Notes under the pieces: generated by a model
What the model saw: the letters and a program-made list of their open reading frames with translations, nothing else
The model's database searches: none
Told to the model about the DNA's origin: nothing
Shown here: positions 1-64,000 of the stretch, one piece after another
Layout: each line of letters starts with the position of its first letter
Numbering within the stretch: position 1 is the first letter of the stretch
From: Betaproteobacteria bacterium
GTDB lineage: Bacteria > Pseudomonadota > Gammaproteobacteria > Burkholderiales > Rhodocyclaceae
DNA: 64,000 nucleotides
Direction of reading: 5' to 3'
Assembly (NCBI GenBank): GCA_028065725.1
Contig: JAPTVL010000237.1
Location: forward strand, 51,751-115,750
Position numbers and translations under genes: made by a program

Positions 1-653
1 TCGCGGCCCTTGACCAGATAGACCACGTATTCGGAAATGTTCTTCGCATGATCGCCGATGCGCTCGATCGAGCGGGCGATGAACAGCAGATCCAGCGAAC
101 TCGAAATGGTGCGCGGGTCTTCCATCATGAAGGTGATCAGCTGGCGCATCGCCGCCTTGAAGCCGGCATCCACCTCGCGATCCTGACGCACCACCTCGGC
201 TGAGGCATTGACGTCGAGGCGGGCGAAGGCGTCGAGCGATTTGCGCAACATGGCGACAGCAATCTCGGCCGGCGCCCGCAGATCGACCCGCGGCACGAAA
301 CGGGTGTCTCCACCGTGGATGCCGCGCGCCATTTTCGCGATCTTTTTTGCTTCGTCGCCGATGCGTTCGAGGTCGGTGATGGTCTTCACCACGGTCATGA
401 TCATGCGCAGATCGACCGCGGCCGGCTGCCGCTTGGCAATCACATGATTGCAGGCCTCGTCGAGTTCGACTTCGTGCCGATTGACCAGGCGATCGGCGGC
501 AATCACCTGCTCGATCGCAGCAAGATCGCCTGATGCCAGTCCTTCCATGGCGCGAATGACCTGCTGTTCGACCAGCCCGCCCATCGCCAGGACGCGCGTG
601 CGCAAACCCTCGAGATCGGCGTCGAACTGTTTGACGATGTGTTTTTGGTCCAT
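1..653 (-). CDS. phoU: PhoU, phosphate transport/Pho regulon accessory protein (3' partial)
   Basis: PhoU is a cytoplasmic, metal-binding helical protein that links the Pst phosphate transporter to the PhoR-PhoB two-component system and restrains the Pho regulon when phosphate is plentiful. The reading frame opens at ATG 653 (MDQKHIVKQFDADL...) and runs off the left edge after about 217 codons, so only the last few residues are missing. Both halves of the tandem three-helix repeat are visible, each with the family signature: ITDLERIGDEAKKIA in the first and ARSIERIGDHAKNISE in the second. The conserved acidic and His residues of these motifs are present. It is followed on the same strand by the window edge, where pst or pho genes would be expected. 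Identification is by motif and length; confidence is high. Confidence 0.93.
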   Translation of the reverse strand, partial: MDQKHIVKQFDADLEGLRTRVLAMGGLVEQQVIRAMEGLASGDLAAIEQVIAADRLVNRHEVELDEACNHVIAKRQPAAVDLRMIMTVVKTITDLERIGDEAKKIAKMARGIHGGDTRFVPRVDLRAPAEIAVAMLRKSLDAFARLDVNASAEVVRQDREVDAGFKAAMRQLITFMMEDPRTISSSLDLLFIARSIERIGDHAKNISEYVVYLVKGR

Positions 654-722
654 GCTGCCACCCCAGTTTGCAATGTCGCCACTATAGCGGCGACGTGTGA
701 ACAAATTATTTCAGCACGCGGC

Positions 723-1406
723 TCAGCGCAGATGGGTCTGTATTCCCTCGGGCGTCGCCAGCAGCAGCACGTCCGCACCGCGCTGCGCGAACAGTCCATT
801 GGTGACGACGCCGACGATCTGGTTGATCCGTTCCTCCAGTCCCGCCGGATCGGTGATCGACAGGCCGTGCACATCGAGGATCAGGTTGCCGTTGTCGGTC
901 ACCAGGTCGGCGCGCAATTTCGGCGTGCCGCCGAGCCTGGCCAGTTCGCGACTAACATAGGCTCGCGCCATCGGAATCACTTCCACCGGCAGCGGAAAGC
1001 GGCCCATGGTCTGCACCCGCTTCGATGCGTCGCAGATGCAGACGAAGGTCTCCGCCACCGCCGCGACGATCTTCTCGCGGGTCAGCGCACCACCACCGCC
1101 CTTGATCATCGCCATGCCGGCATCGATCTCGTCAGCACCATCGACATAGATGCCGATTGCAGCGACGTCGTTGAGGTCGAGCACGCGGATGCCATGGCCG
1201 GCCAGGCGCTTCGCCGTGGCTTCGGAACTCGCCACGGTGCCGCCAATGCGGTCCTTGATGGCGGCAATCTCGTCGATGAAAAAATTCGCCGTGGAGCCGG
1301 TGCCGACTCCGAGTATTGCCCCGACCGGCAGCCGGTCAGCCACATAGTCGCGCGCCGAGCGCGCCACTGCTTGCTTCAATTCATCTTGTGTCATGGCATC
1401 TTTCAT
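723..1406 (-). CDS. rpiA: Ribose-5-phosphate isomerase A
   Basis: RpiA interconverts ribose 5-phosphate and ribulose 5-phosphate in the pentose phosphate pathway (cytoplasm). The phosphate-binding loop GVGTGSTA lies near residue 36, followed by the family motifs DGADEID and [12 protein letters not shown], and a C-terminal [19 protein letters not shown]. The chosen start ATG 1406 ([12 protein letters not shown]) gives 227 aa and overlaps the stop of the upstream frame as ATGA; the internal ATG at 1394 (MTQDELK, 223 aa) aligns with the usual RpiA start and is the alternative. No good Shine-Dalgarno precedes either, which fits translational coupling to the upstream gene. phoU lies 70 bp downstream. 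Confidence 0.95.
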
Positions 1407-2813
1407 GAAATTTGGGTCAATTCGATGCGATTCATGGTCCGGCCGTGATGGAGCAGGTTGTCGGAAAGCACGCGCCACAATCCAATCGCGCTGCGCAGTT
1501 CGGTCTCAAGACTGGAAACAAGGGTCTCCGCAGGCAGCCCGTCCTCGCGCCCCTCCAGGCTGACGATGATCGGGTCGGACCAACCATGACTGCCTCCATC
1601 GGCCACCCAGCTCCAGGCATTTTCTTCGCCGGCAGACAGTTTGGCCAATGCGTAAATCGATGCGATGGCGCGGCAGTACCGCCGGCACCACGGCGCCCAG
1701 CCCCGTTGCACTGGAGTCGATCTGCGTCCAGCGTTCCATCTGGGCTTCGTCACCGCCGGATTCCAGCCGGCGCAAAATCTCGATCGGCGTCTTCGCCGCT
1801 GCCGGTTCCCTGGCGGCGATCGCGGCCGCCTTTTTCACCTCATCCTCCGGCGCGACGGTGCCGAAACGGTCCTCATCGAACATGCGGGTGACAATCTCAC
1901 CCTCGTATTCGAACGAGCGGCCCATGCGGGCGAAATGTGCGGCAGCGATCATGCGTCGTGCCAGACCGAAGCCGAGCACGACCCGCAATTCGCCGGTCTG
2001 GCTGACGCGTTCGCTGCTGCGTGTGGGCGGTGCATGCGCCCAATGGTTCATCAGGATCAGGACCGTGCTTTCGATCTGTTCGCTGCTGGCGGGAACCTGC
2101 GCCAGCCAGGCGGGCGCTTCGTTCGGCTTCTTGACTTGGGCGGCAAGGCGCAGCACGGCACCGCGCAGTTTGCGCACCGAGCAATAACGCACGCTGCTGC
2201 CACCGGAGTCGCCCTGCGCCAATCGTTGCGGGCCCAGCGCCGCAGCGAGGTCGATGCGATAGGGTGCGACATGGGTCTTCGGCAGGCCCAGCCGGTTCAG
2301 CACCTGCAACAGACCGTGGGCCTCCTGCCACAGCTCTGCGCCGGGCGTGCGGTAGCGAAAACGCTGCAGCTTCTTGCGCAAGGCCCAGGTCATCAGCGCC
2401 CGCGCGGCACAGCGGGCGGTGCGCAGCTTGTCGTCGTCCGTGGCAAGTTCGATCGAGGCGTTCAGGAACGACCGATAGCAGCGGACCAGATGCGCCGCAT
2501 GGGTATCCAGCGCCGTCCACACCGAATCCGCAAGGTAGTCGCGTTCCCCGGCCGACAGGTAGCGCGTGAGCAACTGCTCCGCGCCGGGCCGCGCAAACTG
2601 ATCCAGTCGGGCCACTGCCCGCAGCGCCAGCTTGGGGCCGATTTCGGCAACGGCGGCATCGAGCCCGGCCAGCGACTCATCGACGTCGAACAGCAGGCGC
2701 CGCGGGTCGGACTGCGGGATGTCGGCCATCAGGGCGTTCAGGCTCGCGTCCGAAGCCCATGGGTGGTCCGACGTCTTCTTGTCCTGGAACCGTGAGAGTA
2801 ACTTGTTGAACAC
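1403..2813 (-). CDS. Protein of unknown function, apparently frameshifted near its 3' end
   Basis: I do not recognise this protein. From ATG 2813 ([13 protein letters not shown]...) the frame gives about 380 residues of ordinary helical cytoplasmic protein without signal peptide or membrane segment. It then turns into an Arg/Cys/Trp-rich tail typical of an out-of-frame reading and stops at 1506. In the neighbouring frame, starting at about 1660-1680, a normal-looking sequence begins ([19 protein letters not shown]..., ending ...NRIELTQIS) and stops at TGA 1403. That stop overlaps the rpiA ATG by ATGA, which supports it as the ancestral end. Removing one base near 1660-1680 would join the two parts into about 470 aa. 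This is either a real mutation or a sequence error. It probably shares an operon with rpiA. Confidence 0.6.
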
Positions 2814-2839
2814 AGTACCGGGAGTGTACCCGGATCAGC

Positions 2840-4642
2840 TCATTTTTTGCGCATCGGCGGTAGGTCGGTGCAGGAACCGTGCGCCACCTCGGCCGCCATG
2901 CCTATGGTTTCGCCCAGGGTCGGATGGGGGTGGATGGTCTTGCCGATATCCACCGCGTCGGCCCCCATTTCGATCGCCAGCGCGACTTCGCCGATCATGT
3001 CGCCGGCGTTGGGGCCGACGATGCTGCCGCCGATCACGCGATGGGTTTCTTCGTCGAACACCAGCTTGGTGAAGCCGTAGTCGGCGCCGTTGGCGATCGC
3101 GCGGCCGGAAGCCGCCCAGGGAAACCTGGCGACACTGACCTTGCGCCCGGCCTTCTTCGCCTCGTCCTCGCCGACCCCGACCCATGCCACTTCCGGATGG
3201 GTGTAGGCGACACCGGGGATCACCGTCGCGTCGAAATGCGCCTTCTGCCCGGCCGCAGCCTCGGCCGCGACGTGCGCCTCATGCACCGCCTTGTGCGCCA
3301 GCATCGGCTGGCCGACGATGTCGCCGATGGCGAAGATGTGCGGCACGTTGGTGCGCATCTGGCTGTCGACCGGAATGAAGCCACGCTCGTTAACTGCAAC
3401 CCCCGCCTTCTCGGCGCCGATCTTCCTGCCGTTCGGGCTGCGTCCGGCGGACTGCAGGATCATGTCGTAGCGCTGCGCCTCAGCAGGCGCCTGCTCGCCT
3501 TCGAACTTGACCCAGAGGCCGTCCGGTTTGGCATCCACAGCAACGGTTTTGGTCTTGAGCATGATCTTGTCGAAACGCTTGGCGTTCTGCTTTTCCCAGA
3601 CCTTGACCAAGTCGCGGTCCGGCCCCTGCATCAGGCCGTCGAGCATTTCGACCACATCGACTTTCGCGCCCAGCGTCGAGTACACGGTGGCCATTTCGAG
3701 GCCGATGATGCCGCCGCCGATGACCAGCATCCGCTTCGGAACGAAGCGCAGTTCCAGCGCGCCGGTGGAATCGACAATGCGCGGGTCGCGCGGTATGAAG
3801 GGCAGATGGAAGGCCGCCGAGCCCGCGGCGATGATGCACTTCTGGAAACGGATCACCTTCTTCTCGCCGGTCTTCTCCTGTGCGCTGCCGGTCATGGCCT
3901 CGACTTCCAGATGGTTGGCGTCGAGGAAGTGGCCATAGCCGCGCACGGTCTGCACCTTGCGCGCCTTGGCCATGCCGGCCAGGCCGCCGGTCAGCTTGCC
4001 GACCACTTTTTCCTTGTGCGCGCGCAGCTTGTCGATATCCACCTTGGGCGCGGCAAAGCTGACGCCCAGATCGCTCGCATGCCCGGCCTCTTCCATCACC
4101 GCCGCGACATGCAGCAGCGCCTTGGACGGAATGCAGCCGACGTTGAGGCAGACGCCGCCGAGTGTCGCGTAGCGTTCGACGATGAGCGTCTTCATGCCCA
4201 GGTCGGCGGCGCGGAAGGCGGCCGAATAACCGCCGGGGCCGGCGCCGAGCACCAGCATTTCGCATTCGAGATCAGCCTTGCCGGCGAATTTGCCGACAGT
4301 GCTTGCGGCGACCGGAGCGACTACCGGCGCGGCGACGGGCGCTGCCATGGGAACCGCGGCGGGTGCTGCGGCCGCCGTGGCGCCAGCGCCGACTTTCGCA
4401 TCGGTAGCGGCGATCATCGCCACCAGCGTGCCTTCCGCGACCTTGTCACCCACCTTGATTTTCAGTTCCGTGACCACACCCGAGACCGGCGAAGGCACGT
4501 CCATGGTGGCCTTGTCGGATTCCAGGGTGATCAGCGAATCTTCGGCCTTGACCGTGTCGCCGACCTTGACCAGAACTTCGATGACCGGCACATCCTTGAA
4601 GTCGCCGATGTCCGGTACCTTCACTTCGACGATGTCACTCAT
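2840..4642 (-). CDS. lpdA: Dihydrolipoyl dehydrogenase (E3) with N-terminal lipoyl domain
   Basis: LpdA is the FAD-dependent E3 that reoxidises dihydrolipoamide on E2 with NAD+ in the pyruvate dehydrogenase complex. From ATG 4642 (MSDIVEVKVPDIGDF) the 600-aa protein has a lipoyl domain at 1-76 with the lipoylated Lys in ESDKATMD. An Ala/Pro/Val linker at 77-130 follows, then the flavoprotein: GAGPGGY FAD-binding loop, redox disulfide CLNVGC (Cys165/Cys170), GGGIIGLE NAD-binding loop and the C-terminal HPHPTLGE His-Glu pair near 573/578. Typical E3 is about 470 aa; the excess is the lipoyl domain and linker, a known betaproteobacterial arrangement. The linker holds copy 1 of the 25-bp repeat, read as KVGAGATA. 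The start overlaps the upstream gene by 8 nt; it is the last gene of the operon. Confidence 0.96.
   Translation of the reverse strand: MSDIVEVKVPDIGDFKDVPVIEVLVKVGDTVKAEDSLITLESDKATMDVPSPVSGVVTELKIKVGDKVAEGTLVAMIAATDAKVGAGATAAAAPAAVPMAAPVAAPVVAPVAASTVGKFAGKADLECEMLVLGAGPGGYSAAFRAADLGMKTLIVERYATLGGVCLNVGCIPSKALLHVAAVMEEAGHASDLGVSFAAPKVDIDKLRAHKEKVVGKLTGGLAGMAKARKVQTVRGYGHFLDANHLEVEAMTGSAQEKTGEKKVIRFQKCIIAAGSAAFHLPFIPRDPRIVDSTGALELRFVPKRMLVIGGGIIGLEMATVYSTLGAKVDVVEMLDGLMQGPDRDLVKVWEKQNAKRFDKIMLKTKTVAVDAKPDGLWVKFEGEQAPAEAQRYDMILQSAGRSPNGRKIGAEKAGVAVNERGFIPVDSQMRTNVPHIFAIGDIVGQPMLAHKAVHEAHVAAEAAAGQKAHFDATVIPGVAYTHPEVAWVGVGEDEAKKAGRKVSVARFPWAASGRAIANGADYGFTKLVFDEETHRVIGGSIVGPNAGDMIGEVALAIEMGADAVDIGKTIHPHPTLGETIGMAAEVAHGSCTDLPPMRKK
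4374..4398 (+). repeat. 25-bp dispersed repeat, copy 1 of 13 (in lpdA linker)
   Basis: GCCGTGGCGCC + AGCGCCGACTTTCG. It lies in the interdomain linker of lpdA on the strand opposite to the gene, so the protein reads K-V-G-A-G-A-T-A just after the lipoyl domain. Confidence 0.75.
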
Positions 4643-5216
4643 TGGCTTTCCCTTCCAGCTTGAACTCATAGACCACGATCGGCGGTCCGGACGAAGTGTC
4701 GAATTCGATGCCGGCGGCGACGCCGGCCTTGGCGATCTGCGCCGCCGTCAGCGGGCCGTCGTAGAGCGCGTGCATGGCGCCGAGGGCGAAACTGCGGCCG
4801 GAGCCGGCGGACCAGACGCGGTCGAATTCGAACACCTCGCGATAGGAATAGACGCCGTAGATGCCGCTGCTGTTGGCGATCAGGGCGGTGATCTGCGAGC
4901 TCTCGTAGGGATCGTCCTCGTCTTCCTTGGGATTGAGGAAGGCGTGTTCCTTGAGGATCGGATGCAGGCGACGGAAGGTTTCATAGACTTCCATGCGCGA
5001 ACCGAGCTTCACGTCCTCCAGCCTGGAGAAAGCGGAGAGCAGCACCAGGTGGTGCGCCGAGGAACCGCAGATGCCGATCTTCGATCTGGCGATGTCGAGG
5101 ATCTTGTCGTGCTCGCCCTTGTAGCTGCGCGGCAGGCGCGTGTCACCGAAAGTGGTGAGGCCGTCGGCGGCGATGGCGACCGCGTCGCCCTTCTTGACTA
5201 CGGTCAGCGTGGTCAC
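4635..5216 (-). CDS. Proteasome/HslV-like Ntn-hydrolase (betaproteobacterial proteasome homologue type) inside the PDH operon
   Basis: A 193-aa protein starting at GTG 5216, whose GTGA overlaps the aceF stop; its own stop overlaps the lpdA start. After Met removal it would begin T-T-L-T-V-V-K-K, the N-terminal nucleophile threonine arrangement of HslV and proteasome beta subunits. It keeps Asp17 (AIAADG), a Lys in HDKIL (position 37, a 4-residue offset from the catalytic Lys33 of HslV), and the C-terminal glycine loop AGSGRSFALGAMHAL that matches the HslV IGSGG...A..A. The length matches single-domain beta-type subunits. No ATPase partner (hslU, mpa, clpX) is nearby. Known family: self-compartmentalising peptidases including BPH of betaproteobacteria. 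That it acts on or with the PDH complex is only an inference from position. Confidence 0.75.
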   Translation of the reverse strand: MTTLTVVKKGDAVAIAADGLTTFGDTRLPRSYKGEHDKILDIARSKIGICGSSAHHLVLLSAFSRLEDVKLGSRMEVYETFRRLHPILKEHAFLNPKEDEDDPYESSQITALIANSSGIYGVYSYREVFEFDRVWSAGSGRSFALGAMHALYDGPLTAAQIAKAGVAAGIEFDTSSGPPIVVYEFKLEGKANE

Positions 5217-6934
5217 AGCATGCTTCTCCGCATGTCGGCTAGCAAAGCTGCCAGATAGACGTTGAAGCGCGTCGCCAGGGCGCCGTCGATCACGCGGTGG
5301 TCGGCGGTCAGCGACAGCGGCAGGATCAGGCGCGGGACGAATTGCTTGCCATCCCAGACCGGCTTCATGGCCGACTTGTTGACGCCGAGGATCGCCACTT
5401 CCGGCGCATTGACGATGGGCGCGAAATAGGTGCCGCCGATGCCGCCGAGGCTGGAAATCGTGAAGCAGGCGCCCTGCATGTCGGCCGGCTTGAGCTTGCC
5501 TTCGCGCGCCTGCTTGGCCAGTTCGCCGCTTTCCTTCGCCAGCTCGAACACGCCCTTGCTGTCGGCGTTCTTGATCACCGGCACGACCAGGCCGTTGGGC
5601 GTGTCGGCGGCGAAGCCGATGTTGTAGTACTTCTTCAGCACCAGACTCATTTCTGTACCACTCGCGTCGAGCGACGAGTTGAACTCGGGATACTTCTGCA
5701 TGGCCTTGACGCAGGCCTTGATCAGGAAGGCGAGCATGGTCAGCTTGGCCGCAGTTTTGTCGGCGGCCTTTTCGTTCTCCTTGTTGATCTGGACGCGGAA
5801 GGCTTCGAGGTCGGTGATGTCGGCGTCTTCGTGATAAGTGACGGCCGGGATCATGACCCAGTTGCGCGACAGGTTGGCGCCGGAAATCTTCTTGATGCGC
5901 GACAGAGGCTGCACATCGATGGCGCCGAATTTCGTGAAGTCGATCTTCGGCCAGGGCAGCAGATCGAGTCCACCGCCGAGTCCTGCCACAGGCGCCGCCG
6001 CTGGTGCGGCTGCCGCGCTGACCACGCCCTTGACCCAAGCCTGGACATCGCTCTGCATGATGCGTCCCTTGGGGCCGCTGCCCGGCACTTTGCCGATGTC
6101 GACGCCCAGTTCGCGCGCAAAGCGGCGCACCGACGGGCTGGCATGGGCCGCCCGGCAGGACACCCGGTCCGCCGGCGTCGGCATCGCGACGCGCGGCTGG
6201 GCGGAGATCAGGTCGGCATCGCCGGGACGGAAGTCGGCCGCGGCTCCACCGGCCGCCGGCACGCTAGCAGGTGCGGCCGCCGCTTGTGGCGCCACGCTTG
6301 CCGCGACCGGCGCTACGGCCGACGCAGCGGCAGCCACCGGCGCCGTAGCGCCAGCGCCGACCTTTACCAGCGCCAGCACGACGCCTTCCGCAACCTTGTC
6401 GCCGACCTTGACCCGCAGCTCGGTGACCACGCCGGATACCGGTGAGGGTATATCCATCGTCGCCTTGTCCGATTCCAGAGTCATTAGCGAGTCTTCCGCC
6501 TTCACCGCATCGCCGACCTTGACCAGCAACTCGATGATCGGCACGTCCTTGAAGTCGCCGATGTCGGGCACCTTGACTTCGACCTCGGTTGCGGCAGCGG
6601 CGGGCGCGGCAACCGGCGCGGCGGCGGCTGGCGGAACACTCGGTGCCGCTGCGGGAGCGGCGACAACAGACGCGGCGGCGCCCTGCCCGGCAGCGGCGCT
6701 GTCGATCAGGGCAACGAGGCTGCCCTCGGCCACCTTGTCGCCGACCTTCAGCCTGAGTTCGGTGACCACGCCGGAGACCGGCGAGGGCACATCCATGGTC
6801 GCCTTGTCGGATTCCAGCGTAACCAGCGAATCTTCAGCCTGCACCGTATCGCCAACCTTGACCAGCAGCTCGATCACCGGCACATCCTTGAAATCGCCGA
6901 TGTCGGGCACTTTCACTTCGACTATCTGAGCCAT
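5213..6934 (-). CDS. aceF: Pyruvate dehydrogenase E2, dihydrolipoamide acetyltransferase
   Basis: AceF (573 aa) forms the core of the pyruvate dehydrogenase complex and transfers the acetyl group from lipoyl-Lys to CoA. Domain order: lipoyl domain 1 (about 1-75), Ala/Pro linker, lipoyl domain 2 (about 116-190), second linker, peripheral subunit-binding domain (SPSVRRFARELGVDIGKVPGSGPKGR, about 255-300), and the catalytic domain with DHRVIDG (catalytic His546). Each lipoyl domain carries ESDKATMD. E. coli has three lipoyl domains; here two are in E2 and one is in LpdA. The second linker contains repeat copy 2, read KVGAGATAP. The start ATG 6934 lies 3 nt after the aceE stop, and the stop overlaps the following gene as GTGA. 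Confidence 0.97.
   Translation of the reverse strand: MAQIVEVKVPDIGDFKDVPVIELLVKVGDTVQAEDSLVTLESDKATMDVPSPVSGVVTELRLKVGDKVAEGSLVALIDSAAAGQGAAASVVAAPAAAPSVPPAAAAPVAAPAAAATEVEVKVPDIGDFKDVPIIELLVKVGDAVKAEDSLMTLESDKATMDIPSPVSGVVTELRVKVGDKVAEGVVLALVKVGAGATAPVAAAASAVAPVAASVAPQAAAAPASVPAAGGAAADFRPGDADLISAQPRVAMPTPADRVSCRAAHASPSVRRFARELGVDIGKVPGSGPKGRIMQSDVQAWVKGVVSAAAAPAAAPVAGLGGGLDLLPWPKIDFTKFGAIDVQPLSRIKKISGANLSRNWVMIPAVTYHEDADITDLEAFRVQINKENEKAADKTAAKLTMLAFLIKACVKAMQKYPEFNSSLDASGTEMSLVLKKYYNIGFAADTPNGLVVPVIKNADSKGVFELAKESGELAKQAREGKLKPADMQGACFTISSLGGIGGTYFAPIVNAPEVAILGVNKSAMKPVWDGKQFVPRLILPLSLTADHRVIDGALATRFNVYLAALLADMRRSML
6342..6366 (+). repeat. 25-bp dispersed repeat, copy 2 of 13 (in aceF linker)
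   Basis: GCCGTAGCGCC + AGCGCCGACCTTTA, antisense to aceF, in the linker between lipoyl domain 2 and the subunit-binding domain; the protein reads K-V-G-A-G-A-T-A-P. Confidence 0.75.
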
Positions 6935-6937
6935 GGC

Positions 6938-9610
6938 TTACACCTTCACCGGATTGGGCTTGTTCGGATCGAGGCCGTATTTCTTGATCGCCTCGGCGAC
7001 TTTCTCCTTCTTCACCGCGCCCTCGTCAGCCAGCGCCGACAACGCCGCAACGGTGATCCAGTAGCGATCGACCTCGAAAAAGTGGCGCAGCTTTTCGCGC
7101 GTATCCGAACGGCCGAAGCCATCGGTGCCCAGCACCGTATAGTGGCGCGGCACCAGCGCACGGATCTGCTCGGCGAAGACGCGAATGTAGTCGGTCGCGG
7201 CGACCACCGGCCCGCGCGTCTCGGCCAGGCAGGCGGCGACATGGGGCACGCGCGGCTTCTCGGTCGGATGCAGCAGATTCCAGCGCGCACAGTCCTGACC
7301 GTCGCGCGCCAGTTCGTTGAAGCTGGGGCAGGACCAGAGGTCGGCCTCGACGCCCCAGTCCTTCTTCAGCAAATCGGCGGCGGCAATCGCCTCCATGAAG
7401 ATGGTGCCGGAACCGAGCAGCTGCACGCGCGCACCGTTGGAGGCGGCGCCCTTCCTGAACTGGTACATGCCCTTGAGGATGCCTGGCGCCGCATCGGCCG
7501 GCATGGCCGGATGCTCGTAATTTTCGTTCATCACCGTCAGGTAATAGAACACGTCTTCCTGCTCGGTGACCATGCGGCGCAGTCCGTCCTGCACGATCAC
7601 GGCGACTTCGTAGGCGAAGGTCGGATCGTAGGAAATGCAGTTCGGCACGGTGCCGGCCAGCACCTGCGAATGGCCGTCCTCGTGCTGCAGGCCTTCGCCG
7701 TTGAGCGTGGTGCGGCCGGCGGTGCCGCCGACCAGGAAGCCCCGCGCGCGCTGGTCGCCGGCGGCCCAGACCAGGTCCATGGTGCGCTGCATGCCGAACA
7801 TCGAGTAGCAGACATAGACCGGGATCATCTGCACGCCGTGCGTCGAGTAGCTGGTGCCGGCGGCGATCCAGTCGGCCATCGCGCCGGCCTCGTTGATGCC
7901 TTCCTGCAGGATCTGGCCGGTCTTGGTTTCCTTGTAGAACATCATCTGGTCGGCATCCTGCGGCACGTAGTTCTGGCCGTCCTGGTTCCAGATGCCGATC
8001 TGGCGGAACAGGCCTTCCATGCCGAAGGTGCGCGATTCGTCGACCACGATCGGTACCACGCGCTTGCCGATGACCTTGTCCTTGAGCATGACATTGAGGC
8101 CGCGCACGAAGGACATCGTGGTGGAGAATTCACGTCCCTCGCCGCCGGCCTTGAGCAGGGCGTCGAAAGCCGCCAGCGGCGGCACTGGCAGCGACTCGGC
8201 CTGGCGTCGGCGCGCGGGCGAATAACCGCCGAGCGCCATGCGGCGTTCGCGCATGTAGTTGAGTTCCGGCGAGCCTTCGGGGAAGGTCAGGTAGGGCAGC
8301 TTTTCCAGGTCCTCGTCCTTCACCGGCAGCTTGAAGCGGTCGCGGAAGGCCTTGACCGAGGTGGTGCCCATCTTCTTCTGCTGGTGGGTGATGTTCATCG
8401 CCTCGCCCGCCTCGCCCATGCCATAACCCTTGATGGTCTTGGCCAGGATCACGGTCGGCTGGCCCGTGTGCGCCACGGCGGCGGCGTAGGCGGCATACAC
8501 CTTGTGCGGATCATGACCGCCGCGGTTCAAACGCCAGATGTCGTCGTCGGACCAGGTCGACACCAGCTTCGCCAGCTCCGGGTACTTGCCGAAGAAATGC
8601 TCGCGCACATAGGCGCCGTCGCGTGCCTTGAAGGTCTGGTAATCGCCGTCGACGCATTCCATCATGCGCTGGCGCAGCAGGCCGCTCTTGTCCTGGGCCA
8701 GCAACGGATCCCAGTAGCTGCCCCAGATCACTTTGATCACGTTCCAGCCGGCGCCGCGGAAATCGGATTCGAGTTCCTGAATGATCTTGCCGTTGCCGCG
8801 CACCGGGCCGTCGAGCCGCTGCAGGTTGCAGTTGATGACGAAAATCAGGTTGTCCAGTCGCTCGCGCCCGGCCATGCCGATGGCGCCCATCGACTCCGGC
8901 TCGTCCATCTCGCCGTCGCCCATGAAGGCCCACACCTTGCGGTTGTCGGTGGGAATCATCTCGCGGTGCTGCATGTACTTCATGAAGCGCGCCTGGTAGA
9001 TCGCCTGCAAGGGGCCGAGGCCCATCGAGACCGTCGGGAACTGCCAGAAATCCGGCATCAGCCAGGGATGGGGATAGCTGGACAGACCCTTGCCATCGAC
9101 CTCGCGGCGGAAGTTGTCCATCTGCTGCTCGGTCAGGCGGCCGAGCATGAAGGCGCGCGCATAGGTGCCGGGCGCCGAATGGCCCTGCGACAGCACCAGG
9201 TCGCCGCCGTGGTTTTCCGAAGGTGCATGCCAGAAGTGGTTGAAGCCGATGTCATAAAGCGTGGCCGCCGAGGCGTAGCTGGCGATGTGGCCGCCGAGGC
9301 CGGAATCGTCCTTGTTGGCACGCAGCACCATGACCAGCGCGTTCCAGCGTGCGTAGTCGCGGATCTTCTGCTCCATCTCGTAGTCGCCGGGCGTGACCGG
9401 CTGCTGGTCGGCGGGGATGGTGTTGGTGTATTCGGTGTTGGCGCTGTAGGGCATGTTGATGCCGGTCTGGTGACCCAGCGCGATCAGTTGTTCGAGCAGG
9501 AAGTGCGCGCGCTCGGGACCTTCCTGCGCGATCACGGCCTCCAGCGCATCCAGCCATTCACGGGTTTCCTGCGGATCGGCGTCGGAGGACGCGAGTTGGG
9601 GCGCAGCCAT
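6938..9610 (-). CDS. aceE: Pyruvate dehydrogenase E1 component (homodimeric type)
   Basis: AceE decarboxylates pyruvate with thiamine diphosphate and reductively acetylates lipoyl-E2. The protein is 890 aa from ATG 9610 (MAAPQLASSD...), close to the 887 aa of E. coli AceE. Visible features are NMPYSANTEYTNTIP near the N-terminus, HASYASAATLYDIGFNHFW-type active-site region (as HIASYASAATLYDIGF), the ThDP motif GDGEMDEPES...NLIFVINCNLQRLDGPVRGN, and RTTLNGEGLQHEDGHS. ATG 9610 is preferred over an upstream in-frame ATG because GAGGAG lies 5-10 nt upstream of it. It is the first gene of the minus-strand operon aceE-aceF-(BPH-like)-lpdA, with a long 5' leader back to the promoter at about 9.8 kb. 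Confidence 0.98.
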   Translation of the reverse strand: MAAPQLASSDADPQETREWLDALEAVIAQEGPERAHFLLEQLIALGHQTGINMPYSANTEYTNTIPADQQPVTPGDYEMEQKIRDYARWNALVMVLRANKDDSGLGGHIASYASAATLYDIGFNHFWHAPSENHGGDLVLSQGHSAPGTYARAFMLGRLTEQQMDNFRREVDGKGLSSYPHPWLMPDFWQFPTVSMGLGPLQAIYQARFMKYMQHREMIPTDNRKVWAFMGDGEMDEPESMGAIGMAGRERLDNLIFVINCNLQRLDGPVRGNGKIIQELESDFRGAGWNVIKVIWGSYWDPLLAQDKSGLLRQRMMECVDGDYQTFKARDGAYVREHFFGKYPELAKLVSTWSDDDIWRLNRGGHDPHKVYAAYAAAVAHTGQPTVILAKTIKGYGMGEAGEAMNITHQQKKMGTTSVKAFRDRFKLPVKDEDLEKLPYLTFPEGSPELNYMRERRMALGGYSPARRRQAESLPVPPLAAFDALLKAGGEGREFSTTMSFVRGLNVMLKDKVIGKRVVPIVVDESRTFGMEGLFRQIGIWNQDGQNYVPQDADQMMFYKETKTGQILQEGINEAGAMADWIAAGTSYSTHGVQMIPVYVCYSMFGMQRTMDLVWAAGDQRARGFLVGGTAGRTTLNGEGLQHEDGHSQVLAGTVPNCISYDPTFAYEVAVIVQDGLRRMVTEQEDVFYYLTVMNENYEHPAMPADAAPGILKGMYQFRKGAASNGARVQLLGSGTIFMEAIAAADLLKKDWGVEADLWSCPSFNELARDGQDCARWNLLHPTEKPRVPHVAACLAETRGPVVAATDYIRVFAEQIRALVPRHYTVLGTDGFGRSDTREKLRHFFEVDRYWITVAALSALADEGAVKKEKVAEAIKKYGLDPNKPNPVKV

Positions 9611-9785
9611 GACTTCTCCTCGTACTGACATTATTGGAGTCCGCCACACGGCATTGCAGCAGACTGCTTATTTGCGGCCGCTTCGCTTAACGCCGATCAC
9701 GCCGACGTCAGCCTGCACTGAAGCACCGCGTTGTTGCTCGCAGCATAGACCTAGTTCATGAATCAACACATCGCACTTATTTTGC

Positions 9786-9814
9786 ATTGTAAAAAATCAC
9801 TTCATAATACGCAA
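9786..9814 (-). promoter_or_regulatory. Sigma-70-type promoter of the aceE operon
   Basis: On the minus strand TTGCGT, a 17-nt spacer and TACAAT. It sits between the terminator of the biotin operon and aceE; the start site would be near 9779, giving a leader of about 170 nt. The -35 box lies in a short direct repeat CGTAT-TG-CGTAT, a possible regulator site. No TGGTnnnACCA PdhR-like site is visible here. Confidence 0.6.
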
Positions 9815-9835
9815 TACGTGATTTCCACGACCCAA

Positions 9836-9881
9836 AGCAAAAGACCGGCGCCAGGGAGAAAGAATCCCCGGCGCCGGTCTT
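9836..9881 (-). terminator. Intrinsic terminator of the bioB-bioC operon
   Basis: Perfect 12-bp inverted repeat AAGACCGGCGCC / GGCGCCGGTCTT with a 17-nt loop, followed on the minus strand by TTTTGCTTT. It lies 20 bp beyond the last gene of the biotin operon. Confidence 0.8.
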
Positions 9882-9900
9882 CAGGCGGTCAAACGATGAA

Positions 9901-10062
9901 TCAGGTTTCGTCGGCGTCGCGTCGAAGTGCGGCTTTCTGCCGGGCACGGCTGGCGCGTTTGTCCTTGCGCTGATGCACGCCGCCCTTCTGCAGCAGCGGC
10001 GCCAGCGCCAGCGGATTGCGCGGTTTGATCGGCCGCAGCGGCCGTTGCCTGGCGCGCTTCAT
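9901..10062 (-). CDS. Small very basic hypothetical protein (53 aa)
   Basis: Reads MKRARQRPLRPIKPRNPLA... and ends ...RRDADET. Its ATG overlaps the bioC stop as ATGA, so it is probably translationally coupled, and an intrinsic terminator follows it directly. About a third of the residues are Arg or Lys. There is no cysteine pair, signal peptide or membrane segment. I do not recognise the family; a nucleic-acid- or ribosome-associated role would fit the composition but is a guess. The overlap, position before the terminator and absence of an alternative gene on this strand support it as real. Confidence 0.6.
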   Translation of the reverse strand: MKRARQRPLRPIKPRNPLALAPLLQKGGVHQRKDKRASRARQKAALRRDADET

Positions 10063-10877
10063 CGCGAATGGAACCGGATCACCGCGCGGCCGTCGGCGAC
10101 CTGCCGCGGCTCGGGTTTCCAGGCGTGGCCATAGACGATCTCGAAGCTTGCCGGCAGGCGCCGCTCGGCATCCCGCGGCCAGGCGCGCAACAGCCGGCGC
10201 CAGTCGCGCCAGGCCTGCCGGCCCAGCAGCGCGTCGCGCACGCCCAGATGGCGCTGGTCGGCGAGGAAGGCGCGCGGCGCGGCGTAGCTCAGCGTGATCA
10301 TCTCCATGTCCATCACCGGATCGCCGAAACCGGCGGCGACCAGCATGTCGCCCAGATCGTGCATGTCGAGAAAGCGCCGCACCGTATCGCCAGCGCCGAC
10401 TTCCGCCGCGGCCGCGCGCAACTGCTGCAGCGTATCGGGACCGAGCGTGGCGAAGCAGAGCAGGCCGCCGACTTCCAGCACGCGGTGCAATTCACGCAGA
10501 ACCGGCAGCGGGTCGTCGAGCCAATGCAGCATCAGATTGGACCAGACCAGGCCCAGCGAATTGGCCGCCAGCGGCAGGGTGCGGACGTCGGCATTGACCA
10601 GGCGCGGGCCCCGTCCAGTCAGCCGCTGCAGGCGCGGCGTGCGACTGCGCACGGCGCACAGCATCGGCAAGGCGTAATCGAGGGCCAGTGGCAGCGATTT
10701 GCCGTAGCGCGTTTGCAGCGCGCGGATGCCGTCGCCGGTGGCGCAGCCGATGTCGGCGATGCGCTGCGGAGCGATCTTTACCAGATCCAGCCGCGCCGCC
10801 ATGCGAGCGCCCACTTCGCGGGCGAGGACCGCGGCCGAGTCGTAAGTCCCCGCCGCGTCAGCGAAGTCGCCGCGCAC
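10059..10877 (-). CDS. bioC: Malonyl-ACP O-methyltransferase BioC
   Basis: BioC methylates the free carboxyl of malonyl-ACP with SAM so that fatty acid synthesis can build pimeloyl-ACP methyl ester for biotin. The 272-aa protein is a class I methyltransferase. Motif I is IADIGCATGDGIRAL, the acidic loop is LALDYALPML, and motif IV region is GLVWSNLMLHWLDDP, the pattern typical of BioC (SNxxLxW.D). The start is GTG 10877, 6 nt after the bioB stop. Repeat copy 3 lies inside, read E-V-G-A-G-D-T-V before a loop. The adjacent bioB gives strong support for BioC rather than a generic methyltransferase. Confidence 0.85.
   Translation of the reverse strand: MRGDFADAAGTYDSAAVLAREVGARMAARLDLVKIAPQRIADIGCATGDGIRALQTRYGKSLPLALDYALPMLCAVRSRTPRLQRLTGRGPRLVNADVRTLPLAANSLGLVWSNLMLHWLDDPLPVLRELHRVLEVGGLLCFATLGPDTLQQLRAAAAEVGAGDTVRRFLDMHDLGDMLVAAGFGDPVMDMEMITLSYAAPRAFLADQRHLGVRDALLGRQAWRDWRRLLRAWPRDAERRLPASFEIVYGHAWKPEPRQVADGRAVIRFHSR
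10381..10405 (+). repeat. 25-bp dispersed repeat, copy 3 of 13 (in bioC)
   Basis: ACCGTATCGCC + AGCGCCGACTTCCG, antisense to bioC; the gene reads E-V-G-A-G-D-T-V. Confidence 0.7.
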
Positions 10878-10883
10878 GAGGTA

Positions 10884-11873
10884 TTAAGCGGCCTTGAGTC
10901 CCAGCCGCGCGAACAGGGCCTCGTCCCGGTCGGCCTCGGGATTGCCGGCCGTCAGCAGCTTGTCGCCGTAGAAGATCGAATTGGCGCCGGCGAGGAAGCA
11001 CAGCGCCTGCAGCTCGTCGCCCATTTCCTGGCGGCCGGCCGACAGCCTGACCATCGAGCCGGGCATCGCGATGCGGGCGACGGCGATGGTGCGGACGAAC
11101 TCGAAGGGGTCGAGCGGCGGTGCGTTTTCCAGCGGCGTGCCCGGCATCGGCACCAGCTCGTTGATCGGCACCGACTCGGGCGGCGGGTTCATGTTGGCCA
11201 GCTCGACCAGCAGCGAGGCGCGCTGGCGGCGCGTCTCGCCCATGCCGACGATGCCGCCGCAGCAGACCTTGATCCCCGCCTCGCGCACCTTGTCGATGGT
11301 GTCGAAGCGTTCGCTCTGGGCATGGGTCTTGATGACCTCGCCGTAGAACTCCGGCGCCGTATCCAGGTTGTGGTTGTAGTAGTCGAGCCCGGCGGCCTTC
11401 AGCCGCTCGGCCTGCCCGTCCTTGAGCATGCCGAGGGTGACGCAGGTTTCCAGCCCGAGCGCCTTGACCGCGCCGATCATGTCGGTAACGCGATCCAGAT
11501 CCTTGTCCTTCGGTCCGCGCCAGGCGGCGCCCATGCAGAAACGCGTGGCGCCCTTGTCCCGGGCGGCCTGCGCGGCGACGACGACCTCCTCGGTGTCCAG
11601 CAGGGCTTCGCGCTGCGCCTCGCCGTGATGCGCCGACTGCGAGCAATAGCCGCAATCTTCGGAGCAACCGCCGGTCTTGATCGACAGCAGGGTCGAACGC
11701 TGCACGGCATTGGCGTCGTGATGCTCGCGGTGCACCTGCTGCGCGCGAAACAGCAAATCGTTGAAGGGCAGTTCGAACAGGGCCACCAGGGCCTCGACAG
11801 TCCAGCGCGGCGCAGGAACGAAAGCAGGGGGCGTGGTCTGGGAAGCGGGTTGGGCAGTAGTCGTGGCAGTCAT
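10884..11873 (-). CDS. bioB: Biotin synthase
   Basis: BioB is the radical-SAM enzyme that inserts sulfur into dethiobiotin. The 329-aa protein has the radical-SAM cluster CSEDCGYC (Cys70, Cys74, Cys77) and the family motifs [36 protein letters not shown] and [16 protein letters not shown], which include the residues that hold the second Fe-S cluster. ATG 11873 ([11 protein letters not shown]) is chosen because the upstream in-frame extension overlaps the divergent comF leader and looks noncoding. It is the first gene of bioB-bioC; the other biotin genes (bioA, bioD, bioF) are not in this window. The gap to divergent comF is 56 bp. Confidence 0.97.
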
Positions 11874-11929
11874 CGCAGCGGACTCGCTAGAATGCGGGAA
11901 GGCGCGAATCTTGGTGGAAGGAGCCCGGC

Positions 11930-12637
11930 TTGTCAATTGCAGCGGATCTGAAGCAAGCCTTGCAGCGTGCCGCCACGGCCCTGCTGCCGCAGCACTGTTT
12001 CCTTTGCGCCGCCCCAAGCGGCGACCATCTGCTGTGCCCCGCCTGTGCCGCCAGCCTGCCCTACCTGAGCGCCGAACGCTGTCCGGTCTGCGCGTTGCCG
12101 ACCCCGGGTGCGAACCGCTGCGGCGCCTGCCTCAAGCAGGCGCCGCAGTTCGATGCGACGCTGGCGGTGTTCCGCTACGAGTTTCCGCTCGACCGCCTGA
12201 TCCAGTCGCTGAAGTACGCGCACCGTCTCGCCAGCGCCGACTTTCTCGGCCGCGCGCTGGCAAAGCTGCCGACGCCCTTCCGCCCCGACCTGGTCCTGCC
12301 GGTGCCGCTGGCGCCGGCGCGGCTGGCGGAGCGCGGCTTCAACCAGGCGCTGGAAATCGCCCGTCCGCTGGCCAATTCGCTCGGCGTGCCGCTGGAACTC
12401 CATGGCGTCAGGCGCCACCGTGACACCGCACCGCAGGCCGGGCTGCCGTGGAAGGAACGCCGACAGAACATCCGTCACGCCTTCGAATGCGACATCGACC
12501 TGACGGGCAAGACCGTGCTGGTGGTGGACGACGTGATGACCACCGGCGCCACGCTCGACGAACTGGCGCGCACGCTCAAGGCGCACGGCGCGGCGCGGGT
12601 GGAGAACTTCATCCTGGCGCGGGCGCTGAAGGATTGA
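11930..12637 (+). CDS. comF: ComF family phosphoribosyltransferase-like protein
   Basis: ComF-type proteins combine an N-terminal zinc-ribbon with a type I phosphoribosyltransferase fold; ComF is required for natural transformation in competent species, where it acts on internalised single-stranded DNA. The 235-aa protein has CFLC...CPAC...CPVC...CGAC pairs in the first 65 residues and the PRPP-binding motif [14 protein letters not shown] near residue 197. The start is TTG 11930 ([11 protein letters not shown]), preceded by GGAAGGAG with 7-nt spacing. Repeat copy 4 lies inside, read R-L-A-S-A-D-F. It is divergent from bioB, a common betaproteobacterial arrangement. Confidence 0.9.
12222..12246 (+). 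repeat. 25-bp dispersed repeat, copy 4 of 13 (in comF)
   Basis: ACCGTCTCGCC + AGCGCCGACTTTCT, sense to comF; read as L-A-S-A-D-F. Confidence 0.65.
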
Positions 12638-13166
12638 TCGCCAAGCCGAAACATCCATTCGCCAGGCGCTGGCTCATACCGCCGCTGTCGTACTGCTTGG
12701 GCCGCGTCAGGTAGGAAAGACCACGCTGGCGCTGCATATCGCTGCCAGTTGGCCGGACGGCACGGTTTATCTTGATCTCGAACGCCCAGCCGACCGGCTC
12801 CGCCTTGACGATGCCGACGCTTACCTGCGCGCCCAAAGCGGGAAGCTGGTCATCCTCGACGAAATCCACCGTGCCCCGGGCGTGTTCGATATCCTGCGCG
12901 GCATCATCGACGACAACCGCCAGGCCGGACAGCGCAACGGCCAGTTTCTGCTGCTGGGTTCGGCTGCGCTGGATCTGATGCACCAGTCGAGCGAAACCCT
13001 GGCCGGCCGGGTGGCCTATCTGGACATCGCACCGTTCAGCATCGGCGAAACCGCTGCGGCGGACCTTGATGCGACGCCGCTCTGGCTGCGCGGAGGATTC
13101 CCCGACAGCCTGCTCAACCAGTCTCGCCTGGCCGCCGCGCTCGGTGTCGCCAGCGCCGACTTTTGG
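12633..13166 (+). pseudogene. Truncated AAA+ ATPase (AAA_14/DUF4143 type)
   Basis: The frame encodes the N-terminal ATPase half of a DUF4143-type AAA+ protein: Walker A GPRQVGKTT, Walker B LVILDEIHRAPG, sensor-like FLLLGSAALDLM, and the family-typical WLRGGFPDSLLNQS. Two things mark it as dead or dying. The codon where the family starts Met-Ile-Asp-Arg-Gln is ATT (12633), and a stop lies two codons upstream. Homology-like sequence ends abruptly after SLLNQSRLAAALG, at repeat copy 5, so the C-terminal DUF4143 domain is absent. The frame runs on to 13544 but only as antisense of the next gene. Intact members are about 380-400 aa. It overlaps the end of comF. Confidence 0.7.
13142..13166 (+). 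repeat. 25-bp dispersed repeat, copy 5 of 13 (ATPase break point, left flank of MntA-HepT)
   Basis: TCGGTGTCGCC + AGCGCCGACTTTTG, the most diverged copy at its 5' end. It sits exactly where the ATPase fragment ends and 1 bp from the stop of the HepT-like gene. Confidence 0.7.
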
Positions 13167-13167
13167 C

Positions 13168-13644
13168 CTATTCGCCCCAGCCTCTGGCAACCAGCTCGCC
13201 AACCATGGCGTTCGCGGCACGCAGCAATGTGGCGACGAAGTCATGCCCGGACTGGAGCGCGCCAGCCAGCATCACCATATCCTCCATGTACTCATGAACC
13301 ATCCGGTTGCGTAACTGGCGAATGGCCAGCCATTGGTCGGCCGATTCGACCCACCCCAATCGCTCTGCCCGGTCCAGATTGTCGATCTGGGCTCCCACCT
13401 GCTCACCCAGTGCGGAAAGCATGGCCGGCAGCAGCTTGTCGGCCAGCGTGTCCTGAAGTCGCCCGAAGCGTCCGACGAAGGCCTCGACGCGTTCGGCCAG
13501 ATCAGCATCCTCGGCAAGAGACACCGCTCGTGCGGGAGTCATGACCGCGGAAAAAAGTCGCCGATCGGTGATTTCCAGGTGGCGGCACTCCTTGGCGACG
13601 ACCCGTGCAAGGAACTGCAGGCGGGCGAGCTTGCCCGGCGTCAC
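13168..13644 (-). CDS. HEPN toxin (HepT-like)
   Basis: A 158-aa all-helical protein from GTG 13644, which overlaps the antitoxin stop as GTGA. It carries the HEPN ribonuclease motif RNRMVHEY at 112-119, which fits R-x4-H and the extended R-x4-H-x-Y form found in HepT toxins of MntA-HepT systems. In that family the Tyr (here Tyr119) is modified by the partner nucleotidyltransferase to neutralise the RNase. Length and gene pairing agree with HepT. It ends 1 bp from repeat copy 5, on the opposite strand to the truncated ATPase. Function as RNase toxin is family knowledge; it has not been shown here. Confidence 0.8.
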   Translation of the reverse strand: MTPGKLARLQFLARVVAKECRHLEITDRRLFSAVMTPARAVSLAEDADLAERVEAFVGRFGRLQDTLADKLLPAMLSALGEQVGAQIDNLDRAERLGWVESADQWLAIRQLRNRMVHEYMEDMVMLAGALQSGHDFVATLLRAANAMVGELVARGWGE

Positions 13645-13940
13645 AACCGCACTCCCTCCGCGACGGCAACCTTGTGGATCGCACAGGTGTCGAGATTGGG
13701 CGCCGCGAGCAAGACGTCGACATGCCGGCCACCCAGGGCGCGCATGAGTCGGGCGGCGATACGTGAGCCAAAAAGTGCGGGATTGTCGACTGGATACCGG
13801 ACTTCCAGCAGCAGATCGATGTCGCCGCCACGCGCGGTATCGTCCAACCGCGAACCGAAAAGACGGACGACGCTGTCGGCACCGGCTTCTTCGCTGGCGA
13901 TGCGGCGAATTGCATTTACTTGTTCCGCTGTCAGGCGCAT
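13641..13940 (-). CDS. MNT-type minimal nucleotidyltransferase antitoxin (MntA-like)
   Basis: A 99-aa protein (MRLTAEQVNAIRRIASEEAG...) with the nucleotidyltransferase signature G29-S30 then D40-I-D42 (FGSR...RGGDIDLLLEV) and a third acidic residue in RHVDVLLA. Such minimal enzymes neutralise HepT toxins by transferring AMP to a tyrosine. ATG 13940 gives the usual length. It precedes the toxin with a 4-nt overlap, the standard order for MntA-HepT. Repeat copies 5 and 6, in the same orientation, flank the two-gene module. Confidence 0.82.
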   Translation of the reverse strand: MRLTAEQVNAIRRIASEEAGADSVVRLFGSRLDDTARGGDIDLLLEVRYPVDNPALFGSRIAARLMRALGGRHVDVLLAAPNLDTCAIHKVAVAEGVRL

Positions 13941-14022
13941 GGGAAAGTGCTTCGATGCAGGCAATGGTGCCAGTGTAGCACCGCACACCGGAACCGAAAT
14001 CACCCGGAATCGCACCCGAGTC

Positions 14023-14047
14023 GCCGTCCCGCCAGCGCCGACTCTTG
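14023..14047 (+). repeat. 25-bp dispersed repeat, copy 6 of 13 (intergenic, right flank of MntA-HepT)
   Basis: GCCGTCCCGCC + AGCGCCGACTCTTG, 83 bp upstream of the MntA-like start. Same orientation as copy 5, about 880 bp away. Confidence 0.75.
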
Positions 14048-14275
14048 AGGTGATCGGCCACACTGCACCAGGGATAAGACCCTGAATTCGATATTTTCGT
14101 GTGCCGGGAAACCGTGGCAGGAAGCCAACACTCTTGACGCAAAACAAGTACAACGTGTCACAAAATGATCATATTGACGATATTTTGACAACTGTGATGG
14201 CTCGCGCATGACCTCGAGGCGCTGAATCATCCCACCGGAAATAAGGCCCGCAGCAAGCCATCGCAGGGATAAAAT

Positions 14276-14298
14276 TTTAACTTGTTAAATATTAACAA
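14276..14298. promoter_or_regulatory. TTAAC/GTTAA palindrome cluster, candidate enhancer or operator of the pilus operon
   Basis: Two overlapping inverted repeats share a half-site: TTTAAC-TT-GTTAAA and TTGTTAA-ATA-TTAACAA (the second a perfect 7-bp-arm repeat at 14282-14298). They lie about 65-90 bp upstream of the -24 element of the sigma-54 promoter, a usual distance for an enhancer-binding protein or a cofactor such as IHF. The regulator is unknown. Confidence 0.4.
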
Positions 14299-14361
14299 TA
14301 ATATTGTATTTAAAAATCAGGAACACCCCAACTTATAAGAATAGCAGGTTGCAGGTTTTTC

Positions 14362-14378
14362 TTGGTACGGCAATTGCT
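14362..14378 (+). promoter_or_regulatory. Sigma-54 (-24/-12) promoter of the chaperone-usher operon
   Basis: TTGGTACG-GCAA-TTGCT matches the RpoN consensus YTGGYACG-N4-TTGCW, with GG at 14364-14365 and GC at 14376-14377 (12-nt offset). The predicted start is near 14389, about 90 nt before the first pilin gene. It is the only sigma-54-like site I noticed in the window. Confidence 0.7.
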
Positions 14379-14480
14379 TTATATTGCTTGCATCTGTAAC
14401 ATGCCCAGCATTAACTAATTTAATTTATTTGCCATATTATCGACATTGCTATCTATTTGAATTATAGGAGAGTCAAATAA

Positions 14481-14990
14481 ATGAAGAAGCTTCTGGCTAT
14501 TGGCGCAATCTTTGGTTCACTCGCCATCCTAGTCCCAACGTCGCAAGCCGCAGTGGGTTCCAACACCTTCACCGTCGACGCAACCCTGGGTTCGGCTTGT
14601 ACGGTCGGCGCATTCAGCGGCGCCCTGGACTTCGGCACGGTTACCGCCTTCGTGGCACCGGCAGCCCCAGCGGCGATTACCTCAACCATTTCATGTACCC
14701 GCACCCTGACCGGCGTAACTGCCGTTTTCGATGACGGAGCCGATACCGATTCGAGTACTGCCAGCGCGACCCCGACCGGTGCCGGCCTGCTGAGTAACGG
14801 TCTGCGCTACACCATTTCCGGTGCGTTCAGCGCGGTCACCAACGGTAATGCCGCAACCTCAGCCAGCATCGGCACCGCGGACACCTACACCTTTACGGTT
14901 AACGGGGCCATGGATGCCCAAGCCGGTACATGTTCAGGTGCGACTTGTGCGGCAACTTCGCAAACCCGCACGGTAACGCTCAACTTCTAA
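14481..14990 (+). CDS. Spore coat U (SCPU) domain pilin, major subunit candidate
   Basis: A 169-aa secreted protein: a Sec signal peptide (MKKLLAIGAIFGSLAILVPTSQA, cleavage about 23/24) and one SCPU beta-sandwich domain. It begins NTFTVDATLGSACTVG, has the paired cysteines (SACTV...ISCTR) and ends with the donor-strand-like TRTVTLNF. SCPU proteins are the subunits of archaic-type chaperone-usher pili, such as Csu and the Myxococcus spore-coat system, assembled at the outer membrane. GGAGAG lies 9 nt upstream of ATG 14481. As first gene behind the sigma-54 promoter and the shortest SCPU protein, it is the likely main subunit. Confidence 0.85.
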   Translation: MKKLLAIGAIFGSLAILVPTSQAAVGSNTFTVDATLGSACTVGAFSGALDFGTVTAFVAPAAPAAITSTISCTRTLTGVTAVFDDGADTDSSTASATPTGAGLLSNGLRYTISGAFSAVTNGNAATSASIGTADTYTFTVNGAMDAQAGTCSGATCAATSQTRTVTLNF

Positions 14991-15058
14991 GGCACGGGCT
15001 TGTCCGGCGCATCGTCGGCAGCCCTTGGCTTGACGAAGCAACCGAGGTGAAGGTGACA

Positions 15059-15469
15059 ATGAACACGCTTGGTGAAGCGTTGCGGATGGTCGCAGTTGCT
15101 ATAGCAGTCGGAGCAGCGGCGGCAACTGCGGCTCCAGGCAGCGGCCAGTTTCAGGTCACTGCCGCGGTTGCAGGTGCGCCGGAGTCCGGTTATTGCACGA
15201 AAACCGCGGGTAACGCAAACTTTGGCGCAGTGGTTACGATTCTCTGCGCTGGAGGCGGAGCAGTTGGCGTCGAAACGCCACCGGATACCGCTTCATGGAT
15301 CCCGATACACGGGGGCGCCTACAGGTTTGGCCGAGTTGCAGGAAACGCCCGCTCCGAGAGTCTGCTCCTTGATGGCGTAAGCGAATATACTGGTCTGGGA
15401 ACCGTCACGTCGTGGCGAATGGTGAGTCTGGAGAATTTCGAATACCTCGAAATGCAGATCGGCTGGTAA
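15059..15469 (+). CDS. Secreted hypothetical protein of the pilus operon
   Basis: A 136-aa protein from ATG 15059 (MNTLGEALRMVAVAIAVGAAAATAAPGSG) with a clear signal peptide. The mature part is Gly/Ala-rich and beta-like with two cysteines (GYC...ILC), ending ...LENFEYLEMQIGW. I see no SCPU signature but its size and position between the first pilin and the chaperone fit a minor subunit or adaptor of the pilus. AAGGTG lies just upstream of the start. GC content returns to the window norm. Function not assigned. Confidence 0.65.
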   Translation: MNTLGEALRMVAVAIAVGAAAATAAPGSGQFQVTAAVAGAPESGYCTKTAGNANFGAVVTILCAGGGAVGVETPPDTASWIPIHGGAYRFGRVAGNARSESLLLDGVSEYTGLGTVTSWRMVSLENFEYLEMQIGW

Positions 15470-15533
15470 GGGGGTCAGGGAGGCCATGGGCGTAGCTTAT
15501 TGCGGCAAGCGGTAAGTTCTGGCTGCAGTTTTT

Positions 15534-16235
15534 TTGTGCATGCTTGGCGCCGGCCTTTCCAACCATGCCTTGGCTGGCAATTTCACGATTACGCCGGTCC
15601 GCATTTACATGACGCCCAAGGATCGCGCAACGGCCGTCACGGTTACCAATGACGGCGATGCGGAACTGGTGATGCAGGCTGAACTGTTCCTGTGGAAACA
15701 AGGCCCCGACGGAAAAGACGAACTCACGCCGACCGACGAGGTATTTCTCTCTCCACCCATCATCAAGCTGGCTCCCAAGTCGCGCCAGGTGGTGCGCCTT
15801 GCGCGGGTCGGTACTGCACGGCCAACACAACAACTCACTTACCGCATGATCGTGCGTGAGATTCCCGAGGCTCGGAAACCAACTCAGAATGTCGAAGTAC
15901 AGGTCGCGCTGGCCTTCAACATGCCGGTATTTATTACTCCGCCGGAAGCCAAACCGAAACTCGACTGCACCGTGGCCCGGGTGGCGGCGAACGCGATCAA
16001 GGCTACTTGCGAGAACTCGGGAAATGCCCACACACATCTAGTTTCGCTGCTGCTGAACGGCAGTAACGGCGACACGCTGGCCAAAGATGAGGTCGGTGGC
16101 TATATCCTCTCCGGTATCAAGCGCAGCTTCGAACTCAAGCGCAAGGATGGAAAAATCCCTGGCGGTGCCGGATTGCTGGTGGTTTCGTTTGCCGACGGAA
16201 GCAATCGGAGTTACGACTTCAGCATTGTCGAGTAG
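15534..16235 (+). CDS. Periplasmic pilus chaperone (PapD-like), signal peptide interrupted by an in-frame stop
   Basis: The mature part (NFTITPVRIYMTPKDRATAVTVTNDGD... to ...DGSNRSYDFSIVE) is a full two-domain PapD-like chaperone: F/VRLARV strand residues, YRMIVREIPE and the C-terminal domain. Such chaperones fold pilins by donor-strand complementation. The start is odd. An ATG at 15486 preceded by GGGAGG reads nine codons (MGVAYCGKR) and then TAA at 15513-15515. In the same frame the sequence continues VLAAVFLCMLGAGLSNHALA, a perfect hydrophobic core and cleavage site. The first usable start after the stop is TTG 15534, which lacks a basic n-region. The gene therefore looks nonsense-mutated within its signal peptide, unless the base is a sequencing error. 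Confidence 0.8.
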   Translation: MCMLGAGLSNHALAGNFTITPVRIYMTPKDRATAVTVTNDGDAELVMQAELFLWKQGPDGKDELTPTDEVFLSPPIIKLAPKSRQVVRLARVGTARPTQQLTYRMIVREIPEARKPTQNVEVQVALAFNMPVFITPPEAKPKLDCTVARVAANAIKATCENSGNAHTHLVSLLLNGSNGDTLAKDEVGGYILSGIKRSFELKRKDGKIPGGAGLLVVSFADGSNRSYDFSIVE

Positions 16236-16251
16236 AGGGTCGGGCTAATTC

Positions 16252-18633
16252 ATGCGTCCGGGCGCGATCGGCTGGCGTCTGTTTGTGTTTCTTGCTCTCG
16301 GTCATTGGCTGTCCGCCACCGCCCAGACCGCGTCCGCGCCGGTCGCACCCGCCACAGACCGCCTGTTGCCGATGGAAGTGACCGTCAATGGCGACAAGAG
16401 CGGGGTTTGGCTTTTTGTCGAACGCGGCGGCGCGCTCTACGCGCCACGCGAAGCCTTCGAGGAGTGGCGCGTGCGTCTGGATCCGGAAGCCAAGGGCATC
16501 ACCTTCAGGGGGGAGGATTACCGGCCCCTGGCATCGGTACCGGGTTACCGGTCGAAGATCGATTTCGCCAACCAGTCGCTGGACTTGTACTTTTCGCCCG
16601 AGGCATTTGCCGCAACGCGGTTGGGGCTCAAGATGTCGACCACGCTCACCGTCAACCCGGCTGTGCCCAGCGTGTTTTTGAACTACGACGTGAACTACCA
16701 GCGTTCGGATTATCGGGGCGCCCCCACTCTGCAGGATTTCGGAGTGATCGGTGAAATCGGCTTCTCGTCGGACATCGGCGTGCTGACCAGCAGCTTCGTC
16801 GGCCGCAACCTGGCCGGCGATTCGGCAAGCGGCGAACCGGGTCGTTTCCTGCGCCTGGAAACCACCTTGACCATCCACCGTCCGGAAAAGAGCCAGACCC
16901 TCACGGTGGGCGACACCAGCACCCGCCTCGGCCTGCTGGGGTCGAGCGTCTACTTTGGCGGCATTCGCTTCGGTACTAATTTCGGCCTGACGCCCGGCTT
17001 CATCCGGCATCCGCTGCCAACCCTCAGCGGGGTGTCGACGGCCCCCTCCACCGTCAACCTGTATGTCAATGACGTGCTGCGCCAGACTTCCAACATCCCT
17101 ACCGGCCCCTTTGCCATCGACAACTTCCCGGCCTTGACCGGCAGCGGCGAAGCCCGGCTGGTGGTGCGCGACCTGCTCGGGCGCGAAACCGTGATCACCC
17201 AGTCGTTTTTCAGCAGCAACCAGTTGCTGGCAGCCGGCCTCGACGACTGGAGCATCGAAGCAGGAAAGTTACGGGAAAACCTGGGCGGAGCCAGCAACCA
17301 ATACGGAGCCGCCTTTGCCCGTGGCTTCTGGCGCCACGGTTACAGCGACACGCTCACCCTTGAAGGCATTGGCCAAATCACGTCCCGGCAAAAAACGCTG
17401 GAACTCGGCCTGCAATTTCCAGTGGCGGGCCAATGGCTGGGCAGCGCGGCCATCTCCACCAGCCGCCTGTCAAACTTGGGAACGGTCAGCCAGTGGCTGC
17501 TCGGGCTGGAGCGGCAGTGGCTGCGCAGCAGCATCTTCCTGCAGGCCAAGGGTGCTTCGAAAACCTTCGACGATCCGGGACACAACCTGGACATCGCCTC
17601 CGTCAAGCAGCAACTGACAGGCAACTGGAGCTACGCCAGCGACAGCATGGGTTCCTTCGGGATCGGCTGGGCCTCGACGACTCCCTTCAGCGAAGGCCGC
17701 ATCGGCCCAGCCCGAGTCGACACCATGACCGCTAACTATTCGGTGCGGATCAGCAAGCAGGCGACGCTCAACCTCACCGCCAGCCGTTCCAAAGGCGCCT
17801 ACGATGGTTCGTCGCTGGGCTTCACCCTGGTGCTGCCGATGGAGAAAGGCCCGATCTACGTTGCGTCCGCCAACAAGACCGGCAAGGAGACGGATTTTTT
17901 TCTTGCCGCCACCGATAACGCCACGGCGGAAAACCCCGTCGGATGGCGTGTGCTGGCCGGAGAGCGGCAGAAACAACGACACGCGGAAGCCGGCGTGCAC
18001 TACCTCGGCCGCTACGGCAGCCTGACCGGTGACGTCAGCTCTTCCACCGACCAGACCACGGTGCGCGTCACCGGCACCGGCGGTCTGGTGCTAAGCGAAG
18101 GCCAGCTTTTCGCGACGACGAAATCAACCGACAGCTTTGCCCTGGTCGAAGTCGCCGGCTACGGCAATGTCGGCGTCGGCCTCGGCGGCAACATGCTGAC
18201 GCGCACCAACGACGATGGCTATGCCCTGATTCCGCGCCTTATCCCCTACCAGGCCAATTCGGCGCGGCTGGCGGCCAACGACCTGCCGGTCAGCGCGGAA
18301 CTCGATTCCATCGAAATGCAGGTGGTACCGGCCTGGCGTACCGTGGTCAAGGCAAGGTTCCCGGTGCGCAGCGGCCGCGGCGCCTTGCTGAAAATACAGC
18401 TGGACGACGGCGAACCGGCGCCGGCCGGCGCCACAGTAAACATCGAGGGCGACAGTCAGGAGTTCTACGTGGCGCGACGCGGCGAGGCTTTCGTGACGGG
18501 GCTGCAGCCAAGCAACCGCGTCGTACTCAAATGGAAAGACCGGCAATGCAGCTTCGACGTGGTCCTGCCGCCGGAATCGTCCGAGGAAATTCCACGCCTC
18601 GGACCCTTGTCGTGCAAGGGAATACCGCGATGA
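16252..18633 (+). CDS. Outer-membrane usher of the SCPU pilus
   Basis: A 793-aa usher that forms the outer-membrane channel translocating chaperone-pilin complexes. The signal peptide is MRPGAIGWRLFVFLALGHWLSATAQ. The N-terminal domain follows, then a 24-strand barrel with usher motifs (NYDVNYQ..., LPTLSGVSTAPSTVNLYVND, GPFAIDNFPALTGSGEARLVVRDLLGRETVITQSFF, in which the VRDLLGRE region belongs to the plug). The C-terminal domains end in the cysteine-containing RQCSFDVVLPPESSEEIPRLGPLSC. The length is that of archaic/SCPU ushers, slightly shorter than FimD/PapC. ATG 16252 is 16 nt after the chaperone stop. Its stop overlaps the next start as ATGA. Confidence 0.92.
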   Translation: MRPGAIGWRLFVFLALGHWLSATAQTASAPVAPATDRLLPMEVTVNGDKSGVWLFVERGGALYAPREAFEEWRVRLDPEAKGITFRGEDYRPLASVPGYRSKIDFANQSLDLYFSPEAFAATRLGLKMSTTLTVNPAVPSVFLNYDVNYQRSDYRGAPTLQDFGVIGEIGFSSDIGVLTSSFVGRNLAGDSASGEPGRFLRLETTLTIHRPEKSQTLTVGDTSTRLGLLGSSVYFGGIRFGTNFGLTPGFIRHPLPTLSGVSTAPSTVNLYVNDVLRQTSNIPTGPFAIDNFPALTGSGEARLVVRDLLGRETVITQSFFSSNQLLAAGLDDWSIEAGKLRENLGGASNQYGAAFARGFWRHGYSDTLTLEGIGQITSRQKTLELGLQFPVAGQWLGSAAISTSRLSNLGTVSQWLLGLERQWLRSSIFLQAKGASKTFDDPGHNLDIASVKQQLTGNWSYASDSMGSFGIGWASTTPFSEGRIGPARVDTMTANYSVRISKQATLNLTASRSKGAYDGSSLGFTLVLPMEKGPIYVASANKTGKETDFFLAATDNATAENPVGWRVLAGERQKQRHAEAGVHYLGRYGSLTGDVSSSTDQTTVRVTGTGGLVLSEGQLFATTKSTDSFALVEVAGYGNVGVGLGGNMLTRTNDDGYALIPRLIPYQANSARLAANDLPVSAELDSIEMQVVPAWRTVVKARFPVRSGRGALLKIQLDDGEPAPAGATVNIEGDSQEFYVARRGEAFVTGLQPSNRVVLKWKDRQCSFDVVLPPESSEEIPRLGPLSCKGIPR

Positions 18634-19523
18634 AACGGAAATCGATCCAACTGCTGCTGGCTGTGGCATTGGCAACGCTGGCCGCTTGGGCCCAGGCGGC
18701 GGTCTACACCTGCAGCATCGGCGCGCCGACGGCGTTTTCCGCCACTTATTCGACGTCGAGCAATGCCAACGCCGCGCTCTCGATCGCAGTGACCTGCGTC
18801 AAGACCGGCAGCGGTGGTGGTACCACCATCGTCGCCACGGTAACGCCGAATAACGGAGGCAACCCGAGCGGCAACCAGAACCGGGCGACCGCCACTGGCA
18901 CGATCAACTACGATCTCTACACCGACGCCACCTGCGCCACCTTGTGGCCCGGTAGCGGCAACCTGACATTTACCTTCAGCGGCGGCGGCGGATCGACCCA
19001 GACGCAAACGGTCAACTATTACGGCTGCGTACCGTCGGCGCAGCCGCTGTTGCCGGCGGCAAACACATTCACGGATACCGTCAGCCAGACTCTGGCACTG
19101 CCGACCCCCGGCGGCGCAACGATAACGGGGACCAACCCGCAGACATTCGGCGTCAGCATCACCGTTCCGGCCGTCTGCAAGATCAATCCGGTCCCGGGTA
19201 GCGTGAACTTCGGCACCTATGTCGCCTTCGGCTCCGCACTCACCGCGAACACCACGTTCGGCGTGACCTGCAACGACACGCTCACCTACGGACTGGACAT
19301 AGGCACGACTGGTGGTGTCGTCGGCGGCAACAGCCTCTACTACACGCTGGGCATTAACACAACAGCTAGTGGCGGGTCGACCCCCCTGAATGGCCTGACG
19401 GGAAATGGCATTGTGCAGTCCTACTTCATCAACGGCACCATGCCGGCGGGACAGGCCGGCACCTGCGCCTCAGGGAGCTGCCCGAACCAGACGGAAACGC
19501 GCACCCTGACCGTGACTTACTAG
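18630..19523 (+). CDS. Double SCPU-domain protein, likely pilus tip adhesin
   Basis: A 297-aa secreted protein from ATG 18630 (ATGA overlap with the usher stop): signal peptide MKRKSIQLLLAVALATLAAWAQA. A first Thr/Gly/Asn-rich domain (YTCSIGAPTAFSATYSTSS...) is followed from about residue 175 by a canonical SCPU domain (VPAVCKINPVPGSVNFGTY...GVTCNDTLTYGLDIG) that ends in TETRTLTVTY. In archaic pili such as Csu the last gene encodes a two-domain subunit at the tip whose N-terminal domain binds surfaces. Same order here: pilin, accessory, chaperone, usher, tip. The adhesin role is by analogy. Confidence 0.8.
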   Translation: MKRKSIQLLLAVALATLAAWAQAAVYTCSIGAPTAFSATYSTSSNANAALSIAVTCVKTGSGGGTTIVATVTPNNGGNPSGNQNRATATGTINYDLYTDATCATLWPGSGNLTFTFSGGGGSTQTQTVNYYGCVPSAQPLLPAANTFTDTVSQTLALPTPGGATITGTNPQTFGVSITVPAVCKINPVPGSVNFGTYVAFGSALTANTTFGVTCNDTLTYGLDIGTTGGVVGGNSLYYTLGINTTASGGSTPLNGLTGNGIVQSYFINGTMPAGQAGTCASGSCPNQTETRTLTVTY

Positions 19524-19568
19524 ATCCGGAGTCCGGCGCCACCCGCCAGAACCCAGCAAAGTCCCCAC

Positions 19569-20042
19569 GTGTTCCACGTCGTCCTCGTCGCCCCCGAAAT
19601 CCCGCCCAACACCGGCAACGCGATCCGCCTTTGCGCCAACACCGGTTGCAGTCTGCACCTGGTGGAACCGCTCGGTTTCGACCTGTCCGACGCGCAGCTG
19701 CGCCGCGCCGGGTTGGACTACGCCGAGATGACCTGCGTCAGCGTGCACCCTGACTGGGCCGCCTGCCGCGCCGCGCTGGGCGATGCGCGGCTGTTTGCGC
19801 TGACCACGAAGGGCAAGCGCCGTCACATCGGTGCCGACTCCCCCGGGTATCGGCCGGGCGATGCTTTCGTCTTTGGTGCCGAGTCGCGCGGTCTGCCGGC
19901 GGAACTGCTGGCCGCGATCGGCCGCGAAAACTGGCTGCGGTTGCCGCTGATCCCCGGCAACCGCAGCCTGAACCTGTCCAACGCGGTCGCCGTGATGGTG
20001 TATGAGGCATGGCGGCAACAGGACTTCGCCGGCGGTTTGTAA
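19569..20042 (+). CDS. trmL: tRNA (cytidine/uridine(34)-2'-O)-methyltransferase TrmL
   Basis: TrmL methylates the wobble ribose of tRNA-Leu isoacceptors with SAM. The 157-aa protein has the SPOUT trefoil-knot motifs in order: APEIPPNTGNAIRLCANTG, FGAESRGLP and LPLIPGNRSLNLSNAVAVMVYEAWRQ. It lacks the extra N-terminal domain of larger SPOUT enzymes, as TrmL does. The start is GTG 19569 (MFHVVLVAPE). It is 45 bp downstream of the pilus operon and may be read through from it or have its own promoter; it converges with the following toxin gene. Confidence 0.93.
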   Translation: MFHVVLVAPEIPPNTGNAIRLCANTGCSLHLVEPLGFDLSDAQLRRAGLDYAEMTCVSVHPDWAACRAALGDARLFALTTKGKRRHIGADSPGYRPGDAFVFGAESRGLPAELLAAIGRENWLRLPLIPGNRSLNLSNAVAVMVYEAWRQQDFAGGL

Positions 20043-20058
20043 AACTATCGCCGACCGG

Positions 20059-20406
20059 CTACTCAAACAGGATTGCTTCAATCCTCGCTGCCACGTCATC
20101 GATGATAAAGGTCGGCACTGCTTCCTTGAATTTGGCTTTGCGTACCCGCCAGTCCAGGGATTTAACCTGGTGGCAGTGGATCGCGCCTTGCGTATCCGTG
20201 CCCGATCCCATCAGCGTGACCACTGTGCCATAGGTTCGTGCGGTGGCGGCTCCTCCTTGCGAAATCGGGCAAACCATGGCCAACCCGCGGCTGTTGAATG
20301 CCTTGGCGCTGACAACCAGGCCGAAATGCGGCCCTTTCATTTCCTGACCTGAGGCCGGGTCGAATTGCAGATGAACGATGTCTCCACGCTGTGGCGTGTA
20401 AGCCAT
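20059..20406 (-). CDS. MazF/PemK/ChpB-type endoribonuclease toxin
   Basis: A 115-aa protein with the MazF-like opening RGDIVHLQFDPASGQEMKGPHFGLVVSAKAFN and the core GLAMVCPISQ...GTVVTL, ending with KAKFKEAVPTFIIDDVAARIEAIL. MazF-type toxins cut mRNA at short sequences and are held inactive by an AbrB- or MazE-type partner. The start ATG 20406 shares its last base with the antitoxin stop (TGATG). The sequence looks closest to ChpB/PemK-like proteins, but I cannot separate the subfamilies by eye. Confidence 0.85.
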   Translation of the reverse strand: MAYTPQRGDIVHLQFDPASGQEMKGPHFGLVVSAKAFNSRGLAMVCPISQGGAATARTYGTVVTLMGSGTDTQGAIHCHQVKSLDWRVRKAKFKEAVPTFIIDDVAARIEAILFE

Positions 20407-20651
20407 CAGAGTGCTTCCTTGCCAACCGGCTGCAGGGTGTCCCAGCCCTCGACACGCGGCAATTCGCCGGGCATCTCGGCCAGCAAATCGTCCAGCCGAT
20501 AGCGATGCGTACGTGGCGCGCTGACGGTCATGCGAGCGCCTTCCAGCAAAAGATCAACCTGCGAGCCCTCCTGAAGCTGGTTCTGCTCGATAAAGGCTTT
20601 CGGTACTGTCATGACCAGCGATCCGCCGGCTCGTCTCAGGGTTTGCAGCAT
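20406..20651 (-). CDS. AbrB/MazE-type antitoxin
   Basis: An 81-aa protein beginning MLQTLRRAGGSLVMTVPKAFIEQNQLQEGSQVDLLLEGARMTV, the swapped-hairpin AbrB/MazE DNA-binding fold, followed by an acidic toxin-binding tail (DDLLAEMPGELPRVEGW). ATG 20651 is chosen over an upstream in-frame Met because GGAGAG lies 6 nt before it. It is the first gene of the pair; such antitoxins repress their own promoter, and matching inverted repeats are visible upstream. Confidence 0.85.
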   Translation of the reverse strand: MLQTLRRAGGSLVMTVPKAFIEQNQLQEGSQVDLLLEGARMTVSAPRTHRYRLDDLLAEMPGELPRVEGWDTLQPVGKEAL

Positions 20652-20667
20652 TGGTCTCTCCAATCGC

Positions 20668-20720
20668 ACTTAAAGTCATATTTTAGTAGGACTTTAAGTC
20701 CTGCACAAGTAGCACTTGTG
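20668..20720 (-). promoter_or_regulatory. Autoregulated promoter/operator of the MazF-type module
   Basis: On the minus strand -35 TTGTGC (20703-20708), 17-nt spacer, -10 TAAAAT (20680-20685). The spacer is filled by a perfect palindrome AGGACTT-A-AAGTCCT (20688-20702). A second copy of its core, ACTTAAAGTC, lies just downstream of the -10 (20668-20677). A separate palindrome CACAAGT-AGC-ACTTGTG (20704-20720) overlaps the -35. This is the classical layout for repression by the antitoxin. Confidence 0.65.
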
Positions 20721-20725
20721 GCGTC

Positions 20726-21706
20726 TCATTCGTGCTTCGGATCGCGCGCCATCAGTTGTTCGACGGCGGCCGCGGGCGTGATGTGGCCGTCGAGCACGGC
20801 CGACACCGCGCGCGTGATCGGCATGTCGATGCCGAGTTCGACTGCGCGCCGGGCGACTTCGCGCGCCGCGGGCACGCCCTCGGCGACATGGCCGAGTTCG
20901 CGCACGATGTCGGGCAAGGCCTTGCCCTCGGCCAGCAGCAGGCCGACGCGGCGGTTGCGCGAGAGGTCGCCGGTGCAGGTGAGGATCAGGTCGCCCATGC
21001 CAGCCAGCCCCATGAAGGTTTCGCGCTGGGCGCCGAGTGCCTCGCCGAAGCGGGTAATCTCGACCAGGCCGCGGGTGATCAGCGCGGCGCGGGCATTGGC
21101 GCCGAGCCCGAGCCCGTCGCAAATGCCGGTGGCGATGGCCAGCACGTTCTTGACCGCACCGCCGACTTCGGCGCCGATCAGGTCTTCGTTGGCATAGATG
21201 CGCAGATTGCCGCCATGCAGGCGCTGCGCCATGGTCTGGGCAAAGCCGGCATCGGTCGCCGCCAGCGTGATCGCCGTCGGCAGGCCGCGCGCCACTTCGA
21301 GCGCGAAGCTGGGTCCGGTCAATACGCCACAGGCAACCTCACCCATGACCTCGGCCACCACCTGATGCGGCAGCAAGCCGCTGCCGGCCTCGAGCCCCTT
21401 GCATACCCAGAGAAACGGCATGGCCGGCGCGCCGGCCTTGAGTTGCTCGAGCATGAGGCGCAGTCCCGCCAGCGGCGCGGCGAGCAAGGCCAGATCAGCA
21501 CCCCCCAACGCGGCGCGGAAATCTGCCGTGACTTGCAGGGCGGGCGGAAACGGGCATTGCGGCAGGTAGCGCTGGTTTTCGCGGTGGCGCGCCATGTCCG
21601 CAACGCGTGAAGCATCGCGCGCCCACAGCATTACCTGGTGCCGGGCAGCAAACGTGATGGCCAGTGCCGTACCCCAGGCACCGGCGCCGAGCACCGCTAT
21701 GCGCAT
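20726..21706 (-). CDS. gpsA: Glycerol-3-phosphate dehydrogenase [NAD(P)+]
   Basis: GpsA reduces dihydroxyacetone phosphate to sn-glycerol 3-phosphate for phospholipid synthesis. The 326-aa protein has the dinucleotide-binding loop GAGAWGTA near residue 7, the catalytic-region motif [34 protein letters not shown] with the conserved Lys, and [14 protein letters not shown] with [17 protein letters not shown]. The length is normal. It is part of the minus-strand cluster arsR-rhodanese-grxC-secB-SH3-gpsA and is its last gene. Confidence 0.97.
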
Positions 21707-21748
21707 GGTGACATGCGCGGCTGATTGCTCATGGCCTGGCCGCCATGC

Positions 21749-22198
21749 TTACAGGCCCCAGACTTGCGGCACCTTGACAAACCCGCTTTGCCCGTCGCGA
21801 TGCCTGACCTTGGCCCAGCCACCCGCAACGCCTTCCAGCAGCTCCAGCACCACGTCGCGTTCGGCTTCGAACACCAGCGCGGCCTTGTCGTCCGCGGCCG
21901 CGCGAACCTGGGTTCGATCGGCGCGCACGATGACATTGCGCTTGTCGGCCAGGTGCTTTTTTTCAATCCAGGCCAGGTCGCCCCGGCTGTCGCGCACCTT
22001 GGACCAGCCGTCGAGGCCGACCACCAGTTCCACCGGCGTGCCGCCCAGCACCACGAACAGGGGCTTGGCCTTGGCCGAAGGCGCGTCGTATACCGGCGCC
22101 GCCGCGATCACGGTGCGGTAGTCCAGCGCAAGCGCCGGCGCCGCGGTGACGAGCGCCGTCAGCGATATCAGTAAAGAAAATAGCCGCCGTAGCGCCAT
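21749..22198 (-). CDS. Exported SH3-domain protein
   Basis: A 149-aa protein with a signal peptide (MALRRLFSLLISLTALVTAAPALA) and two bacterial SH3 repeats: DYRTVIAAAPVYDAPSAKAKPLF...GLDGWSKVRDSRGDLAWIEKKHL, and NVIVRADRTQVRAAADDKAALVFEAERDVVLELLEGVAGGWAKVRHRDGQSGFVKVPQVWGL. Such SH3b modules usually bind peptidoglycan, so a periplasmic cell-wall role is likely. It lies 6 bp after secB and 42 bp before gpsA on the same strand. No enzymatic domain is visible. Confidence 0.85.
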   Translation of the reverse strand: MALRRLFSLLISLTALVTAAPALALDYRTVIAAAPVYDAPSAKAKPLFVVLGGTPVELVVGLDGWSKVRDSRGDLAWIEKKHLADKRNVIVRADRTQVRAAADDKAALVFEAERDVVLELLEGVAGGWAKVRHRDGQSGFVKVPQVWGL

Positions 22199-22204
22199 TG
22201 CCGA

Positions 22205-22657
22205 CTATTGCAGCTGAATCTTGCTTTCGGCCTGCTGCTCCATCAGGCGCTGCTGATAGAGCGATTCGAAATTGACCGGGGCCAGAATCACGGGCGGGAA
22301 GCCGGCGCGAGTGATCGCATCGGAGATGGTTTCGCGCGCATACGGAAAAAGGATGTTGGGGCAAGCCACGGCAAGAATCGGCTCCATGTCCTGCTCCGGC
22401 ACGTTACGGATCTGGAATATGCCGGCCTTCACCACCTCGACCAGGAAAAAGGCCTTGTCGCCTTCCTTGGCGTTCACGGTGATCGTCAGCGCCACTTCAT
22501 ACATGCCGTCGCCGATGGTGTTCGCCGCGCTCTGGATCTGCACTTCGATGCTCGGTGTCTCGCGCTCCAGAAAGATCTGCGGGGCGTTGGGCACTTCGAT
22601 GGAGAGATCCTTGACGTAAATCTTTTCGATGCTGAATACGGGCTGCTCGTCGCTCAT
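22205..22657 (-). CDS. secB: Protein-export chaperone SecB
   Basis: SecB (150 aa) keeps secretory preproteins unfolded and hands them to SecA. Family motifs are present in order: FSIEKIYVKDLSIEVPNAPQIF, PSIEVQIQ, YEVALTITV, AFFLVEVVKAGIFQIRNV, CPNILFPYARETISDAITRAGFPPVILAPVNFE SLYQQR. It lies between grxC and the SH3 gene, the usual betaproteobacterial neighbourhood (rhodanese-grxC-secB-gpsA). Confidence 0.97.
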   Translation of the reverse strand: MSDEQPVFSIEKIYVKDLSIEVPNAPQIFLERETPSIEVQIQSAANTIGDGMYEVALTITVNAKEGDKAFFLVEVVKAGIFQIRNVPEQDMEPILAVACPNILFPYARETISDAITRAGFPPVILAPVNFESLYQQRLMEQQAESKIQLQ

Positions 22658-22690
22658 GATGAATTGGAGGGTGAAGGAAAAAGGGTAATT

Positions 22691-22948
22691 CTACGCGGCC
22701 AGCAGCGGATCGAGCTTGCCCTGGTGCTCCAGCTCATACAGGTCGTCGCAACCGCCGACATGGGTCTCGCCGATGTAAATCTGCGGCACGGTGCGGCGGC
22801 CGGTCTTCTGCATCATTTCTTCGCGCCGCGCCGGATCGAGGTCGACGCGCACCTTTTCGATTTCCTTGACGCCCTTGCGCGTCAGCAACTGCTCGGCCCG
22901 CACGCAATACGGACAGACGGCGGTGGAATACATCACTACTTTGGCCAT
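22691..22948 (-). CDS. grxC: Glutaredoxin 3
   Basis: An 85-aa dithiol glutaredoxin with active site Cys12-Pro-Tyr-Cys15, the cis-Pro strand RTVPQIYIGETHVGG and the helix DDLYELEHQGKL. GrxC uses glutathione to reduce protein disulfides in the cytoplasm. It is located between a rhodanese and secB on the same strand; together with the rhodanese and the thiol-rich regulator upstream it may belong to sulfane-sulfur or thiol handling. Confidence 0.95.
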   Translation of the reverse strand: MAKVVMYSTAVCPYCVRAEQLLTRKGVKEIEKVRVDLDPARREEMMQKTGRRTVPQIYIGETHVGGCDDLYELEHQGKLDPLLAA

Positions 22949-22962
22949 TCGGGTTTCCTTGC

Positions 22963-23373
22963 TCAGGATTTGGTGGTCAGTGGCAGGCTGGCATCCCGCC
23001 AGCTGCCGATGCCGCCGGCCAGGCTGAATACCTTGGCAAAACCGCTCTTCTTCAACTGGCCGCAGGCGGACGAGGAGCGGTTGCCCGACGCACAGACGAC
23101 GATGATCGGCTTGTCCTTGAATTTCTCCAGCTCGGACATGCGCTTTTCAAGCTGGCCGAGCGTGATGTGGCGCGCCCCGGTGATGTGGCCGGCGCCCCAT
23201 TCGGCGGTCTCGCGCACGTCCAGCACCAGCGCATCTTCGCGGTTCATCAGCAGCGTCGCCTCGGCCGGACTCAAATTCGCCACGTTGCCGCCGGCCACCA
23301 GCGGCCATAACAGCATTCCGCCGCTGACGATGGCGATACCCACCCAAACCATGTTCTGTTGCAGAAATTCCAT
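22963..23373 (-). CDS. Membrane-anchored rhodanese-domain protein
   Basis: A 136-aa protein with one N-terminal membrane segment (MVWVGIAIVSGGMLLWPLVAGG) and a single rhodanese domain with the active-site loop VVCASGNRSS (Cys94). Rhodaneses carry sulfane sulfur on this cysteine. It matches the YibN-like single-domain form found upstream of grxC-secB in many proteobacteria. It starts 6 nt after the arsR stop, so the two are probably cotranscribed; the regulator may respond to its substrates. Confidence 0.9.
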   Translation of the reverse strand: MEFLQQNMVWVGIAIVSGGMLLWPLVAGGNVANLSPAEATLLMNREDALVLDVRETAEWGAGHITGARHITLGQLEKRMSELEKFKDKPIIVVCASGNRSSSACGQLKKSGFAKVFSLAGGIGSWRDASLPLTTKS

Positions 23374-23379
23374 TGTCGT

Positions 23380-23706
23380 CTATTCCCTGTGTGCCGGAAC
23401 GCCGCAGAACACCTCGCGCATCAAGGCGATGAGTTGCAGCGTGCGCTGGTCGGCGATGCGATAAAAAACCCGGTTGGCATCCTTGCGGGTTTGCAGGACG
23501 CCCTTGTCGCGCAAGATGGCGAGGTGTTGCGAGATATTGCTCTGCGAGGTGCCGACGGCTTCGACGATATCCTGCACGCAGGTTTCCTGATCGCCCACCA
23601 CGCAGAGGATTTTCAGGCGCAGCGGATGCGAAATCGCCTTCAGCGCTCGCGCTGCGGTTTCAATGTGCTCCTGCTTGCCTATCAATTCATTGAGTGCTGT
23701 ATCCAT
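23380..23706 (-). CDS. ArsR-family regulator with two candidate persulfide-sensing cysteines
   Basis: A 108-aa winged-helix protein. The recognition region is GTSQSNISQHLAILRDKGVLQTRKDANRVFYRI. Besides Cys35 it has Cys43 in the early helix (QETCVQDIV) and Cys101 in the last helix (REVFCGV). This layout resembles BigR/SqrR/YgaV-type regulators, where two such cysteines form a polysulfide bridge, rather than a CXC metal site. The direct neighbour is a rhodanese gene, which fits sulfane-sulfur sensing. The sensing role is inference. Confidence 0.8.
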   Translation of the reverse strand: MDTALNELIGKQEHIETAARALKAISHPLRLKILCVVGDQETCVQDIVEAVGTSQSNISQHLAILRDKGVLQTRKDANRVFYRIADQRTLQLIALMREVFCGVPAHRE

Positions 23707-23762
23707 GCCGTGCTGACTCCTGATTTTGATTTACCTGACTCTTTTCGCGGCAATTTCTGAAT

Positions 23763-23791
23763 ATTATAGAGTACTGTTAGAGCTCTGTCGG
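23763..23791 (-). promoter_or_regulatory. Promoter of the arsR-rhodanese-grxC-secB cluster
   Basis: Minus strand CCGACA, 17-nt spacer, TATAAT, then about 55 nt to the arsR start. A partial inverted repeat (AGAGCTCT and flanks) lies in the spacer and could hold the regulator. The 250-bp gap up to gpmA contains no gene. Confidence 0.5.
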
Positions 23792-23956
23792 TTTGCCTTT
23801 CAGGTCCAACGGACATGATTTGCCCGCCAATTCCCGGAAGGGCAAAACAGCCTTGCGTTCCCCGCTTCGGGTGCCGCACTCGCCGGCGTTGAGCCGCGGG
23901 TCAAGCGCCGATGCGGACGGTACAATGGCGCTTTTGCGCGCATCAAGGCCTAGACC

Positions 23957-24706
23957 ATGTACAAAATCGTTCTGCTTCGCCACGGCGAATCGACCTGGAA
24001 CCAGGAAAACCGCTTCACCGGCTGGACCGACGTCGGCCTTACCGAGAAGGGACTGGCCGAAGCCGTGGCCGCCGGACAGTTGCTCAAGAAGGAAGGCTTC
24101 GCCTTCGACATCGCCTATACCTCGGTACTGCGCCGGGCGATCAAGACGCTATGGACGGTGCTGGAGGAAATGGACCGGATGTGGATCCCGGTGCAGCATT
24201 CCTGGCGACTGAACGAACGCCATTACGGCGACCTGCAGGGGCTCAACAAGGCCGAGACCGCGGCCAAGTTCGGCGACGAACAGGTGCTGGTCTGGCGCCG
24301 CGCCTACGACACGCCGCCGCCACCGCTGGCCGAGAACGATCCGCGCCTGGAAACCGCCAATCCGCGCTATGCGGACCTGCCGCCCGCGCAGTTTCCGCGT
24401 ACCGAGTGCCTCAAGGACACCGTGGAGCGTTTCCTGCCCTACTGGCACGAAACCATCGCACCGATGGTGAAATCGGGCAAAAAGGTGATCATCGCCGCCC
24501 ACGGCAACAGTCTGCGCGCTCTGATCAAGTATCTCGACAATGTCTCGGACGCCGACATCGTCGGCCTCAACATTCCCACCGCACAACCGCTGGTCTATGA
24601 GCTGGATGCGAACCTGAAGCCGATCCGCAACTACTATCTGGGCGATGCCGACGCGATCAAGGCTGCCATGCAGGCGGTGGCGAATCAGGGCAAAGCCAAG
24701 GCGTGA
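23957..24706 (+). CDS. gpmA: 2,3-bisphosphoglycerate-dependent phosphoglycerate mutase
   Basis: GpmA (249 aa) interconverts 3- and 2-phosphoglycerate in glycolysis. The phosphohistidine motif LRHGESTWN (His9) is followed by [25 protein letters not shown], the Glu-containing [12 protein letters not shown], and the second His motif [16 protein letters not shown]. The length and the C-terminal tail match the dPGM family. It is first in a plus-strand operon; its stop overlaps the envC start as GTGA. Confidence 0.97.
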
Positions 24707-25920
24707 TACCCGGACGCAGGATTTGCGGCTATGCACTTTGCCTTGCCGCATTCCTTGCTCCCACTGCATTCGCCGCCGGCGTCGATGCGAAGAAGAACCA
24801 GCTGCAGGACCTGAAAGGCCGTATCGAGACCCTGCGCCGCGAAATGGCGGCGGCCGAGGAATCCAGGACCTACGCCGCCGACCAGCTGCGCGCAACCGAA
24901 TCGGCGATCTCCAACACCAACCGACGATTGCATGAACTGGGCATCGAACGTGCGGCACTGCAAGCCGAACTGGCCGATCTCGAAATCCAGAACCAGCGCC
25001 TGGACCACCAGACCGGCATGCAACAGAACCAGTTGGCGCGCCTGCTCAATCGCCAGTTTGTCGGTGGCGATGCGGACGCGCTGAAGCTGCTGCTGTCGGG
25101 CCACGATCCCAACCAATCGGCGCGCGACAGATACTTCCTGACCCGGCTCTCGCGCGCCAAGGCTGACCTGATCCAGCAGTTGCGCGCCGTCGCGGACGAG
25201 AAGAAACGCCTGGCCGATGCCGCGCGCGAACGCCAGACGCAGCTGGCCGAGATCGAACACCGGCAACAGGAAAGCCGCGCCCAGCTGCTTGACCGCAAGA
25301 AACAGCGACTGACCAAGCTGGCGGCGATCGCCGACCGGCTCAAGGCCCAGCACCGTGAAATCAATACCCTGCAACGCAACGAACAGCGACTCGCAAAACT
25401 GATCGAGGGGCTGGCCCGCATTGCAGCGACGAAGCGGGCCAAGCCGAAAGTCGGCGCTGGCGGCACGGCGGCAGCGCGGCCGTCGAAGCTCAAGAACCAC
25501 GATCCGGGCGATGTCGGCGGCGCCTTCGCTGCCCTGCGCGGCAAACTCCGCCTGCCGGTCAAGGGCACCATTGCCGGGCGCTTCGGCAGCCCGCGCCCGG
25601 AGGGAGGGGCCGCCTGGAAAGGCGTATTCATCCGCGCCGCCGAGGGCCTCGAAGTCAGGGCCGTGGCGGGTGGCGCCGTGGTGTTCTCGGACTGGCTGCG
25701 CGGCTTCGGCAACCTGCTGATCATCGACCATGGCGATGACTTCCTTTCCGTCTATGGCAACAACGAATCCCTGCTGGCATCGCTAGGCGCCAGCATCAAG
25801 AGCGGCGAAACGGTGGCCACCGTGGGAAACAGCGGCGGCAATCCGGACTCGGGTTTATACTTTGAGCTTAGACATAAGGGTCAGCCGTTCGACCCGCTGA
25901 AATGGGCCGGTGATCGCTGA
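24703..25920 (+). CDS. envC: EnvC-like murein hydrolase activator
   Basis: A 405-aa secreted protein from GTG 24703: signal peptide ([24 protein letters not shown]), a long coiled coil from about 30 to 245, a linker, and a C-terminal M23/LytM domain. The LytM zinc ligands are replaced (AWKGVFIR where HxGxD is expected; LYFELRH where HxH is expected), as in EnvC, which activates amidases at the septum instead of cutting peptidoglycan itself. The linker contains repeat copy 7, read PKVGAGGTA. It is followed by ctpA, the usual gpmA-envC-ctpA order. Confidence 0.9.
25445..25469 (-). repeat. 25-bp dispersed repeat, copy 7 of 13 (in envC linker)
   Basis: On the minus strand GCCGTGCCGCC + AGCGCCGACTTTCG. 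It is in the EnvC linker between coiled coil and LytM domain; the gene reads K-V-G-A-G-G-T-A. Confidence 0.75.
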
Positions 25921-25966
25921 CTGGCCCAACCCTGGCGCGACCCGCCGTTATCCGTTCGGAGTTCCT

Positions 25967-27373
25967 ATGGGCAGCAAGCTGCAACAAGTGGGTCTGGTGG
26001 TGTCGGGTCTGATCGCCGGCATCTTCATCAGCCTGAATTATTCAGCCAGTGCCGGCAAGGATGCCGCCACGTCGTCCCTGCCGATCGAGGAGTTGCGCAG
26101 CTTTGCCGACGTCTACAACGCCATCAAGCAGGGCTACGTCGAGCCGGTCGATGACAAGAAGCTGATCACCCATGCCATCAGCGGCATGCTGGCCAATCTC
26201 GATCCGCACTCGGCCTACCTCGACGCCGATTCCTTCAAGGATCTGCAGGTCAGCACCCAGGGCGAATTCGGCGGCCTCGGCATCGAAGTCGGCATGGAAG
26301 ACGGCTTCGTCAAGGTCGTGTCGCCGATCGAGGACACGCCGGCCTACAAGGCCGGGCTGAAGCCCGGCGACCTGATCATCAAGCTCGACGACACGCCGGT
26401 CAAGGGCCTGTCGCTGAACGATGCGGTGAAAAAGATGCGCGGCAAGCCGAAGACCCAGATCCGGCTGACCATCGTGCGCAAGGGCGAGGCCAAGCCCTTC
26501 GAAGTCACCCTGACGCGCGAGAAGATCAAGGTGCAAAGCGTCAAGTCGAAGCTGCTCGAGGGCGGCCTCGGCTATATGCGGGTCACCCAGTTCCAGGAAG
26601 AAACCGCACCCGACGTGGTGAGGCACCTCGAGAAGCTGGCCAAGGCCGACAAGGATGCCAAGGGCAGCGGCATCAAGGGCCTGGTACTCGATCTGCGCAA
26701 CGATCCCGGTGGTCTGCTCAACGGCGCGGTCGGCGTTTCCGCCGCCTTTCTGCCGCCGCAGACGCTGGTTACCTCGACCGACGGCCGCACCGAGGACGCC
26801 AAGCGGCGCTATACCGCCAGCCCGGAAGACTATCAGCGCGGCTACAAGGATGACTTCATGAAGAACCTGCCGGCCTTCGCCAAAACCACGCCGATGGTGG
26901 TGCTGGTCAATGGCGGCTCGGCCTCGGCGTCGGAGATCGTCGCCGGTGCGTTGCAGGACCACAAGCGCGCCGTGGTGATGGGCACCCAGACTTTCGGCAA
27001 GGGTTCCGTGCAGACCGTCCTGCCGCTGTCCAACAATGCCGCGATCAAGCTCACCACGGCGCGCTACTTCACGCCGTCGGGCCGCTCGATCCAGGCCAAG
27101 GGCATCACGCCGGACATCATCGTCGAGGAAAGCGCCAACGGCGGCTCGCGCGAGCGCATCCGCGAAGCCGATCTGGAACGCCACCTCGGCGGCGAAAAGG
27201 AGAAGGCCGCGGAGACGGCAGCGCCCAAGCCGCAGTCCAAAACCGACAAAAAGGGCAAGCCCGACGAGGCGGAAGAATCGCCGCACGCACCCTTCGAATT
27301 TGCCTCGCCGAAGGACTACCAGTTGGGGCAAGCGGTGAATCTGCTCAAGGCCTGGCAAATCATCAAGCGCTGA
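25967..27373 (+). CDS. ctpA: C-terminal processing peptidase (S41 family)
   Basis: CtpA-type S41 serine peptidases are periplasmic or membrane-anchored and trim proteins involved in cell-wall turnover. The 468-aa protein has an N-terminal membrane anchor/signal (LVVSGLIAGIFISL), a PDZ domain (GEFGGLGIEVGMEDGFVKVVSPIEDTPA...), and the protease core. The core contains the catalytic Ser motif NGGSASASEIVAGALQD and the Lys in GTQTFGKGSVQ. The tail after about 400 is Lys/Glu-rich. ATG 25967 with GGAG 6 nt upstream is preferred over an in-frame start at 25910, which lies within envC. Confidence 0.95.
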   Translation: MGSKLQQVGLVVSGLIAGIFISLNYSASAGKDAATSSLPIEELRSFADVYNAIKQGYVEPVDDKKLITHAISGMLANLDPHSAYLDADSFKDLQVSTQGEFGGLGIEVGMEDGFVKVVSPIEDTPAYKAGLKPGDLIIKLDDTPVKGLSLNDAVKKMRGKPKTQIRLTIVRKGEAKPFEVTLTREKIKVQSVKSKLLEGGLGYMRVTQFQEETAPDVVRHLEKLAKADKDAKGSGIKGLVLDLRNDPGGLLNGAVGVSAAFLPPQTLVTSTDGRTEDAKRRYTASPEDYQRGYKDDFMKNLPAFAKTTPMVVLVNGGSASASEIVAGALQDHKRAVVMGTQTFGKGSVQTVLPLSNNAAIKLTTARYFTPSGRSIQAKGITPDIIVEESANGGSRERIREADLERHLGGEKEKAAETAAPKPQSKTDKKGKPDEAEESPHAPFEFASPKDYQLGQAVNLLKAWQIIKR

Positions 27374-27388
27374 CCCCGGACGCAGGCG

Positions 27389-27871
27389 ATGAGCAGAATG
27401 ACTCCTGAAAAGGCCCGCGAGCTGCGCGATGAAGTGCGCGACGGCAAGCATCGACAGCGTCCTGCTGCCTTCGTGCCACAGCCCGGCACGCGCAAGCACC
27501 GCGAACTGCGCTTCGACCACCAGCATCCGGAGCATGTCGAGGAGGCGCGCAAGCTGCTGGCCGGACTCGACGGCATGGAAATCGATACCGGCCTGGCGCC
27601 CTACAGCCTTTCGATCTGGTACGAAATCAGCGACTACTCGCTGGAGGGCCTGGAGGCTGCGCTGGTGCGTCAGGGCTTCCATCTCGACCAAAGCCTCTAC
27701 AGCAAGCTGATGCGCACCATCGTGTATTTCTGCGAGGAAACGCAGATGCGCAACATGCGCGTGCCCGAGCGTCTGATCAAGAAATCCCACGAAGTCTATT
27801 CGAAAGCCTGGGAGCATCACCCGCACGGCGACCACGACGAAACGCCGCCGGAGTTGCGCCAGGAGAGGTAG
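27389..27871 (+). CDS. Conserved hypothetical protein in the ctpA-moeB operon
   Basis: A 160-aa cytoplasmic protein (MSRMTPEKARELRDEVRDGKHRQRPAAF...). It is charged, His-rich at the C-terminus (AWEHHPHGDHDE), and contains a compact middle segment (HVEEARKLLAGLDGMEIDTGLAPYSLSIWYEISDYSLEGLEAALVRQGFHLD) with an alternating beta-alpha pattern like small ferredoxin-fold or HMA-like domains. There is no signal peptide. It lies 15 bp after ctpA and 8 bp before the ThiF-like gene. I do not recognise a function; the His-rich tail could bind metal. Confidence 0.75.
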   Translation: MSRMTPEKARELRDEVRDGKHRQRPAAFVPQPGTRKHRELRFDHQHPEHVEEARKLLAGLDGMEIDTGLAPYSLSIWYEISDYSLEGLEAALVRQGFHLDQSLYSKLMRTIVYFCEETQMRNMRVPERLIKKSHEVYSKAWEHHPHGDHDETPPELRQER

Positions 27872-27879
27872 TCGCTGCC

Positions 27880-28635
27880 GTGACCGACGACCAGTTGCTG
27901 CGTTACAGCCGCCACATCCTGCTACCGCAGATCGGCATCGAAGGGCAGGAAAACATCATCAGGACGCGAGCGCTGGTGATCGGTGCAGGCGGCCTCGGTT
28001 CGCCGGCAGCCTACTACCTGGCGTCGGCCGGCGTCGGCACGCTGGTGCTGGCCGATGGCGACACGGTCGACCTGACCAATTTGCAGCGCCAGATCCTGCA
28101 TCGCACCGATGCGATCGGCATGGCCAAGACCGCCTCGGCCAAACGCACGCTGGGCGAGATCAACCCCGAGTGCCATGTCGTCGCGCTGGCGGAGCGTCTC
28201 GCCGGGCCGCGCCTGGACCAGGAAGTCGCGCTGGCCGATGTCGTGCTCGACTGCTGCGACAACTTCGCCACGCGCCATGCCGTCAATCGCGCCTGCGTCA
28301 AGTTCGGCAAACCCCTGGTGTCGGGTGCCGCGATCCGCTTCGACGGCCAGGTCGCGGTGTTCGATTCACGCCAGGCGGACGCACCCTGTTACCATTGCCT
28401 GTTTCCCGAAGGCCAGGATGTCGAGGAAGTGCGCTGCGCCGTGATGGGCGTGTTCGCGCCGCTGACCGGCATCATCGGCACGGTGCAGGCGGCGGAAGCC
28501 CTCAAGCTGGTGATCGGCTGCGGCATCAGCCTCGCCGGACGCCTGCTGCTGCTCGACGGCCTGGGCATGGAATGGCGCGAGATCCGCGTGCCGCGCGATC
28601 CGGGCTGTGCCGTGTGCGGCACGGCGCAGACCTAG
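27880..28635 (+). CDS. moeB: MoeB/ThiF/HesA-type adenylyltransferase
   Basis: A 251-aa E1-like enzyme that adenylates the C-terminal Gly-Gly of MoaD or ThiS for sulfur transfer in molybdopterin or thiamine synthesis. The ATP-binding loop is VIGAGGLGSPAAYYLASAG (residues about 34-50), followed by DGDTVDLTNLQRQILH, and a zinc site made of CYHC and CAVC. The start is GTG 27880 after AGGAGAGG. It has no C-terminal rhodanese domain. MoeB and ThiF cannot be separated by eye and no moa or thi gene is adjacent, so the symbol is tentative. It converges with the next gene at 10 bp. Confidence 0.85.
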   Translation: MTDDQLLRYSRHILLPQIGIEGQENIIRTRALVIGAGGLGSPAAYYLASAGVGTLVLADGDTVDLTNLQRQILHRTDAIGMAKTASAKRTLGEINPECHVVALAERLAGPRLDQEVALADVVLDCCDNFATRHAVNRACVKFGKPLVSGAAIRFDGQVAVFDSRQADAPCYHCLFPEGQDVEEVRCAVMGVFAPLTGIIGTVQAAEALKLVIGCGISLAGRLLLLDGLGMEWREIRVPRDPGCAVCGTAQT

Positions 28636-28645
28636 GCGTTCAGGA

Positions 28646-29017
28646 TCAGTACAACTGACGGTGCCGAATCCGTCCCGGCGCGTGGCTGAGCGCGACCGAG
28701 AAGGCCAGCACGAACCAGAACAGGCCGAGGCGCCCCGGCTCCCAGACCACCATCAGCGCCACCAGCGCGATCTTGAGCAAGGTGCCGAGGCCCTTGGCCT
28801 GGCGAAAGTAAAGCCGATTGGCCCAGGCGTCGAGCGCGACGATGCCAAGTCCCGAGACCAGCATCAACGCACCCCAGCTCCCAGCAGCGCCGGCACCGCC
28901 CAGCACCATGGCGGAAACCCCGGCCAGGCCGGCGATGTGGAACACACGCAGGATGTTGATCAGCAGTCCGCGGCCAGGGAAATCGCGGTGGCCGTCGTCG
29001 GCTTTCTGCTTAGGCAA
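28646..29017 (-). CDS. Small integral membrane protein
   Basis: About 123 aa with four hydrophobic segments: LRVFHIAGLAGVSAMVLGGAGAAG, WGALMLVSGLGIVALDAWANRLYF, LLKIALVALMVVW and LGLFWFVLAFSVALSH. The frame stays open upstream through ribD. The only plausible start past the ribD stop region is TTG 29017 (8-nt overlap), with no Shine-Dalgarno, so the true start is uncertain. It lies downstream of ribD on the same strand. The family is not recognised. Confidence 0.6.
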   Translation of the reverse strand: MPKQKADDGHRDFPGRGLLINILRVFHIAGLAGVSAMVLGGAGAAGSWGALMLVSGLGIVALDAWANRLYFRQAKGLGTLLKIALVALMVVWEPGRLGLFWFVLAFSVALSHAPGRIRHRQLY

Positions 29018-30107
29018 GACGGGCCCGTATGCGAAAGTCGGCGCCGACGCTACGGCGTTCGATGACGTCGAGGCGCTGAACGCCGGCCAGGTCGCCGAGT
29101 TCGGCCAGGCCGAACATGCCACGCGCGACATCGCCGATCAGGATCGGCGCCTGGTAGATCAGCAGCTCGTCGACACAGCCTTCGCGCAGCAGCGAACCGT
29201 TGAGCCGGGTGCCGGCTTCGGCCAGCACTTCGTTGATGCCGCGCCGGCCGAGTTCCTGGAGCAACCCGGCCAGGTCGACCTTGCCTTGCGCATTGGGCAG
29301 CAGCACGATCTCGGCGCCACGCGCGCGCAGTGCCGCGCTGCGTCCAGCACCATCCTGCGCCGCAGCGATCAGCACCTTGCCGCCCTCCAGCACAGCGGCA
29401 TCGAGCGGCGTTTCGAGCCGGCTGTCGATCACCACGCGCAGCGGTTGTCGAGTCGTCGGCACCTCGCGCACGGTAAGCCGCGGGTTGTCGTCCTTGACGG
29501 TGCCGATGCCGGTCAGCACGGCGCAGGAGCGGGCGCGCCAGGCGTGGGCGTCGCGCCGCGCATCGGGCCCGGTGATCCATTGCGAAACGCCGTTGTTGAG
29601 CGCGGTCTTGCCATCGAGACTGGCAGCGACCTTGAGCCGCAGCCAGGGCCGGCCGCGCATCATGCGCGAGACGAAGCCGATGTTGAGCTCCCCCGCCTCA
29701 GCCGCCAGCAGGCCGTTGGCAACCTCGATGCCGGCCTTGGCCAGCCGCGCCAGTCCCTGCCCGGCCACCAGCGGGTTCGGATCCTGCATCGCCGCCACCA
29801 CGCGCACCACGCCAGCCTCGATCAGCGCGTCGGCGCAGGGCGGGGTGCGGCCATGGTGGCTGCAGGGTTCCAGTGTGACATAGGCCGTGGCGCCCAGCGC
29901 CGTATCGCCGGCGCCGACTATTGCCGCCAGGGCGGCGGCTTCGGCATGCGGCTGGCCAGCCTGCTCGTGCCAGCCCTCGCCGATGATGCGGCCGTCGCGG
30001 ACGATGACGCAGCCGACGCGGGGATTGGGAGTGGTGCTGAAAAGCCCGCGCTGCGCCAGCTGCAGCGCACGCGCCATGAATCCATGGTCGGCCGCGGAAA
30101 AGCTCAT
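29010..30107 (-). CDS. ribD: Bifunctional riboflavin biosynthesis deaminase/reductase RibD
   Basis: RibD deaminates the pyrimidine ring of the GTP-derived intermediate and then reduces the ribose side chain. The 365-aa protein has the N-terminal deaminase with zinc motif HAE and PCSHHGRTPPC, and the C-terminal reductase from about 150 (WLRLKVAASLDGKTAL, SQWITG, SRLETPL, EAGTRLNGSLL). Two copies of the 25-bp repeat fall in it: one is read AIVGAGDTALGATAYVTLEPC just before the zinc motif, the other gives the C-terminal RRSVGADFRIR. The minus-strand gene order is glyA-nrdR-ribD, common in proteobacteria. Confidence 0.96.
   Translation of the reverse strand: MSFSAADHGFMARALQLAQRGLFSTTPNPRVGCVIVRDGRIIGEGWHEQAGQPHAEAAALAAIVGAGDTALGATAYVTLEPCSHHGRTPPCADALIEAGVVRVVAAMQDPNPLVAGQGLARLAKAGIEVANGLLAAEAGELNIGFVSRMMRGRPWLRLKVAASLDGKTALNNGVSQWITGPDARRDAHAWRARSCAVLTGIGTVKDDNPRLTVREVPTTRQPLRVVIDSRLETPLDAAVLEGGKVLIAAAQDGAGRSAALRARGAEIVLLPNAQGKVDLAGLLQELGRRGINEVLAEAGTRLNGSLLREGCVDELLIYQAPILIGDVARGMFGLAELGDLAGVQRLDVIERRSVGADFRIRARLA
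29032..29056 (-). repeat. 25-bp dispersed repeat, copy 8 of 13 (ribD 3' end)
   Basis: On the minus strand GCCGTAGCGTC + GGCGCCGACTTTCG. It encodes the last strand of RibD (S-V-G-A-D-F). This copy differs at two core positions. Confidence 0.65.
29899..29923 (+). repeat. 25-bp dispersed repeat, copy 9 of 13 (in ribD deaminase domain)
   Basis: GCCGTATCGCC + GGCGCCGACTATTG, antisense to ribD; the gene reads I-V-G-A-G-D-T-A in the loop before the zinc motif. Confidence 0.7.
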
Positions 30108-30120
30108 GCGCGGCCTTGGC

Positions 30121-30594
30121 TCACGCTTTGGCCCGGGGTTGCCGCGGCTTCTTGATTTCGCGTATCGCGTCGGAAAACTCGTCGACGTCCTCGAAGTTGC
30201 GATACACCGAGGCGAAGCGGATATAGGCCACCTTGTCCAGCTTCTTCAGCTCGCGCATCACCAGTTCGCCGATGCGGTCGGACGCGACCTCGCGCAGCGC
30301 CAGCTGCACCAGTTTTTCCTCGATGCGATCGAGCGCGAGATCGATGCTTTCGGTAGTGACGGGACGCTTGCGCATGGCCAGCATCATGCTGGCCTTGAGC
30401 TTGTCGCGATCGTAATCGGTGCGGCTGCCGTTCTTTTTCACCACCTGCGGCAGCTGCAGTTCGACGCGTTCGTAGGTGGTGAAGCGCTTGTCGCAGGCCA
30501 GGCAGCGGCGGCGGCGGCGCACGGTGTCGCCGTCCTCGTTTTCCCGTGTATCGACGACCTGGGTATTAGGCTCGGCGCAGTACGGGCATTTCAT
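30121..30594 (-). CDS. nrdR: Ribonucleotide reductase regulator NrdR
   Basis: NrdR is a nucleotide-sensing repressor of nrd operons. The 157-aa protein from ATG 30594 (MKCPYC) has the zinc ribbon Cys3, Cys6, Cys31, Cys34 and an ATP-cone domain ([29 protein letters not shown]). An in-frame upstream extension overlaps glyA and is unlikely to be used. It follows the glyA stop by 5 nt, a conserved neighbourhood. No NrdR box was seen in the window, as expected without nrd genes. Confidence 0.95.
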
Positions 30595-30599
30595 GACAT

Positions 30600-31844
30600 T
30601 CAGCCATACACCGGAAACTTCTTGCACATGGCAGACACTTCGCTGCGCACGCGCGCCAGCACCGCTTCGTCATGCGGCGCGTCGAGCACGTCGGCGATCA
30701 GGTTGGCGACCTGCTCGGCCTCGATCTCGGTAAAGCCGCGGGTGGTCATGGCCGGCGTGCCGATGCGAACGCCGCTGGTGACGAAGGGCTTTTGCGGATC
30801 GTTGGGAATCGCGTTCTTGTTCACCGTGATATGCGCCTTGCCTAGCGCCGCCTCGGCGTCCTTGCCAGTGATGTTCTTGGCCTGCAGATCGACCAGAAAC
30901 ACATGCGATTCGGTACGTCCGGAAACTATGCGCAGGCCGCGGCTCTTCAATACCTTGGCCATTACCTGGGCGTTGTCGATTACCTGCTCCTGATAGTCGC
31001 GGAACTCGGGCGTCATGGCCTCCTTGAAAGCCACCGCCTTGGCGGCGATCACATGCATCAGCGGACCGCCCTGGATGCCGGGGAAAATCGCCGAATTGAT
31101 CGCCTTTTCGTGCTCGGCGCGCATCAGGATCAGGCCGCCGCGCGGGCCGCGCAGGGTCTTGTGCGTGGTCGACGTGACGACGTCGGCGTGGGGCACCGGG
31201 TTCGGATAGTAGCCGGCGGCGACGAGGCCGGCATAGTGGGCCATGTCCACCATGAAGATGGCGCCGACCGCTTTCGCCACCTTGGCGAAACGCTCGAAAT
31301 CGATTTTGAGGGCATAGGCCGAGGCGCCGGCGATGATCAGCTTGGGCTTGTGCTCGTGCGCCAGCCTTTCCATTTCCTCATAGTCGATTTCCTCGTTCTC
31401 GTCGAGGCCGTAGGGCACAACCTTGAACCACTTGCCGGACATGTTGACCGAGGAGCCATGCGTCAGGTGCCCGCCCATGGCCAGGTTCATGCCGAGCATG
31501 GTGTCGCCGGGCTTGAGGAAGGCCATGAACACCGCCTGATTGGCTTGCGAGCCGGAATTCGGCTGGACGTTGGCGGCGTCGGCGCCGAACAGCTTCTTGG
31601 CGCGGTCGATGGCCAGTTGCTCGGCCACGTCGACATGTTCGCAGCCGCCGTAGTAGCGCTTGCCCGGGTAGCCCTCGGCGTACTTGTTGGTAAGTTGCGA
31701 TCCCTGCGCCTCCATCACGGGCCACGACACATAGTTCTCCGAGGCGATCAGCTCGATGTGATCTTCTTGGCGACGATTTTCGTTCTGGATGGCGGCCCAG
31801 AGTTCGGGATCGGTCTTGGCGAGGGTGTTCTGCTTCGGGAACAT
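30600..31844 (-). CDS. glyA: Serine hydroxymethyltransferase
   Basis: GlyA (414 aa) is the PLP enzyme that converts serine and tetrahydrofolate to glycine and methylene-tetrahydrofolate. Motifs: [11 protein letters not shown] near the N-terminus, [43 protein letters not shown] and the PLP-lysine site [19 protein letters not shown] 31844 ([16 protein letters not shown]) gives the standard length; the longer in-frame version would begin in the noncoding gap. It is the first gene of glyA-nrdR-ribD. No glycine riboswitch is visible in the 71-bp leader. Confidence 0.98.
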
Positions 31845-31915
31845 GGCGGAGTCCGGAAAGAGGTGGAAAGGCGCGGATTTTAGCACCCGCTCCCCACCGG
31901 CCACCAATCAGGATC

Positions 31916-32560
31916 CTAGCCGGCGACCTCGTCCAGCGCCCGCTGCAAGTGCGTACAGTCGGCCCACGAAATCAGGCGCCAGCCCGTATCGCCGTATTCC
32001 AGCCAGTTGAAAGCGGCATTCGGCAGGGCAAAGTCGCGCGGTACATCGAGCGCACGACCGGCGGCCGCGCGGTAGACAACGTCGAGCACGCCGCCATGGG
32101 TGAAGGCGAGCACGCTCTGGCCCGGATGGCGCGCGGCCAGATCTTGCAAGCCGGCCATTACGCGCACCGCGAAATCCACCAGGGATTCCCCGGTTTCGCA
32201 GTCATAGTCCGGCGTCCGCGCCTGGTGCTGGCGGTAGGCATGCGGCCTGGCCAGCATCGCTTCGGCAGCTGTAAGGCCTTGCAGTACGCCGAAATCGCGC
32301 TCGCGAAGAGTCGGCGCCGGTGACACGGCGATCTGCCACCCCGCCGCGGCAATCTGCGCCGTGCGCCAAGCGCGCAGCAGGTCGCTGCTATAGACCGCGG
32401 CAAATCGCTGCCCGCGCAAACCCTCCGCCACGGCGCGCGCCTGCGCTTGCCCTGTGCTGTTGAGATCGATGTCGATCTGCCCCTGGACGCGCTTCTCGCT
32501 GTTCCAGTCGGTTTCGCCGTGACGAACCAGACAGAATCGGGTGCTCCGGATTGCAGTCAT
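31916..32560 (-). CDS. Histidine phosphatase family protein (phosphoglycerate-mutase-like)
   Basis: A 214-aa cytoplasmic phosphatase-fold protein with LVRHGETDWN (catalytic His about 14), YSSDLLRAWRTAQ, the Glu-containing LRERDFGVLQGLT, and the second His in LAFTHGGVLDVV. The family includes CobC-, GpmB- and YtjC-like enzymes; the substrate cannot be told from sequence. Repeat copy 10 is inside, read V-S-P-A-P-T-L-R-E-R-D-F, which directly abuts the catalytic Glu loop. It lies 10 bp from the GntR-type regulator on the same strand. Confidence 0.88.
   Translation of the reverse strand: MTAIRSTRFCLVRHGETDWNSEKRVQGQIDIDLNSTGQAQARAVAEGLRGQRFAAVYSSDLLRAWRTAQIAAAGWQIAVSPAPTLRERDFGVLQGLTAAEAMLARPHAYRQHQARTPDYDCETGESLVDFAVRVMAGLQDLAARHPGQSVLAFTHGGVLDVVYRAAAGRALDVPRDFALPNAAFNWLEYGDTGWRLISWADCTHLQRALDEVAG
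32305..32329 (-). repeat. 25-bp dispersed repeat, copy 10 of 13 (in histidine phosphatase gene)
   Basis: On the minus strand GCCGTGTCACC + GGCGCCGACTCTTC, in the sense orientation of the gene; read as S-P-A-P-T-L-R. Confidence 0.65.
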
Positions 32561-32570
32561 GGAACCTATT

Positions 32571-33302
32571 TTAAGGCTTGTTGCGGGCGTCGCTGCGCAA
32601 CATGCGCGTCAGGTTCTGCCGCACATAGCCGATGTGATCGGCCGCGGCAGCCAGCGCCTGCCCCGCATCGCCCTGTTCGATGGCCCGCCACACCGCGCGA
32701 TGCTGGTCGAGCAACTGCTCCTTGGCCGCCGGGACCTGTACCAGCTCGCTCAGGTTGCGCCGCAGATTGTCGCGCATCAGGCGCAGCAGGCTCGCCGTCA
32801 GGTGGCCGACGATGACGTTATGCGAGGCCTCGGCGATGGCCTGGTGAAACGCCAGATCGGTATCGACCTGGGCATCCAGGTCATCCCCGGCAAAGGCCGT
32901 CTCAAGCAGGGCCAAGCTTTGCCGGACCCGTTCGCGGTCCGCCACGGTGGCCCGGTGCGCCGCACATTCGGCGGCGCGTCCTTCGAGCATGTGGCGGAAT
33001 TCCAGCATGTCCTCATGCACCGCCGGATGATCGCGCAGAATCTCCACCCACGGGTTGCCGAAACTCGCATCCAGCCGATCCGTGACGAAGGTGCCTCCCC
33101 CCTGCCGGCTTTCCAGCAGGCCGCGCGCCACCAGTTTCTGTATGGCTTCACGCAGGGAAGCGCGGGATACGCCCAGTTGCACCGATAACTCGCGCTCCGA
33201 CGGCAAGCGGTCACCCGGCTTCAGCCGGCCTTCGAGCACGCGCTGCTCGATCTCCCGTGCCACCACGTCGGCAAGTCGCGGAGCGGTCATTTTTGCGTCC
33301 AT
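32571..33302 (-). CDS. FadR-subfamily GntR regulator (PdhR/LldR-like), probable repressor of the TRAP operon
   Basis: A 243-aa regulator with an N-terminal winged helix (LKPGDRLPSERELSVQLGVSRASLREAIQKLVARGLLESRQGGGTFV) and a C-terminal FCD ligand domain (FRHMLEGRAAE..., DTDLAFHQAIAEASHN..., HRAVWRAIEQGD), whose Asp and three His usually bind a metal and a carboxylate ligand. It is divergent from dctQMP. Two identical TGGTC-T-GACCA sites in the gap are of the kind bound by PdhR and LldR. ATG 33302 has no Shine-Dalgarno and falls at the predicted start site, so the mRNA may be leaderless. Confidence 0.88.
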   Translation of the reverse strand: MDAKMTAPRLADVVAREIEQRVLEGRLKPGDRLPSERELSVQLGVSRASLREAIQKLVARGLLESRQGGGTFVTDRLDASFGNPWVEILRDHPAVHEDMLEFRHMLEGRAAECAAHRATVADRERVRQSLALLETAFAGDDLDAQVDTDLAFHQAIAEASHNVIVGHLTASLLRLMRDNLRRNLSELVQVPAAKEQLLDQHRAVWRAIEQGDAGQALAAAADHIGYVRQNLTRMLRSDARNKP

Positions 33303-33308
33303 GTTTAA

Positions 33309-33338
33309 AATATATCATTGGTCTGACCACAAGATCAA
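33309..33338 (-). promoter_or_regulatory. Promoter of the GntR regulator gene, probably giving a leaderless mRNA
   Basis: Minus strand TTGATC, 18-nt spacer, TATATT. The spacer contains operator 1. The start site would fall at about 33302, the A of the ATG. Confidence 0.5.
33319..33329. promoter_or_regulatory. Operator 1, TGGTC-T-GACCA
   Basis: Perfect 11-bp palindrome of the FadR/PdhR/LldR type, lying between the -35 and -10 of the regulator's own promoter (autoregulation). A further half-site (AGACCAAAC) lies at about 33342. Confidence 0.7.
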
Positions 33339-33375
33339 CAAAGACCAAACCCCATAAAATTATCTTCAGGGTCTA

Positions 33376-33404
33376 TTGACAGCATGGGTCACGGCCTTTA
33401 CCAT
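33376..33404 (+). promoter_or_regulatory. Promoter of the dctQMP operon
   Basis: TTGACA, 17-nt spacer, TACCAT. The start site near 33411 places operator 2 across the beginning of the transcript. Confidence 0.6.
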
Positions 33405-33415
33405 TCCGCCACTTT

Positions 33416-33426
33416 TGGTCTGACCA
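33416..33426. promoter_or_regulatory. Operator 2, TGGTC-T-GACCA
   Basis: Identical to operator 1 and 97 bp from it. It covers about +5 to +15 of the predicted dctQMP transcript, a repressing position. Confidence 0.7.
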
Positions 33427-33523
33427 CTGATCCATTCGCCATACGCCGTCGAAATTCCGCACCATCCACAAGTAGCCGTTCGCGGGACCGGGCAAAGGCG
33501 CCGAAGCCATCAAGGAGAAGTTC

Positions 33524-33649
33524 TTGAATCAACGAATGTTGAAAGCTCGGGTTAAGATGCCCTCAAAAACCAAACACGCCCGCACCGAGCAAGGCCACGC
33601 CCGGCACGCCCAGCGCGACGAAAAATCAACTGCGGAGACCCGTGCATGA
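33524..33649 (+). CDS. Possible 41-codon leader ORF before dctQ
   Basis: A TTG at 33524 preceded by AAGGAGAA opens a 41-residue frame (MNQRMLKARVKMPSK... to ...EKSTAETRA). Its TGA overlaps the dctQ ATG as ATGA. The peptide is very basic, without signal or membrane segment. A good ribosome site plus the exact overlap suggest translational coupling, but dctQ also has its own GGAG. I saw no attenuator hairpin. It could be a chance frame; no function is assigned. Confidence 0.35.
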   Translation: MNQRMLKARVKMPSKTKHARTEQGHARHAQRDEKSTAETRA

Positions 33650-34305
33650 ACGCCATGCTCAAAATGTCGCAATTGATCGACGGCCTGAACGAACGCATCG
33701 GCCGTAGCCTGATGTGGCTGGTTCTCTTCGCCGTGATCATCTCGGCGGTCAATGCCGTGGTACGCAAGGCCTTCGACATGAGTTCGAATGCCTTCCTCGA
33801 AATCCAGTGGTACCTGTTCGCCGCCGTGGTCATGCTTGGTTCCGCCTATACGATGCTGCGCCAGGGCCACGTCAAGATCGACGTCATCGTCGGGCGCTTT
33901 TCCAAGCGCACGCAGATCATTGTCGAATGCCTCGGCATCGTGTTTTTTCTCTTTCCCTTCGTCTATAAGGTCAACGAACTGGTCTGGCCGCTGGTGATCC
34001 AGGCCTATAACAGCGGGGAAATGTCGCAGAACGCCGGCGGCCTGATCCGCTGGCCGGTCTACGCCCTGGTCCCGGCCGGCTTTATCCTGCTGGGACTGCA
34101 AGGCCTGTCGGAACTGATCAAGCGCATCGGTTTCCTGATGGGGCTGACGGTCGATCCGACGCAACCCGTACAAACCAAGACGGCAGAGGAGGAACTCGCC
34201 GAGGAAATTCTCAAGCATCAAGTCGCCCCCGAAGTAGTCGGCCGTGTCGAAGATGCGATGGACATGGTGGTCGATCAGAAAAGAAACGGCGGGAGCGTCA
34301 AATGA
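33646..34305 (+). CDS. dctQ: TRAP transporter small permease (DctQ)
   Basis: A 219-aa membrane protein with four hydrophobic helices (LMWLVLFAVIISAVNAVVRK, EIQWYLFAAVVMLGSAY, IIVECLGIVFFLFPFVYKV, WPVYALVPAGFILLGLQGL) and the DctQ signature ...LREGHV-like MLRQGHVKIDVI. It works with the large permease and a periplasmic binding protein in sodium-driven uptake. The C-terminal 60 residues are charged and cytoplasmic. Its stop overlaps dctM as ATGA. Confidence 0.93.
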   Translation: MNAMLKMSQLIDGLNERIGRSLMWLVLFAVIISAVNAVVRKAFDMSSNAFLEIQWYLFAAVVMLGSAYTMLRQGHVKIDVIVGRFSKRTQIIVECLGIVFFLFPFVYKVNELVWPLVIQAYNSGEMSQNAGGLIRWPVYALVPAGFILLGLQGLSELIKRIGFLMGLTVDPTQPVQTKTAEEELAEEILKHQVAPEVVGRVEDAMDMVVDQKRNGGSVK

Positions 34306-36032
34306 TCGAAATCCTCCAGCACAACCTGGCGCCGATCATGTTCGGCGGCCTCATCGTCTTCCTGCTGATGGGCTATTCGGTGGCCTTCTCGCTGGCGGCC
34401 TGCGGCCTGTTCTTCGGCTGGCTCGGTGTCGAACTCGGCCTGCTGCCGCACTCGCTGCTGCAGGCGCTGCCGCTGCGCATCTTCGGCATCATGCAGAACG
34501 ACACGCTGCTGGCGATTCCCTTCTTTACCTTCATGGGTCTGATCCTCGAACGCTCGGGCATGGCCGAGGATCTGCTCGACACCATCGGCCAGCTGTTCGG
34601 ACCGATCCGCGGCGGCCTGGCCTATGCGGTGATTTTCGTCGGCGCCATGCTGGCAGCGACCACCGGCGTGGTGGCCGCCTCGGTGATCTCGATGGGCCTG
34701 ATCTCGCTGCCGATCATGCTGCGCTACGGCTATGACCGCCGCATTGCCGGCGGCGTGATCGCCGCCTCGGGCACACTGGCGCAGATCATCCCGCCTTCGC
34801 TGGTGCTGATCGTGATCGCCGACCAGCTCGGCCGCAGCGTCGGCGACCTGTATGCCGGGGCCTTCATTCCCGGCTTCGTCCTCACCGGACTCTACGTCGG
34901 CTTCATCTTCCTCGTCAGCCTGGTCAAGCCGGCCTATGTCCCGGCCCTGCCGCTGGAAGCCCGCACCATCCGCGAGGACAACGGCAGCGCCGGCCTGCCC
35001 TCGGTGCTGGCCCTGGTAGTCGTATCAACCGGCGCCGCGATCGCCTTCGCCAAGACACGGCCGGCGGAAACGCCAACCGACGAACTGATCGTGGTCTCGA
35101 TGTGCGTCGGCGTCGGCGTCGCCTTCGCCCTCGCCGTGCTGAATCGCGTAACCAAGATGGGCCTGCTCTCGCGCATGGCCGAACGCGTCACCTTCGTCCT
35201 GATCCCGCCGCTGGCGCTGATCTTCCTGGTGCTTGGCACCATTTTCCTCGGCATCGCGACGCCGACCGAGGGCGGCGCGATGGGAGCCACAGGCGCGCTG
35301 ATCATGGCCATGTCGCGCCGCCGCCTGAGCATCAGCCTGATGAAGCAGGCGATGGACGCGACCATGAAGCTCTCCTGCTTCGTGGTCTTCATCCTGCTCG
35401 GCGCCACGGTGTTCAGCCTGACCTTCCAGGCGGTCGATGGCTCGGTTTGGGTCGAACACCTGCTGACCGGCCTGCCCGGCGGCCAGATCGGCTTCCTGAT
35501 CGTGGTGAACGTGCTGGTCTTTTTCCTTGCCTTTTTCCTCGACTTCTTCGAACTGGCCTTCATCGTCGTGCCTCTGCTGGGGCCGGTGGCGGAAAAGCTG
35601 GGCATCGACCTGGTCTGGTTCGGTGTGCTGCTGGCGGTGAACATGCAGACGTCCTTCATGCACCCGCCCTTCGGCTTCGCGCTGTTCTATCTGCGCAGCG
35701 TGGCGCCACACAACGAGTACATCGACCGCCTGACCAAGAAGACCATCGCGCCGGTGACCACGACGCAGATCTACTGGGGCGCAGTACCCTTCGTCATCAT
35801 CCAGATCATCATGGTCGGTCTCATCATTGCCTTCCCGCAACTGGTCACCGGCAGTGTCGAGGCGCCGAAAACCGACACGCAGAACATCCAGCTGGAAGCG
35901 CCGCCTGCGGCCGAACCGGAGGTAACGACAGACGGCAAGGAAGAGACCGAGGAGGCCAGGGCCGAGCGCGAGAAGGAAGAGGAAGACGATCCCGCGAAGG
36001 CTTTGCAGCAGTCCATCAACAAGGGCAAATAA
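34302..36032 (+). CDS. dctM: TRAP transporter large permease (DctM)
   Basis: A 576-aa membrane protein of the DctM family with about a dozen helices. Motifs include FFTFMGLILERSGMAEDLLDTIGQLFGPIRGGLAYAVIFVGAMLAATTGVVAAS, GGVIAASGTLAQIIPPSLVLIVIAD, and GIATPTEGGAMGATGAL. It is longer than the usual 430 aa: it has an extra stretch of helices in the middle (about 230-300) and an acidic Glu/Lys tail of about 50 residues after 530. The extended form is typical for permeases paired with TakP-like binding proteins. ATG 34302 overlaps dctQ. It shares an operon with dctP, 82 bp downstream. Confidence 0.94.
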   Translation: MIEILQHNLAPIMFGGLIVFLLMGYSVAFSLAACGLFFGWLGVELGLLPHSLLQALPLRIFGIMQNDTLLAIPFFTFMGLILERSGMAEDLLDTIGQLFGPIRGGLAYAVIFVGAMLAATTGVVAASVISMGLISLPIMLRYGYDRRIAGGVIAASGTLAQIIPPSLVLIVIADQLGRSVGDLYAGAFIPGFVLTGLYVGFIFLVSLVKPAYVPALPLEARTIREDNGSAGLPSVLALVVVSTGAAIAFAKTRPAETPTDELIVVSMCVGVGVAFALAVLNRVTKMGLLSRMAERVTFVLIPPLALIFLVLGTIFLGIATPTEGGAMGATGALIMAMSRRRLSISLMKQAMDATMKLSCFVVFILLGATVFSLTFQAVDGSVWVEHLLTGLPGGQIGFLIVVNVLVFFLAFFLDFFELAFIVVPLLGPVAEKLGIDLVWFGVLLAVNMQTSFMHPPFGFALFYLRSVAPHNEYIDRLTKKTIAPVTTTQIYWGAVPFVIIQIIMVGLIIAFPQLVTGSVEAPKTDTQNIQLEAPPAAEPEVTTDGKEETEEARAEREKEEEDDPAKALQQSINKGK

Positions 36033-36114
36033 GAAAAAAGTTGTGGTGTAGTATCCGGCGACAGGCCATTCCGGCGGCGCCGTTTTGGTTGAACAACAAC
36101 GAGGAGATTCATAC

Positions 36115-37230
36115 ATGGAACGTCGCAAATTTCTGCAAAACGCCGGTATCGCCGGCATCCTGGCCGCCGGTGCTGCGCCGGCGGTACACGCCCAAGGCGC
36201 GCCCACCATCCGCTGGCGCCTGGCATCGAGCTTCCCCAAGGCGCTCGACACGATTTTCGGTGCGGCCGACGTCTTCACCAAGACGGTTTCCGAGGCCACC
36301 GGCGGCAAGTTCACCATCTCCGTGCATGCCGGCGGCGAACTGATGCCCGCCTTCGGTGTGGTGGACGGCGTACAGCAGGGCACCGTTGAATGTGCGCACA
36401 CCGCCCCGTACTACTTCTTCGGCAAGGATGACACCTTCGCCATCGACTGCGCAATTCCCTTCGGCCTCAACAGCCGCCAGATGACGGCCTGGATGTACGA
36501 AGGCAACGGCATGAAGCTGATGCGCGAGTTCTACAGGAACTACAACATCGTCAATTTCCCGATGGGCAACACCGGCGCCCAGATGGGCGGCTGGTATCGC
36601 AAGGAGATCAAGAGCCTGGCCGACATCAAGGGCCTCAAGATGCGCATCGGCGGCTTCGGCGGCAAGGTGCTGTCGGCGATCGGCGGCGTGCCGCAAAACA
36701 TTCCCGGCGGCGAGATTTATCAGGCGCTGGAAAAAGGCACCATCGACGCCACCGAGTGGGTCGGCCCCTACGACGACGAGAAACTCGGCTTCGTCAAGGT
36801 CGCCAAGCACTACTACTACCCGGGCTGGTGGGAAGGCGGTCCGCAGCTCTCGCTCTACGTCAACCAGAAGGCCTACGACGCGCTGCCGGCCGATTACAAG
36901 GCGATCCTCGCCGCCGCCGCTTCGCACGCCCACATCGACATGCAGGCCAAGTACGACGCGAAGAACCCGGCAGCCCTCAAGCGCCTGGTGTCGGCCGGCG
37001 CCAAGCTGCACCAGTTCGACAAGAGCATCATGACGGCCGCCTATCAGGCGGCAATGGCGCTTTACTCCAACTTGTCGGCCAAGAACCCGGCATGGAAGAA
37101 GGTCTACGAGGACTACGCCGCCTTCCGCGACGAGCAGCACCTGTGGTTCCGTTTCACGGAAGCCGGCTTCGACAACTTCATGCAGAGCGGTCGCTTCGCT
37201 ACCGCCAAGGCAGCGCCGAAGAAAAAGTAA
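36115..37230 (+). CDS. dctP: TRAP substrate-binding protein, TakP-like (probable alpha-keto acid or lactate binder)
   Basis: A 371-aa periplasmic binding protein. The N-terminus MERRKFLQNAGIAGILAAGAAPAVHAQG is a twin-arginine-like signal (RRKFLQ), so export may use Tat. The mature part (IRWRLASSFPKALDTIFGAADVFTKTVSEATGGKF..., WYRKEIKSLADIKGLKMRIGGFGGKVL, ATEWVGPYDDEKLGF) follows the DctP fold and resembles TakP, which binds 2-oxo acids such as pyruvate. GAGGAG precedes ATG 36115. The PdhR/LldR-type operators of the operon agree with a pyruvate- or lactate-like substrate. Substrate assignment is inference. Confidence 0.85.
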   Translation: MERRKFLQNAGIAGILAAGAAPAVHAQGAPTIRWRLASSFPKALDTIFGAADVFTKTVSEATGGKFTISVHAGGELMPAFGVVDGVQQGTVECAHTAPYYFFGKDDTFAIDCAIPFGLNSRQMTAWMYEGNGMKLMREFYRNYNIVNFPMGNTGAQMGGWYRKEIKSLADIKGLKMRIGGFGGKVLSAIGGVPQNIPGGEIYQALEKGTIDATEWVGPYDDEKLGFVKVAKHYYYPGWWEGGPQLSLYVNQKAYDALPADYKAILAAAASHAHIDMQAKYDAKNPAALKRLVSAGAKLHQFDKSIMTAAYQAAMALYSNLSAKNPAWKKVYEDYAAFRDEQHLWFRFTEAGFDNFMQSGRFATAKAAPKKK

Positions 37231-37266
37231 GGCGATTCAGTCCGGCCTCACTGGCCGGCTGCCCGT

Positions 37267-37292
37267 ACAAACCCCGCTGCGGCGGGGTTTGT
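37267..37292. terminator. Terminator between dctP and the convergent methyltransferase gene
   Basis: Perfect 11-bp stem ACAAACCCCGC / GCGGGGTTTGT with a 4-nt loop. The arms contain T/A runs that can serve either strand; no long T-tract follows, so strength is uncertain. Confidence 0.65.
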
Positions 37293-37336
37293 CATTTGGC
37301 CAATGACCAACCGGGGCGCGGGGTCCGCCTCGCGTG

Positions 37337-38467
37337 TCAGCTCAAGACCAGACGCCAGAGCGACGTCGTTTCTGCGGCGCGCGCCGCATGCAGCGGATCG
37401 TCCGGATCGGTCGCGCGCGGATGCCGCGGCTTGACGTCGCTGCGCCCGGCAACCTTCAGGCCGGCAGCGGCGAAGCCGGCCAGCAATTCGTCGCGGCTGC
37501 GCAGACCCAGGTGCTCGGCGAGATCAGACAGGATCAGCCAGCCTTCACCCTCCGGCTGCAGATGGCCGGCAAGGCCGCCGATGAAACCCTTCAGCATATG
37601 GCTGTCGGGGTCGTACACGGCGCGCTCGAGCGGCGTGCCGGCCCGGCCCGGAAGCCAGGGCGGATTGCACACCACGAGCGAGACGCGGCCCGGCGGAAAC
37701 AGGTCGGCAGCGATTGCGTCCACCCGTGTCGCCAGCCCGAGCCGCGCCATGTTCTCGCGCGCGCAGGCCAGCGCACGCGGATCACAATCCGTGGCGACGA
37801 TGCGATCGACGCCGCGCTGCGCCAGCACCGCCGCCAGCACCCCGGTGCCGGTGCCGATGTCGAAGGCCAACTCGCAGCCGGCAGGCAAGGGCGCGGCAGC
37901 CACCAGGTCGACATACTCGCCGCGCACCGGGGCAAACACGCCGTAATGCGGATGGATGCGTGCGCCCAGGGCCGCCACCGCGACGCCCTGCCTGCGCCAT
38001 TCGTGGGCACCGATCAGGCCCAGCAGTTCACGCAGCGAAGCGACGAAGGGACCGGTAGCCTGGCCGTAGGCCTCACAGCAGGCCTGCGATACGTCGGGCG
38101 CCCGCCGCAAGGGCAGCCGGTAGTCGTCGGCGAAAGGCAGCAGCAGCATGCCCAGGGTACGTGCGCGCTGCGCCTGGGCCAGACGGTACAGATGGAAAGC
38201 GGCGGCCGGAGCAGCGCCTGCTGCCGCCTTGTGCGGCTTGCGGTCGATGCGCCGCGCCATGGCCTGCAGCAACTGGCGCGCATTCTGGAAATCGCCGCGC
38301 CAGAGCAGCGCCGTGCCCTCGCAGGCCAGACGCCAGGCGGCATCGGCCGTAATGCGGTCATCGGCGACCACCACCCGCCGCGGCGGCGGCGCACCGCCCT
38401 CCGAATGCCAGCGGGCGGTGTGCGCTGCGCCGTCCTCGTCCCAGCAGATGAGCGGAGCAGCACTCAT
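37337..38467 (-). CDS. Class I SAM-dependent methyltransferase with NPPW motif
   Basis: A 376-aa protein. The N-terminal 170 residues have no recognised domain. The C-terminal half is a Rossmann methyltransferase with motif I AFDIGTGTGVLAAVLAQRG, VATDCDPRALACARENM and motif IV LVVCNPPWLPG. The NPP(Y/W) tetrapeptide is typical for enzymes that methylate planar nitrogens (PrmC, RsmC/RlmG, TrmN6 types). The layout resembles RlmG/RsmC-like two-domain rRNA guanine methyltransferases, but I cannot fix the substrate. It is alone on its strand and converges with dctP. Confidence 0.85.
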   Translation of the reverse strand: MSAAPLICWDEDGAAHTARWHSEGGAPPPRRVVVADDRITADAAWRLACEGTALLWRGDFQNARQLLQAMARRIDRKPHKAAAGAAPAAAFHLYRLAQAQRARTLGMLLLPFADDYRLPLRRAPDVSQACCEAYGQATGPFVASLRELLGLIGAHEWRRQGVAVAALGARIHPHYGVFAPVRGEYVDLVAAAPLPAGCELAFDIGTGTGVLAAVLAQRGVDRIVATDCDPRALACARENMARLGLATRVDAIAADLFPPGRVSLVVCNPPWLPGRAGTPLERAVYDPDSHMLKGFIGGLAGHLQPEGEGWLILSDLAEHLGLRSRDELLAGFAAAGLKVAGRSDVKPRHPRATDPDDPLHAARAAETTSLWRLVLS

Positions 38468-38602
38468 GACGATGTCTTGCTGCGAGCCAGGCTGGCCGGT
38501 AACAACACGAGCGCTCCTTGATCACCGTCGAAGGCCCGCATGGTACGTGGCCGGCGACCGTCTGTAAATTTTTCGTGCAGGCGTTCGCGGTGCCGCGTTG
38601 CC

Positions 38603-38627
38603 GCCGTAGCGCCAGCGCCGACTCTTT
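38603..38627 (+). repeat. 25-bp dispersed repeat, copy 11 of 13 (left flank of the spermidine-synthase-like gene)
   Basis: GCCGTAGCGCC + AGCGCCGACTCTTT, intergenic, 24 bp upstream of the ATG at 38651. Same orientation as copy 12. Confidence 0.75.
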
Positions 38628-38650
38628 GCGCTAAAGTCGCGGTCCCCGCC

Positions 38651-40006
38651 ATGCGTCCTGCCGCGATGCCGCCACGCCTGCTATTCACCATCGTCTTCAT
38701 CGAGGGCTATTGCTCCCTCGGCGCCGAGATCATCGCCTTGCGACGGCTGATACCCCATGTCGGCAGCTCCATCGTGGTCACGGCGCCGACCATCGGCCTG
38801 TTCCTGCTCGCCCTGGCGCTCGGCTACTACTCCGGCAGCCGCGTGGCGGCGGACTACCGCGCGGTGGTGGCGCGCAATTTCCTGATCTCGGCAGCGCTGA
38901 TGGGTGGCGGCCTGGCCGGCGGCAGCGTCAATGCCATTTTTGCCGGAACGCAGGCGGGGCTGGCCTACCTGATTTTCATCGGCGCGATCCTTTGCCCGCT
39001 GGCCTGGCTGCTGGGGCAGACGGTGCCGATCCTGACCAACCTTATGCGCGCGCAGCGCAGCGGCGAGGCTGCCGGACGCGCGCTGTACTGGTCCACGCTC
39101 GGCTCCTTCCTCGGGTCGGTCACCCTGTCGCTGGTCGTGATGCAGCTGTTCGGCGTCTGGGCCGCGGTGCTGCTCGGCGCCCTGATGCTGGTCGCCGGCG
39201 CCACGCTGGTGCAGCGCCCGCAGCCGCTGGCGACTGGCTTGCTGGCGGCGGTGAGCGCACTCGGCGTGGCGGCCAACCTCGGCGACCGACAACGCGCCGA
39301 TACGGCCTATGCCGATTACGCAGTCGAACCCGTGGCGCGCGAAGGCATGCTGTCGCCGCGCGCCTTCGTGGTCAACAACCAGAACGCTTCAGTGATCGAC
39401 AGCAGCGCGCCGCCGCAATACGCGCGCTACGTGCAGCACTTGCGGCGCATTCTGCTCGACGACCTGCGCTTCAGCGAACGCGACATCCTGGTGCTGGGTG
39501 CCGGCGGCTTCACCCTCTCGCAGCGCGAGCCCCTGAATCGCTATACCTACGTCGATATCGACCCGGCCATCCGCGCCATCGCCGAACGCGACTTCCTGCA
39601 CGAAGCGGCCCGCGGCGAATTCTTCGCCACCGATGCGCGCCGCTTCGTGATCGAGACGACGCGCCGTTTCGATGCGATCGTGGTGGATGTCTACAGCGCC
39701 CGCACCGCTATCCCGGGCCATCTGGTGACGCGCGAATTCTGGCGCGATACGCGGCGCGCGCTGAAGCCCGGCGGCGTCATGCTGGCCAACCTGATCCTCG
39801 ACGGCAAGCTCGCCAGCCCCTATGCGCGCAATCTGCTGGCCACCATCGAAAGCGCCTACGGCCGCTGCGCGGTCGAGGTGCTGGCCAAATCGGCGCCGGT
39901 CAGCAATGTCATCGTCAGCTGCTTCGCCAACGCGAATAAGGAAGCGGTCCGGGTCTACGTCGATGAGCGCAATCTGGCCGACATCGACAGCGCCCGCTCG
40001 CCCTAG
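38651..40006 (+). CDS. Membrane-integrated spermidine-synthase-like protein
   Basis: A 451-aa protein. Residues 1-220 form about seven to eight hydrophobic segments (LLFTIVFIEGYCSLGAEIIAL, VVTAPTIGLFLLALALGYYSGSRVA, ...). Residues from about 255 form a spermidine-synthase-like Rossmann domain: RDILVLGAGGFTLSQ, YTYVDIDPAIRAIAERDFL, FDAIVVDVYSARTAIPGHLVTREFW. The family is that of fused membrane/spermidine synthase-like proteins whose substrate is mostly unknown. ATG 38651 is chosen because translation further upstream runs into repeat copy 11. No speD is nearby. The gene is flanked by copies 11 and 12 in the same orientation. Confidence 0.82.
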   Translation: MRPAAMPPRLLFTIVFIEGYCSLGAEIIALRRLIPHVGSSIVVTAPTIGLFLLALALGYYSGSRVAADYRAVVARNFLISAALMGGGLAGGSVNAIFAGTQAGLAYLIFIGAILCPLAWLLGQTVPILTNLMRAQRSGEAAGRALYWSTLGSFLGSVTLSLVVMQLFGVWAAVLLGALMLVAGATLVQRPQPLATGLLAAVSALGVAANLGDRQRADTAYADYAVEPVAREGMLSPRAFVVNNQNASVIDSSAPPQYARYVQHLRRILLDDLRFSERDILVLGAGGFTLSQREPLNRYTYVDIDPAIRAIAERDFLHEAARGEFFATDARRFVIETTRRFDAIVVDVYSARTAIPGHLVTREFWRDTRRALKPGGVMLANLILDGKLASPYARNLLATIESAYGRCAVEVLAKSAPVSNVIVSCFANANKEAVRVYVDERNLADIDSARSP

Positions 40007-40016
40007 GTCGCCGGCC

Positions 40017-40041
40017 GCCGTAGCGCCAGCGCCGACTGTTG
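40017..40041 (+). repeat. 25-bp dispersed repeat, copy 12 of 13 (right flank of the spermidine-synthase-like gene)
   Basis: GCCGTAGCGCC + AGCGCCGACTGTTG, in the 36-bp gap between the stop at 40006 and the end of convergent pmbA (40043). Its first 21 bases equal those of copy 11. Confidence 0.75.
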
Positions 40042-40042
40042 C

Positions 40043-41380
40043 CTAGTTTCCGGCGATCGTCATGCGCTCGACCAGGATCGAGCCGACCTGTTTCGACCCG
40101 CGCACCTCGATGTCCTTGCCGATGGCGGCAATGCCGCGCAGCATCTCGCGCAGGTTGCCGGCGATAGTGATCTCTTCCACCGGATAGGCGATCTCGCCGT
40201 TTTCCACCCAGTAGCCGGCCGCACCACGCGAATAGTCGCCGGTCACGTAATTCACGCCCTGACCAAGCAACTCCGTCACCAGCAGGCCGCTGCCCATTTC
40301 GCGCAGCAGGCCCCGCAGGTCATGCCGGCCCGGTTGCACCAGCAGGTTGTGCGAACCGCCGGCATTGCCGGTGGTTCGCATCCCGAGTTTGCGCGCCGAG
40401 TAGGTGGAAAGAAAGTAGCCCTGCAGCACGCCGTTCTTTACCACTTCGCGGTCATGCGTGGCAACGCCGTCGTCATCGAAAGGCGAGGAGGCGAAGCCGC
40501 CGCGAATATGCGGCCGTTCGCTGATCTGGACGAAGTCGGGAAACAGTTGCTGGCCCAGGCTGTCGACCAGGAAGGACGTCTTGCGATAGAGCGAACCGCC
40601 GGAAATCGCATGCACGAAGCTGCCGATCAGACCGGCCGCCAACGGCGCTTCGAAAATCACCGGGCATTTGCGCGTCTTCAGCTTGCGCGCGCCGAGACGG
40701 GACAGGGCGCGCCGCGCGGCGTAATCGCCCACCGTCGCCGCATCGGGGAAGTTCGCCGGATTGCGTTGCGAGACATACCAGTCGTCGCGCTGCATGTCCT
40801 CGCTTTCGCCGGCGATCACCGAGCAGGACAGATAGTGCCGCGAGGTGGCGAAGCCGCCCATGAAGCCCAGGCTGTTGGCGGAAACAAAGTGCGCGGTCTG
40901 CGCCGAGACGCTGGCGCCCTCGGAGTTCTTCACCATCGGACTGACATCGAAGGCAGCCTGTTCGCAACGGCGCGCGATATCGATTGCGGCCTCTACTGAA
41001 ATGTCCCAGGGATGATACAGGTCCAGATCCATGGTCCCGGTCGCCAGCAGATTGGCGTCGGGCAGGCCGGCACAATCGTCCTCGGCGGTAAAGCGCGCGA
41101 TCGACAGCGCCGCCTCGACCGAGGCCCTGACCGCCGCCGGCGAAAAATCGGAACTGCTGGCATGGCCACGGCGCTGGCCCAGATACACCGAAACGCCAAG
41201 CCCCTTGTCGCGGTTGTATTCGATGGTTTCGACCTCCTGCCGGCGCACGCTGACCGACTGGCCGAGGCCTTCCGACACATCGACCTCGCAGGCCGTGGCA
41301 CCCATGGCGGCAGCGTGATCGAGCACCGTCTGCGCCAATACACGCAATGCCTCCTGCGAATGAGCAAAACCTTGTGACAT
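40043..41380 (-). CDS. pmbA: Metalloprotease PmbA/TldE
   Basis: PmbA/TldE is the non-catalytic partner of TldD in a cytoplasmic metalloprotease that degrades unfolded peptides and matures some modified peptides. The 445-aa protein shows the family pattern: EVDVSEGLGQSVSVRRQEVETIEYNRDKGLGVSVYLGQRRGHASSSDF at the start, GLIGSFVHAISGGSLYRKTSFL, RPHIRGGFASSPFDDDGVATHDREVV and LGQGVNYVTGDYSRGAAGYWVENG. The HExxxH zinc motif of TldD is absent, as expected for TldE. It is divergent from yjgA (76 bp apart), a conserved pairing. Confidence 0.95.
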   Translation of the reverse strand: MSQGFAHSQEALRVLAQTVLDHAAAMGATACEVDVSEGLGQSVSVRRQEVETIEYNRDKGLGVSVYLGQRRGHASSSDFSPAAVRASVEAALSIARFTAEDDCAGLPDANLLATGTMDLDLYHPWDISVEAAIDIARRCEQAAFDVSPMVKNSEGASVSAQTAHFVSANSLGFMGGFATSRHYLSCSVIAGESEDMQRDDWYVSQRNPANFPDAATVGDYAARRALSRLGARKLKTRKCPVIFEAPLAAGLIGSFVHAISGGSLYRKTSFLVDSLGQQLFPDFVQISERPHIRGGFASSPFDDDGVATHDREVVKNGVLQGYFLSTYSARKLGMRTTGNAGGSHNLLVQPGRHDLRGLLREMGSGLLVTELLGQGVNYVTGDYSRGAAGYWVENGEIAYPVEEITIAGNLREMLRGIAAIGKDIEVRGSKQVGSILVERMTIAGN

Positions 41381-41456
41381 GCGGGAACCCTTCGATTGGC
41401 GAAGCTATAATCATATCCCACCGGGGGATACCGTCCCCTTCGCAAGCTCCGGGGAC

Positions 41457-42011
41457 ATGACCGTGGAAGATATCGATAACGAGGCGGACGAGTACTCCGG
41501 CCCCAGCAAATCCCAGCTCAAGCGCGAGATGACTGCCTTGCAGGATCTCGGCGCCGAACTGGTCGCGCTGTCGAAGGAACGCCTGGCCAAGATCGACATG
41601 CCGGAACGACTGCGCGATGCCTTGCTCGAAGCCCAGCGCATCACCAAGCACGAAGCCAGGCGGCGGCAGATGCAATTCATCGGCAAGATCATGCGCACGG
41701 TCGACGCCGCACCCTTGCGTGCAGCGCTGGATGAAATCAACGGCGTGTCGAAAGCGGCCACGATTCGCCAGCATCAACTGGAAAGACTGCGTACGCGGCT
41801 GATGGAAGACGAGGCGGTATTCAGCGAAGTGGCGCGCGACTATCCCGCTGCCGACATGCAGCATCTGCGCCAGCTGCGCCGCAACGCACTGAAGGAGGCC
41901 CAGCTGGGCAAGCCGCCGCGCTCCTACCGCGAATTGTTCAGGGAACTGCGCGCCCTCGAGGGCAGTGCCGCCGACGAGTCCGCGGACCAGGCGGCGGACG
42001 ACGCCGTCTAA
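41457..42011 (+). CDS. yjgA: Ribosome biogenesis factor YjgA/DarP (DUF615)
   Basis: A 184-aa protein from ATG 41457 (MTVEDIDNEADEYSGPSKSQLKREMTALQDLG), matching the E. coli length of 183. YjgA binds late 50S assembly intermediates. Signature segments: GPSKSQLKREMTALQ, ARRRQMQFIGKIMRTVD and RQLRRNALKEAQLGKPPRSYRELFR. The upstream in-frame ATG at 41379 would overlap the pmbA start and is less likely. It converges with the next gene at 6 bp. Confidence 0.93.
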   Translation: MTVEDIDNEADEYSGPSKSQLKREMTALQDLGAELVALSKERLAKIDMPERLRDALLEAQRITKHEARRRQMQFIGKIMRTVDAAPLRAALDEINGVSKAATIRQHQLERLRTRLMEDEAVFSEVARDYPAADMQHLRQLRRNALKEAQLGKPPRSYRELFRELRALEGSAADESADQAADDAV

Positions 42012-42017
42012 AGGCGC

Positions 42018-42290
42018 TTAGGCAAAGTCCTTTTGCGGCGCGGCCACCGGACTGGTGCCCGGGGTGAGGATGGTCAGCACCGCCTGCGCGTGTTCCGCCG
42101 CATCGCGTCCCAGCCCTGTCAGGTAGCCGCCGTCGGCCAGGGTCAGCAAACCCTTGGCATGCAGGCGCTGCGTCGCGGCAATGACTTCCGGATCGGCGGT
42201 CTTGTGCACCTTGATACCATGCTGGCTGGTTTCCAGGTCGAAGCGGATCAGGGTATTCAGTTCGTGGACCAGATCGGGCGTATAGGGCAT
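42018..42290 (-). CDS. TIGR02647 family protein (small, DNA-binding-like)
   Basis: A 90-aa protein (MPYTPDLVHELNTLIRFDLETSQHGIKVHKTADPEVIAATQRLHAKGLLTLADGGYLTGLGRDAAEHAQAVLTIL...). I recognise the TIGR02647 pattern: a helix-turn-helix-like arrangement with LxxKGLITxxDGGYLT. Function is unknown in the family; annotations as DNA-binding are by fold. The C-terminal 15 residues are disordered. It stands alone between yjgA (convergent) and the CysB-type gene. Confidence 0.82.
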   Translation of the reverse strand: MPYTPDLVHELNTLIRFDLETSQHGIKVHKTADPEVIAATQRLHAKGLLTLADGGYLTGLGRDAAEHAQAVLTILTPGTSPVAAPQKDFA

Positions 42291-42390
42291 GTCAAACCTC
42301 GCTCTTGAATGTACGGCAATGGGCGCATTCTAGCTTCCGCAGCCGTGGGCGCCGGCTTTTGCCCAAACGAAATCTGCTGCGGCCAGGAAC

Positions 42391-43332
42391 TCAAAGCCCG
42401 GGATCGACGCCTTCACCCTTTTGCGTTGCCTCGACCATATGCCGCGTCAGTTGCGGTGCCAGCAATTCCATGAAGTCGTAGTCGTAGCCGCGCAGCCAGA
42501 TGTCGCGGCGAAACGCCACACGCGTGGTATTGCCCTCGAACAGGTGTGTCGCCGGGATGGCCGCCAGCGCATCGTCGCGCAAGGGATCGAAGGCCATTTC
42601 GGCGATGATGCCGACGCCCAGGCCAAGGCCGACATAGGTCTTGATCACGTCGGAATCGATGGCCGTCAGCATCACATTGGGACGCAGGCTCTGCCGTTCG
42701 AAGGCGCGATCGATGCGCGAACGCCCGGTGAAGGTCGCGTCATAGGTGATCAGCGGATAGTCGCCGAGTGCCGCCAGTGTCAGCGGCTGGCGCTCCAGCA
42801 GGGGATGCCCGCGCGGAGTCACCACCAAGTGCGCCCACTGGAAACAGGGCAAGGTCAGCAATTCAGGATGCCGATCGAGTGCCTCGGTGGCGATGCCCAG
42901 ATCGGCGCTGCCGTCCAGCACCCAGTCTGCGACCTGCAACGGGCTGCCCTGCTGGATGTGCAGTCGAATCGCCGGGTGGCGCTGGACGAAGCGCTGGATC
43001 ACCGGCGGCAAGGTGTAGCGCGCCTGGGTGTGGGTGGTCGCGATGGACAGCGTGCCGCTACTCTCCGCGGCGTAGTCCTCGCCGACCCGCTTCATGTTCT
43101 GTGCCTCGTTGAGCATGCGCCGCGCCATCGCCAGCACCACCGATCCGGGCGCGGTAACCGCGGTGAGGCGCTTGCCGCTGCGCTCGAAAATCATCACGCC
43201 CAGCTCTTCTTCAAGCATGCCAATCTGCTTGGAGACCCCCGGTTGGGAGGTGAACAGCGCCTCGGCAGCAGCGGAAATGCTGAGTCCGCGCCGCTCGACT
43301 TCGACCAGGTAACGCAGCTGTTGAAGTTTCAT
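42391..43332 (-). CDS. cysB: CysB-type LysR regulator
   Basis: A 313-aa LysR-type regulator of the CysB/Cbl branch: MKLQQLRYLVEVERRGLSISAAAEALFTSQPGVSKQIGMLEEELGVMIFERSGKRL is the typical CysB helix-turn-helix. The effector domain keeps the SIATTHTQARYTLPPVIQRF segment with the Thr residues that bind sulfate, thiosulfate or acetylserine, and GLGLGVGIIAEMAFDP. It is divergent from the tauE-cys operon, which it probably activates in response to sulfur limitation. The 74-bp gap is AT-rich with a 6-bp-arm inverted repeat AAATAC/GTATTT at 43363-43381. Confidence 0.93.
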   Translation of the reverse strand: MKLQQLRYLVEVERRGLSISAAAEALFTSQPGVSKQIGMLEEELGVMIFERSGKRLTAVTAPGSVVLAMARRMLNEAQNMKRVGEDYAAESSGTLSIATTHTQARYTLPPVIQRFVQRHPAIRLHIQQGSPLQVADWVLDGSADLGIATEALDRHPELLTLPCFQWAHLVVTPRGHPLLERQPLTLAALGDYPLITYDATFTGRSRIDRAFERQSLRPNVMLTAIDSDVIKTYVGLGLGVGIIAEMAFDPLRDDALAAIPATHLFEGNTTRVAFRRDIWLRGYDYDFMELLAPQLTRHMVEATQKGEGVDPGL

Positions 43333-43406
43333 GCCCCGATTATATATCGTTTAGTTCTATGCAAATACATACTAAGTATTTTCCAGAACTATATCGACTC
43401 GTTACG

Positions 43407-44207
43407 ATGCATCCCATCATGGAATTCAGCTTCAATCCCCTGCTCCCGCTGTCCGGCTTCGCCGTCGGCCTGCTGGTCGGCCTGACCGGTGTCGGTGGCG
43501 GTTCGCTGATGACGCCGCTGCTGGTACTGCTTTTCGGCTTCAAGCCAGCGACCGCAGTGGGCACTGACTTGCTCTATGCGGCGATCACCAAGAGCGGCGG
43601 CTCCTGGGTCCATCACCGTCACGACAACATCGACTGGGCCATCACCAGGCGTCTGGCGCTGGGCAGCGTCCCCGCGGCGGGCCTTACGCTGCTGGCGCTG
43701 TCGCAACTGGGCATACAAGGTCACGGCGCGACGGGATTGATCTCGGTGGTACTCGGATTCGCCCTGCTGCTGACCGCCCTCTCCCTGTTTTTCCGCCAGC
43801 GCCTGCTGGAACTGGCCCGCCGCCGTCCCGCCAGCGCCGACTTTCAGAAGCACACCACCGTACTGACAGTGCTGGCCGGCGCAGCGCTTGGCGTGCTGGT
43901 GACGATCTCTTCGGTCGGCGCCGGCGCCCTTGGTGTTACCGCCTTGACCTTCCTCTACCCACAACTCGCCACGCGCCGCATCGTCGGCTCCGACATCGCC
44001 CACGCGGTGCCGCTGACCCTGGTCGCCGGCCTCGGCCACTGGTGGCTGGGCACGGTGGATGTCGTGCTGCTGGTGTCGCTACTGATCGGTTCGCTGCCCG
44101 GTATCGCGCTGGGTGCCCACTTCGCCGCCAAGGTGCCGGAACGCGCCCTGCGCGGTCTACTCGCTTCCGTCTTGTTGCTGATCGGCGGCAAGCTGATCCT
44201 CGCTTAA
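43407..44207 (+). CDS. TauE/SafE family sulfite/sulfonate exporter-type permease
   Basis: A 266-aa membrane protein with the TauE/SafE repeat: GFAVGLLVGLTGVGGGSLMTPLLVLLFGFKPATAVGTDLLYAAITKSGGSW in the first half and GVLVTISSVGAGALGVTALTFLYPQLATRRIVGSDIAHAV in the second. About seven to eight helices are visible. Family members move sulfite, sulfoacetate or related anions. It is first in the sulfur-assimilation operon, 9 bp before the hemoprotein gene. Either ATG 43407 or 43419 may start it; neither has a clear ribosome site. Repeat copy 13 lies in the loop between the two halves, read R-R-P-A-S-A-D-F. Confidence 0.88.
   Translation: MHPIMEFSFNPLLPLSGFAVGLLVGLTGVGGGSLMTPLLVLLFGFKPATAVGTDLLYAAITKSGGSWVHHRHDNIDWAITRRLALGSVPAAGLTLLALSQLGIQGHGATGLISVVLGFALLLTALSLFFRQRLLELARRRPASADFQKHTTVLTVLAGAALGVLVTISSVGAGALGVTALTFLYPQLATRRIVGSDIAHAVPLTLVAGLGHWWLGTVDVVLLVSLLIGSLPGIALGAHFAAKVPERALRGLLASVLLLIGGKLILA
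43822..43846 (+). repeat. 25-bp dispersed repeat, copy 13 of 13 (in TauE/SafE gene)
   Basis: GCCGTCCCGCC + AGCGCCGACTTTCA, sense to the gene, in the central cytoplasmic loop; read R-P-A-S-A-D-F. It is the last copy towards the ribosomal region. Confidence 0.72.
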
Positions 44208-44216
44208 GGAAACACC

Positions 44217-45899
44217 ATGTACAAATATGACGACTACGACCACGCGATTGTCCAGGCCCGCGTCGCCCAGTTCCGCGGCCAGACCGAGCGCTACCTTGCC
44301 GGCAAACTGAGCGATGACGAGTTCCGCCCGCTGCGCCTGCAAAACGGACTTTACATCCAGCGTCACGGCCCGATGCTGCGCCTCGCGGTGCCCTACGGCC
44401 TGATCTCTGCCGCCCAGTTGCGCCGCTTCGCCGACGTTGCGCGCCGCTACGACCGCGGTTTCGGCCACTTCACCACGCGCCACAACCTGCAATTGAACTG
44501 GGTCAAGCTGCCCGAGGTGCCGCAGATATTGGCCGATCTGGCGCAGGACGAACTTCACGCAATCCAGACCTCCGGCAACTGCATCCGCAACGTCACCACC
44601 GATCATTTCGCCGGCGTCGCCGCCGACGAGATCGCCGACCCGCGCCCGTGGGCCGAAATCCTGCGCCAATGGTCCACCTTCCATCCCGAGTTCGCGTACC
44701 TGCCGCGCAAGTTCAAGGTCGCCGTCTCGGGTGCCACGGAAGACCGCGCCGCGATCCAGGTGCATGACCTCGGCTTGCAGGTGGTCAGAAACGATGCCGG
44801 CGAAATCGGCTTCAAGGTCTATGCCGGCGGCGGCCTCGGCCGCACTCCATTGCTAGGCCAAGTAGTGCGCGAGTTCCTGCCCTGGCAGCACCTGCTGACC
44901 TATACCGAGGCGCTGGTGCGCGTGTTCAACCTCCACGGCCGCCGCGACAATGCCTACAAGGCGCGCATCAAGATCCTGGTCAAAGCGCTTGGACGCGAAG
45001 AGTTTGCGCAGCAGGTCGAGGCGGAGTGGGCACACTTGAAGGACGGCCCCTCGACCCTTACGGTCGCCGAAGTCGAACGCGTCTCGCAGCAGTTCGCCGC
45101 ACCCGCTTACGAAACCCTGGCCGCGGACGACCTCTGCCATCTCGCCCACCTGCGCGAAGACAAGGCCTTCGCGCGCTGGGTCGAGCGCAACATACAAGCG
45201 CACAAGGTGCCCGGCTACGCCGCCGTCACCCTGTCGCTGAAGAAACCCGGTGCCGCGCCGGGCGATGCGACGTCGGAACAGATGGAAGCCGCCGCCGACC
45301 TGGCCGAGCGCTACAGCTTCGGCGAGATCCGCGTTTCCCACGAACAGAACCTGATCCTCGCCGACGTACCGCAACGCGAGCTCTACACCGTCTGGCACCG
45401 CGCCAAGACCGCCGGCCTCGCCGCGCCCACGGTGGGCCTGATCCAGGACCTGATCGCCTGCCCCGGCGGCGATTTCTGCTCCCTGGCCAACGCCCGCTCG
45501 CTGCCGATAGCGGCCGCGATCCAGGAACGCTTCGAGGATCTCGACTACCAGCACGATATCGGCGATCTGGAACTCAACATCTCGGGCTGCATGAACTCCT
45601 GCGGCCATCATCATCTCGGTGCGATCGGCATCCTCGGCGTCGACAAGAACGGCGAGGAGTGGTACCAGGTCACGCTCGGCGGCCGCCAGGGCAATGACGC
45701 GCGGATCGGCGAAGTGATCGGGCCTTCCGTCGCCGCCGGCGACGTGCCCAATGTGGTTGAGCGCCTGATCGGGGCCTATCTCGCGCAGCGTCACGCCGAC
45801 GAGCGTTTCATCGATACCTTCGACCGCATCGGCGAAGAAACCTTCCGCAACGCTGCATATCCCCACTCCCATCAATCGAGGAGAGTCGCAAATGGCTAA
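44217..45899 (+). CDS. cysI: Siroheme/[4Fe-4S] sulfite (nitrite) reductase hemoprotein
   Basis: A 560-aa protein of the NirA/CysI family that reduces sulfite to sulfide by six electrons. The two ferredoxin-like and siroheme-binding halves are visible: FGHFTTRHNLQLNWVKL, SGNCIRNVTTDHFAG, then the cluster/siroheme cysteines Cys415-x5-Cys421 (CPGGDFC) and Cys458-x3-Cys462 (SGCMNSCGHHH). The neighbours (DUF934, cysH, cysD, cysN) point to sulfite rather than nitrite. There is no cysJ flavoprotein in the operon, so the donor is probably ferredoxin or another partner. It overlaps the DUF934 gene by 8 nt. Confidence 0.92.
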   Translation: MYKYDDYDHAIVQARVAQFRGQTERYLAGKLSDDEFRPLRLQNGLYIQRHGPMLRLAVPYGLISAAQLRRFADVARRYDRGFGHFTTRHNLQLNWVKLPEVPQILADLAQDELHAIQTSGNCIRNVTTDHFAGVAADEIADPRPWAEILRQWSTFHPEFAYLPRKFKVAVSGATEDRAAIQVHDLGLQVVRNDAGEIGFKVYAGGGLGRTPLLGQVVREFLPWQHLLTYTEALVRVFNLHGRRDNAYKARIKILVKALGREEFAQQVEAEWAHLKDGPSTLTVAEVERVSQQFAAPAYETLAADDLCHLAHLREDKAFARWVERNIQAHKVPGYAAVTLSLKKPGAAPGDATSEQMEAAADLAERYSFGEIRVSHEQNLILADVPQRELYTVWHRAKTAGLAAPTVGLIQDLIACPGGDFCSLANARSLPIAAAIQERFEDLDYQHDIGDLELNISGCMNSCGHHHLGAIGILGVDKNGEEWYQVTLGGRQGNDARIGEVIGPSVAAGDVPNVVERLIGAYLAQRHADERFIDTFDRIGEETFRNAAYPHSHQSRRVANG

Positions 45900-46416
45900 G
45901 CAAATCATCAAGGAGCGTCGCCTGCAGGACAACGCATGGAAAGTCGTGACCCTGGTCGATGGCGAGGCGCCCTTCGACGTCTGCCTGCCGGTCGGCCAGC
46001 TGCTGGTGCCAGTATCGGTCTGGAAGGCGAAGAAGGCCTGCCTGATCCATCGCGAGTACGAGCACGGCATGCCGCTCGGCATCTGGCTCGCGCCCGAGGA
46101 CGACCTCGCCGAGATTGCCGCCGACATCGACGACTTCACCGTGATCGCCGTGCATTTCCCGAAGTTCGCCGACGGCCGCGGTTACTCGACCGCGCGCCTG
46201 CTGCGCGAGCGCCACGGCTATGACGGCGAACTGCGCGCCTTCGGCGACATCGGCCGTGACCAGATCTTCTTTCTCAATGGCGTCGGCTTTGACGCCTTCG
46301 TCATCGGCGAAGGCAAGAGCGCCGAAGAGGCGCTGGCCGCATTCGACGACTTTCCCGAGAGCTACCAGGGTAACGCGGTCCAGCCGCTGCCCCTGTTCCG
46401 CCGACGGGCCGCCTGA
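45892..46416 (+). CDS. DUF934 protein of the sulfur assimilation operon
   Basis: A 174-aa protein (MAKQIIKERRLQDNAWKVVTL...) with the DUF934 core (PLGIWLAPEDDLAEIAADIDDFTVIAVHFPKFADGRGYSTARLLRERHGYDGELRAFGDIGRDQIFFLNGVGFDAF). The family is almost always found between a CysI-type reductase and cysH, and has been proposed to assist sulfite reductase, perhaps in electron transfer. There are few cysteines and no cofactor motif. The ATG overlaps the cysI stop by 8 nt. Confidence 0.92.
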   Translation: MAKQIIKERRLQDNAWKVVTLVDGEAPFDVCLPVGQLLVPVSVWKAKKACLIHREYEHGMPLGIWLAPEDDLAEIAADIDDFTVIAVHFPKFADGRGYSTARLLRERHGYDGELRAFGDIGRDQIFFLNGVGFDAFVIGEGKSAEEALAAFDDFPESYQGNAVQPLPLFRRRAA

Positions 46417-46439
46417 ACACCGACTTGAAGGAAGCTGTC

Positions 46440-47204
46440 ATGCTGCGCGAAAACCTCCCCGATCTGGCGGACCTCGAACTGGTCGCCGCCGTTGCCGAGA
46501 AAGCCGTCGGCGTCAAGCAACTGCTGCGCGATGTCGCGCGCGACTACGCGCCCGCCGTGTTCGCCAACAGCCTTGGCGCCGAGGACATGGTGTTGACCGA
46601 CATGATCTGGGGCGAGGGCACGCAGATTGGCATCTTCTCGCTCGACACCGGGCGCCTGCCGGCCGAGACCTACGAGCTGATGGCGCGCGCCGAGCGCCAC
46701 TACGGCCGCCGCCTGGAGGTTTTCGCACCGCGCCACGACACGGTGCAGGACTTCATCGCCGGCTTCGGCATCAACGGCTTCTACGATTCGATTGAAGCGC
46801 GCAAGGCCTGCTGCCATGCGCGCAAGATCGAGCCCCTGCAGCGTGCCCTGGCCGGCAAGCAGGCATGGATCACCGGCTTGCGTACGGCGCAGTCGCAGAC
46901 CCGGGAAAAGCTCAAGACGGTGAGCTTCGACGCCGTCAACAATCTGGTCAAAATCAGTCCTCTGGCGGACTGGAGCGAACGCGAAATCTGGGTATACCTG
47001 CGCGCCAACAACGTGCCCTACAACGCGCTGCACGACCGCAATTCCCCGAGCATCGGCTGTGCGCCCTGCACCCGTACCATCCAGCCGGGCGAGGATGTGC
47101 GCGCCGGGCGCTGGTGGTGGGAAACACCGGAAACCAAGGAATGCGGCCTGCATCTGGTCGATGGCCGCCTGCAACGGGTTGTGAAACAGGGAGCGGAGGC
47201 ATGA
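46440..47204 (+). CDS. cysH: Adenosine-5'-phosphosulfate (APS) reductase
   Basis: A 254-aa CysH. The four cysteines for a [4Fe-4S] cluster are present as Cys124-Cys125 (KACCHARK) and Cys207-x2-Cys210 (GCAPC), and the catalytic cysteine is Cys235 in KECGLH. This set marks an APS reductase rather than a PAPS reductase, and agrees with the lack of cysC in the operon. Other motifs: FANSLGAEDMVL and the ITGLRTAQSQTRE loop. ATG 46440 with AAGGAAG upstream is preferred to TTG 46425. The stop overlaps cysD as ATGA. Confidence 0.95.
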   Translation: MLRENLPDLADLELVAAVAEKAVGVKQLLRDVARDYAPAVFANSLGAEDMVLTDMIWGEGTQIGIFSLDTGRLPAETYELMARAERHYGRRLEVFAPRHDTVQDFIAGFGINGFYDSIEARKACCHARKIEPLQRALAGKQAWITGLRTAQSQTREKLKTVSFDAVNNLVKISPLADWSEREIWVYLRANNVPYNALHDRNSPSIGCAPCTRTIQPGEDVRAGRWWWETPETKECGLHLVDGRLQRVVKQGAEA

Positions 47205-48124
47205 GTAGCCTGGCACTGCAACAGCACACGACGCTCTCGCACCTGGACTGGCTTGAGGCGGAAGCCATCCATATCCTGCGCGAGGTCGCCGGGCAGTGCG
47301 CCAATCCCGCGCTGCTGTTTTCCGGCGGCAAGGATTCGCTGGTGCTGCTACGCCTGGCGGAAAAGGCCTTTCGCCCGGGGCGCTTTCCCTTCCCCCTGCT
47401 CAACATCGATACCGGTCACAACTACGCCGAGGTCATCGACTTTCGCGACTTTCGCGCCTGCCAGCTGAACGAGCGCCTGATCGTGCGCTCGGTCGAGGAG
47501 TCGATGCGGCGTGGCACCGTGGTGCTGAAGTCTCCCGGCGAGTCGCGCAACAAGCATCAGTCGGTAACGCTGCTCGAAGCCATCGAGGAATTCGGCTTCG
47601 ATTGCTGCATCGGCGGCGCACGGCGCGACGAGGAAAAGGCGCGGGCCAAGGAACGCATCTTTTCCTTCCGCGACGAGTTCGGCCAGTGGGACCCGAAGAA
47701 CCAGCGCCCGGAACTGTGGGACCTCTACAACGCACGGGTACACAAAGGCGAGAACATCCGCGCCTTCCCGATTTCGAACTGGACCGAACTCGACGTCTGG
47801 CAGTACATCGAACGCGAAGAACTGCAACTGCCGTCGATCTACTTCGCCCACAGGCGCGAGGTGATCCGGCGCAACGGGTTGCTGCAACCGGTCACCGAAC
47901 TGACCCCGGCGCGCGCCAGTGACGTGGTGGAAGAACTCACGGTGCGCTTCCGCACCGTCGGCGACATCACCTGCACGGCACCGGTCCTGTCCGATGCGGA
48001 CAGCATCGCCCGCATCATCGAGGAAACGGCAGTGACCACCATCACCGAGCGCGGCGAGACCCGCCTCGACGACCAGACATCGGAAGCCTCGATGGAACAA
48101 CGCAAGAAGGAAGGTTACTTTTGA
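47201..48124 (+). CDS. cysD: Sulfate adenylyltransferase subunit 2
   Basis: CysD (307 aa) makes APS from sulfate and ATP with CysN. It has the PP-loop LLFSGGKDSLVLLRLAEKAF near residue 45, LLNIDTGHNYAEVIDFRD, CIGGARRDEEKARAKERIFSFRDEFGQWDPKNQRPELW and FPISNWTELDVWQYI. ATG 47201 overlaps the cysH stop. The C-terminus (ERGETRLDDQTSEASMEQRKKEGYF) is standard. The stop shares its last base with the cysN start (TGATG). Confidence 0.98.
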   Translation: MSSLALQQHTTLSHLDWLEAEAIHILREVAGQCANPALLFSGGKDSLVLLRLAEKAFRPGRFPFPLLNIDTGHNYAEVIDFRDFRACQLNERLIVRSVEESMRRGTVVLKSPGESRNKHQSVTLLEAIEEFGFDCCIGGARRDEEKARAKERIFSFRDEFGQWDPKNQRPELWDLYNARVHKGENIRAFPISNWTELDVWQYIEREELQLPSIYFAHRREVIRRNGLLQPVTELTPARASDVVEELTVRFRTVGDITCTAPVLSDADSIARIIEETAVTTITERGETRLDDQTSEASMEQRKKEGYF

Positions 48125-49404
48125 TGAGCGCAATCGAACATCTGCCCGGCATCGACAACGGCCTGCTGCGCTTTCTCACCTGCGGCAGCGTCGACGACGG
48201 CAAGAGCACCCTGATCGGCCGGCTGCTCTACGACACCAAGACCATACTTGCCGACACGCTGCATGCCATCGCCCGGACCTCGGAACGGCGCGGGCTGGAG
48301 GCGGTCGACCTGTCGCTGCTGACCGACGGACTGCTCGCCGAACGCGAGCAGGGCATCACCATCGATGTCGCCTACCGCTACTTCAGTACCGGAAGGCGCA
48401 AGTACATCATTGCCGATGCCCCGGGCCATGAACAATACACGCGCAACATGGTCACGGCAGCCTCGACCGCCAACCTCGCGATCATCCTGATCGATGCGCG
48501 CAAGGGCGTGCTGACCCAGACCCGGCGCCATTCCTACCTGGCCCACCTGGTCGGCATTCCCCACATCGTCGTCGCCATCAACAAGATGGACCTGGTCGGC
48601 TACGATCAGGCGACCTTCGAGCGCATCCGTGGCGAGTACCTGGAATTTGCTGCGACGCTGGGCATTGGAGATGTCACCTTCATACCGCTGTCGGCGCTCA
48701 ACGGCGACATGCTCGTGGAGCGCGGCGAGCGTCTCGACTGGTATTTCGGTCCGACGCTGCTCGATATTCTCGAGAACGCGCCGACCGCACACAGCGAGCG
48801 CGACGAGCGCTTCCGCTTTCCGGTGCAGTATGTCTGCCGCCCGCAGAAATCTGGCGACCCGAAGCTGCACGACTATCGCGGCTTCATGGGCCGCGTCGAG
48901 TCCGGCGAGATTGCCGTGGATGACGAGGTGATGGTGCTGCCGTCGGAGACGCGCACCCGGGTCAAGGCCATCGAGATTCACGGCCGTTCCTTGCCGCGCG
49001 CGATTGCCGAGCAGTCGGTCACGCTGCTGCTGGAAGACGAAGTGGACGTTTCGCGCGGCGACATGATTGTGCGCAGCCAGGAGTCGGCGCTGGTGACACG
49101 GCGCATCGAAGCCATGCTGTGCTGGTTGGGCGATACGGCACTCGATCCCCAGCGCAAATACCTGATTCGCCAGACCACGCGCGAGACCAGGGCGGTGATC
49201 GCGGCCATCGATTACCGGCTGGACATCAACACATTGCAGCAACTGCCGGCCGAGAGCCTGGGCATGAACGACATCGCGCGGGTCGCGTTCAAACTGGCGC
49301 AGCCGTTGTGCGTCGATGCCTACGCCGAGAATCGATCCACCGGTGCCTTCATCGTGATCGACGAATCGAGCAACAACACGGTCGGCGCCGGAATGATTCT
49401 CTGA
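48124..49404 (+). CDS. cysN: Sulfate adenylyltransferase subunit 1 (GTPase)
   Basis: CysN (426 aa) couples GTP hydrolysis to APS formation. G1 GSVDDGKST (about 22-30), G3 DAPGHEQYTRNMVTAAS, G4 NKMDLVG and G5-region PLSALNGDM are all present, followed by EF-Tu-like beta-barrel domains. The protein lacks a fused CysC (APS kinase) domain, consistent with an APS-type pathway. ATG 48124 is preferred over the TTG three bases upstream. It is the last gene of the operon, followed by a strong terminator. Confidence 0.97.
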   Translation: MSAIEHLPGIDNGLLRFLTCGSVDDGKSTLIGRLLYDTKTILADTLHAIARTSERRGLEAVDLSLLTDGLLAEREQGITIDVAYRYFSTGRRKYIIADAPGHEQYTRNMVTAASTANLAIILIDARKGVLTQTRRHSYLAHLVGIPHIVVAINKMDLVGYDQATFERIRGEYLEFAATLGIGDVTFIPLSALNGDMLVERGERLDWYFGPTLLDILENAPTAHSERDERFRFPVQYVCRPQKSGDPKLHDYRGFMGRVESGEIAVDDEVMVLPSETRTRVKAIEIHGRSLPRAIAEQSVTLLLEDEVDVSRGDMIVRSQESALVTRRIEAMLCWLGDTALDPQRKYLIRQTTRETRAVIAAIDYRLDINTLQQLPAESLGMNDIARVAFKLAQPLCVDAYAENRSTGAFIVIDESSNNTVGAGMIL

Positions 49405-49420
49405 TCGCGGACTGGGGAGA

Positions 49421-49455
49421 AACAAAAAAGCCAGGCAATGCCTGGCTTTTTTGTT
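49421..49455. terminator. Bidirectional intrinsic terminator between cysN and rplQ
   Basis: Perfect 16-bp stem AACAAAAAAGCCAGGC / GCCTGGCTTTTTTGTT with an AAT loop. It carries a T-tract on either strand and separates the convergent cys operon and ribosomal operon. Confidence 0.93.
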
Positions 49456-49468
49456 GAAGGCGAAGGCC

Positions 49469-49861
49469 TTATTCGGCGGCCGCTGCCTCGACCACTTCAT
49501 CTGCCGGACGATCCAGCAGCTCGACGAAGGCCATCGGCGCGTTGTCGCCGACGCGAAAGCCCATCTTCAGGATGCGCAGGTAGCCACCGTTGCGAGCGGC
49601 ATAGCGCGGACCGAGCACGTCGAACAGCTTGCCAACGATTTCGCGATCGCGCGTGCGGTCGAACGCCAGGCGGCGATTGGCCAGGCTGGGCTTCTTGCCG
49701 AGCGTGATCAGCGGTTCCACCACGCGGCGCAATTCCTTGGCCTTGGGCAGGGTAGTCTTGATGGCCTCGTGGCGCAGCAGTGATACCGCCATGTTGCGCA
49801 GCATCGCCTGGCGATGTGCCGAGGTGCGATTGAGTTTGCGAAGTCCGTTACCGTGACGCAT
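49469..49861 (-). CDS. rplQ: 50S ribosomal protein bL17
   Basis: A 130-aa bL17 from ATG 49861 ([54 protein letters not shown]). It is the last gene of the alpha operon, next to the shared terminator. The in-frame extension upstream of this ATG is noncoding. The acidic Ala/Glu-rich C-terminus (EVVEAAAAE) is a little longer than in E. coli. The gap of 137 nt to rpoA is unusually long for this pair and contains a weak hairpin. Confidence 0.98.
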
Positions 49862-49975
49862 TTTGATTCCCTCGTTTTTTGCGGCCACCGCGCAATGCAA
49901 ATGGCCGGTTAATGGTTATCGAGTAGGTTTTCAGTACAGCAAGTAAAACAAATAAAACGGGTGGAACGACGAACC

Positions 49976-49992
49976 AAAAAGGCCCGCCTTTT
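49976..49992 (-). terminator. Weak hairpin between rpoA and rplQ (possible attenuator)
   Basis: AAAAGG-CGGG-CCTTTT stem-loop on the minus strand followed by TTGG, about 7 bp past the rpoA stop. Short stem; it may reduce read-through into rplQ or may be chance. Confidence 0.3.
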
Positions 49993-49998
49993 ACTACA

Positions 49999-50976
49999 TC
50001 AGGACAGCTTTTCCAGACCGGCCGGCGGCCAGCTCTCGAGTTTCATGCCCAGGGTCAGGCCGCGCGAAGCCAGCACTTCCTTGATTTCGTTGAGCGACTT
50101 GCGGCCCAGATTCGGGGTCTTCAGCAACTCGGTTTCGGTGCGCTGAATCAGATCGCCGATGTAGTAGATGTTCTCGGCCTTCAGGCAGTTGGCGGAGCGA
50201 ACCGTCAGTTCGAGATCGTCGACCGGGCGTACCAGAACCGGATCGACCGAGGTCTGCTTGGGCGCCTCGGCGGACAGCGGCGTACCTTCCAGATCGGCGA
50301 AGATCGACAGCTGTTCCATCAGGATGCGGGCCGCCGTACGCACGGCCTCTTCAGCGTTGTCGATGGCGCCGTTGGTTTCGATGTCGAGAATCAGCTTATC
50401 GAGGTCGGTACGCTGTTCGACACGCGCGGACTCGACCGAGTAGCTGACGCGACGCACCGGGCTGAACGATGCGTCGAGCATGATCTGGCCGATGGCACGG
50501 TTTTCACGGGCGATTTCACGCTGGTTGGCCGGCACATAGCCGCGGCCGGACTCGACGCGGATCTGCATGTTGAGCTTGCCGCCCGGCGCGATGTGGGCGA
50601 TGACGTGGTCCGGATTGACGATCTCGACGTCATGGGTGGTTTCGATGTCGCGCGCCGTGACCACGCCTTCGCCATTGCGGGAAAGGGTCAGCGTCGCCTC
50701 GCGCCGATTGTGCATTTTCAGGACGACGCCCTTGAGATTGAGCAGAACGTCGACCACGTCTTCACGAACACCGTCCAGCGTGGAATATTCGTGCAGCACG
50801 CCTTCGATCGATACCTCGGTCGGGGCAACGCCTTCCATCGAGGAGAGCAGGATGCGGCGCAGGGCATTGCCCAGCGTGTGGCCATAACCGCGTTCAAACG
50901 GCTCCATGACCACGCGGGCATGCACCGGCGAAAGCTGCTGGACATCGATACTGCGGGGTTTCAGAAGTGTGTGCAT
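49999..50976 (-). CDS. rpoA: RNA polymerase alpha subunit
   Basis: RpoA (325 aa) dimerises to start RNA polymerase assembly; its C-terminal domain binds UP elements and activators. N-terminal domain motif: [23 protein letters not shown]-terminal domain: [58 protein letters not shown]. Two Met codons lie close together; ATG 50976 ([12 protein letters not shown]) is chosen because AAGGA is 7 nt upstream, whereas for ATG 50982 it would be only 1 nt away. Confidence 0.98.
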
Positions 50977-51037
50977 GTGCATTCCTTCAAATGGGCGACG
51001 CCTGGCGTCCGAAGGACGCCAGGCGTGAAACTACTTA

Positions 51038-51667
51038 TTAACGCGAATACAGTTCGACGACCAGACCCTCATTGATCGAGGGCGGCAAATCTTCACGAGC
51101 CGGATAGGACTTGAATACGCCTTTGCCAGCCTTGGCGTCGACCTCGATCCACTGCGGAAAGCCGCGCGATTCGGCCGCTTCCAGCGCAGCCTTGGTGCGC
51201 AGGTGGCCACGGGTGCTGTCGAGCAACTGGATCACGTCGCCGGGGCGCACGCTGTACGACGGGATATTGACGCGCTTGCCGTTGATCAGTACGCCGTTGT
51301 GGCGAACTACCTGGCGCGCTTCGGCGCGCGATACGCCGAAACCCATGCGATAGGCGACGGTGTCAAGACGGCTCTCCAGCAGCTTCAGCAGGTTCTCGCC
51401 GGTCTGTCCCTTCTTGCGCTCGGCATCGCCGAACACCTTGCGGAACTGCCGCTCGAGCACGCCGTAGATGCGGCGAATCTTCTGCTTTTCACGCAGTTGC
51501 GTGCCGTAACCGGAAAGGCGCTGGCCGGACTTCTGGCCATGCTGACCCGGCGCGTAGGCGCGGCGTTCAACGGAACATTTGTCAGTGAAACACTTTTCGC
51601 CTTTGAGGAAGAGCTTCTCGCCCTCGCGGCGGCACTGGCGGCACTTGGCATCTAGGTTGCGGGCCAT
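51038..51667 (-). CDS. rpsD: 30S ribosomal protein uS4
   Basis: A 209-aa uS4 ([36 protein letters not shown]...). The N-terminal region keeps four cysteines (C9, C12, C26, C31) spaced like a zinc-binding form of uS4, unlike the E. coli protein. The S4 RNA-binding domain ([40 protein letters not shown]) follows. In enterobacteria uS4 represses the alpha operon; no pseudoknot was searched for here. Confidence 0.98.
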
Positions 51668-51687
51668 GGTGTCGTATCCTTATTGCC

Positions 51688-52077
51688 TTAGATGCGGCGG
51701 CGCTTGGGCGGCCGGCATCCGTTGTGGGGAATCGGGGTAATGTCGGTGATGCTGGTGATCTTCATGCCGAGTGCGTTGAGCGCACGAACCGCTGACTCAC
51801 GTCCGGGGCCGGGGCCCTTGATGCGAACTTCGAGATTCTTGACACCACACTCCTGCGCTGCCTTGCCTGCGGCTTCGGCAGCGATCTGCGCGGCGAAAGG
51901 CGTCGACTTGCGCGAACCCTTGAAGCCGGCGCCGCCGGAGGTAGCCCACGACAGGGCATTGCCCTGACGATCGGTAATCGTGATGATGGTGTTATTGAAG
52001 GAAGCATGAACGTGCGCGATACCTTCGGCGACGTTCTTCTTGACCTTCTTGCGAACTTTGGTTGCGGTCTTAGCCAT
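51688..52077 (-). CDS. rpsK: 30S ribosomal protein uS11
   Basis: A 129-aa uS11 ([64 protein letters not shown]...), ending [13 protein letters not shown]. It contributes to the platform of the small subunit. The conserved Asn residue region that is isomerised in E. coli (uS11 Asn119, in PHNGC) is present. Located between rpsM and rpsD as usual. Confidence 0.98.
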
Positions 52078-52092
52078 GTAATGGTTCCTGGT

Positions 52093-52458
52093 TTACTTCT
52101 TGCCCATCGAAATCGCCTTGCGCGGTCCCTTGCGGGTACGCGCGTTGGTGCGGGTGCGCTGGCCGCGCACTGGCAGGCCGCGACGATGACGTACGCCGCG
52201 ATAGCAGCCAAGGTCCATGAGGCGCTTGATGTTCATCGTCGTTTCACGGCGTAGATCGCCTTCAACGGTGAACCTGCCCACCTCTTCACGCAGGCGATCC
52301 ATCTCGCTATCCGTGAGTTCCTTGATCTTGGCCGAACGCTTGACGCCGACGGCGTCGCAGATTTTCCGCGCACGGGTGCGGCCAATGCCATAGATCGCCG
52401 TCAGTGCGATCTCCGCGTGCTGGTGATTCGGGATGTTGACGCCTGCTATACGAGCCAT
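52093..52458 (-). CDS. rpsM: 30S ribosomal protein uS13
   Basis: A 121-aa uS13 ([34 protein letters not shown]...) with the basic C-terminal tail [24 protein letters not shown] that contacts tRNA. It is first in the alpha cluster; 92 bp separate it from rpmJ, enough for a promoter, though no clear consensus was found. Confidence 0.98.
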
Positions 52459-52550
52459 GTGCTTACCTGTTCGTCGCCGTTATTAATGCGGTGTGGTGGG
52501 CTAGCTGAAAAACGCGAAACCATAGATTGTATCTGATCTGCAACGCTCTA

Positions 52551-52664
52551 TCAACCCTGACGCTGCTTGTGGCGCGGATCGGTACAGATGATCCTCACCA
52601 CGCCCTTGCGGCGGATGACTTTGCAATTGCGACAGATACGTTTGACCGAAGCCAGAACTTTCAT
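52551..52664 (-). CDS. rpmJ: 50S ribosomal protein bL36
   Basis: A 37-aa protein, [21 protein letters not shown]... ending ...[11 protein letters not shown], with the zinc-binding set Cys11, Cys14, Cys27, His32. This is the zinc-containing (C+) form. It lies between infA and rpsM, the normal spc-alpha junction. ATG 52664 is preceded by GGAG (AGAACTCC complement). Confidence 0.97.
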
Positions 52665-52690
52665 TGGAGTTCTCCGGAAATATTGCCTAA

Positions 52691-52909
52691 CTACTTGGCG
52701 CGGAACACGATGCGACCTTTGGTAAGGTCATAGGGCGTGAGCTGCACGGTAACCTTGTCACCTGGAAGAATGCGAATGTAGTGCATGCGCATTTTCCCGG
52801 AGATATGGCCAAGAACAACATGCCCGTTCTCAAGCTTGATGCGGAACGTGGCATTCGGGAGATTCTCGACGACCTCTCCCTGCATTTCAATTACATCTTC
52901 CTTCGACAT
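52691..52909 (-). CDS. infA: Translation initiation factor IF-1
   Basis: A 72-aa S1-like OB-fold protein ([72 protein letters not shown]). IF-1 occupies the A site during initiation. It lies 3 nt after secY; its presence inside the spc operon between secY and rpmJ is usual for betaproteobacteria. Confidence 0.98.
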
Positions 52910-52912
52910 GTT

Positions 52913-54241
52913 TCAACGAGCCGGGAAACCGGCCCCTTTGAAGTTGGCCTTTTTCAGAAGACTTTCATACTGATGCGACATGACATAAGCCTGAACCTGC
53001 GACATGAAGTCCATTGTCACCACTACGATAATCAAGAGACTGGTGCCGCCGAAGTAAAACGGCACATTCCACTTCAGGATCAGGAACTCGGGCAACAGAC
53101 AGACTGCCGTGATGTAGATGGCGCCAGCCAGCGTCAGGCGGGTCAGAATCTTGTCGATGTAGCGCGCGGTCTGATCGCCGGGACGAATGCCGGGGACGAA
53201 CGCACCGCTCTTCTTCAGGTTGTCCGCCGTCTCCTTGGAATTGAATACCAGCGCGGTATAGAAGAAGCAGAAAAACACGATTGCGGCAGCGTAGAGCATC
53301 ACATATATCGGCTGCCCCGGCGAAATCGTCGCGGCAATGTCCTTGAGCCAGGTCATGCCTTCGCCAGCGCCAAACCATCCGGCCGCGGTGGCGGGAAAGA
53401 GGATGATCGAGGACGCAAAGATCGGCGGAATCACACCCGACATGTTCAGCTTCAGGGGCAGATGCGAACTCTGGCCGCCGTAGACCTTGTTGCCGACCTG
53501 CCGCTTGGCATAGTTCACCAGAATCTTGCGCTGGCCTTTTTCCACAAACACCACGAAGCCCGTGACCAGAACCGCCACACCGCAAATGAACAATGCCGAC
53601 AGGGCATGCATCGCACCGGTACGCACCAGTTCAAACAGCCCGCCAAGGGCACTCGGCAAGCCTGCAGCAATGCCGGCAAAAATGATGATCGAAATGCCGT
53701 TGCCCAGACCGCGCTCGGTGATCTGCTCGCCCAGCCACATCAGGAACATCGTCCCGGTGAGCAGGGTAAGCACGGTAACGAAGCGGAACATGAGGCCTGG
53801 ATCGAGCACCAGCCCGGCCTGCGACTCAAGGGCGATGGCCATGCCCAGACCCTGAAACAGGGCCAGGCCAACGGTACCATAGCGCGTGTATTGGGTAATC
53901 TTGCGCCGCCCCGCCTCACCCTCTTTTTTCAGCGCCTCGAGAGTCGGCACTGCGACCGTCATGAGCTGCATGATGATCGACGCCGAAATGTAAGGCATGA
54001 TGCCCAGCGCGAACAGGGTAAAACGCGACAGGGCGCCGCCGGAAAACAGGTTGAAGACGCCAAGTATGCCGCCCTGCTGACCCTGGAACAACTCGGCCAG
54101 TTTTACGGGATCGATCCCCGGCACGGGAATATGTGCACCGATCCGGAAAACAACCAGCGCGCCCAGCAGAAACCACAGTCGGCGCCAGAGGTCGCCGAAT
54201 TTGCCGGTTTTGCCGAGAGCTGCTGCCTGGGGGCTAGCCAC
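52913..54241 (-). CDS. secY: Protein translocase subunit SecY
   Basis: A 442-aa SecY with ten membrane helices, the central channel of the Sec translocon. Visible signatures: [27 protein letters not shown] at helix 1, [19 protein letters not shown] and the cytoplasmic loops [21 protein letters not shown] and [30 protein letters not shown]. Together with SecB encoded near 22.4 kb it represents the Sec export pathway. It is positioned between rplO and infA. Confidence 0.98.
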
Positions 54242-54262
54242 GTGATCCGTCCCTATTCGCTA

Positions 54263-54715
54263 TCAGGCAGCGGCAATGTCCGCAACCGAGCCGCCGGCCG
54301 CTTCGATTGCAGCACGGGCGCCCTTGGTCGCACCGACACCCTTGAGTGCGATCTTGCGATTGAGCTTGCCCGACAGGATCACCTTGGCCGACAGCGCATC
54401 ACCGGCGATCACGCCAGCCTGCTTCAAAACCAGCAAATCGACTTCCTCAACCGGCAGCTTGTCCAACTCGGACAGGCGCACCTCGACATTGCGGCTTGCC
54501 GTCAGGGAAACGAATCCGCGCTTCGGCAAACGACGTTGCAGCGGCATCTGGCCACCCTCGAAACCGACCTTGTGGAATCCGCCGGCACGCGACTTCTGGC
54601 CCTTATGTCCGCGACCGGCAGTCTTGCCCAGGCCGCTGCCGATGCCGCGTCCGACACGCTTGGAAGCGTGCTTGGAGCCGGCGCCCGGTTTAAGGTTGTT
54701 CAATTCCATGCTCAT
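54263..54715 (-). CDS. rplO: 50S ribosomal protein uL15
   Basis: A uL15 of 150 aa ([46 protein letters not shown]...). The Gly/Arg-rich extension threads into 23S rRNA. ATG 54715 fits the AAGGGGAT ribosome site 6 nt upstream; the next Met (54709) is the alternative and aligns with most family starts. Confidence 0.98.
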
Positions 54716-54725
54716 CGATATCCCC

Positions 54726-54908
54726 TTAGCCTTCGCACTTCAGCAGATAGGCCACTTTGCGGATCATGCCGCGCACTGCCGGCGTATCCTCCAGCACTGC
54801 CGAACTGTTAACCCTCTTCAGACCAAGCCCGCGAACCGTCGCGCGATGATCCTGCTTGGTGCCGATGACACTCTTTACCAGTGTGACCTTGATCGTTTTG
54901 TCAGCCAT
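54726..54908 (-). CDS. rpmD: 50S ribosomal protein uL30
   Basis: A 60-aa uL30 ([60 protein letters not shown]). The short bacterial form. It lies between rpsE (3-nt gap) and rplO (10-nt gap). Confidence 0.97.
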
Positions 54909-54911
54909 GGC

Positions 54912-55439
54912 TTACTCCATAATCTCGGCAACAGCCTTGCCGCGCTTGGCAGCGATCTCGGCCGGGGTGCTCATGGCCAACAGGCCATGCAATGTTGCAC
55001 GTACCACGTTGTATGGATTGGTCGAGCCAATGGTCTTGGCCACGACGTCGGTAATGCCCATCACTTCGAACACGGCACGCATCGGACCGCCGGCGATGAC
55101 GCCGGTACCAGGGGATGCGGGAGACATCAGCACCGTGGTGGCTCCATGCCGGCCCTTGACCGTATGGTGCAGGGTGCCATCCTTCAGGCTGATCTTGGCC
55201 ATCTTGCGCCGCGCCTCTTCCATCGCCTTTTGCACGGCGACCGGCACTTCCCGGGACTTGCCCTTGCCCATGCCGATGCCGCCATCGCCATCGCCCACCA
55301 CGGTCAGCGCGGCAAAACCGAGAATCCGGCCGCCCTTCACCACCTTGGTTACGCGATTGATGGACACCATCTTTTCGCGCATGCCGTCATCGCGCTCTTC
55401 CTGGGCCTGCTGCTGTTTCCTGCCTTGCGGTTTAGCCAT
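54912..55439 (-). CDS. rpsE: 30S ribosomal protein uS5
   Basis: A 175-aa uS5 with a charged N-terminal extension ([66 protein letters not shown]). The double-stranded RNA-binding domain and the [34 protein letters not shown] core are intact. uS5 with uS4 shapes decoding accuracy. Confidence 0.98.
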
Positions 55440-55450
55440 GTCCGTCTCGC

Positions 55451-55804
55451 TTAGAACTTGAGACCGCCCTCACGGGCGGCTTCAGCCAGCGCCTTGACGC
55501 GGCCGTGGTAGTGAAAACCGGAGCGGTCGAAAGCAACCTGCTCGATGCCGGCCGCTTTGGCCCGCTCGGCGATGAGTTTGCCCACCGTCTTGGCGGCGTT
55601 GACGTTGCCACCGTTCGGCACCTGGCTCCGAACTTCCGGCTCCATGGTCGAAGCGGCGGCGAGTACCTTGGTGCCGCAGCCTGAGAAAATCTGGGCCGAG
55701 ATATGCAAGTTGCTGCGATGCACCGCGAGGCGCACCACTTTGAGCTCCGCAATCTTGGCGCGGGTTTTGCGCGCCCTGCGCAGACGAGCCTGTTTCTTTT
55801 CCAT
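55451..55804 (-). CDS. rplR: 50S ribosomal protein uL18
   Basis: A 117-aa uL18 ([61 protein letters not shown]...), ending [25 protein letters not shown]. It binds 5S rRNA together with uL5, whose gene is in the same operon. Normal length and place. Confidence 0.98.
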
Positions 55805-55819
55805 GATTCAGCGCCTCGG

Positions 55820-56353
55820 TTATTTCTTCTTGGTTTCCTTGATGACAACCACCTCGTCGGCATACCGGACACCCTTGCCCTTGTAGGGCTCCGGGGAACG
55901 GTAGGCACGCACTTCAGCGGCCACCTGACCAACCACCTGCTTGTCGATCCCCTTGATCAGGATCTCCGTCTGGGTCGGCGTCTCTACCTTGATGCCTTCC
56001 GGCATGTCGTGCACCACCGGATGAGAAAAACCAAGCGTGAGATTCAGCTTGGCTCCCTGAGCCTGTGCACGATAACCGACGCCAACCAGGGTCAGCTTCT
56101 TCTGAAAGCCCTTGGTTACACCGGTCACCATGTTATTCAGCAATGCGCGCATCGTGCCGGACATCGCACCGGCATTGGGAGCTCCCTCGACGGCGCGACA
56201 CTGCAGCTGTTCGCCATCTCTTTCGATGGTTACCGCCGGCAGCATGAACTGCTTCAAGGTTCCCAGCGGTCCCTTGACTGCCACTTCAGTAGCGGTCAAC
56301 GTCACCTCGACACCCTTCGGCACTTCAACTGGATATTTTGCAATACGTGACAT
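55820..56353 (-). CDS. rplF: 50S ribosomal protein uL6
   Basis: A 177-aa uL6 ([37 protein letters not shown]...), two related alpha-beta domains. The C-terminal signature [24 protein letters not shown] is present. Located between rpsH and rplR. Confidence 0.98.
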
Positions 56354-56365
56354 GACAATAACTCC

Positions 56366-56761
56366 TTAGGCGACGATGCAGAGAACTTCGCCGCCCATGT
56401 TGCCTGCCCGCGCGCGGCGGTCGGTCATCACACCCTTGGGCGTGGAGACAATGGCAACACCGAGACCGTTCATGACACGCGGCAGATCGTCCTTGCCCTT
56501 GTAGACACGCAGGCCTGGTTTGGAAACTCGTTCGATGCGCTCGATTACCGGACGTCCGGCGTAGTATTTGAGCGCCACATCGAGTTCAGGCTTGGCGCCG
56601 TTCTCGCGAATGGCGAAATCATCGATATAACCTTCGTCCTTAAGCACCTTGGCGATCGCCACCTTGAGCTTGGAGGAAGGCATGGAGACGGACAGTTTTT
56701 CCGCCATCTGCGCGTTGCGGATGCGGGTCAACATGTCGGCAACCGGATCAGTCATGCTCAT
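56366..56761 (-). CDS. rpsH: 30S ribosomal protein uS8
   Basis: A 131-aa uS8 ([49 protein letters not shown]...), ending [20 protein letters not shown]. In E. coli uS8 is the translational repressor of the spc operon through a site near rplE; whether that site exists here was not checked. Confidence 0.98.
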
Positions 56762-56771
56762 ATCGCTCTCC

Positions 56772-57077
56772 TTACCAGCTTGCCTTGGTCATGCCAGGCA
56801 CTTCGCCGCGCATGGCAATCTCGCGCAGCTTGTTGCGGCACAGCCCGAACTTGCGGAACACGCCGCGCGGACGCCCGGTCAAGGCGCAACGATTACGCTG
56901 CCTGGACGGACTCGCATTGCGAGGCAACTGCTGGAGTTTCAGACGCGCATCCATGCGCTCTTCATCCGACAGATTGACGTTGTTGATCACAGCAAAAAGT
57001 TCAGTGCGCCGGGCCGCATACTTCGCAACCGTTTTTGCGCGCTTTTCTTCGCGGTTCATAAGAGCTAGTTTCGCCAT
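56772..57077 (-). CDS. rpsN: 30S ribosomal protein uS14 (long, zinc-free form)
   Basis: A 101-aa uS14 ([72 protein letters not shown]...). The long form without the CxxC pairs of the 61-aa zinc form. Its C-terminal [31 protein letters not shown] is standard. Confidence 0.98.
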
Positions 57078-57084
57078 ACGTCCC

Positions 57085-57624
57085 TCAGTTCTTGAAGGGG
57101 AACTTGAATGCGGCGAGAAGCGCCTTCGCTTCCTCGTCGTTTTTCGCGGTGGTGGTGATACTGATATTCATGCCACGCAACGCATCGATTTTGTCGTACT
57201 CAATTTCGGGGAAAATGATCTGCTCTTTTACCCCTACGTTGTAATTGCCCCGCCCGTCGAAACCCTTGCCCGATATACCGCGAAAGTCACGGATACGCGG
57301 CATGGCGATCGTTACCAGGCGATCAAGGAACTCGTACATCTGGTTTCCGCGCAGCGTCAGCATGCAGCCGATCGGATAACCTTCGCGAATCTTGAAACCG
57401 GCGATGGCCTTGCGTGCCTTGGTGACCACCGGCTTTTGACCTGCAATTTTGGTCATGTCACTGACGGCGTGATCCAGCACCTTCTTGTCGCCGACCGCCT
57501 CACCGACACCCATATTCAGGGTGATCTTGGTAATACGCGGAACTTCCATGATGGACTTGTAACCGAACTTTTGAAGAAGCTCTGGGACCACCGACTGTTT
57601 GTAGTATTCCTGCAAGCGCGCCAT
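57085..57624 (-). CDS. rplE: 50S ribosomal protein uL5
   Basis: A 179-aa uL5 ([48 protein letters not shown]...), ending [27 protein letters not shown]. It binds 5S rRNA and the P-site tRNA elbow. Third gene of the spc operon. Confidence 0.98.
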
Positions 57625-57633
57625 AAATTATCC

Positions 57634-57951
57634 TTACGCGTCAACAACTTCGCCGTTCGACTTGAACACCCTGACCTTGCGGCCGTCGTCGAGTTGCTTG
57701 AAGCCGATACGATCCGCTTTCTGGGTGGCCGGATTGAATAGCGCCACATTGGAGATATTGATCGGCATTTCCTTCTCGACAATGCCGCCCTGATTACCCT
57801 TTAGCGGGTTGGGCTTGGTGTGCTTCTTGACGCGGTTGATGCCCTCGACGAGCAGGCGATCGGCGTCAAGGCAACTCAGCACGACGCCGCGCTTGCCCTT
57901 GTCTTTTCCTGTGGTAACGACCACGTCGTCACCTTTGCGAATCTTGTTCAT
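57634..57951 (-). CDS. rplX: 50S ribosomal protein uL24
   Basis: A 105-aa uL24 with KOW motif ([64 protein letters not shown]...). It helps start 50S assembly and lies near the exit tunnel. Confidence 0.98.
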
Positions 57952-57973
57952 GATCGAGTCCTCGATTGCTGGT

Positions 57974-58342
57974 TCAAAGAACCTCGGGAGCCAACGAGAC
58001 GATCTTCATGAATCGCTCGGTGCGCAATTCGCGCGTTACCGGGCCGAAGATACGCGTGCCGATCGGTTCCAGCTTGTTGTTCAGCAACACTGCTGCATTG
58101 CCATCGAACTTGATGAGCGAGCCGTCGGAACGACGCACGCCCTTGGCGGTACGCACCACCACTGCGCTGTAGACTTCGCCTTTCTTGACGCGACCACGCG
58201 GGGCGGCATCCTTGATGCTGACCTTGATGACATCACCAATGCCGGCATAACGGCGTTTGGAGCCGCCAAGCACCTTGATGCACATAACCGAGCGCGCACC
58301 GGTGTTGTCGGCGACATCCAGCAGAGACTGCATTTGAATCAT
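57974..58342 (-). CDS. rplN: 50S ribosomal protein uL14
   Basis: A 122-aa uL14 ([65 protein letters not shown]...). First gene of the spc operon: a 185-bp gap with its own strong promoter separates it from rpsQ. GGAGAT precedes the ATG. Confidence 0.98.
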
Positions 58343-58456
58343 TTTTTCATCTCCAACTTAATCCGCGAATGATTGAATCATCGCGATCAGTCTTGGAGCC
58401 CGCTAGGGGCTGGGATGCCGGGAAAAGTTACTAGCCCGACGGAGCAAAGAGGCGAG

Positions 58457-58484
58457 ATTCTACATCCCGCCACCCTGTTGTCAA
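58457..58484 (-). promoter_or_regulatory. spc operon promoter between rpsQ and rplN
   Basis: Minus strand TTGACA, 16-nt spacer, TAGAAT: the best sigma-70 match in the window. Predicted start near 58450 gives a leader of about 107 nt before rplN. The position equals the S10/spc operon boundary of E. coli. Confidence 0.75.
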
Positions 58485-58500
58485 CTACTATTTCAATCCC

Positions 58501-58525
58501 GTGCAACCTGGAATCCGGGTCGCAC
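58501..58525 (-). other. Hairpin at the end of the S10 operon
   Basis: Two 11-nt arms (GTGCAACCTGG and CCGGGTCGCAC on the plus strand) around AAT, two mismatches, one of which is a wobble in RNA. It starts 3 bp past the rpsQ stop. No T-tract follows, so it may be an RNA-stabilising or pausing element rather than a true terminator. Confidence 0.45.
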
Positions 58526-58527
58526 GA

Positions 58528-58800
58528 TCAGACGATGCGGGCCTTCTCGACAACCTTCGCGACACGCCACGCCTTGGTCTTCGATATCGGCGCGCACTCC
58601 TCGATTTGCACGAGGTCGCCTGAAACAGTCTCCAGACCCTCAACGTGGGCATGGTACTTTTTCGAACGCGTCATGATCTTGCCGATCACCGGGTGCTTGA
58701 CCTTACGTTCGACCAGCACCGTCACGGTCTTCTGCATCTTGTCCGATACAACGCGACCCTGGAGGGTGCGCCGCACGGTTTGGGTTGTTGCATCCGTCAT
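58528..58800 (-). CDS. rpsQ: 30S ribosomal protein uS17
   Basis: A 90-aa uS17 ([90 protein letters not shown]), OB fold. Last gene of the S10 operon. Its start overlaps the rpmC stop. Confidence 0.98.
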
Positions 58801-58991
58801 TTCGCCACCGCCTTCTCACGCTGTATGGTTTTGATGCGCGCGATATCCTTGCGTACCTTGCCGATCTGGCTGGTATTCGTCAGTTGCTGCGTCGCTACCT
58901 GCATGCGCAGGCCGAATTGCGCCTTGCGCAATTCCAGCAGCTCCTTTTGCAGATCCTCGGCGTTTTTTGCTCTCAGTTCAGTTGTTTTCAT
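58797..58991 (-). CDS. rpmC: 50S ribosomal protein uL29
   Basis: A 64-aa two-helix uL29 ([64 protein letters not shown]), at the tunnel exit where SRP and trigger factor dock. Three bases separate it from rplP. Confidence 0.98.
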
Positions 58992-58994
58992 GAC

Positions 58995-59408
58995 CTATCC
59001 CAAATGGCGGGTAACGAACGTGGTCTCGAGCGGCAGCTTGGCGGCGGCAAGCCGGAACGCCTCGCGCGCCAGCGTCTCATCCACGCCGTCCATCTCGTAG
59101 AGCACCTTGCCCGGCTGAATCTCGGCGACCCAGTACTCCGGTGAGCCCTTGCCGTTACCCATACGCACTTCAAGCGGCTTTTTCGAAATCGGCTTGTCCG
59201 GGAAAATGCGGATCCAGATACGACCGCCGCGTTTGATATGTCGGGTCATGGCACGGCGTGCTGCCTCGATCTGGCGCGCGGTAAGGCGACCACGACCGAT
59301 TGCCTTGAGGCCGTACTCGCCAAAGCTCACCTTGGCGCCCCTGGTTGCGAGTCCGGTATTGCGACCCTTCTGTTCCTTGCGGTATTTTCTGCGGGCAGGT
59401 TGCAGCAT
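58995..59408 (-). CDS. rplP: 50S ribosomal protein uL16
   Basis: A 137-aa uL16 ([109 protein letters not shown]...), with the Arg (about 82) region that is hydroxylated in E. coli. Normal length. Confidence 0.98.
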
Positions 59409-59411
59409 GTT

Positions 59412-60293
59412 TTACTCCTTGCCTTCTTTCGCTGCGCCATCGGCAACGCCCTCGGCTTTTGCCGGAGCCTTGCGAATACGCTTGACGGGTGCTTTGGGCG
59501 CGGCGGCAACGCCTTCCGGCTTGGATTCTTCAGCCTTCTTGGCCGGAGTGCGGCGAGCTGGCTTGGCTTCGCCCTCACCTTCGGTCCGCGGCTTGCCGGG
59601 TCCGCGACGCGGCTTGCGCGAGTCATCAACCACCGGTTCGGGAGCGGCCAATAGCGCATCGCTGCGCGACAGGATCTCGCCCTTGAATACCCAAACCTTG
59701 ATACCGATGATGCCGTAGGTTGTCTTGGCTTCCGAAGTGCCGTAATCGATATCGGCACGCAAGGTATGCAAAGGCACGCGGCCTTCGCGATACCACTCCC
59801 GGCGCGCAATCTCGGCGCCATTCAGTCGACCGGAACTCATGATCTTGATGCCCTGTGCACCGAGACGCATTGCGTTCTGCATTGCACGCTTCATGGCGCG
59901 CCGGAACATGATGCGCTTCTCGAGCTGCTGGGCGATCGAATCGGCGATCAGCTGGGCGTCGATTTCCGGCTTGCGGATCTCTTCGATATTGACATGCACC
60001 GGCACGCCCATCTTGCGCTGGAGTTCGGCCTTCAGGTGTTCGATATCCTCACCCTTCTTGCCAATGACGACCCCGGGCCGAGCGCTGTAAACGGTAACCC
60101 GTGCGTTCTTGGCCGGGCGCTCGATCACGACACGGCCCACAGATGCGTGAGCCAGCTTCTTTTTCAGGTAATCGCGGACCTCAATGTCTTCCTTGAGCAT
60201 CTGCGGGAAAGTCTTGCTGCTGGCGTACCAGCGCGAAGTCCAGTTGCGTGTGACCGAAAGACGAAAGCCGGTCGGATGAATCTTCTGTCCCAT
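59412..60293 (-). CDS. rpsC: 30S ribosomal protein uS3 with long C-terminal tail
   Basis: A 293-aa uS3: KH domain ([21 protein letters not shown]) and C-terminal domain ([42 protein letters not shown]), then about 75 residues rich in Lys, Ala, Pro and Glu ([22 protein letters not shown]... to ...GAAKEGKE). E. coli uS3 has 233 aa; the extension resembles the KPA-rich tails of H1-like proteins and is likely disordered. uS3 forms part of the mRNA entry site and helicase. Confidence 0.97.
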
Positions 60294-60302
60294 GTGTCCC
60301 CC

Positions 60303-60632
60303 TTAATCGCCGACGGTCACGAAGATGTGACAGGTAGGCTTGAGGATGCGGTTGCCGCGTCCCTTGGCTCGCGCCGTAAAGCGCTTTAGCACGGTGCCCT
60401 TTTCGACATAAATCCGCGTAATCTTGAGCGCATCGATGTCGGCACCATCATTGTGTTCTGCGTTGGCGATCGCCGACTCAAGAACCTTCTTGATGATTCC
60501 CGCGCCCTTTTTTGGGGAGAATGCCAGAATGCTGAGCGCCTGATCCACCGGCTTGCCGCGCACCAGATCCGCCACAAGGCGGCCTTTTTGCGGCGACAGT
60601 CGAACACCGCGCAAGTTTGCGTTGGTTTCCAT
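60303..60632 (-). CDS. rplV: 50S ribosomal protein uL22
   Basis: A 109-aa uL22 ([109 protein letters not shown]). ATG 60632 is chosen over the adjacent ATG 60635 because AAGGAG gives a usable spacing only for the former. Its beta-hairpin lines the exit tunnel. Confidence 0.97.
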
Positions 60633-60641
60633 CATCGCTCC

Positions 60642-60923
60642 TTACTTCTTCGCGGCGGCTTTCTTGCCGCCCGTGTGGCCCTTGAAGGTTCGCGTCAGAG
60701 CGAACTCACCAAGCTTGTGACCGACCATGTTTTCCGACACGTAGACCGGAATATGCTGCTTGCCGTTGTGCACGGCGATGGTCAATCCCACGAAGTCCGG
60801 AAGAATGGTCGAGCGACGCGACCAGGTCTTGATCGGGCGCTTGTCGTTAGAGGCGCGCGCTGCATCCACCCGCTTCAGCAGGTGAGCGTCGATAAACGGG
60901 CCCTTCTTGATAGAACGTGCCAT
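60642..60923 (-). CDS. rpsS: 30S ribosomal protein uS19
   Basis: A 93-aa uS19 ([93 protein letters not shown]). Head of the small subunit, pairs with uS13. Standard place between rplB and rplV. Confidence 0.98.
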
Positions 60924-60926
60924 GTC

Positions 60927-61760
60927 TTACCTCTTACCTTTCGGCCTGCGCTGGACAATCATGACGTCCGTGCGCTTGTTGTTACGAGTGCGATAGCCCT
61001 TGGTCGGCTGACCCCAGGGACTGACAGGAACGCGCCCCTCGCCGGTACGGCCCTCGCCACCACCATGCGGGTGATCAACAGGGTTCATCGCCACGCCGCG
61101 AACCGTCGGACGAATGCCGCGCCAACGCATTGCACCGGCCTTGCCGATCTTGCGCAGACTGTGCTCTTCGTTTCCGACTTCGCCGATCGTCGCGCGACAC
61201 TCGACATGGATGCGACGGATCTCTCCGGAACGCAACCGTACCTGAGCGTAGATGCCTTCGCGCGCCAGAAGCTGGGCAGACGTGCCCGCAGAACGCGCAA
61301 TCTGCGCACCCTTGCCCGGCATCATTTCGACGCAGTGGATCGTGGTACCGACAGGTATGCTGCGAATCGGCAAGGTATTGCCCGGCTTGATCGGAGCCTC
61401 CGGACCGCTGATGACCGCCTGACCGACGACCATGCCCTTGGTGGCGATAATGTAGCGGCGCTCGCCGTCAGCGTAAAGCACCAGGGCGATATTGGCCGAA
61501 CGATTCGGGTCGTACTGAAGATTCTCGACTTTGCCCGGAATCCCATCCTTGTCGCGACGGAAATCGATTACACGATAAAGCTTCTTGTGGCCGCCGCCCA
61601 TGTGGCGCGTGGTGATGTGGCCGTGAGCGTTGCGCCCCGCGGTCCGGGTCTTCGATTCGACGAGCTTGTCGTGCGGACGACCCTTGTGCAGATTCGGGTT
61701 GACAACCTTGACGACGGCACGACGACCAGGCGAGGTCGGCTTGACTTTTACGAGAGCCAT
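60927..61760 (-). CDS. rplB: 50S ribosomal protein uL2
   Basis: A 277-aa uL2 ([35 protein letters not shown]...), with the peptidyl-transferase-proximal [22 protein letters not shown] that includes the conserved His. It abuts rplW with no gap. Confidence 0.98.
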
Positions 61761-62075
61761 TTAAGCAGCCCCCCCTTCCGCAAAATTGATTTCCTGACCG
61801 GGCTTGAGGCAGACAAATGCCTTCCGGATGTCGCTACGGCGGCCAATGTTGCGTCCGGCGCGCTTGATCTTGCCCTTCAGGTTGGCGATCTGAACCGACT
61901 TGACCTCGACCTTGAACAACATTTCGACGGCCGCCTTGACTTCAGGCTTGGTCGCGTCGGGAGTCACGATGAACACGACCTGCTCGTTCTTGTCGGCAAT
62001 ATAGGTAGCCTTTTCGGAAATTTGCGGGGCTACCAGCACTTGCAGCAAACGTTCCGGATTGAAGTTCTTGCTCAT
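61761..62075 (-). CDS. rplW: 50S ribosomal protein uL23
   Basis: A 104-aa uL23 ([104 protein letters not shown]). Docking site for trigger factor and SRP. It overlaps the rplD stop by 4 nt (ATGA). Confidence 0.98.
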
Positions 62076-62698
62076 GCCAGCATCTCCTCGATCTTGGCCA
62101 CGGCGCCCTTGGTGAAAATCACCTTGGGGAAACGCACCAGGGATACCGGATCAGCCTGCTGCGCTTCCAGCACCAGCACATTCGGCAGATTGCGCGAAGC
62201 CAGCGCCAGATTGTCGTCCAGACTGTCGGTCACCAGCAGCACGGAGTCCAAGCCGAGGCCCATGTCCTTGAGCTTCTGTGCAAAGAGACGGGTCTTCGGC
62301 GCTTCCATGGTGAAATCGTCAATCACCACCAGCCTGTCTTCGCGGGCCAGCTGGGACAGAATCGCTGCCAGACCGGCGCGATACATCTTGCGATTGACCT
62401 TCTGGGTAAAGTTTTCTTCGGGCGTGTTCGGAAAAATCCGGCCGCCGCCACGCCAAATAGGCGAAGAAGTCATACCAGCACGAGCACGGCCGGTACCCTT
62501 CTGGCGGAACGGCTTCTTGGTGCTGTGATGCACCTCTTCGCGATCCTTCTGTTTGCGATTACCGGCGCGGGCGTTGGCCTGATAGGCGACCACGACCTGA
62601 TGCACCAGTGCCTCATTGAAGTCACGACCGAACAGCGCATCGGAAGCCGTCACAGTTGATGCTGCCTGACCCTGGGCGTTGATTAATTTGAGTTCCAT
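62072..62698 (-). CDS. rplD: 50S ribosomal protein uL4
   Basis: A 208-aa uL4 ([75 protein letters not shown]...). The tunnel loop [14 protein letters not shown] is intact. In gammaproteobacteria uL4 also controls the S10 operon by attenuation in the rpsJ leader; the short leader here (about 35-40 nt) leaves little room for that. Confidence 0.98.
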
Positions 62699-62709
62699 GT
62701 CATCCCCGC

Positions 62710-63354
62710 TCAGTTGGATGCCTTGACGGCCGGGGCGACAACCACATCACCCCCCTTGGCGCCAGGCACCGCACCCCTGACCAGCAGGAGTTGGCGCGCC
62801 TCGTCGATGCGAACCACTTCGAGATTCTGCGTCGTACGCGCGACATCGCCGAGATGCCCGGCCATGCGCTTACCGGGAAACACGCGGCCCGGGTCCTGCG
62901 CCATGCCGATCGATCCCGCCGAGTTGTGCGACAAGGAATTGCCGTGCGAAGCGCGGTTCGACGAAAAATGGTGGCGGGTGATTGCGCCGGCAAAACCCTT
63001 GCCGATTGAGGTACCGCTCACGTCGACTTTCTGTCCGACGCTGAATATGCTTGCCGCGATCACGTCACCCGGCTTGAATCCGGCGAGTTGATCCGGTGCA
63101 ACGCGGAATTCCCTCAGAATTTCACCGGCTTCGACGCCGGCCTTGGCGAGATGTCCCGCCGCCGGCTTGCTGACCCGACTTGCGCGACGCTTGCCAAAGG
63201 TCACCTGAACGGCGGAATAGCCATCCACCTCAGGTGTCTTGATTTGTGTGACGCGATTATTCGACACATCGAGCACTGTCACCGGAATGGAAGAACCATC
63301 CTCGGCGAAAACACGCGTCATGCCAACCTTGCGTCCAACAAGGCCTAGACTCAT
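62710..63354 (-). CDS. rplC: 50S ribosomal protein uL3
   Basis: A 214-aa uL3 ([73 protein letters not shown]...). The central loop [27 protein letters not shown] contains the Gln methylated by PrmB in other species. It is separated from rpsJ by 109 bp. Confidence 0.98.
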
Positions 63355-63427
63355 TTTATTCTCCTAAACCCCAGCTACGATTGGCCGGGCCCACTTTCAA
63401 AAATCAGCGACAAATGTCACCGCGACA

Positions 63428-63448
63428 GGCTCCGAAAAAGTCGGAGCC
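63428..63448 (-). other. Hairpin in the rpsJ-rplC gap
   Basis: Perfect 8-bp stem GGCTCCGA / TCGGAGCC with a 5-nt loop in the 109-bp gap. No T-tract follows on the minus strand. It could be a processing or partial attenuation element. Confidence 0.45.
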
Positions 63449-63463
63449 CCTGCTACTGAAAAA

Positions 63464-63775
63464 TTATTGCAGCTTGATCTCGACATCCACGCCAGCCGGA
63501 AGATCCAGCTTCATCAGCGCGTCCACCGTTTTGTCGGTCGGATCGATGATGTCCATCAGGCGCAAATGGGTGCGAATCTCGAATTGGTCCCGCGAAGTCT
63601 TGTTGACGTGTGGTGACCGCAATACGTCGAAGCGTTCAATGCGCGTCGGCAACGGCACCGGGCCGCGCACGACTGCGCCAGTGCGCTTCGCCGTTTCTAC
63701 GATTTCAAGCGCCGACTGATCAATCAGGCGATAGTCGAATGCCTTGAGACGGATGCGTATCTTCTGGCTTTGCAT
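63464..63775 (-). CDS. rpsJ: 30S ribosomal protein uS10
   Basis: A 103-aa uS10 ([103 protein letters not shown]). Also known as NusE in antitermination. First gene of the S10 operon, with its own promoter after tuf. Confidence 0.98.
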
Positions 63776-63819
63776 TACAAATCCTTAAAGAGCGAGGTCG
63801 CAAATCGCGAAAGGGTGAG

Positions 63820-63848
63820 ATTTTATCGCCCTTTTCGCTGTATTGCAA
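63820..63848 (-). promoter_or_regulatory. S10 operon promoter between tuf and rpsJ
   Basis: Minus strand TTGCAA, 17-nt spacer, TAAAAT; start near 63813, leader about 35-40 nt. It lies in the 79-bp gap after the tuf stop. Confidence 0.6.
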
Positions 63849-63854
63849 CAATAG

Positions 63855-64000
63855 TTATTCGATGACCTTGGCGACGACACCGGCGCCGACGGTACGACCG
63901 CCTTCACGGATGGCGAAACGCAGACCCTCTTCCATCGCGATCGGCGCAATCAGCCGCACCGTCATCGCCACGTTGTCCCCCGGCATCACCATTTCGGTTC
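63855..64000 (-). CDS. tuf: Elongation factor Tu (3' end only)
   Basis: The last 48 codons of EF-Tu: ...[46 protein letters not shown]. The rest lies beyond the right edge. Position directly upstream of rpsJ is the classical str-S10 junction. EF-Tu delivers aminoacyl-tRNA to the ribosome as a GTP complex. Confidence 0.97.

Follow-up and report, generated by a model that had tools for sequence, protein, structure and literature searches.

The 64-kb stretch of DNA analysed here (the window), whose host is a relative of Sulfuritalea, carries a dispersed 25-bp repeat with the consensus [CT]GCCGTNYCGCCAGCGCCGACTTTY in 15 copies at ≤4 mismatches, and the count is still 15 at ≤5. An earlier note on this DNA had reported 13 copies; all of these were located, with positions off by ≤2 bases, nine of them within eight genes and four between genes as claimed, and the octamer GCGCCGAC was indeed identical in 13/13. 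On the plus strand, copies lie at 4373-4397 (1 mismatch) inside lpdA (2840-4642, minus strand) and at 6341-6365 (2 mismatches) inside aceF (5213-6934, minus strand), each read as KVGAGATA; at 10380-10404 (2 mismatches) inside a bioC-like methyltransferase gene (10059-10877, minus strand); at 12221-12245 (1 mismatch) inside a comF-like gene (11960-12637, plus strand), where the repeat is read as HRLASADFL; and, between called genes, at 13140-13164 (2 mismatches) and 14022-14046 (1 mismatch). A perfect minus-strand copy at 25446-25470 is read as KVGAGGTA inside a Peptidase_M23 gene (24703-25920, plus strand). The gene ribD (29010-30107, minus strand) holds two copies, at 29033-29057 (minus strand, 3 mismatches, read as RRSVGADFR) and 29898-29922 (plus strand, 2 mismatches), and a histidine phosphatase gene (31916-32560, minus strand) holds another at 32306-32330 (minus strand, 3 mismatches). 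Further along, plus-strand copies with 2 mismatches occur in intergenic DNA at 38602-38626 and between convergent genes at 40016-40040, and a perfect plus-strand copy at 43821-43845 lies inside a TauE/SafE gene (43407-44207, plus strand), read as RRPASADFQ in a loop of variable length. Pfam supported the identities of lpdA, aceF, ribD, the histidine phosphatase, and TauE, returned a methyltransferase and a comF-like gene for those labelled bioC and comF, and indicated a Peptidase_M23 protein where envC had been proposed.

Of the two copies absent from the earlier list, one is degenerate (22185-22209, plus strand, 4 mismatches) and lies where secB (22205-22657, minus strand) ends; the other (49079-49103, minus strand, 3 mismatches) falls within a GTPase gene of the EF-Tu type (48124-49404, plus strand). 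The latter contradicts the claim that no copy occurs in the 44-64 kb part, although the repeat is scarce there: 1/15 sites falls in these 20 of the 64 kb, a weak deficit (p ~0.03). Rfam families gave 0 matches in the window at the gathering threshold.

Among the 297 genomes examined from the GTDB family, 36 held 163-621 copies at ≤1 mismatch, six held 11-45, and 255 held 0-7. Counts of ≤6 were found in 395/399 genomes of an order-level set, and a 20-genome set contained 99-621 copies in 18/20, with one copy each in the remaining two. The reversed pattern occurred 0-2 times per genome in all three sets, and against this control the expectation of counts above those of shuffled sequence was borne out in the relatives' genomes. 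The mismatch spectrum peaked at 0-2 with scant excess past 5, and motif density in host genomes was one per 6-18 kb. According to record titles, many of the motif-rich uncultured Rhodocyclaceae come from groundwater and lakes. Records labelled Omnitrophota, Dependentiae, and Thermoleophilia contained one copy each and a Casimicrobiaceae bin contained six; these are probably stray contigs or imports.

The motif has sharp edges, with information dropping to background beyond 25 bp (n=110 copies), and one base was present in ≥90% of copies at 20/25 positions, 17 of these 20 having served to pick the copies. Strand counts were roughly equal in the 20-genome set, and an apparent strand bias in one listing was not confirmed by the sequence of 20 sampled stretches. 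Strand use relative to replication, a check that the earlier note had proposed, revealed no polarity in the one genome analysed in this way, G478 (19+/21- vs 22+/14-, p = 0.26). The coding to intergenic ratio, likewise suggested for scrutiny, showed copies to be enriched 1.6-3.5 times between genes in five samples, including 27/76 copies in G478 (p 2e-9) and 22/72 in G011 (p 3e-5), together with enrichments of 2.7 times in G268, 1.6 times in G040, and 3.3 times in the window. Reading frames nevertheless contained 48/76 of the G478 copies. One frame came out as unused among coding copies in all five samples; another, disfavoured frame was used by 4/48 coding copies in G478 and 3/22 in G040.

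Orthologous sites were informative as to whether the repeat arises by insertion or by conversion of existing sequence. At the cleanest of them, ribD 29033, 31 sequences aligned without an indel, and the motif-free orthologues of G444 and G419, equal in length, deviated by substitutions alone. Since these orthologues differ at the site, the bases there are not kept for protein reasons alone, which had been named as a condition that would undermine the observation. No length change was seen among the 120 ComF homologues listed, all of them close relatives that mostly retain the motif residues. The TauE loop varied in length, and some relatives had additional bases adjoining the motif at TauE and ribD 29898. 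Motif sites were conserved at orthologous positions among relatives, with 87% identity within the motif vs 76% in its own flanks and 81% in the background (55 non-independent comparisons), and at 40016-40040 both G478 and G017 retain the motif despite poorly aligning flanks.

Certain genomes carry a variant of the motif in many copies. The form GCGCCAACT, with one changed base, was present in 222 copies in G012 and 275 in its sister genome G636, compared with 0-7 in the remaining 45/47 genomes, and GCGTCGACT was dominant in G457 (119 copies) and common in G522 (100 copies), compared with 0-10 in the other 45. Single sites reflect the change seen in G012 and G636: at ribD 29898, the histidine phosphatase site 32306, and TauE 43821, G012 has A where the window and G478 have G, and G636 shares the A form at ribD 29898. 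At ribD 29033, G012 and G636 keep a degenerate copy retaining GAC or GAT without the A form; thus, the dialect shift is not seen at all sites. In a RibD tree, the motif-free G444 and G419 clustered with the motif-rich G011, G450, and G020, so that motif carriers may not make up a single exclusive clade there, a placement weakened by long branches.

Several explanations were weighed for this pattern. A chance origin, or biased codon and amino-acid usage in DNA rich in GC, could draw on the octamer GCGCCGAC, which by itself is frequent in the window (35 matches vs 11.5 expected). We regard this account as almost certainly wrong: 40 first-order Markov simulations of the window gave a mean of 0.1 and a maximum of 1 site at ≤5 mismatches to the 25-bp consensus vs the 15 observed, the reversed window gave 0 at the same threshold, and two motif-free relatives of 64-67% GC contained none in 200 kb each. 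The earlier judgement that the repeat is too conserved for chance is therefore upheld, and chance and codon bias are refuted. A short mobile element entering genes in frame, in the style of Rickettsia palindromic elements, was among the readings first offered, and the many dispersed copies in intact genes, as well as the indels adjoining TauE and ribD 29898 in some relatives, would suit it. Rickettsia palindromic elements, however, are inserted and add length to the host gene, whereas no length was added at ribD 29033 or among the ComF homologues listed, homology is absent past 25 bp so that no flanking element is seen, orthologous sites show base replacement, and 25 is not divisible by three. 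A gene-invading repeat, including one of the Rickettsia type, was consequently abandoned as very improbable.

Alternatively, an intracellular protein with a role in organising or segregating the chromosome may bind the motif, without polarity. Copies were present in all 20 stretches of G478 sampled (1-7 each), sites are conserved between relatives, and an altered DNA-binding protein could also shift all sites in concert. Conservation over 25 bp, however, would appear to exceed the need for site recognition in a 4-Mb genome, and phage contigs have the motif inside terminase and portal genes; we consider this explanation unlikely, while ranking it above the other rivals. Polar motifs of the KOPS or Chi type are skewed in orientation between replichores, and a polar version of the chromosome-organisation reading was rejected on the lack of such a skew in G478. 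The phage copies raise a further option, in which the motif is carried by phages or serves phage-host recombination and the host copies are a by-product. At least 120 stretches in IMG/VR contain it, including copies within the hallmark terminase and portal genes, and six virus records, chosen for having a copy, held 6, 1, 1, 4, 3, and 2 copies in 28, 39, 15, 34, 75, and 36 kb, a density not clearly under that of the hosts. Against this stand the hundreds of copies in 36/297 genomes and the host copies in core genes (lpdA, aceF, and ribD) at conserved orthologous positions, and those in the window are not restricted to prophage remnants; a phage explanation is thus quite improbable. An origin from a plasmid or named phage was also rejected, as the matches to one 25-base form of the repeat in plasmid and phage collections were all partial, spanning 17-22 bases, and chance-like.

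The genome-wide comparison instead supports the remaining reading of the earlier note, and we propose that in Sulfuritalea and its relatives among the Rhodocyclaceae the repeat probably serves as a DNA uptake sequence, a proposal drawn from sequence comparisons. These bacteria would then be naturally competent, and a receptor would bind the 25-bp motif in DNA that kin have released; this receptor is probably a minor pilin belonging to a type IV competence pilus. The incoming DNA would be pulled in and recombined at the homologous locus, and motif-bearing alleles, being taken up more often, may become widespread through molecular drive at sites where protein function permits. Candidate receptors were sought among pilins. 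ComP_DUS pilins were found in 21/21 motif-rich genomes, 0/14 controls, and 8/10 motif-free relatives, with zero hits in G457, which has its own dialect; a pilin subtype defined by alignment A1 (≥115 bits) occurred in 29/39 motif-rich and 7/18 motif-free genomes, a weak link subject to model-building bias. Neither is diagnostic as a receptor marker. A ComEC domain was present in 35/35 genomes, yet also in 10/14 controls, and a solved-structure search matched pilins mainly over the N-terminal helix, with none named ComP among them.

More broadly, and with somewhat less assurance, we suggest that uncultured Rhodocyclaceae and their phages form a transformation network marked by a further, apparently independent lineage of long, information-rich uptake sequences, with single-base dialects between sister species that probably arose twice by the same C-to-T change. 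No report of an uptake sequence for Rhodocyclaceae appeared among the papers listed in literature searches. If true, sequence-marked transformation would extend beyond bacteria of animal hosts to an environmental betaproteobacterial lineage, providing an independent case for receptor rules. Dialect splitting across hundreds of dispersed sites would make the birth of transformation barriers observable, and dialect shifts among close relatives would render receptor-motif co-evolution directly testable. The motif might also mark imported DNA and phage hosts in metagenomes.

Like Rickettsia palindromic elements and REP/BIME, the Rhodocyclaceae motif is a short dispersed repeat with some intragenic copies; unlike them, it has no flanking element and reflects substitution at the cleanest site. 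By analogy, it behaves like the uptake sequences described in Neisseriaceae and Pasteurellaceae. Neisserial DUS are described as 10-12 bp long with a conserved CTG core, are read by the minor pilin ComP, and have dialects, with 2245-5918 copies in the genomes quoted for these dialects and two dialects within the single genome of Simonsiella muelleri (PMC3630211). The Rhodocyclaceae motif resembles them, as that source portrays them, in its many dispersed genic and intergenic copies and in single-base dialects that have become fixed across the genomes of related species (PMC3630211); G522, in which the GCGTCGACT form is common, may be compared with S. muelleri. It differs in its 25-bp length, variable two-base step, and unrelated core AGCGCCGACTTT, and in reaching at most 621 copies at ≤1 mismatch. 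On its 5' side, it shares GCCGTC with the neisserial sequence. The Pasteurellaceae USS is described as a 9-bp core in a 29-bp consensus, with ~65% of copies within reading frames in H. influenzae and evolution suggested to proceed by point mutation rather than insertion (PMC1939737). The long extended consensus of the Rhodocyclaceae motif, its coding share (48/76 in G478 vs ~65% in H. influenzae), and its origin by point change at the cleanest site are all comparable with that account (PMC1939737). Unlike the USS, the Rhodocyclaceae motif has an unrelated sequence, is strongly conserved over nearly the full 25 bp, and belongs to a betaproteobacterial family.

The earlier note had listed 13 copies of the motif in the window, all of which we recovered, nine within genes and four between genes; a scan with a refined 25-bp consensus gave 15 sites at no more than 4 mismatches, the additional copies lying at 22185 and 49079. 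The claim that the repeat is beyond chance was upheld, as 40 first-order Markov simulations yielded a mean of 0.1 site and a maximum of 1 at up to 5 mismatches, and the reversed pattern had no site in the window. A profile of 110 copies with complete flanks gave the consensus [CT]GCCGT-N-Y-CGCCAGCGCCGACTTT[TC] and dropped abruptly to background on either side of these 25 bp. A single base occupied at least 90% of copies at 20 of the 25 positions, 17 of which had served to select the copies. The genome-collection scan, seeded with one exact 26-bp form, matched at least 120 stretches; in 870,754 bases of these, apart from the 120 seed copies, the 20-bp core occurred 57 more times exactly and 55 times with 1 mismatch, and its reversed control was absent at up to 2 mismatches. 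De novo 12-mer counts ranked the motif core first in both the window and the motif-rich genome G011. On contig C1 of G011, four half sites (12406, 56452, 145291, and 346518) carry TTTCAT as the 5' part, with the 3' part intact at two of them, and the 3' half may therefore form the core of the motif. A second over-represented word, TTGGGGCGGCCCG, has 21 to 22 copies in 360 kb of the same contig, and in genome G040 a 12-mer family around AATCAGGGCATGTT, which probably represents a CRISPR array, has about 59 copies within positions 1 to 200000 of contig C1.

Genome-wide abundance was borne out in relatives, with hundreds of copies in 36 of 297 genomes of the GTDB family sample (163 to 621 copies at up to 1 mismatch; 11 to 45 in six others and 0 to 7 in 255). 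In the order sample, 4 of 399 genomes held 170 to 598 copies and 395 held at most 6. Titles among the at least 120 matching stretches were mostly those of Rhodocyclaceae, Rhodocyclales, or Sulfuritalea metagenome-assembled genomes, with Sulfurisoma, Rugosibacter, Propionivibrio, Burkholderiaceae, and unplaced Beta- or Gammaproteobacteria also present and other phyla appearing as single records. Of 20 genomes reached through individual loci, 18 had 99 to 621 copies and the two from other phyla had one each. The window's RibD shared 92% identity with the G012 protein and 88 to 90% with those of eight others, falling in a supported 12-row group of the RibD tree, and its ComF shared 84% identity with a protein named Sulfuritalea; judged from these proteins, the window belongs with Sulfuritalea. 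Two genomes of the Sulfuritalea group, G621 and G001, hold only 20 and 99 copies, and G437, absent from the RibD tree, holds 21. The few copies, together with the lack of an obvious replacement motif in a 152-kb sample of G621 and in sampled G437 DNA, suggest that the motif system was lost in these two genomes, and loss is likewise suggested for G001. In motif-poor genomes, several of the few copies are clustered (G491, C1 1461267-1502264; G466, C66 and C104; G533, C1), a pattern that imported islands or prophages would be expected to leave.

Some genomes carry dialects, in which one base is changed in many dispersed copies. Exact whole-genome counts in 47 genomes found CCGTNNCGCCAGCGCCAACT 222 times in G012, 275 times in G636, and 0 to 7 times in each of the remaining 45, while CCGTNNNNCCAGCGTCGACT occurred 119 times in G457, 100 times in G522, and 0 to 10 times elsewhere; AGCGTCGACTTT, a one-base variant of the motif core, was the top 12-mer in G457. 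At the ribD site 29898, the histidine phosphatase site (32306), and the TauE gene (43821), G012 has A where the window and G478 have G; at the ribD site 29033, the G012 and G636 copies are degenerate and lack the A. At the protein level, ASANF variants in ComF proteins are consistent with the A form. In the RibD tree, which represents a single gene, G012 and G636 are the window's closest relatives, joined by a weakly supported fork, and the motif-free G444 and G419 group with the motif-rich G011, G450, and G020. Since G457 and G522 lie far apart in that tree, the C-to-T dialect probably had two origins.

The earlier note had asked whether the motif is an insertion or a conversion of existing sequence, and ribD 29033 favors substitution: the window and the 30 best loci, 31 orthologous sequences in all, aligned without a gap, and G444, G419, and G011, none with a copy here, differed solely by substitutions. 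At ribD 29898 and in TauE, indels adjoin the motif in several relatives, and these two sites favor neither alternative. ComF showed no gap at the motif in the best 120 of 6127 homologues; these are the nearest ones, and most of them retain the motif residues. Across 55 ordered, non-independent comparisons of the window with four relatives, identity was 87% in the motif, 76% in its own flanks, and 81% in the background; at 40016, the motif is retained in G478 and G017 despite poor alignment of the surrounding intergenic DNA. A second short repeat, GGATACCGCTTCGCAT, present once each in three loci (L280, L468, and L413 of G478), adjoins motif copies in ribD of G675 (L280) and TauE of G019 (L468).

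Copies were in excess between genes in all five samples, with genes called by a simple codon-usage script rather than a standard gene finder: enrichment was 3.5-fold in G478, 3.3-fold in the window, 2.7-fold in G268, 2.5-fold in G011, and 1.6-fold in G040. The 72 sites (at most 5 mismatches) in 360 kb of G011 comprised 46 within genes, 22 between genes, and 4 at a boundary, and called genes left 12% of this DNA uncovered; the corresponding figures for 400 kb of G478 (at most 4 mismatches) were 48, 27, and 1 of 76, with 10% outside. All coding copies of G011, G268, and the window used four frames (AVPPAPTF, RRxASADF, KVGAGxTA, and KSALAxRR); a fifth accounted for 4 of the 48 coding copies of G478 and for 3 of the 22 of G040, and no copy in any of the five samples used the sixth.

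The motif also occurs in viral DNA, with at least 120 matching stretches in IMG/VR and 1 to 6 copies in each of six virus records of 15 to 75 kb. Ten proteins picked for having the motif in their genes were searched against PHROGs and included one terminase large subunit, four portal proteins, two anti-repressors, one transposase, and one DNA methyltransferase; the tenth matched mainly families of unknown function and, more weakly, an endolysin family. Named phages and plasmids, searched with one motif form, gave only chance-like partial matches. In the IMG/VR locus L021, five copies (882, 1198, 1514, 1830, and 2215) are spaced 316 to 385 bp apart, each inside a similar repeated unit, and copies in L011, L040, L055, and L112 adjoin sequences that we take to resemble integron attC sites.

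ComEC domains were found in all 35 genomes examined and in 10 of 14 controls, and ComP_DUS-family pilins in 32 of 35 versus 0 of 14. The 32 comprised all 21 motif-rich genomes, 8 of the 10 motif-free ones, and 3 of the 4 that were motif-poor or carried a dialect. One pilin subtype, marked by a CW..GG.C loop at the C terminus and modeled from nine motif-rich genomes, scored at least 115 bits, a line set after the list was inspected, in 29 of 39 motif-rich genomes, in 3 of 4 that were motif-poor or carried a dialect, and in 7 of 18 motif-free ones (p = 0.02); this subtype is a lead as a candidate receptor.

We consider biased uptake of kin DNA followed by homologous recombination the probable explanation of the motif. 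Kin DNA bearing it would be bound and taken up preferentially, and recombination of the imported DNA would then produce molecular drive. The main rival, a non-polar nucleoid protein, is unlikely. No polarity was seen: forward and reverse counts were about equal, strand use showed no link to GC skew in the 400 kb of G478 sampled, and the replication strand bias raised in the earlier note did not appear in that genome (one replichore had 19 plus and 21 minus copies and the second had 22 and 14; p = 0.26). Biased uptake with recombination explains this lack of polarity along with in-place substitution, intergenic enrichment, and the erosion seen in some genomes. Most of all, it explains why sister species share one-base shifts across hundreds of copies; such shifts would reflect altered receptor preference.

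Among the literature matches listed, none concerned uptake sequences of Rhodocyclales or Rhodocyclaceae or the motif letters, and for GCGCCGACT no listed title was on the subject; subscription papers and bioRxiv preprints lay outside this scope. Published sources place such sequences in Pasteurellaceae and Neisseriaceae (PMC7811141), describe neisserial dialects, including two within one genome (PMC3630211), and suggest that uptake sequences evolve by point mutation and give a 29-bp H. influenzae consensus (PMC1939737). In H. influenzae, 65% of uptake-sequence copies lie inside reading frames, according to the last source, compared with 48 of 76 motif sites within genes in G478.
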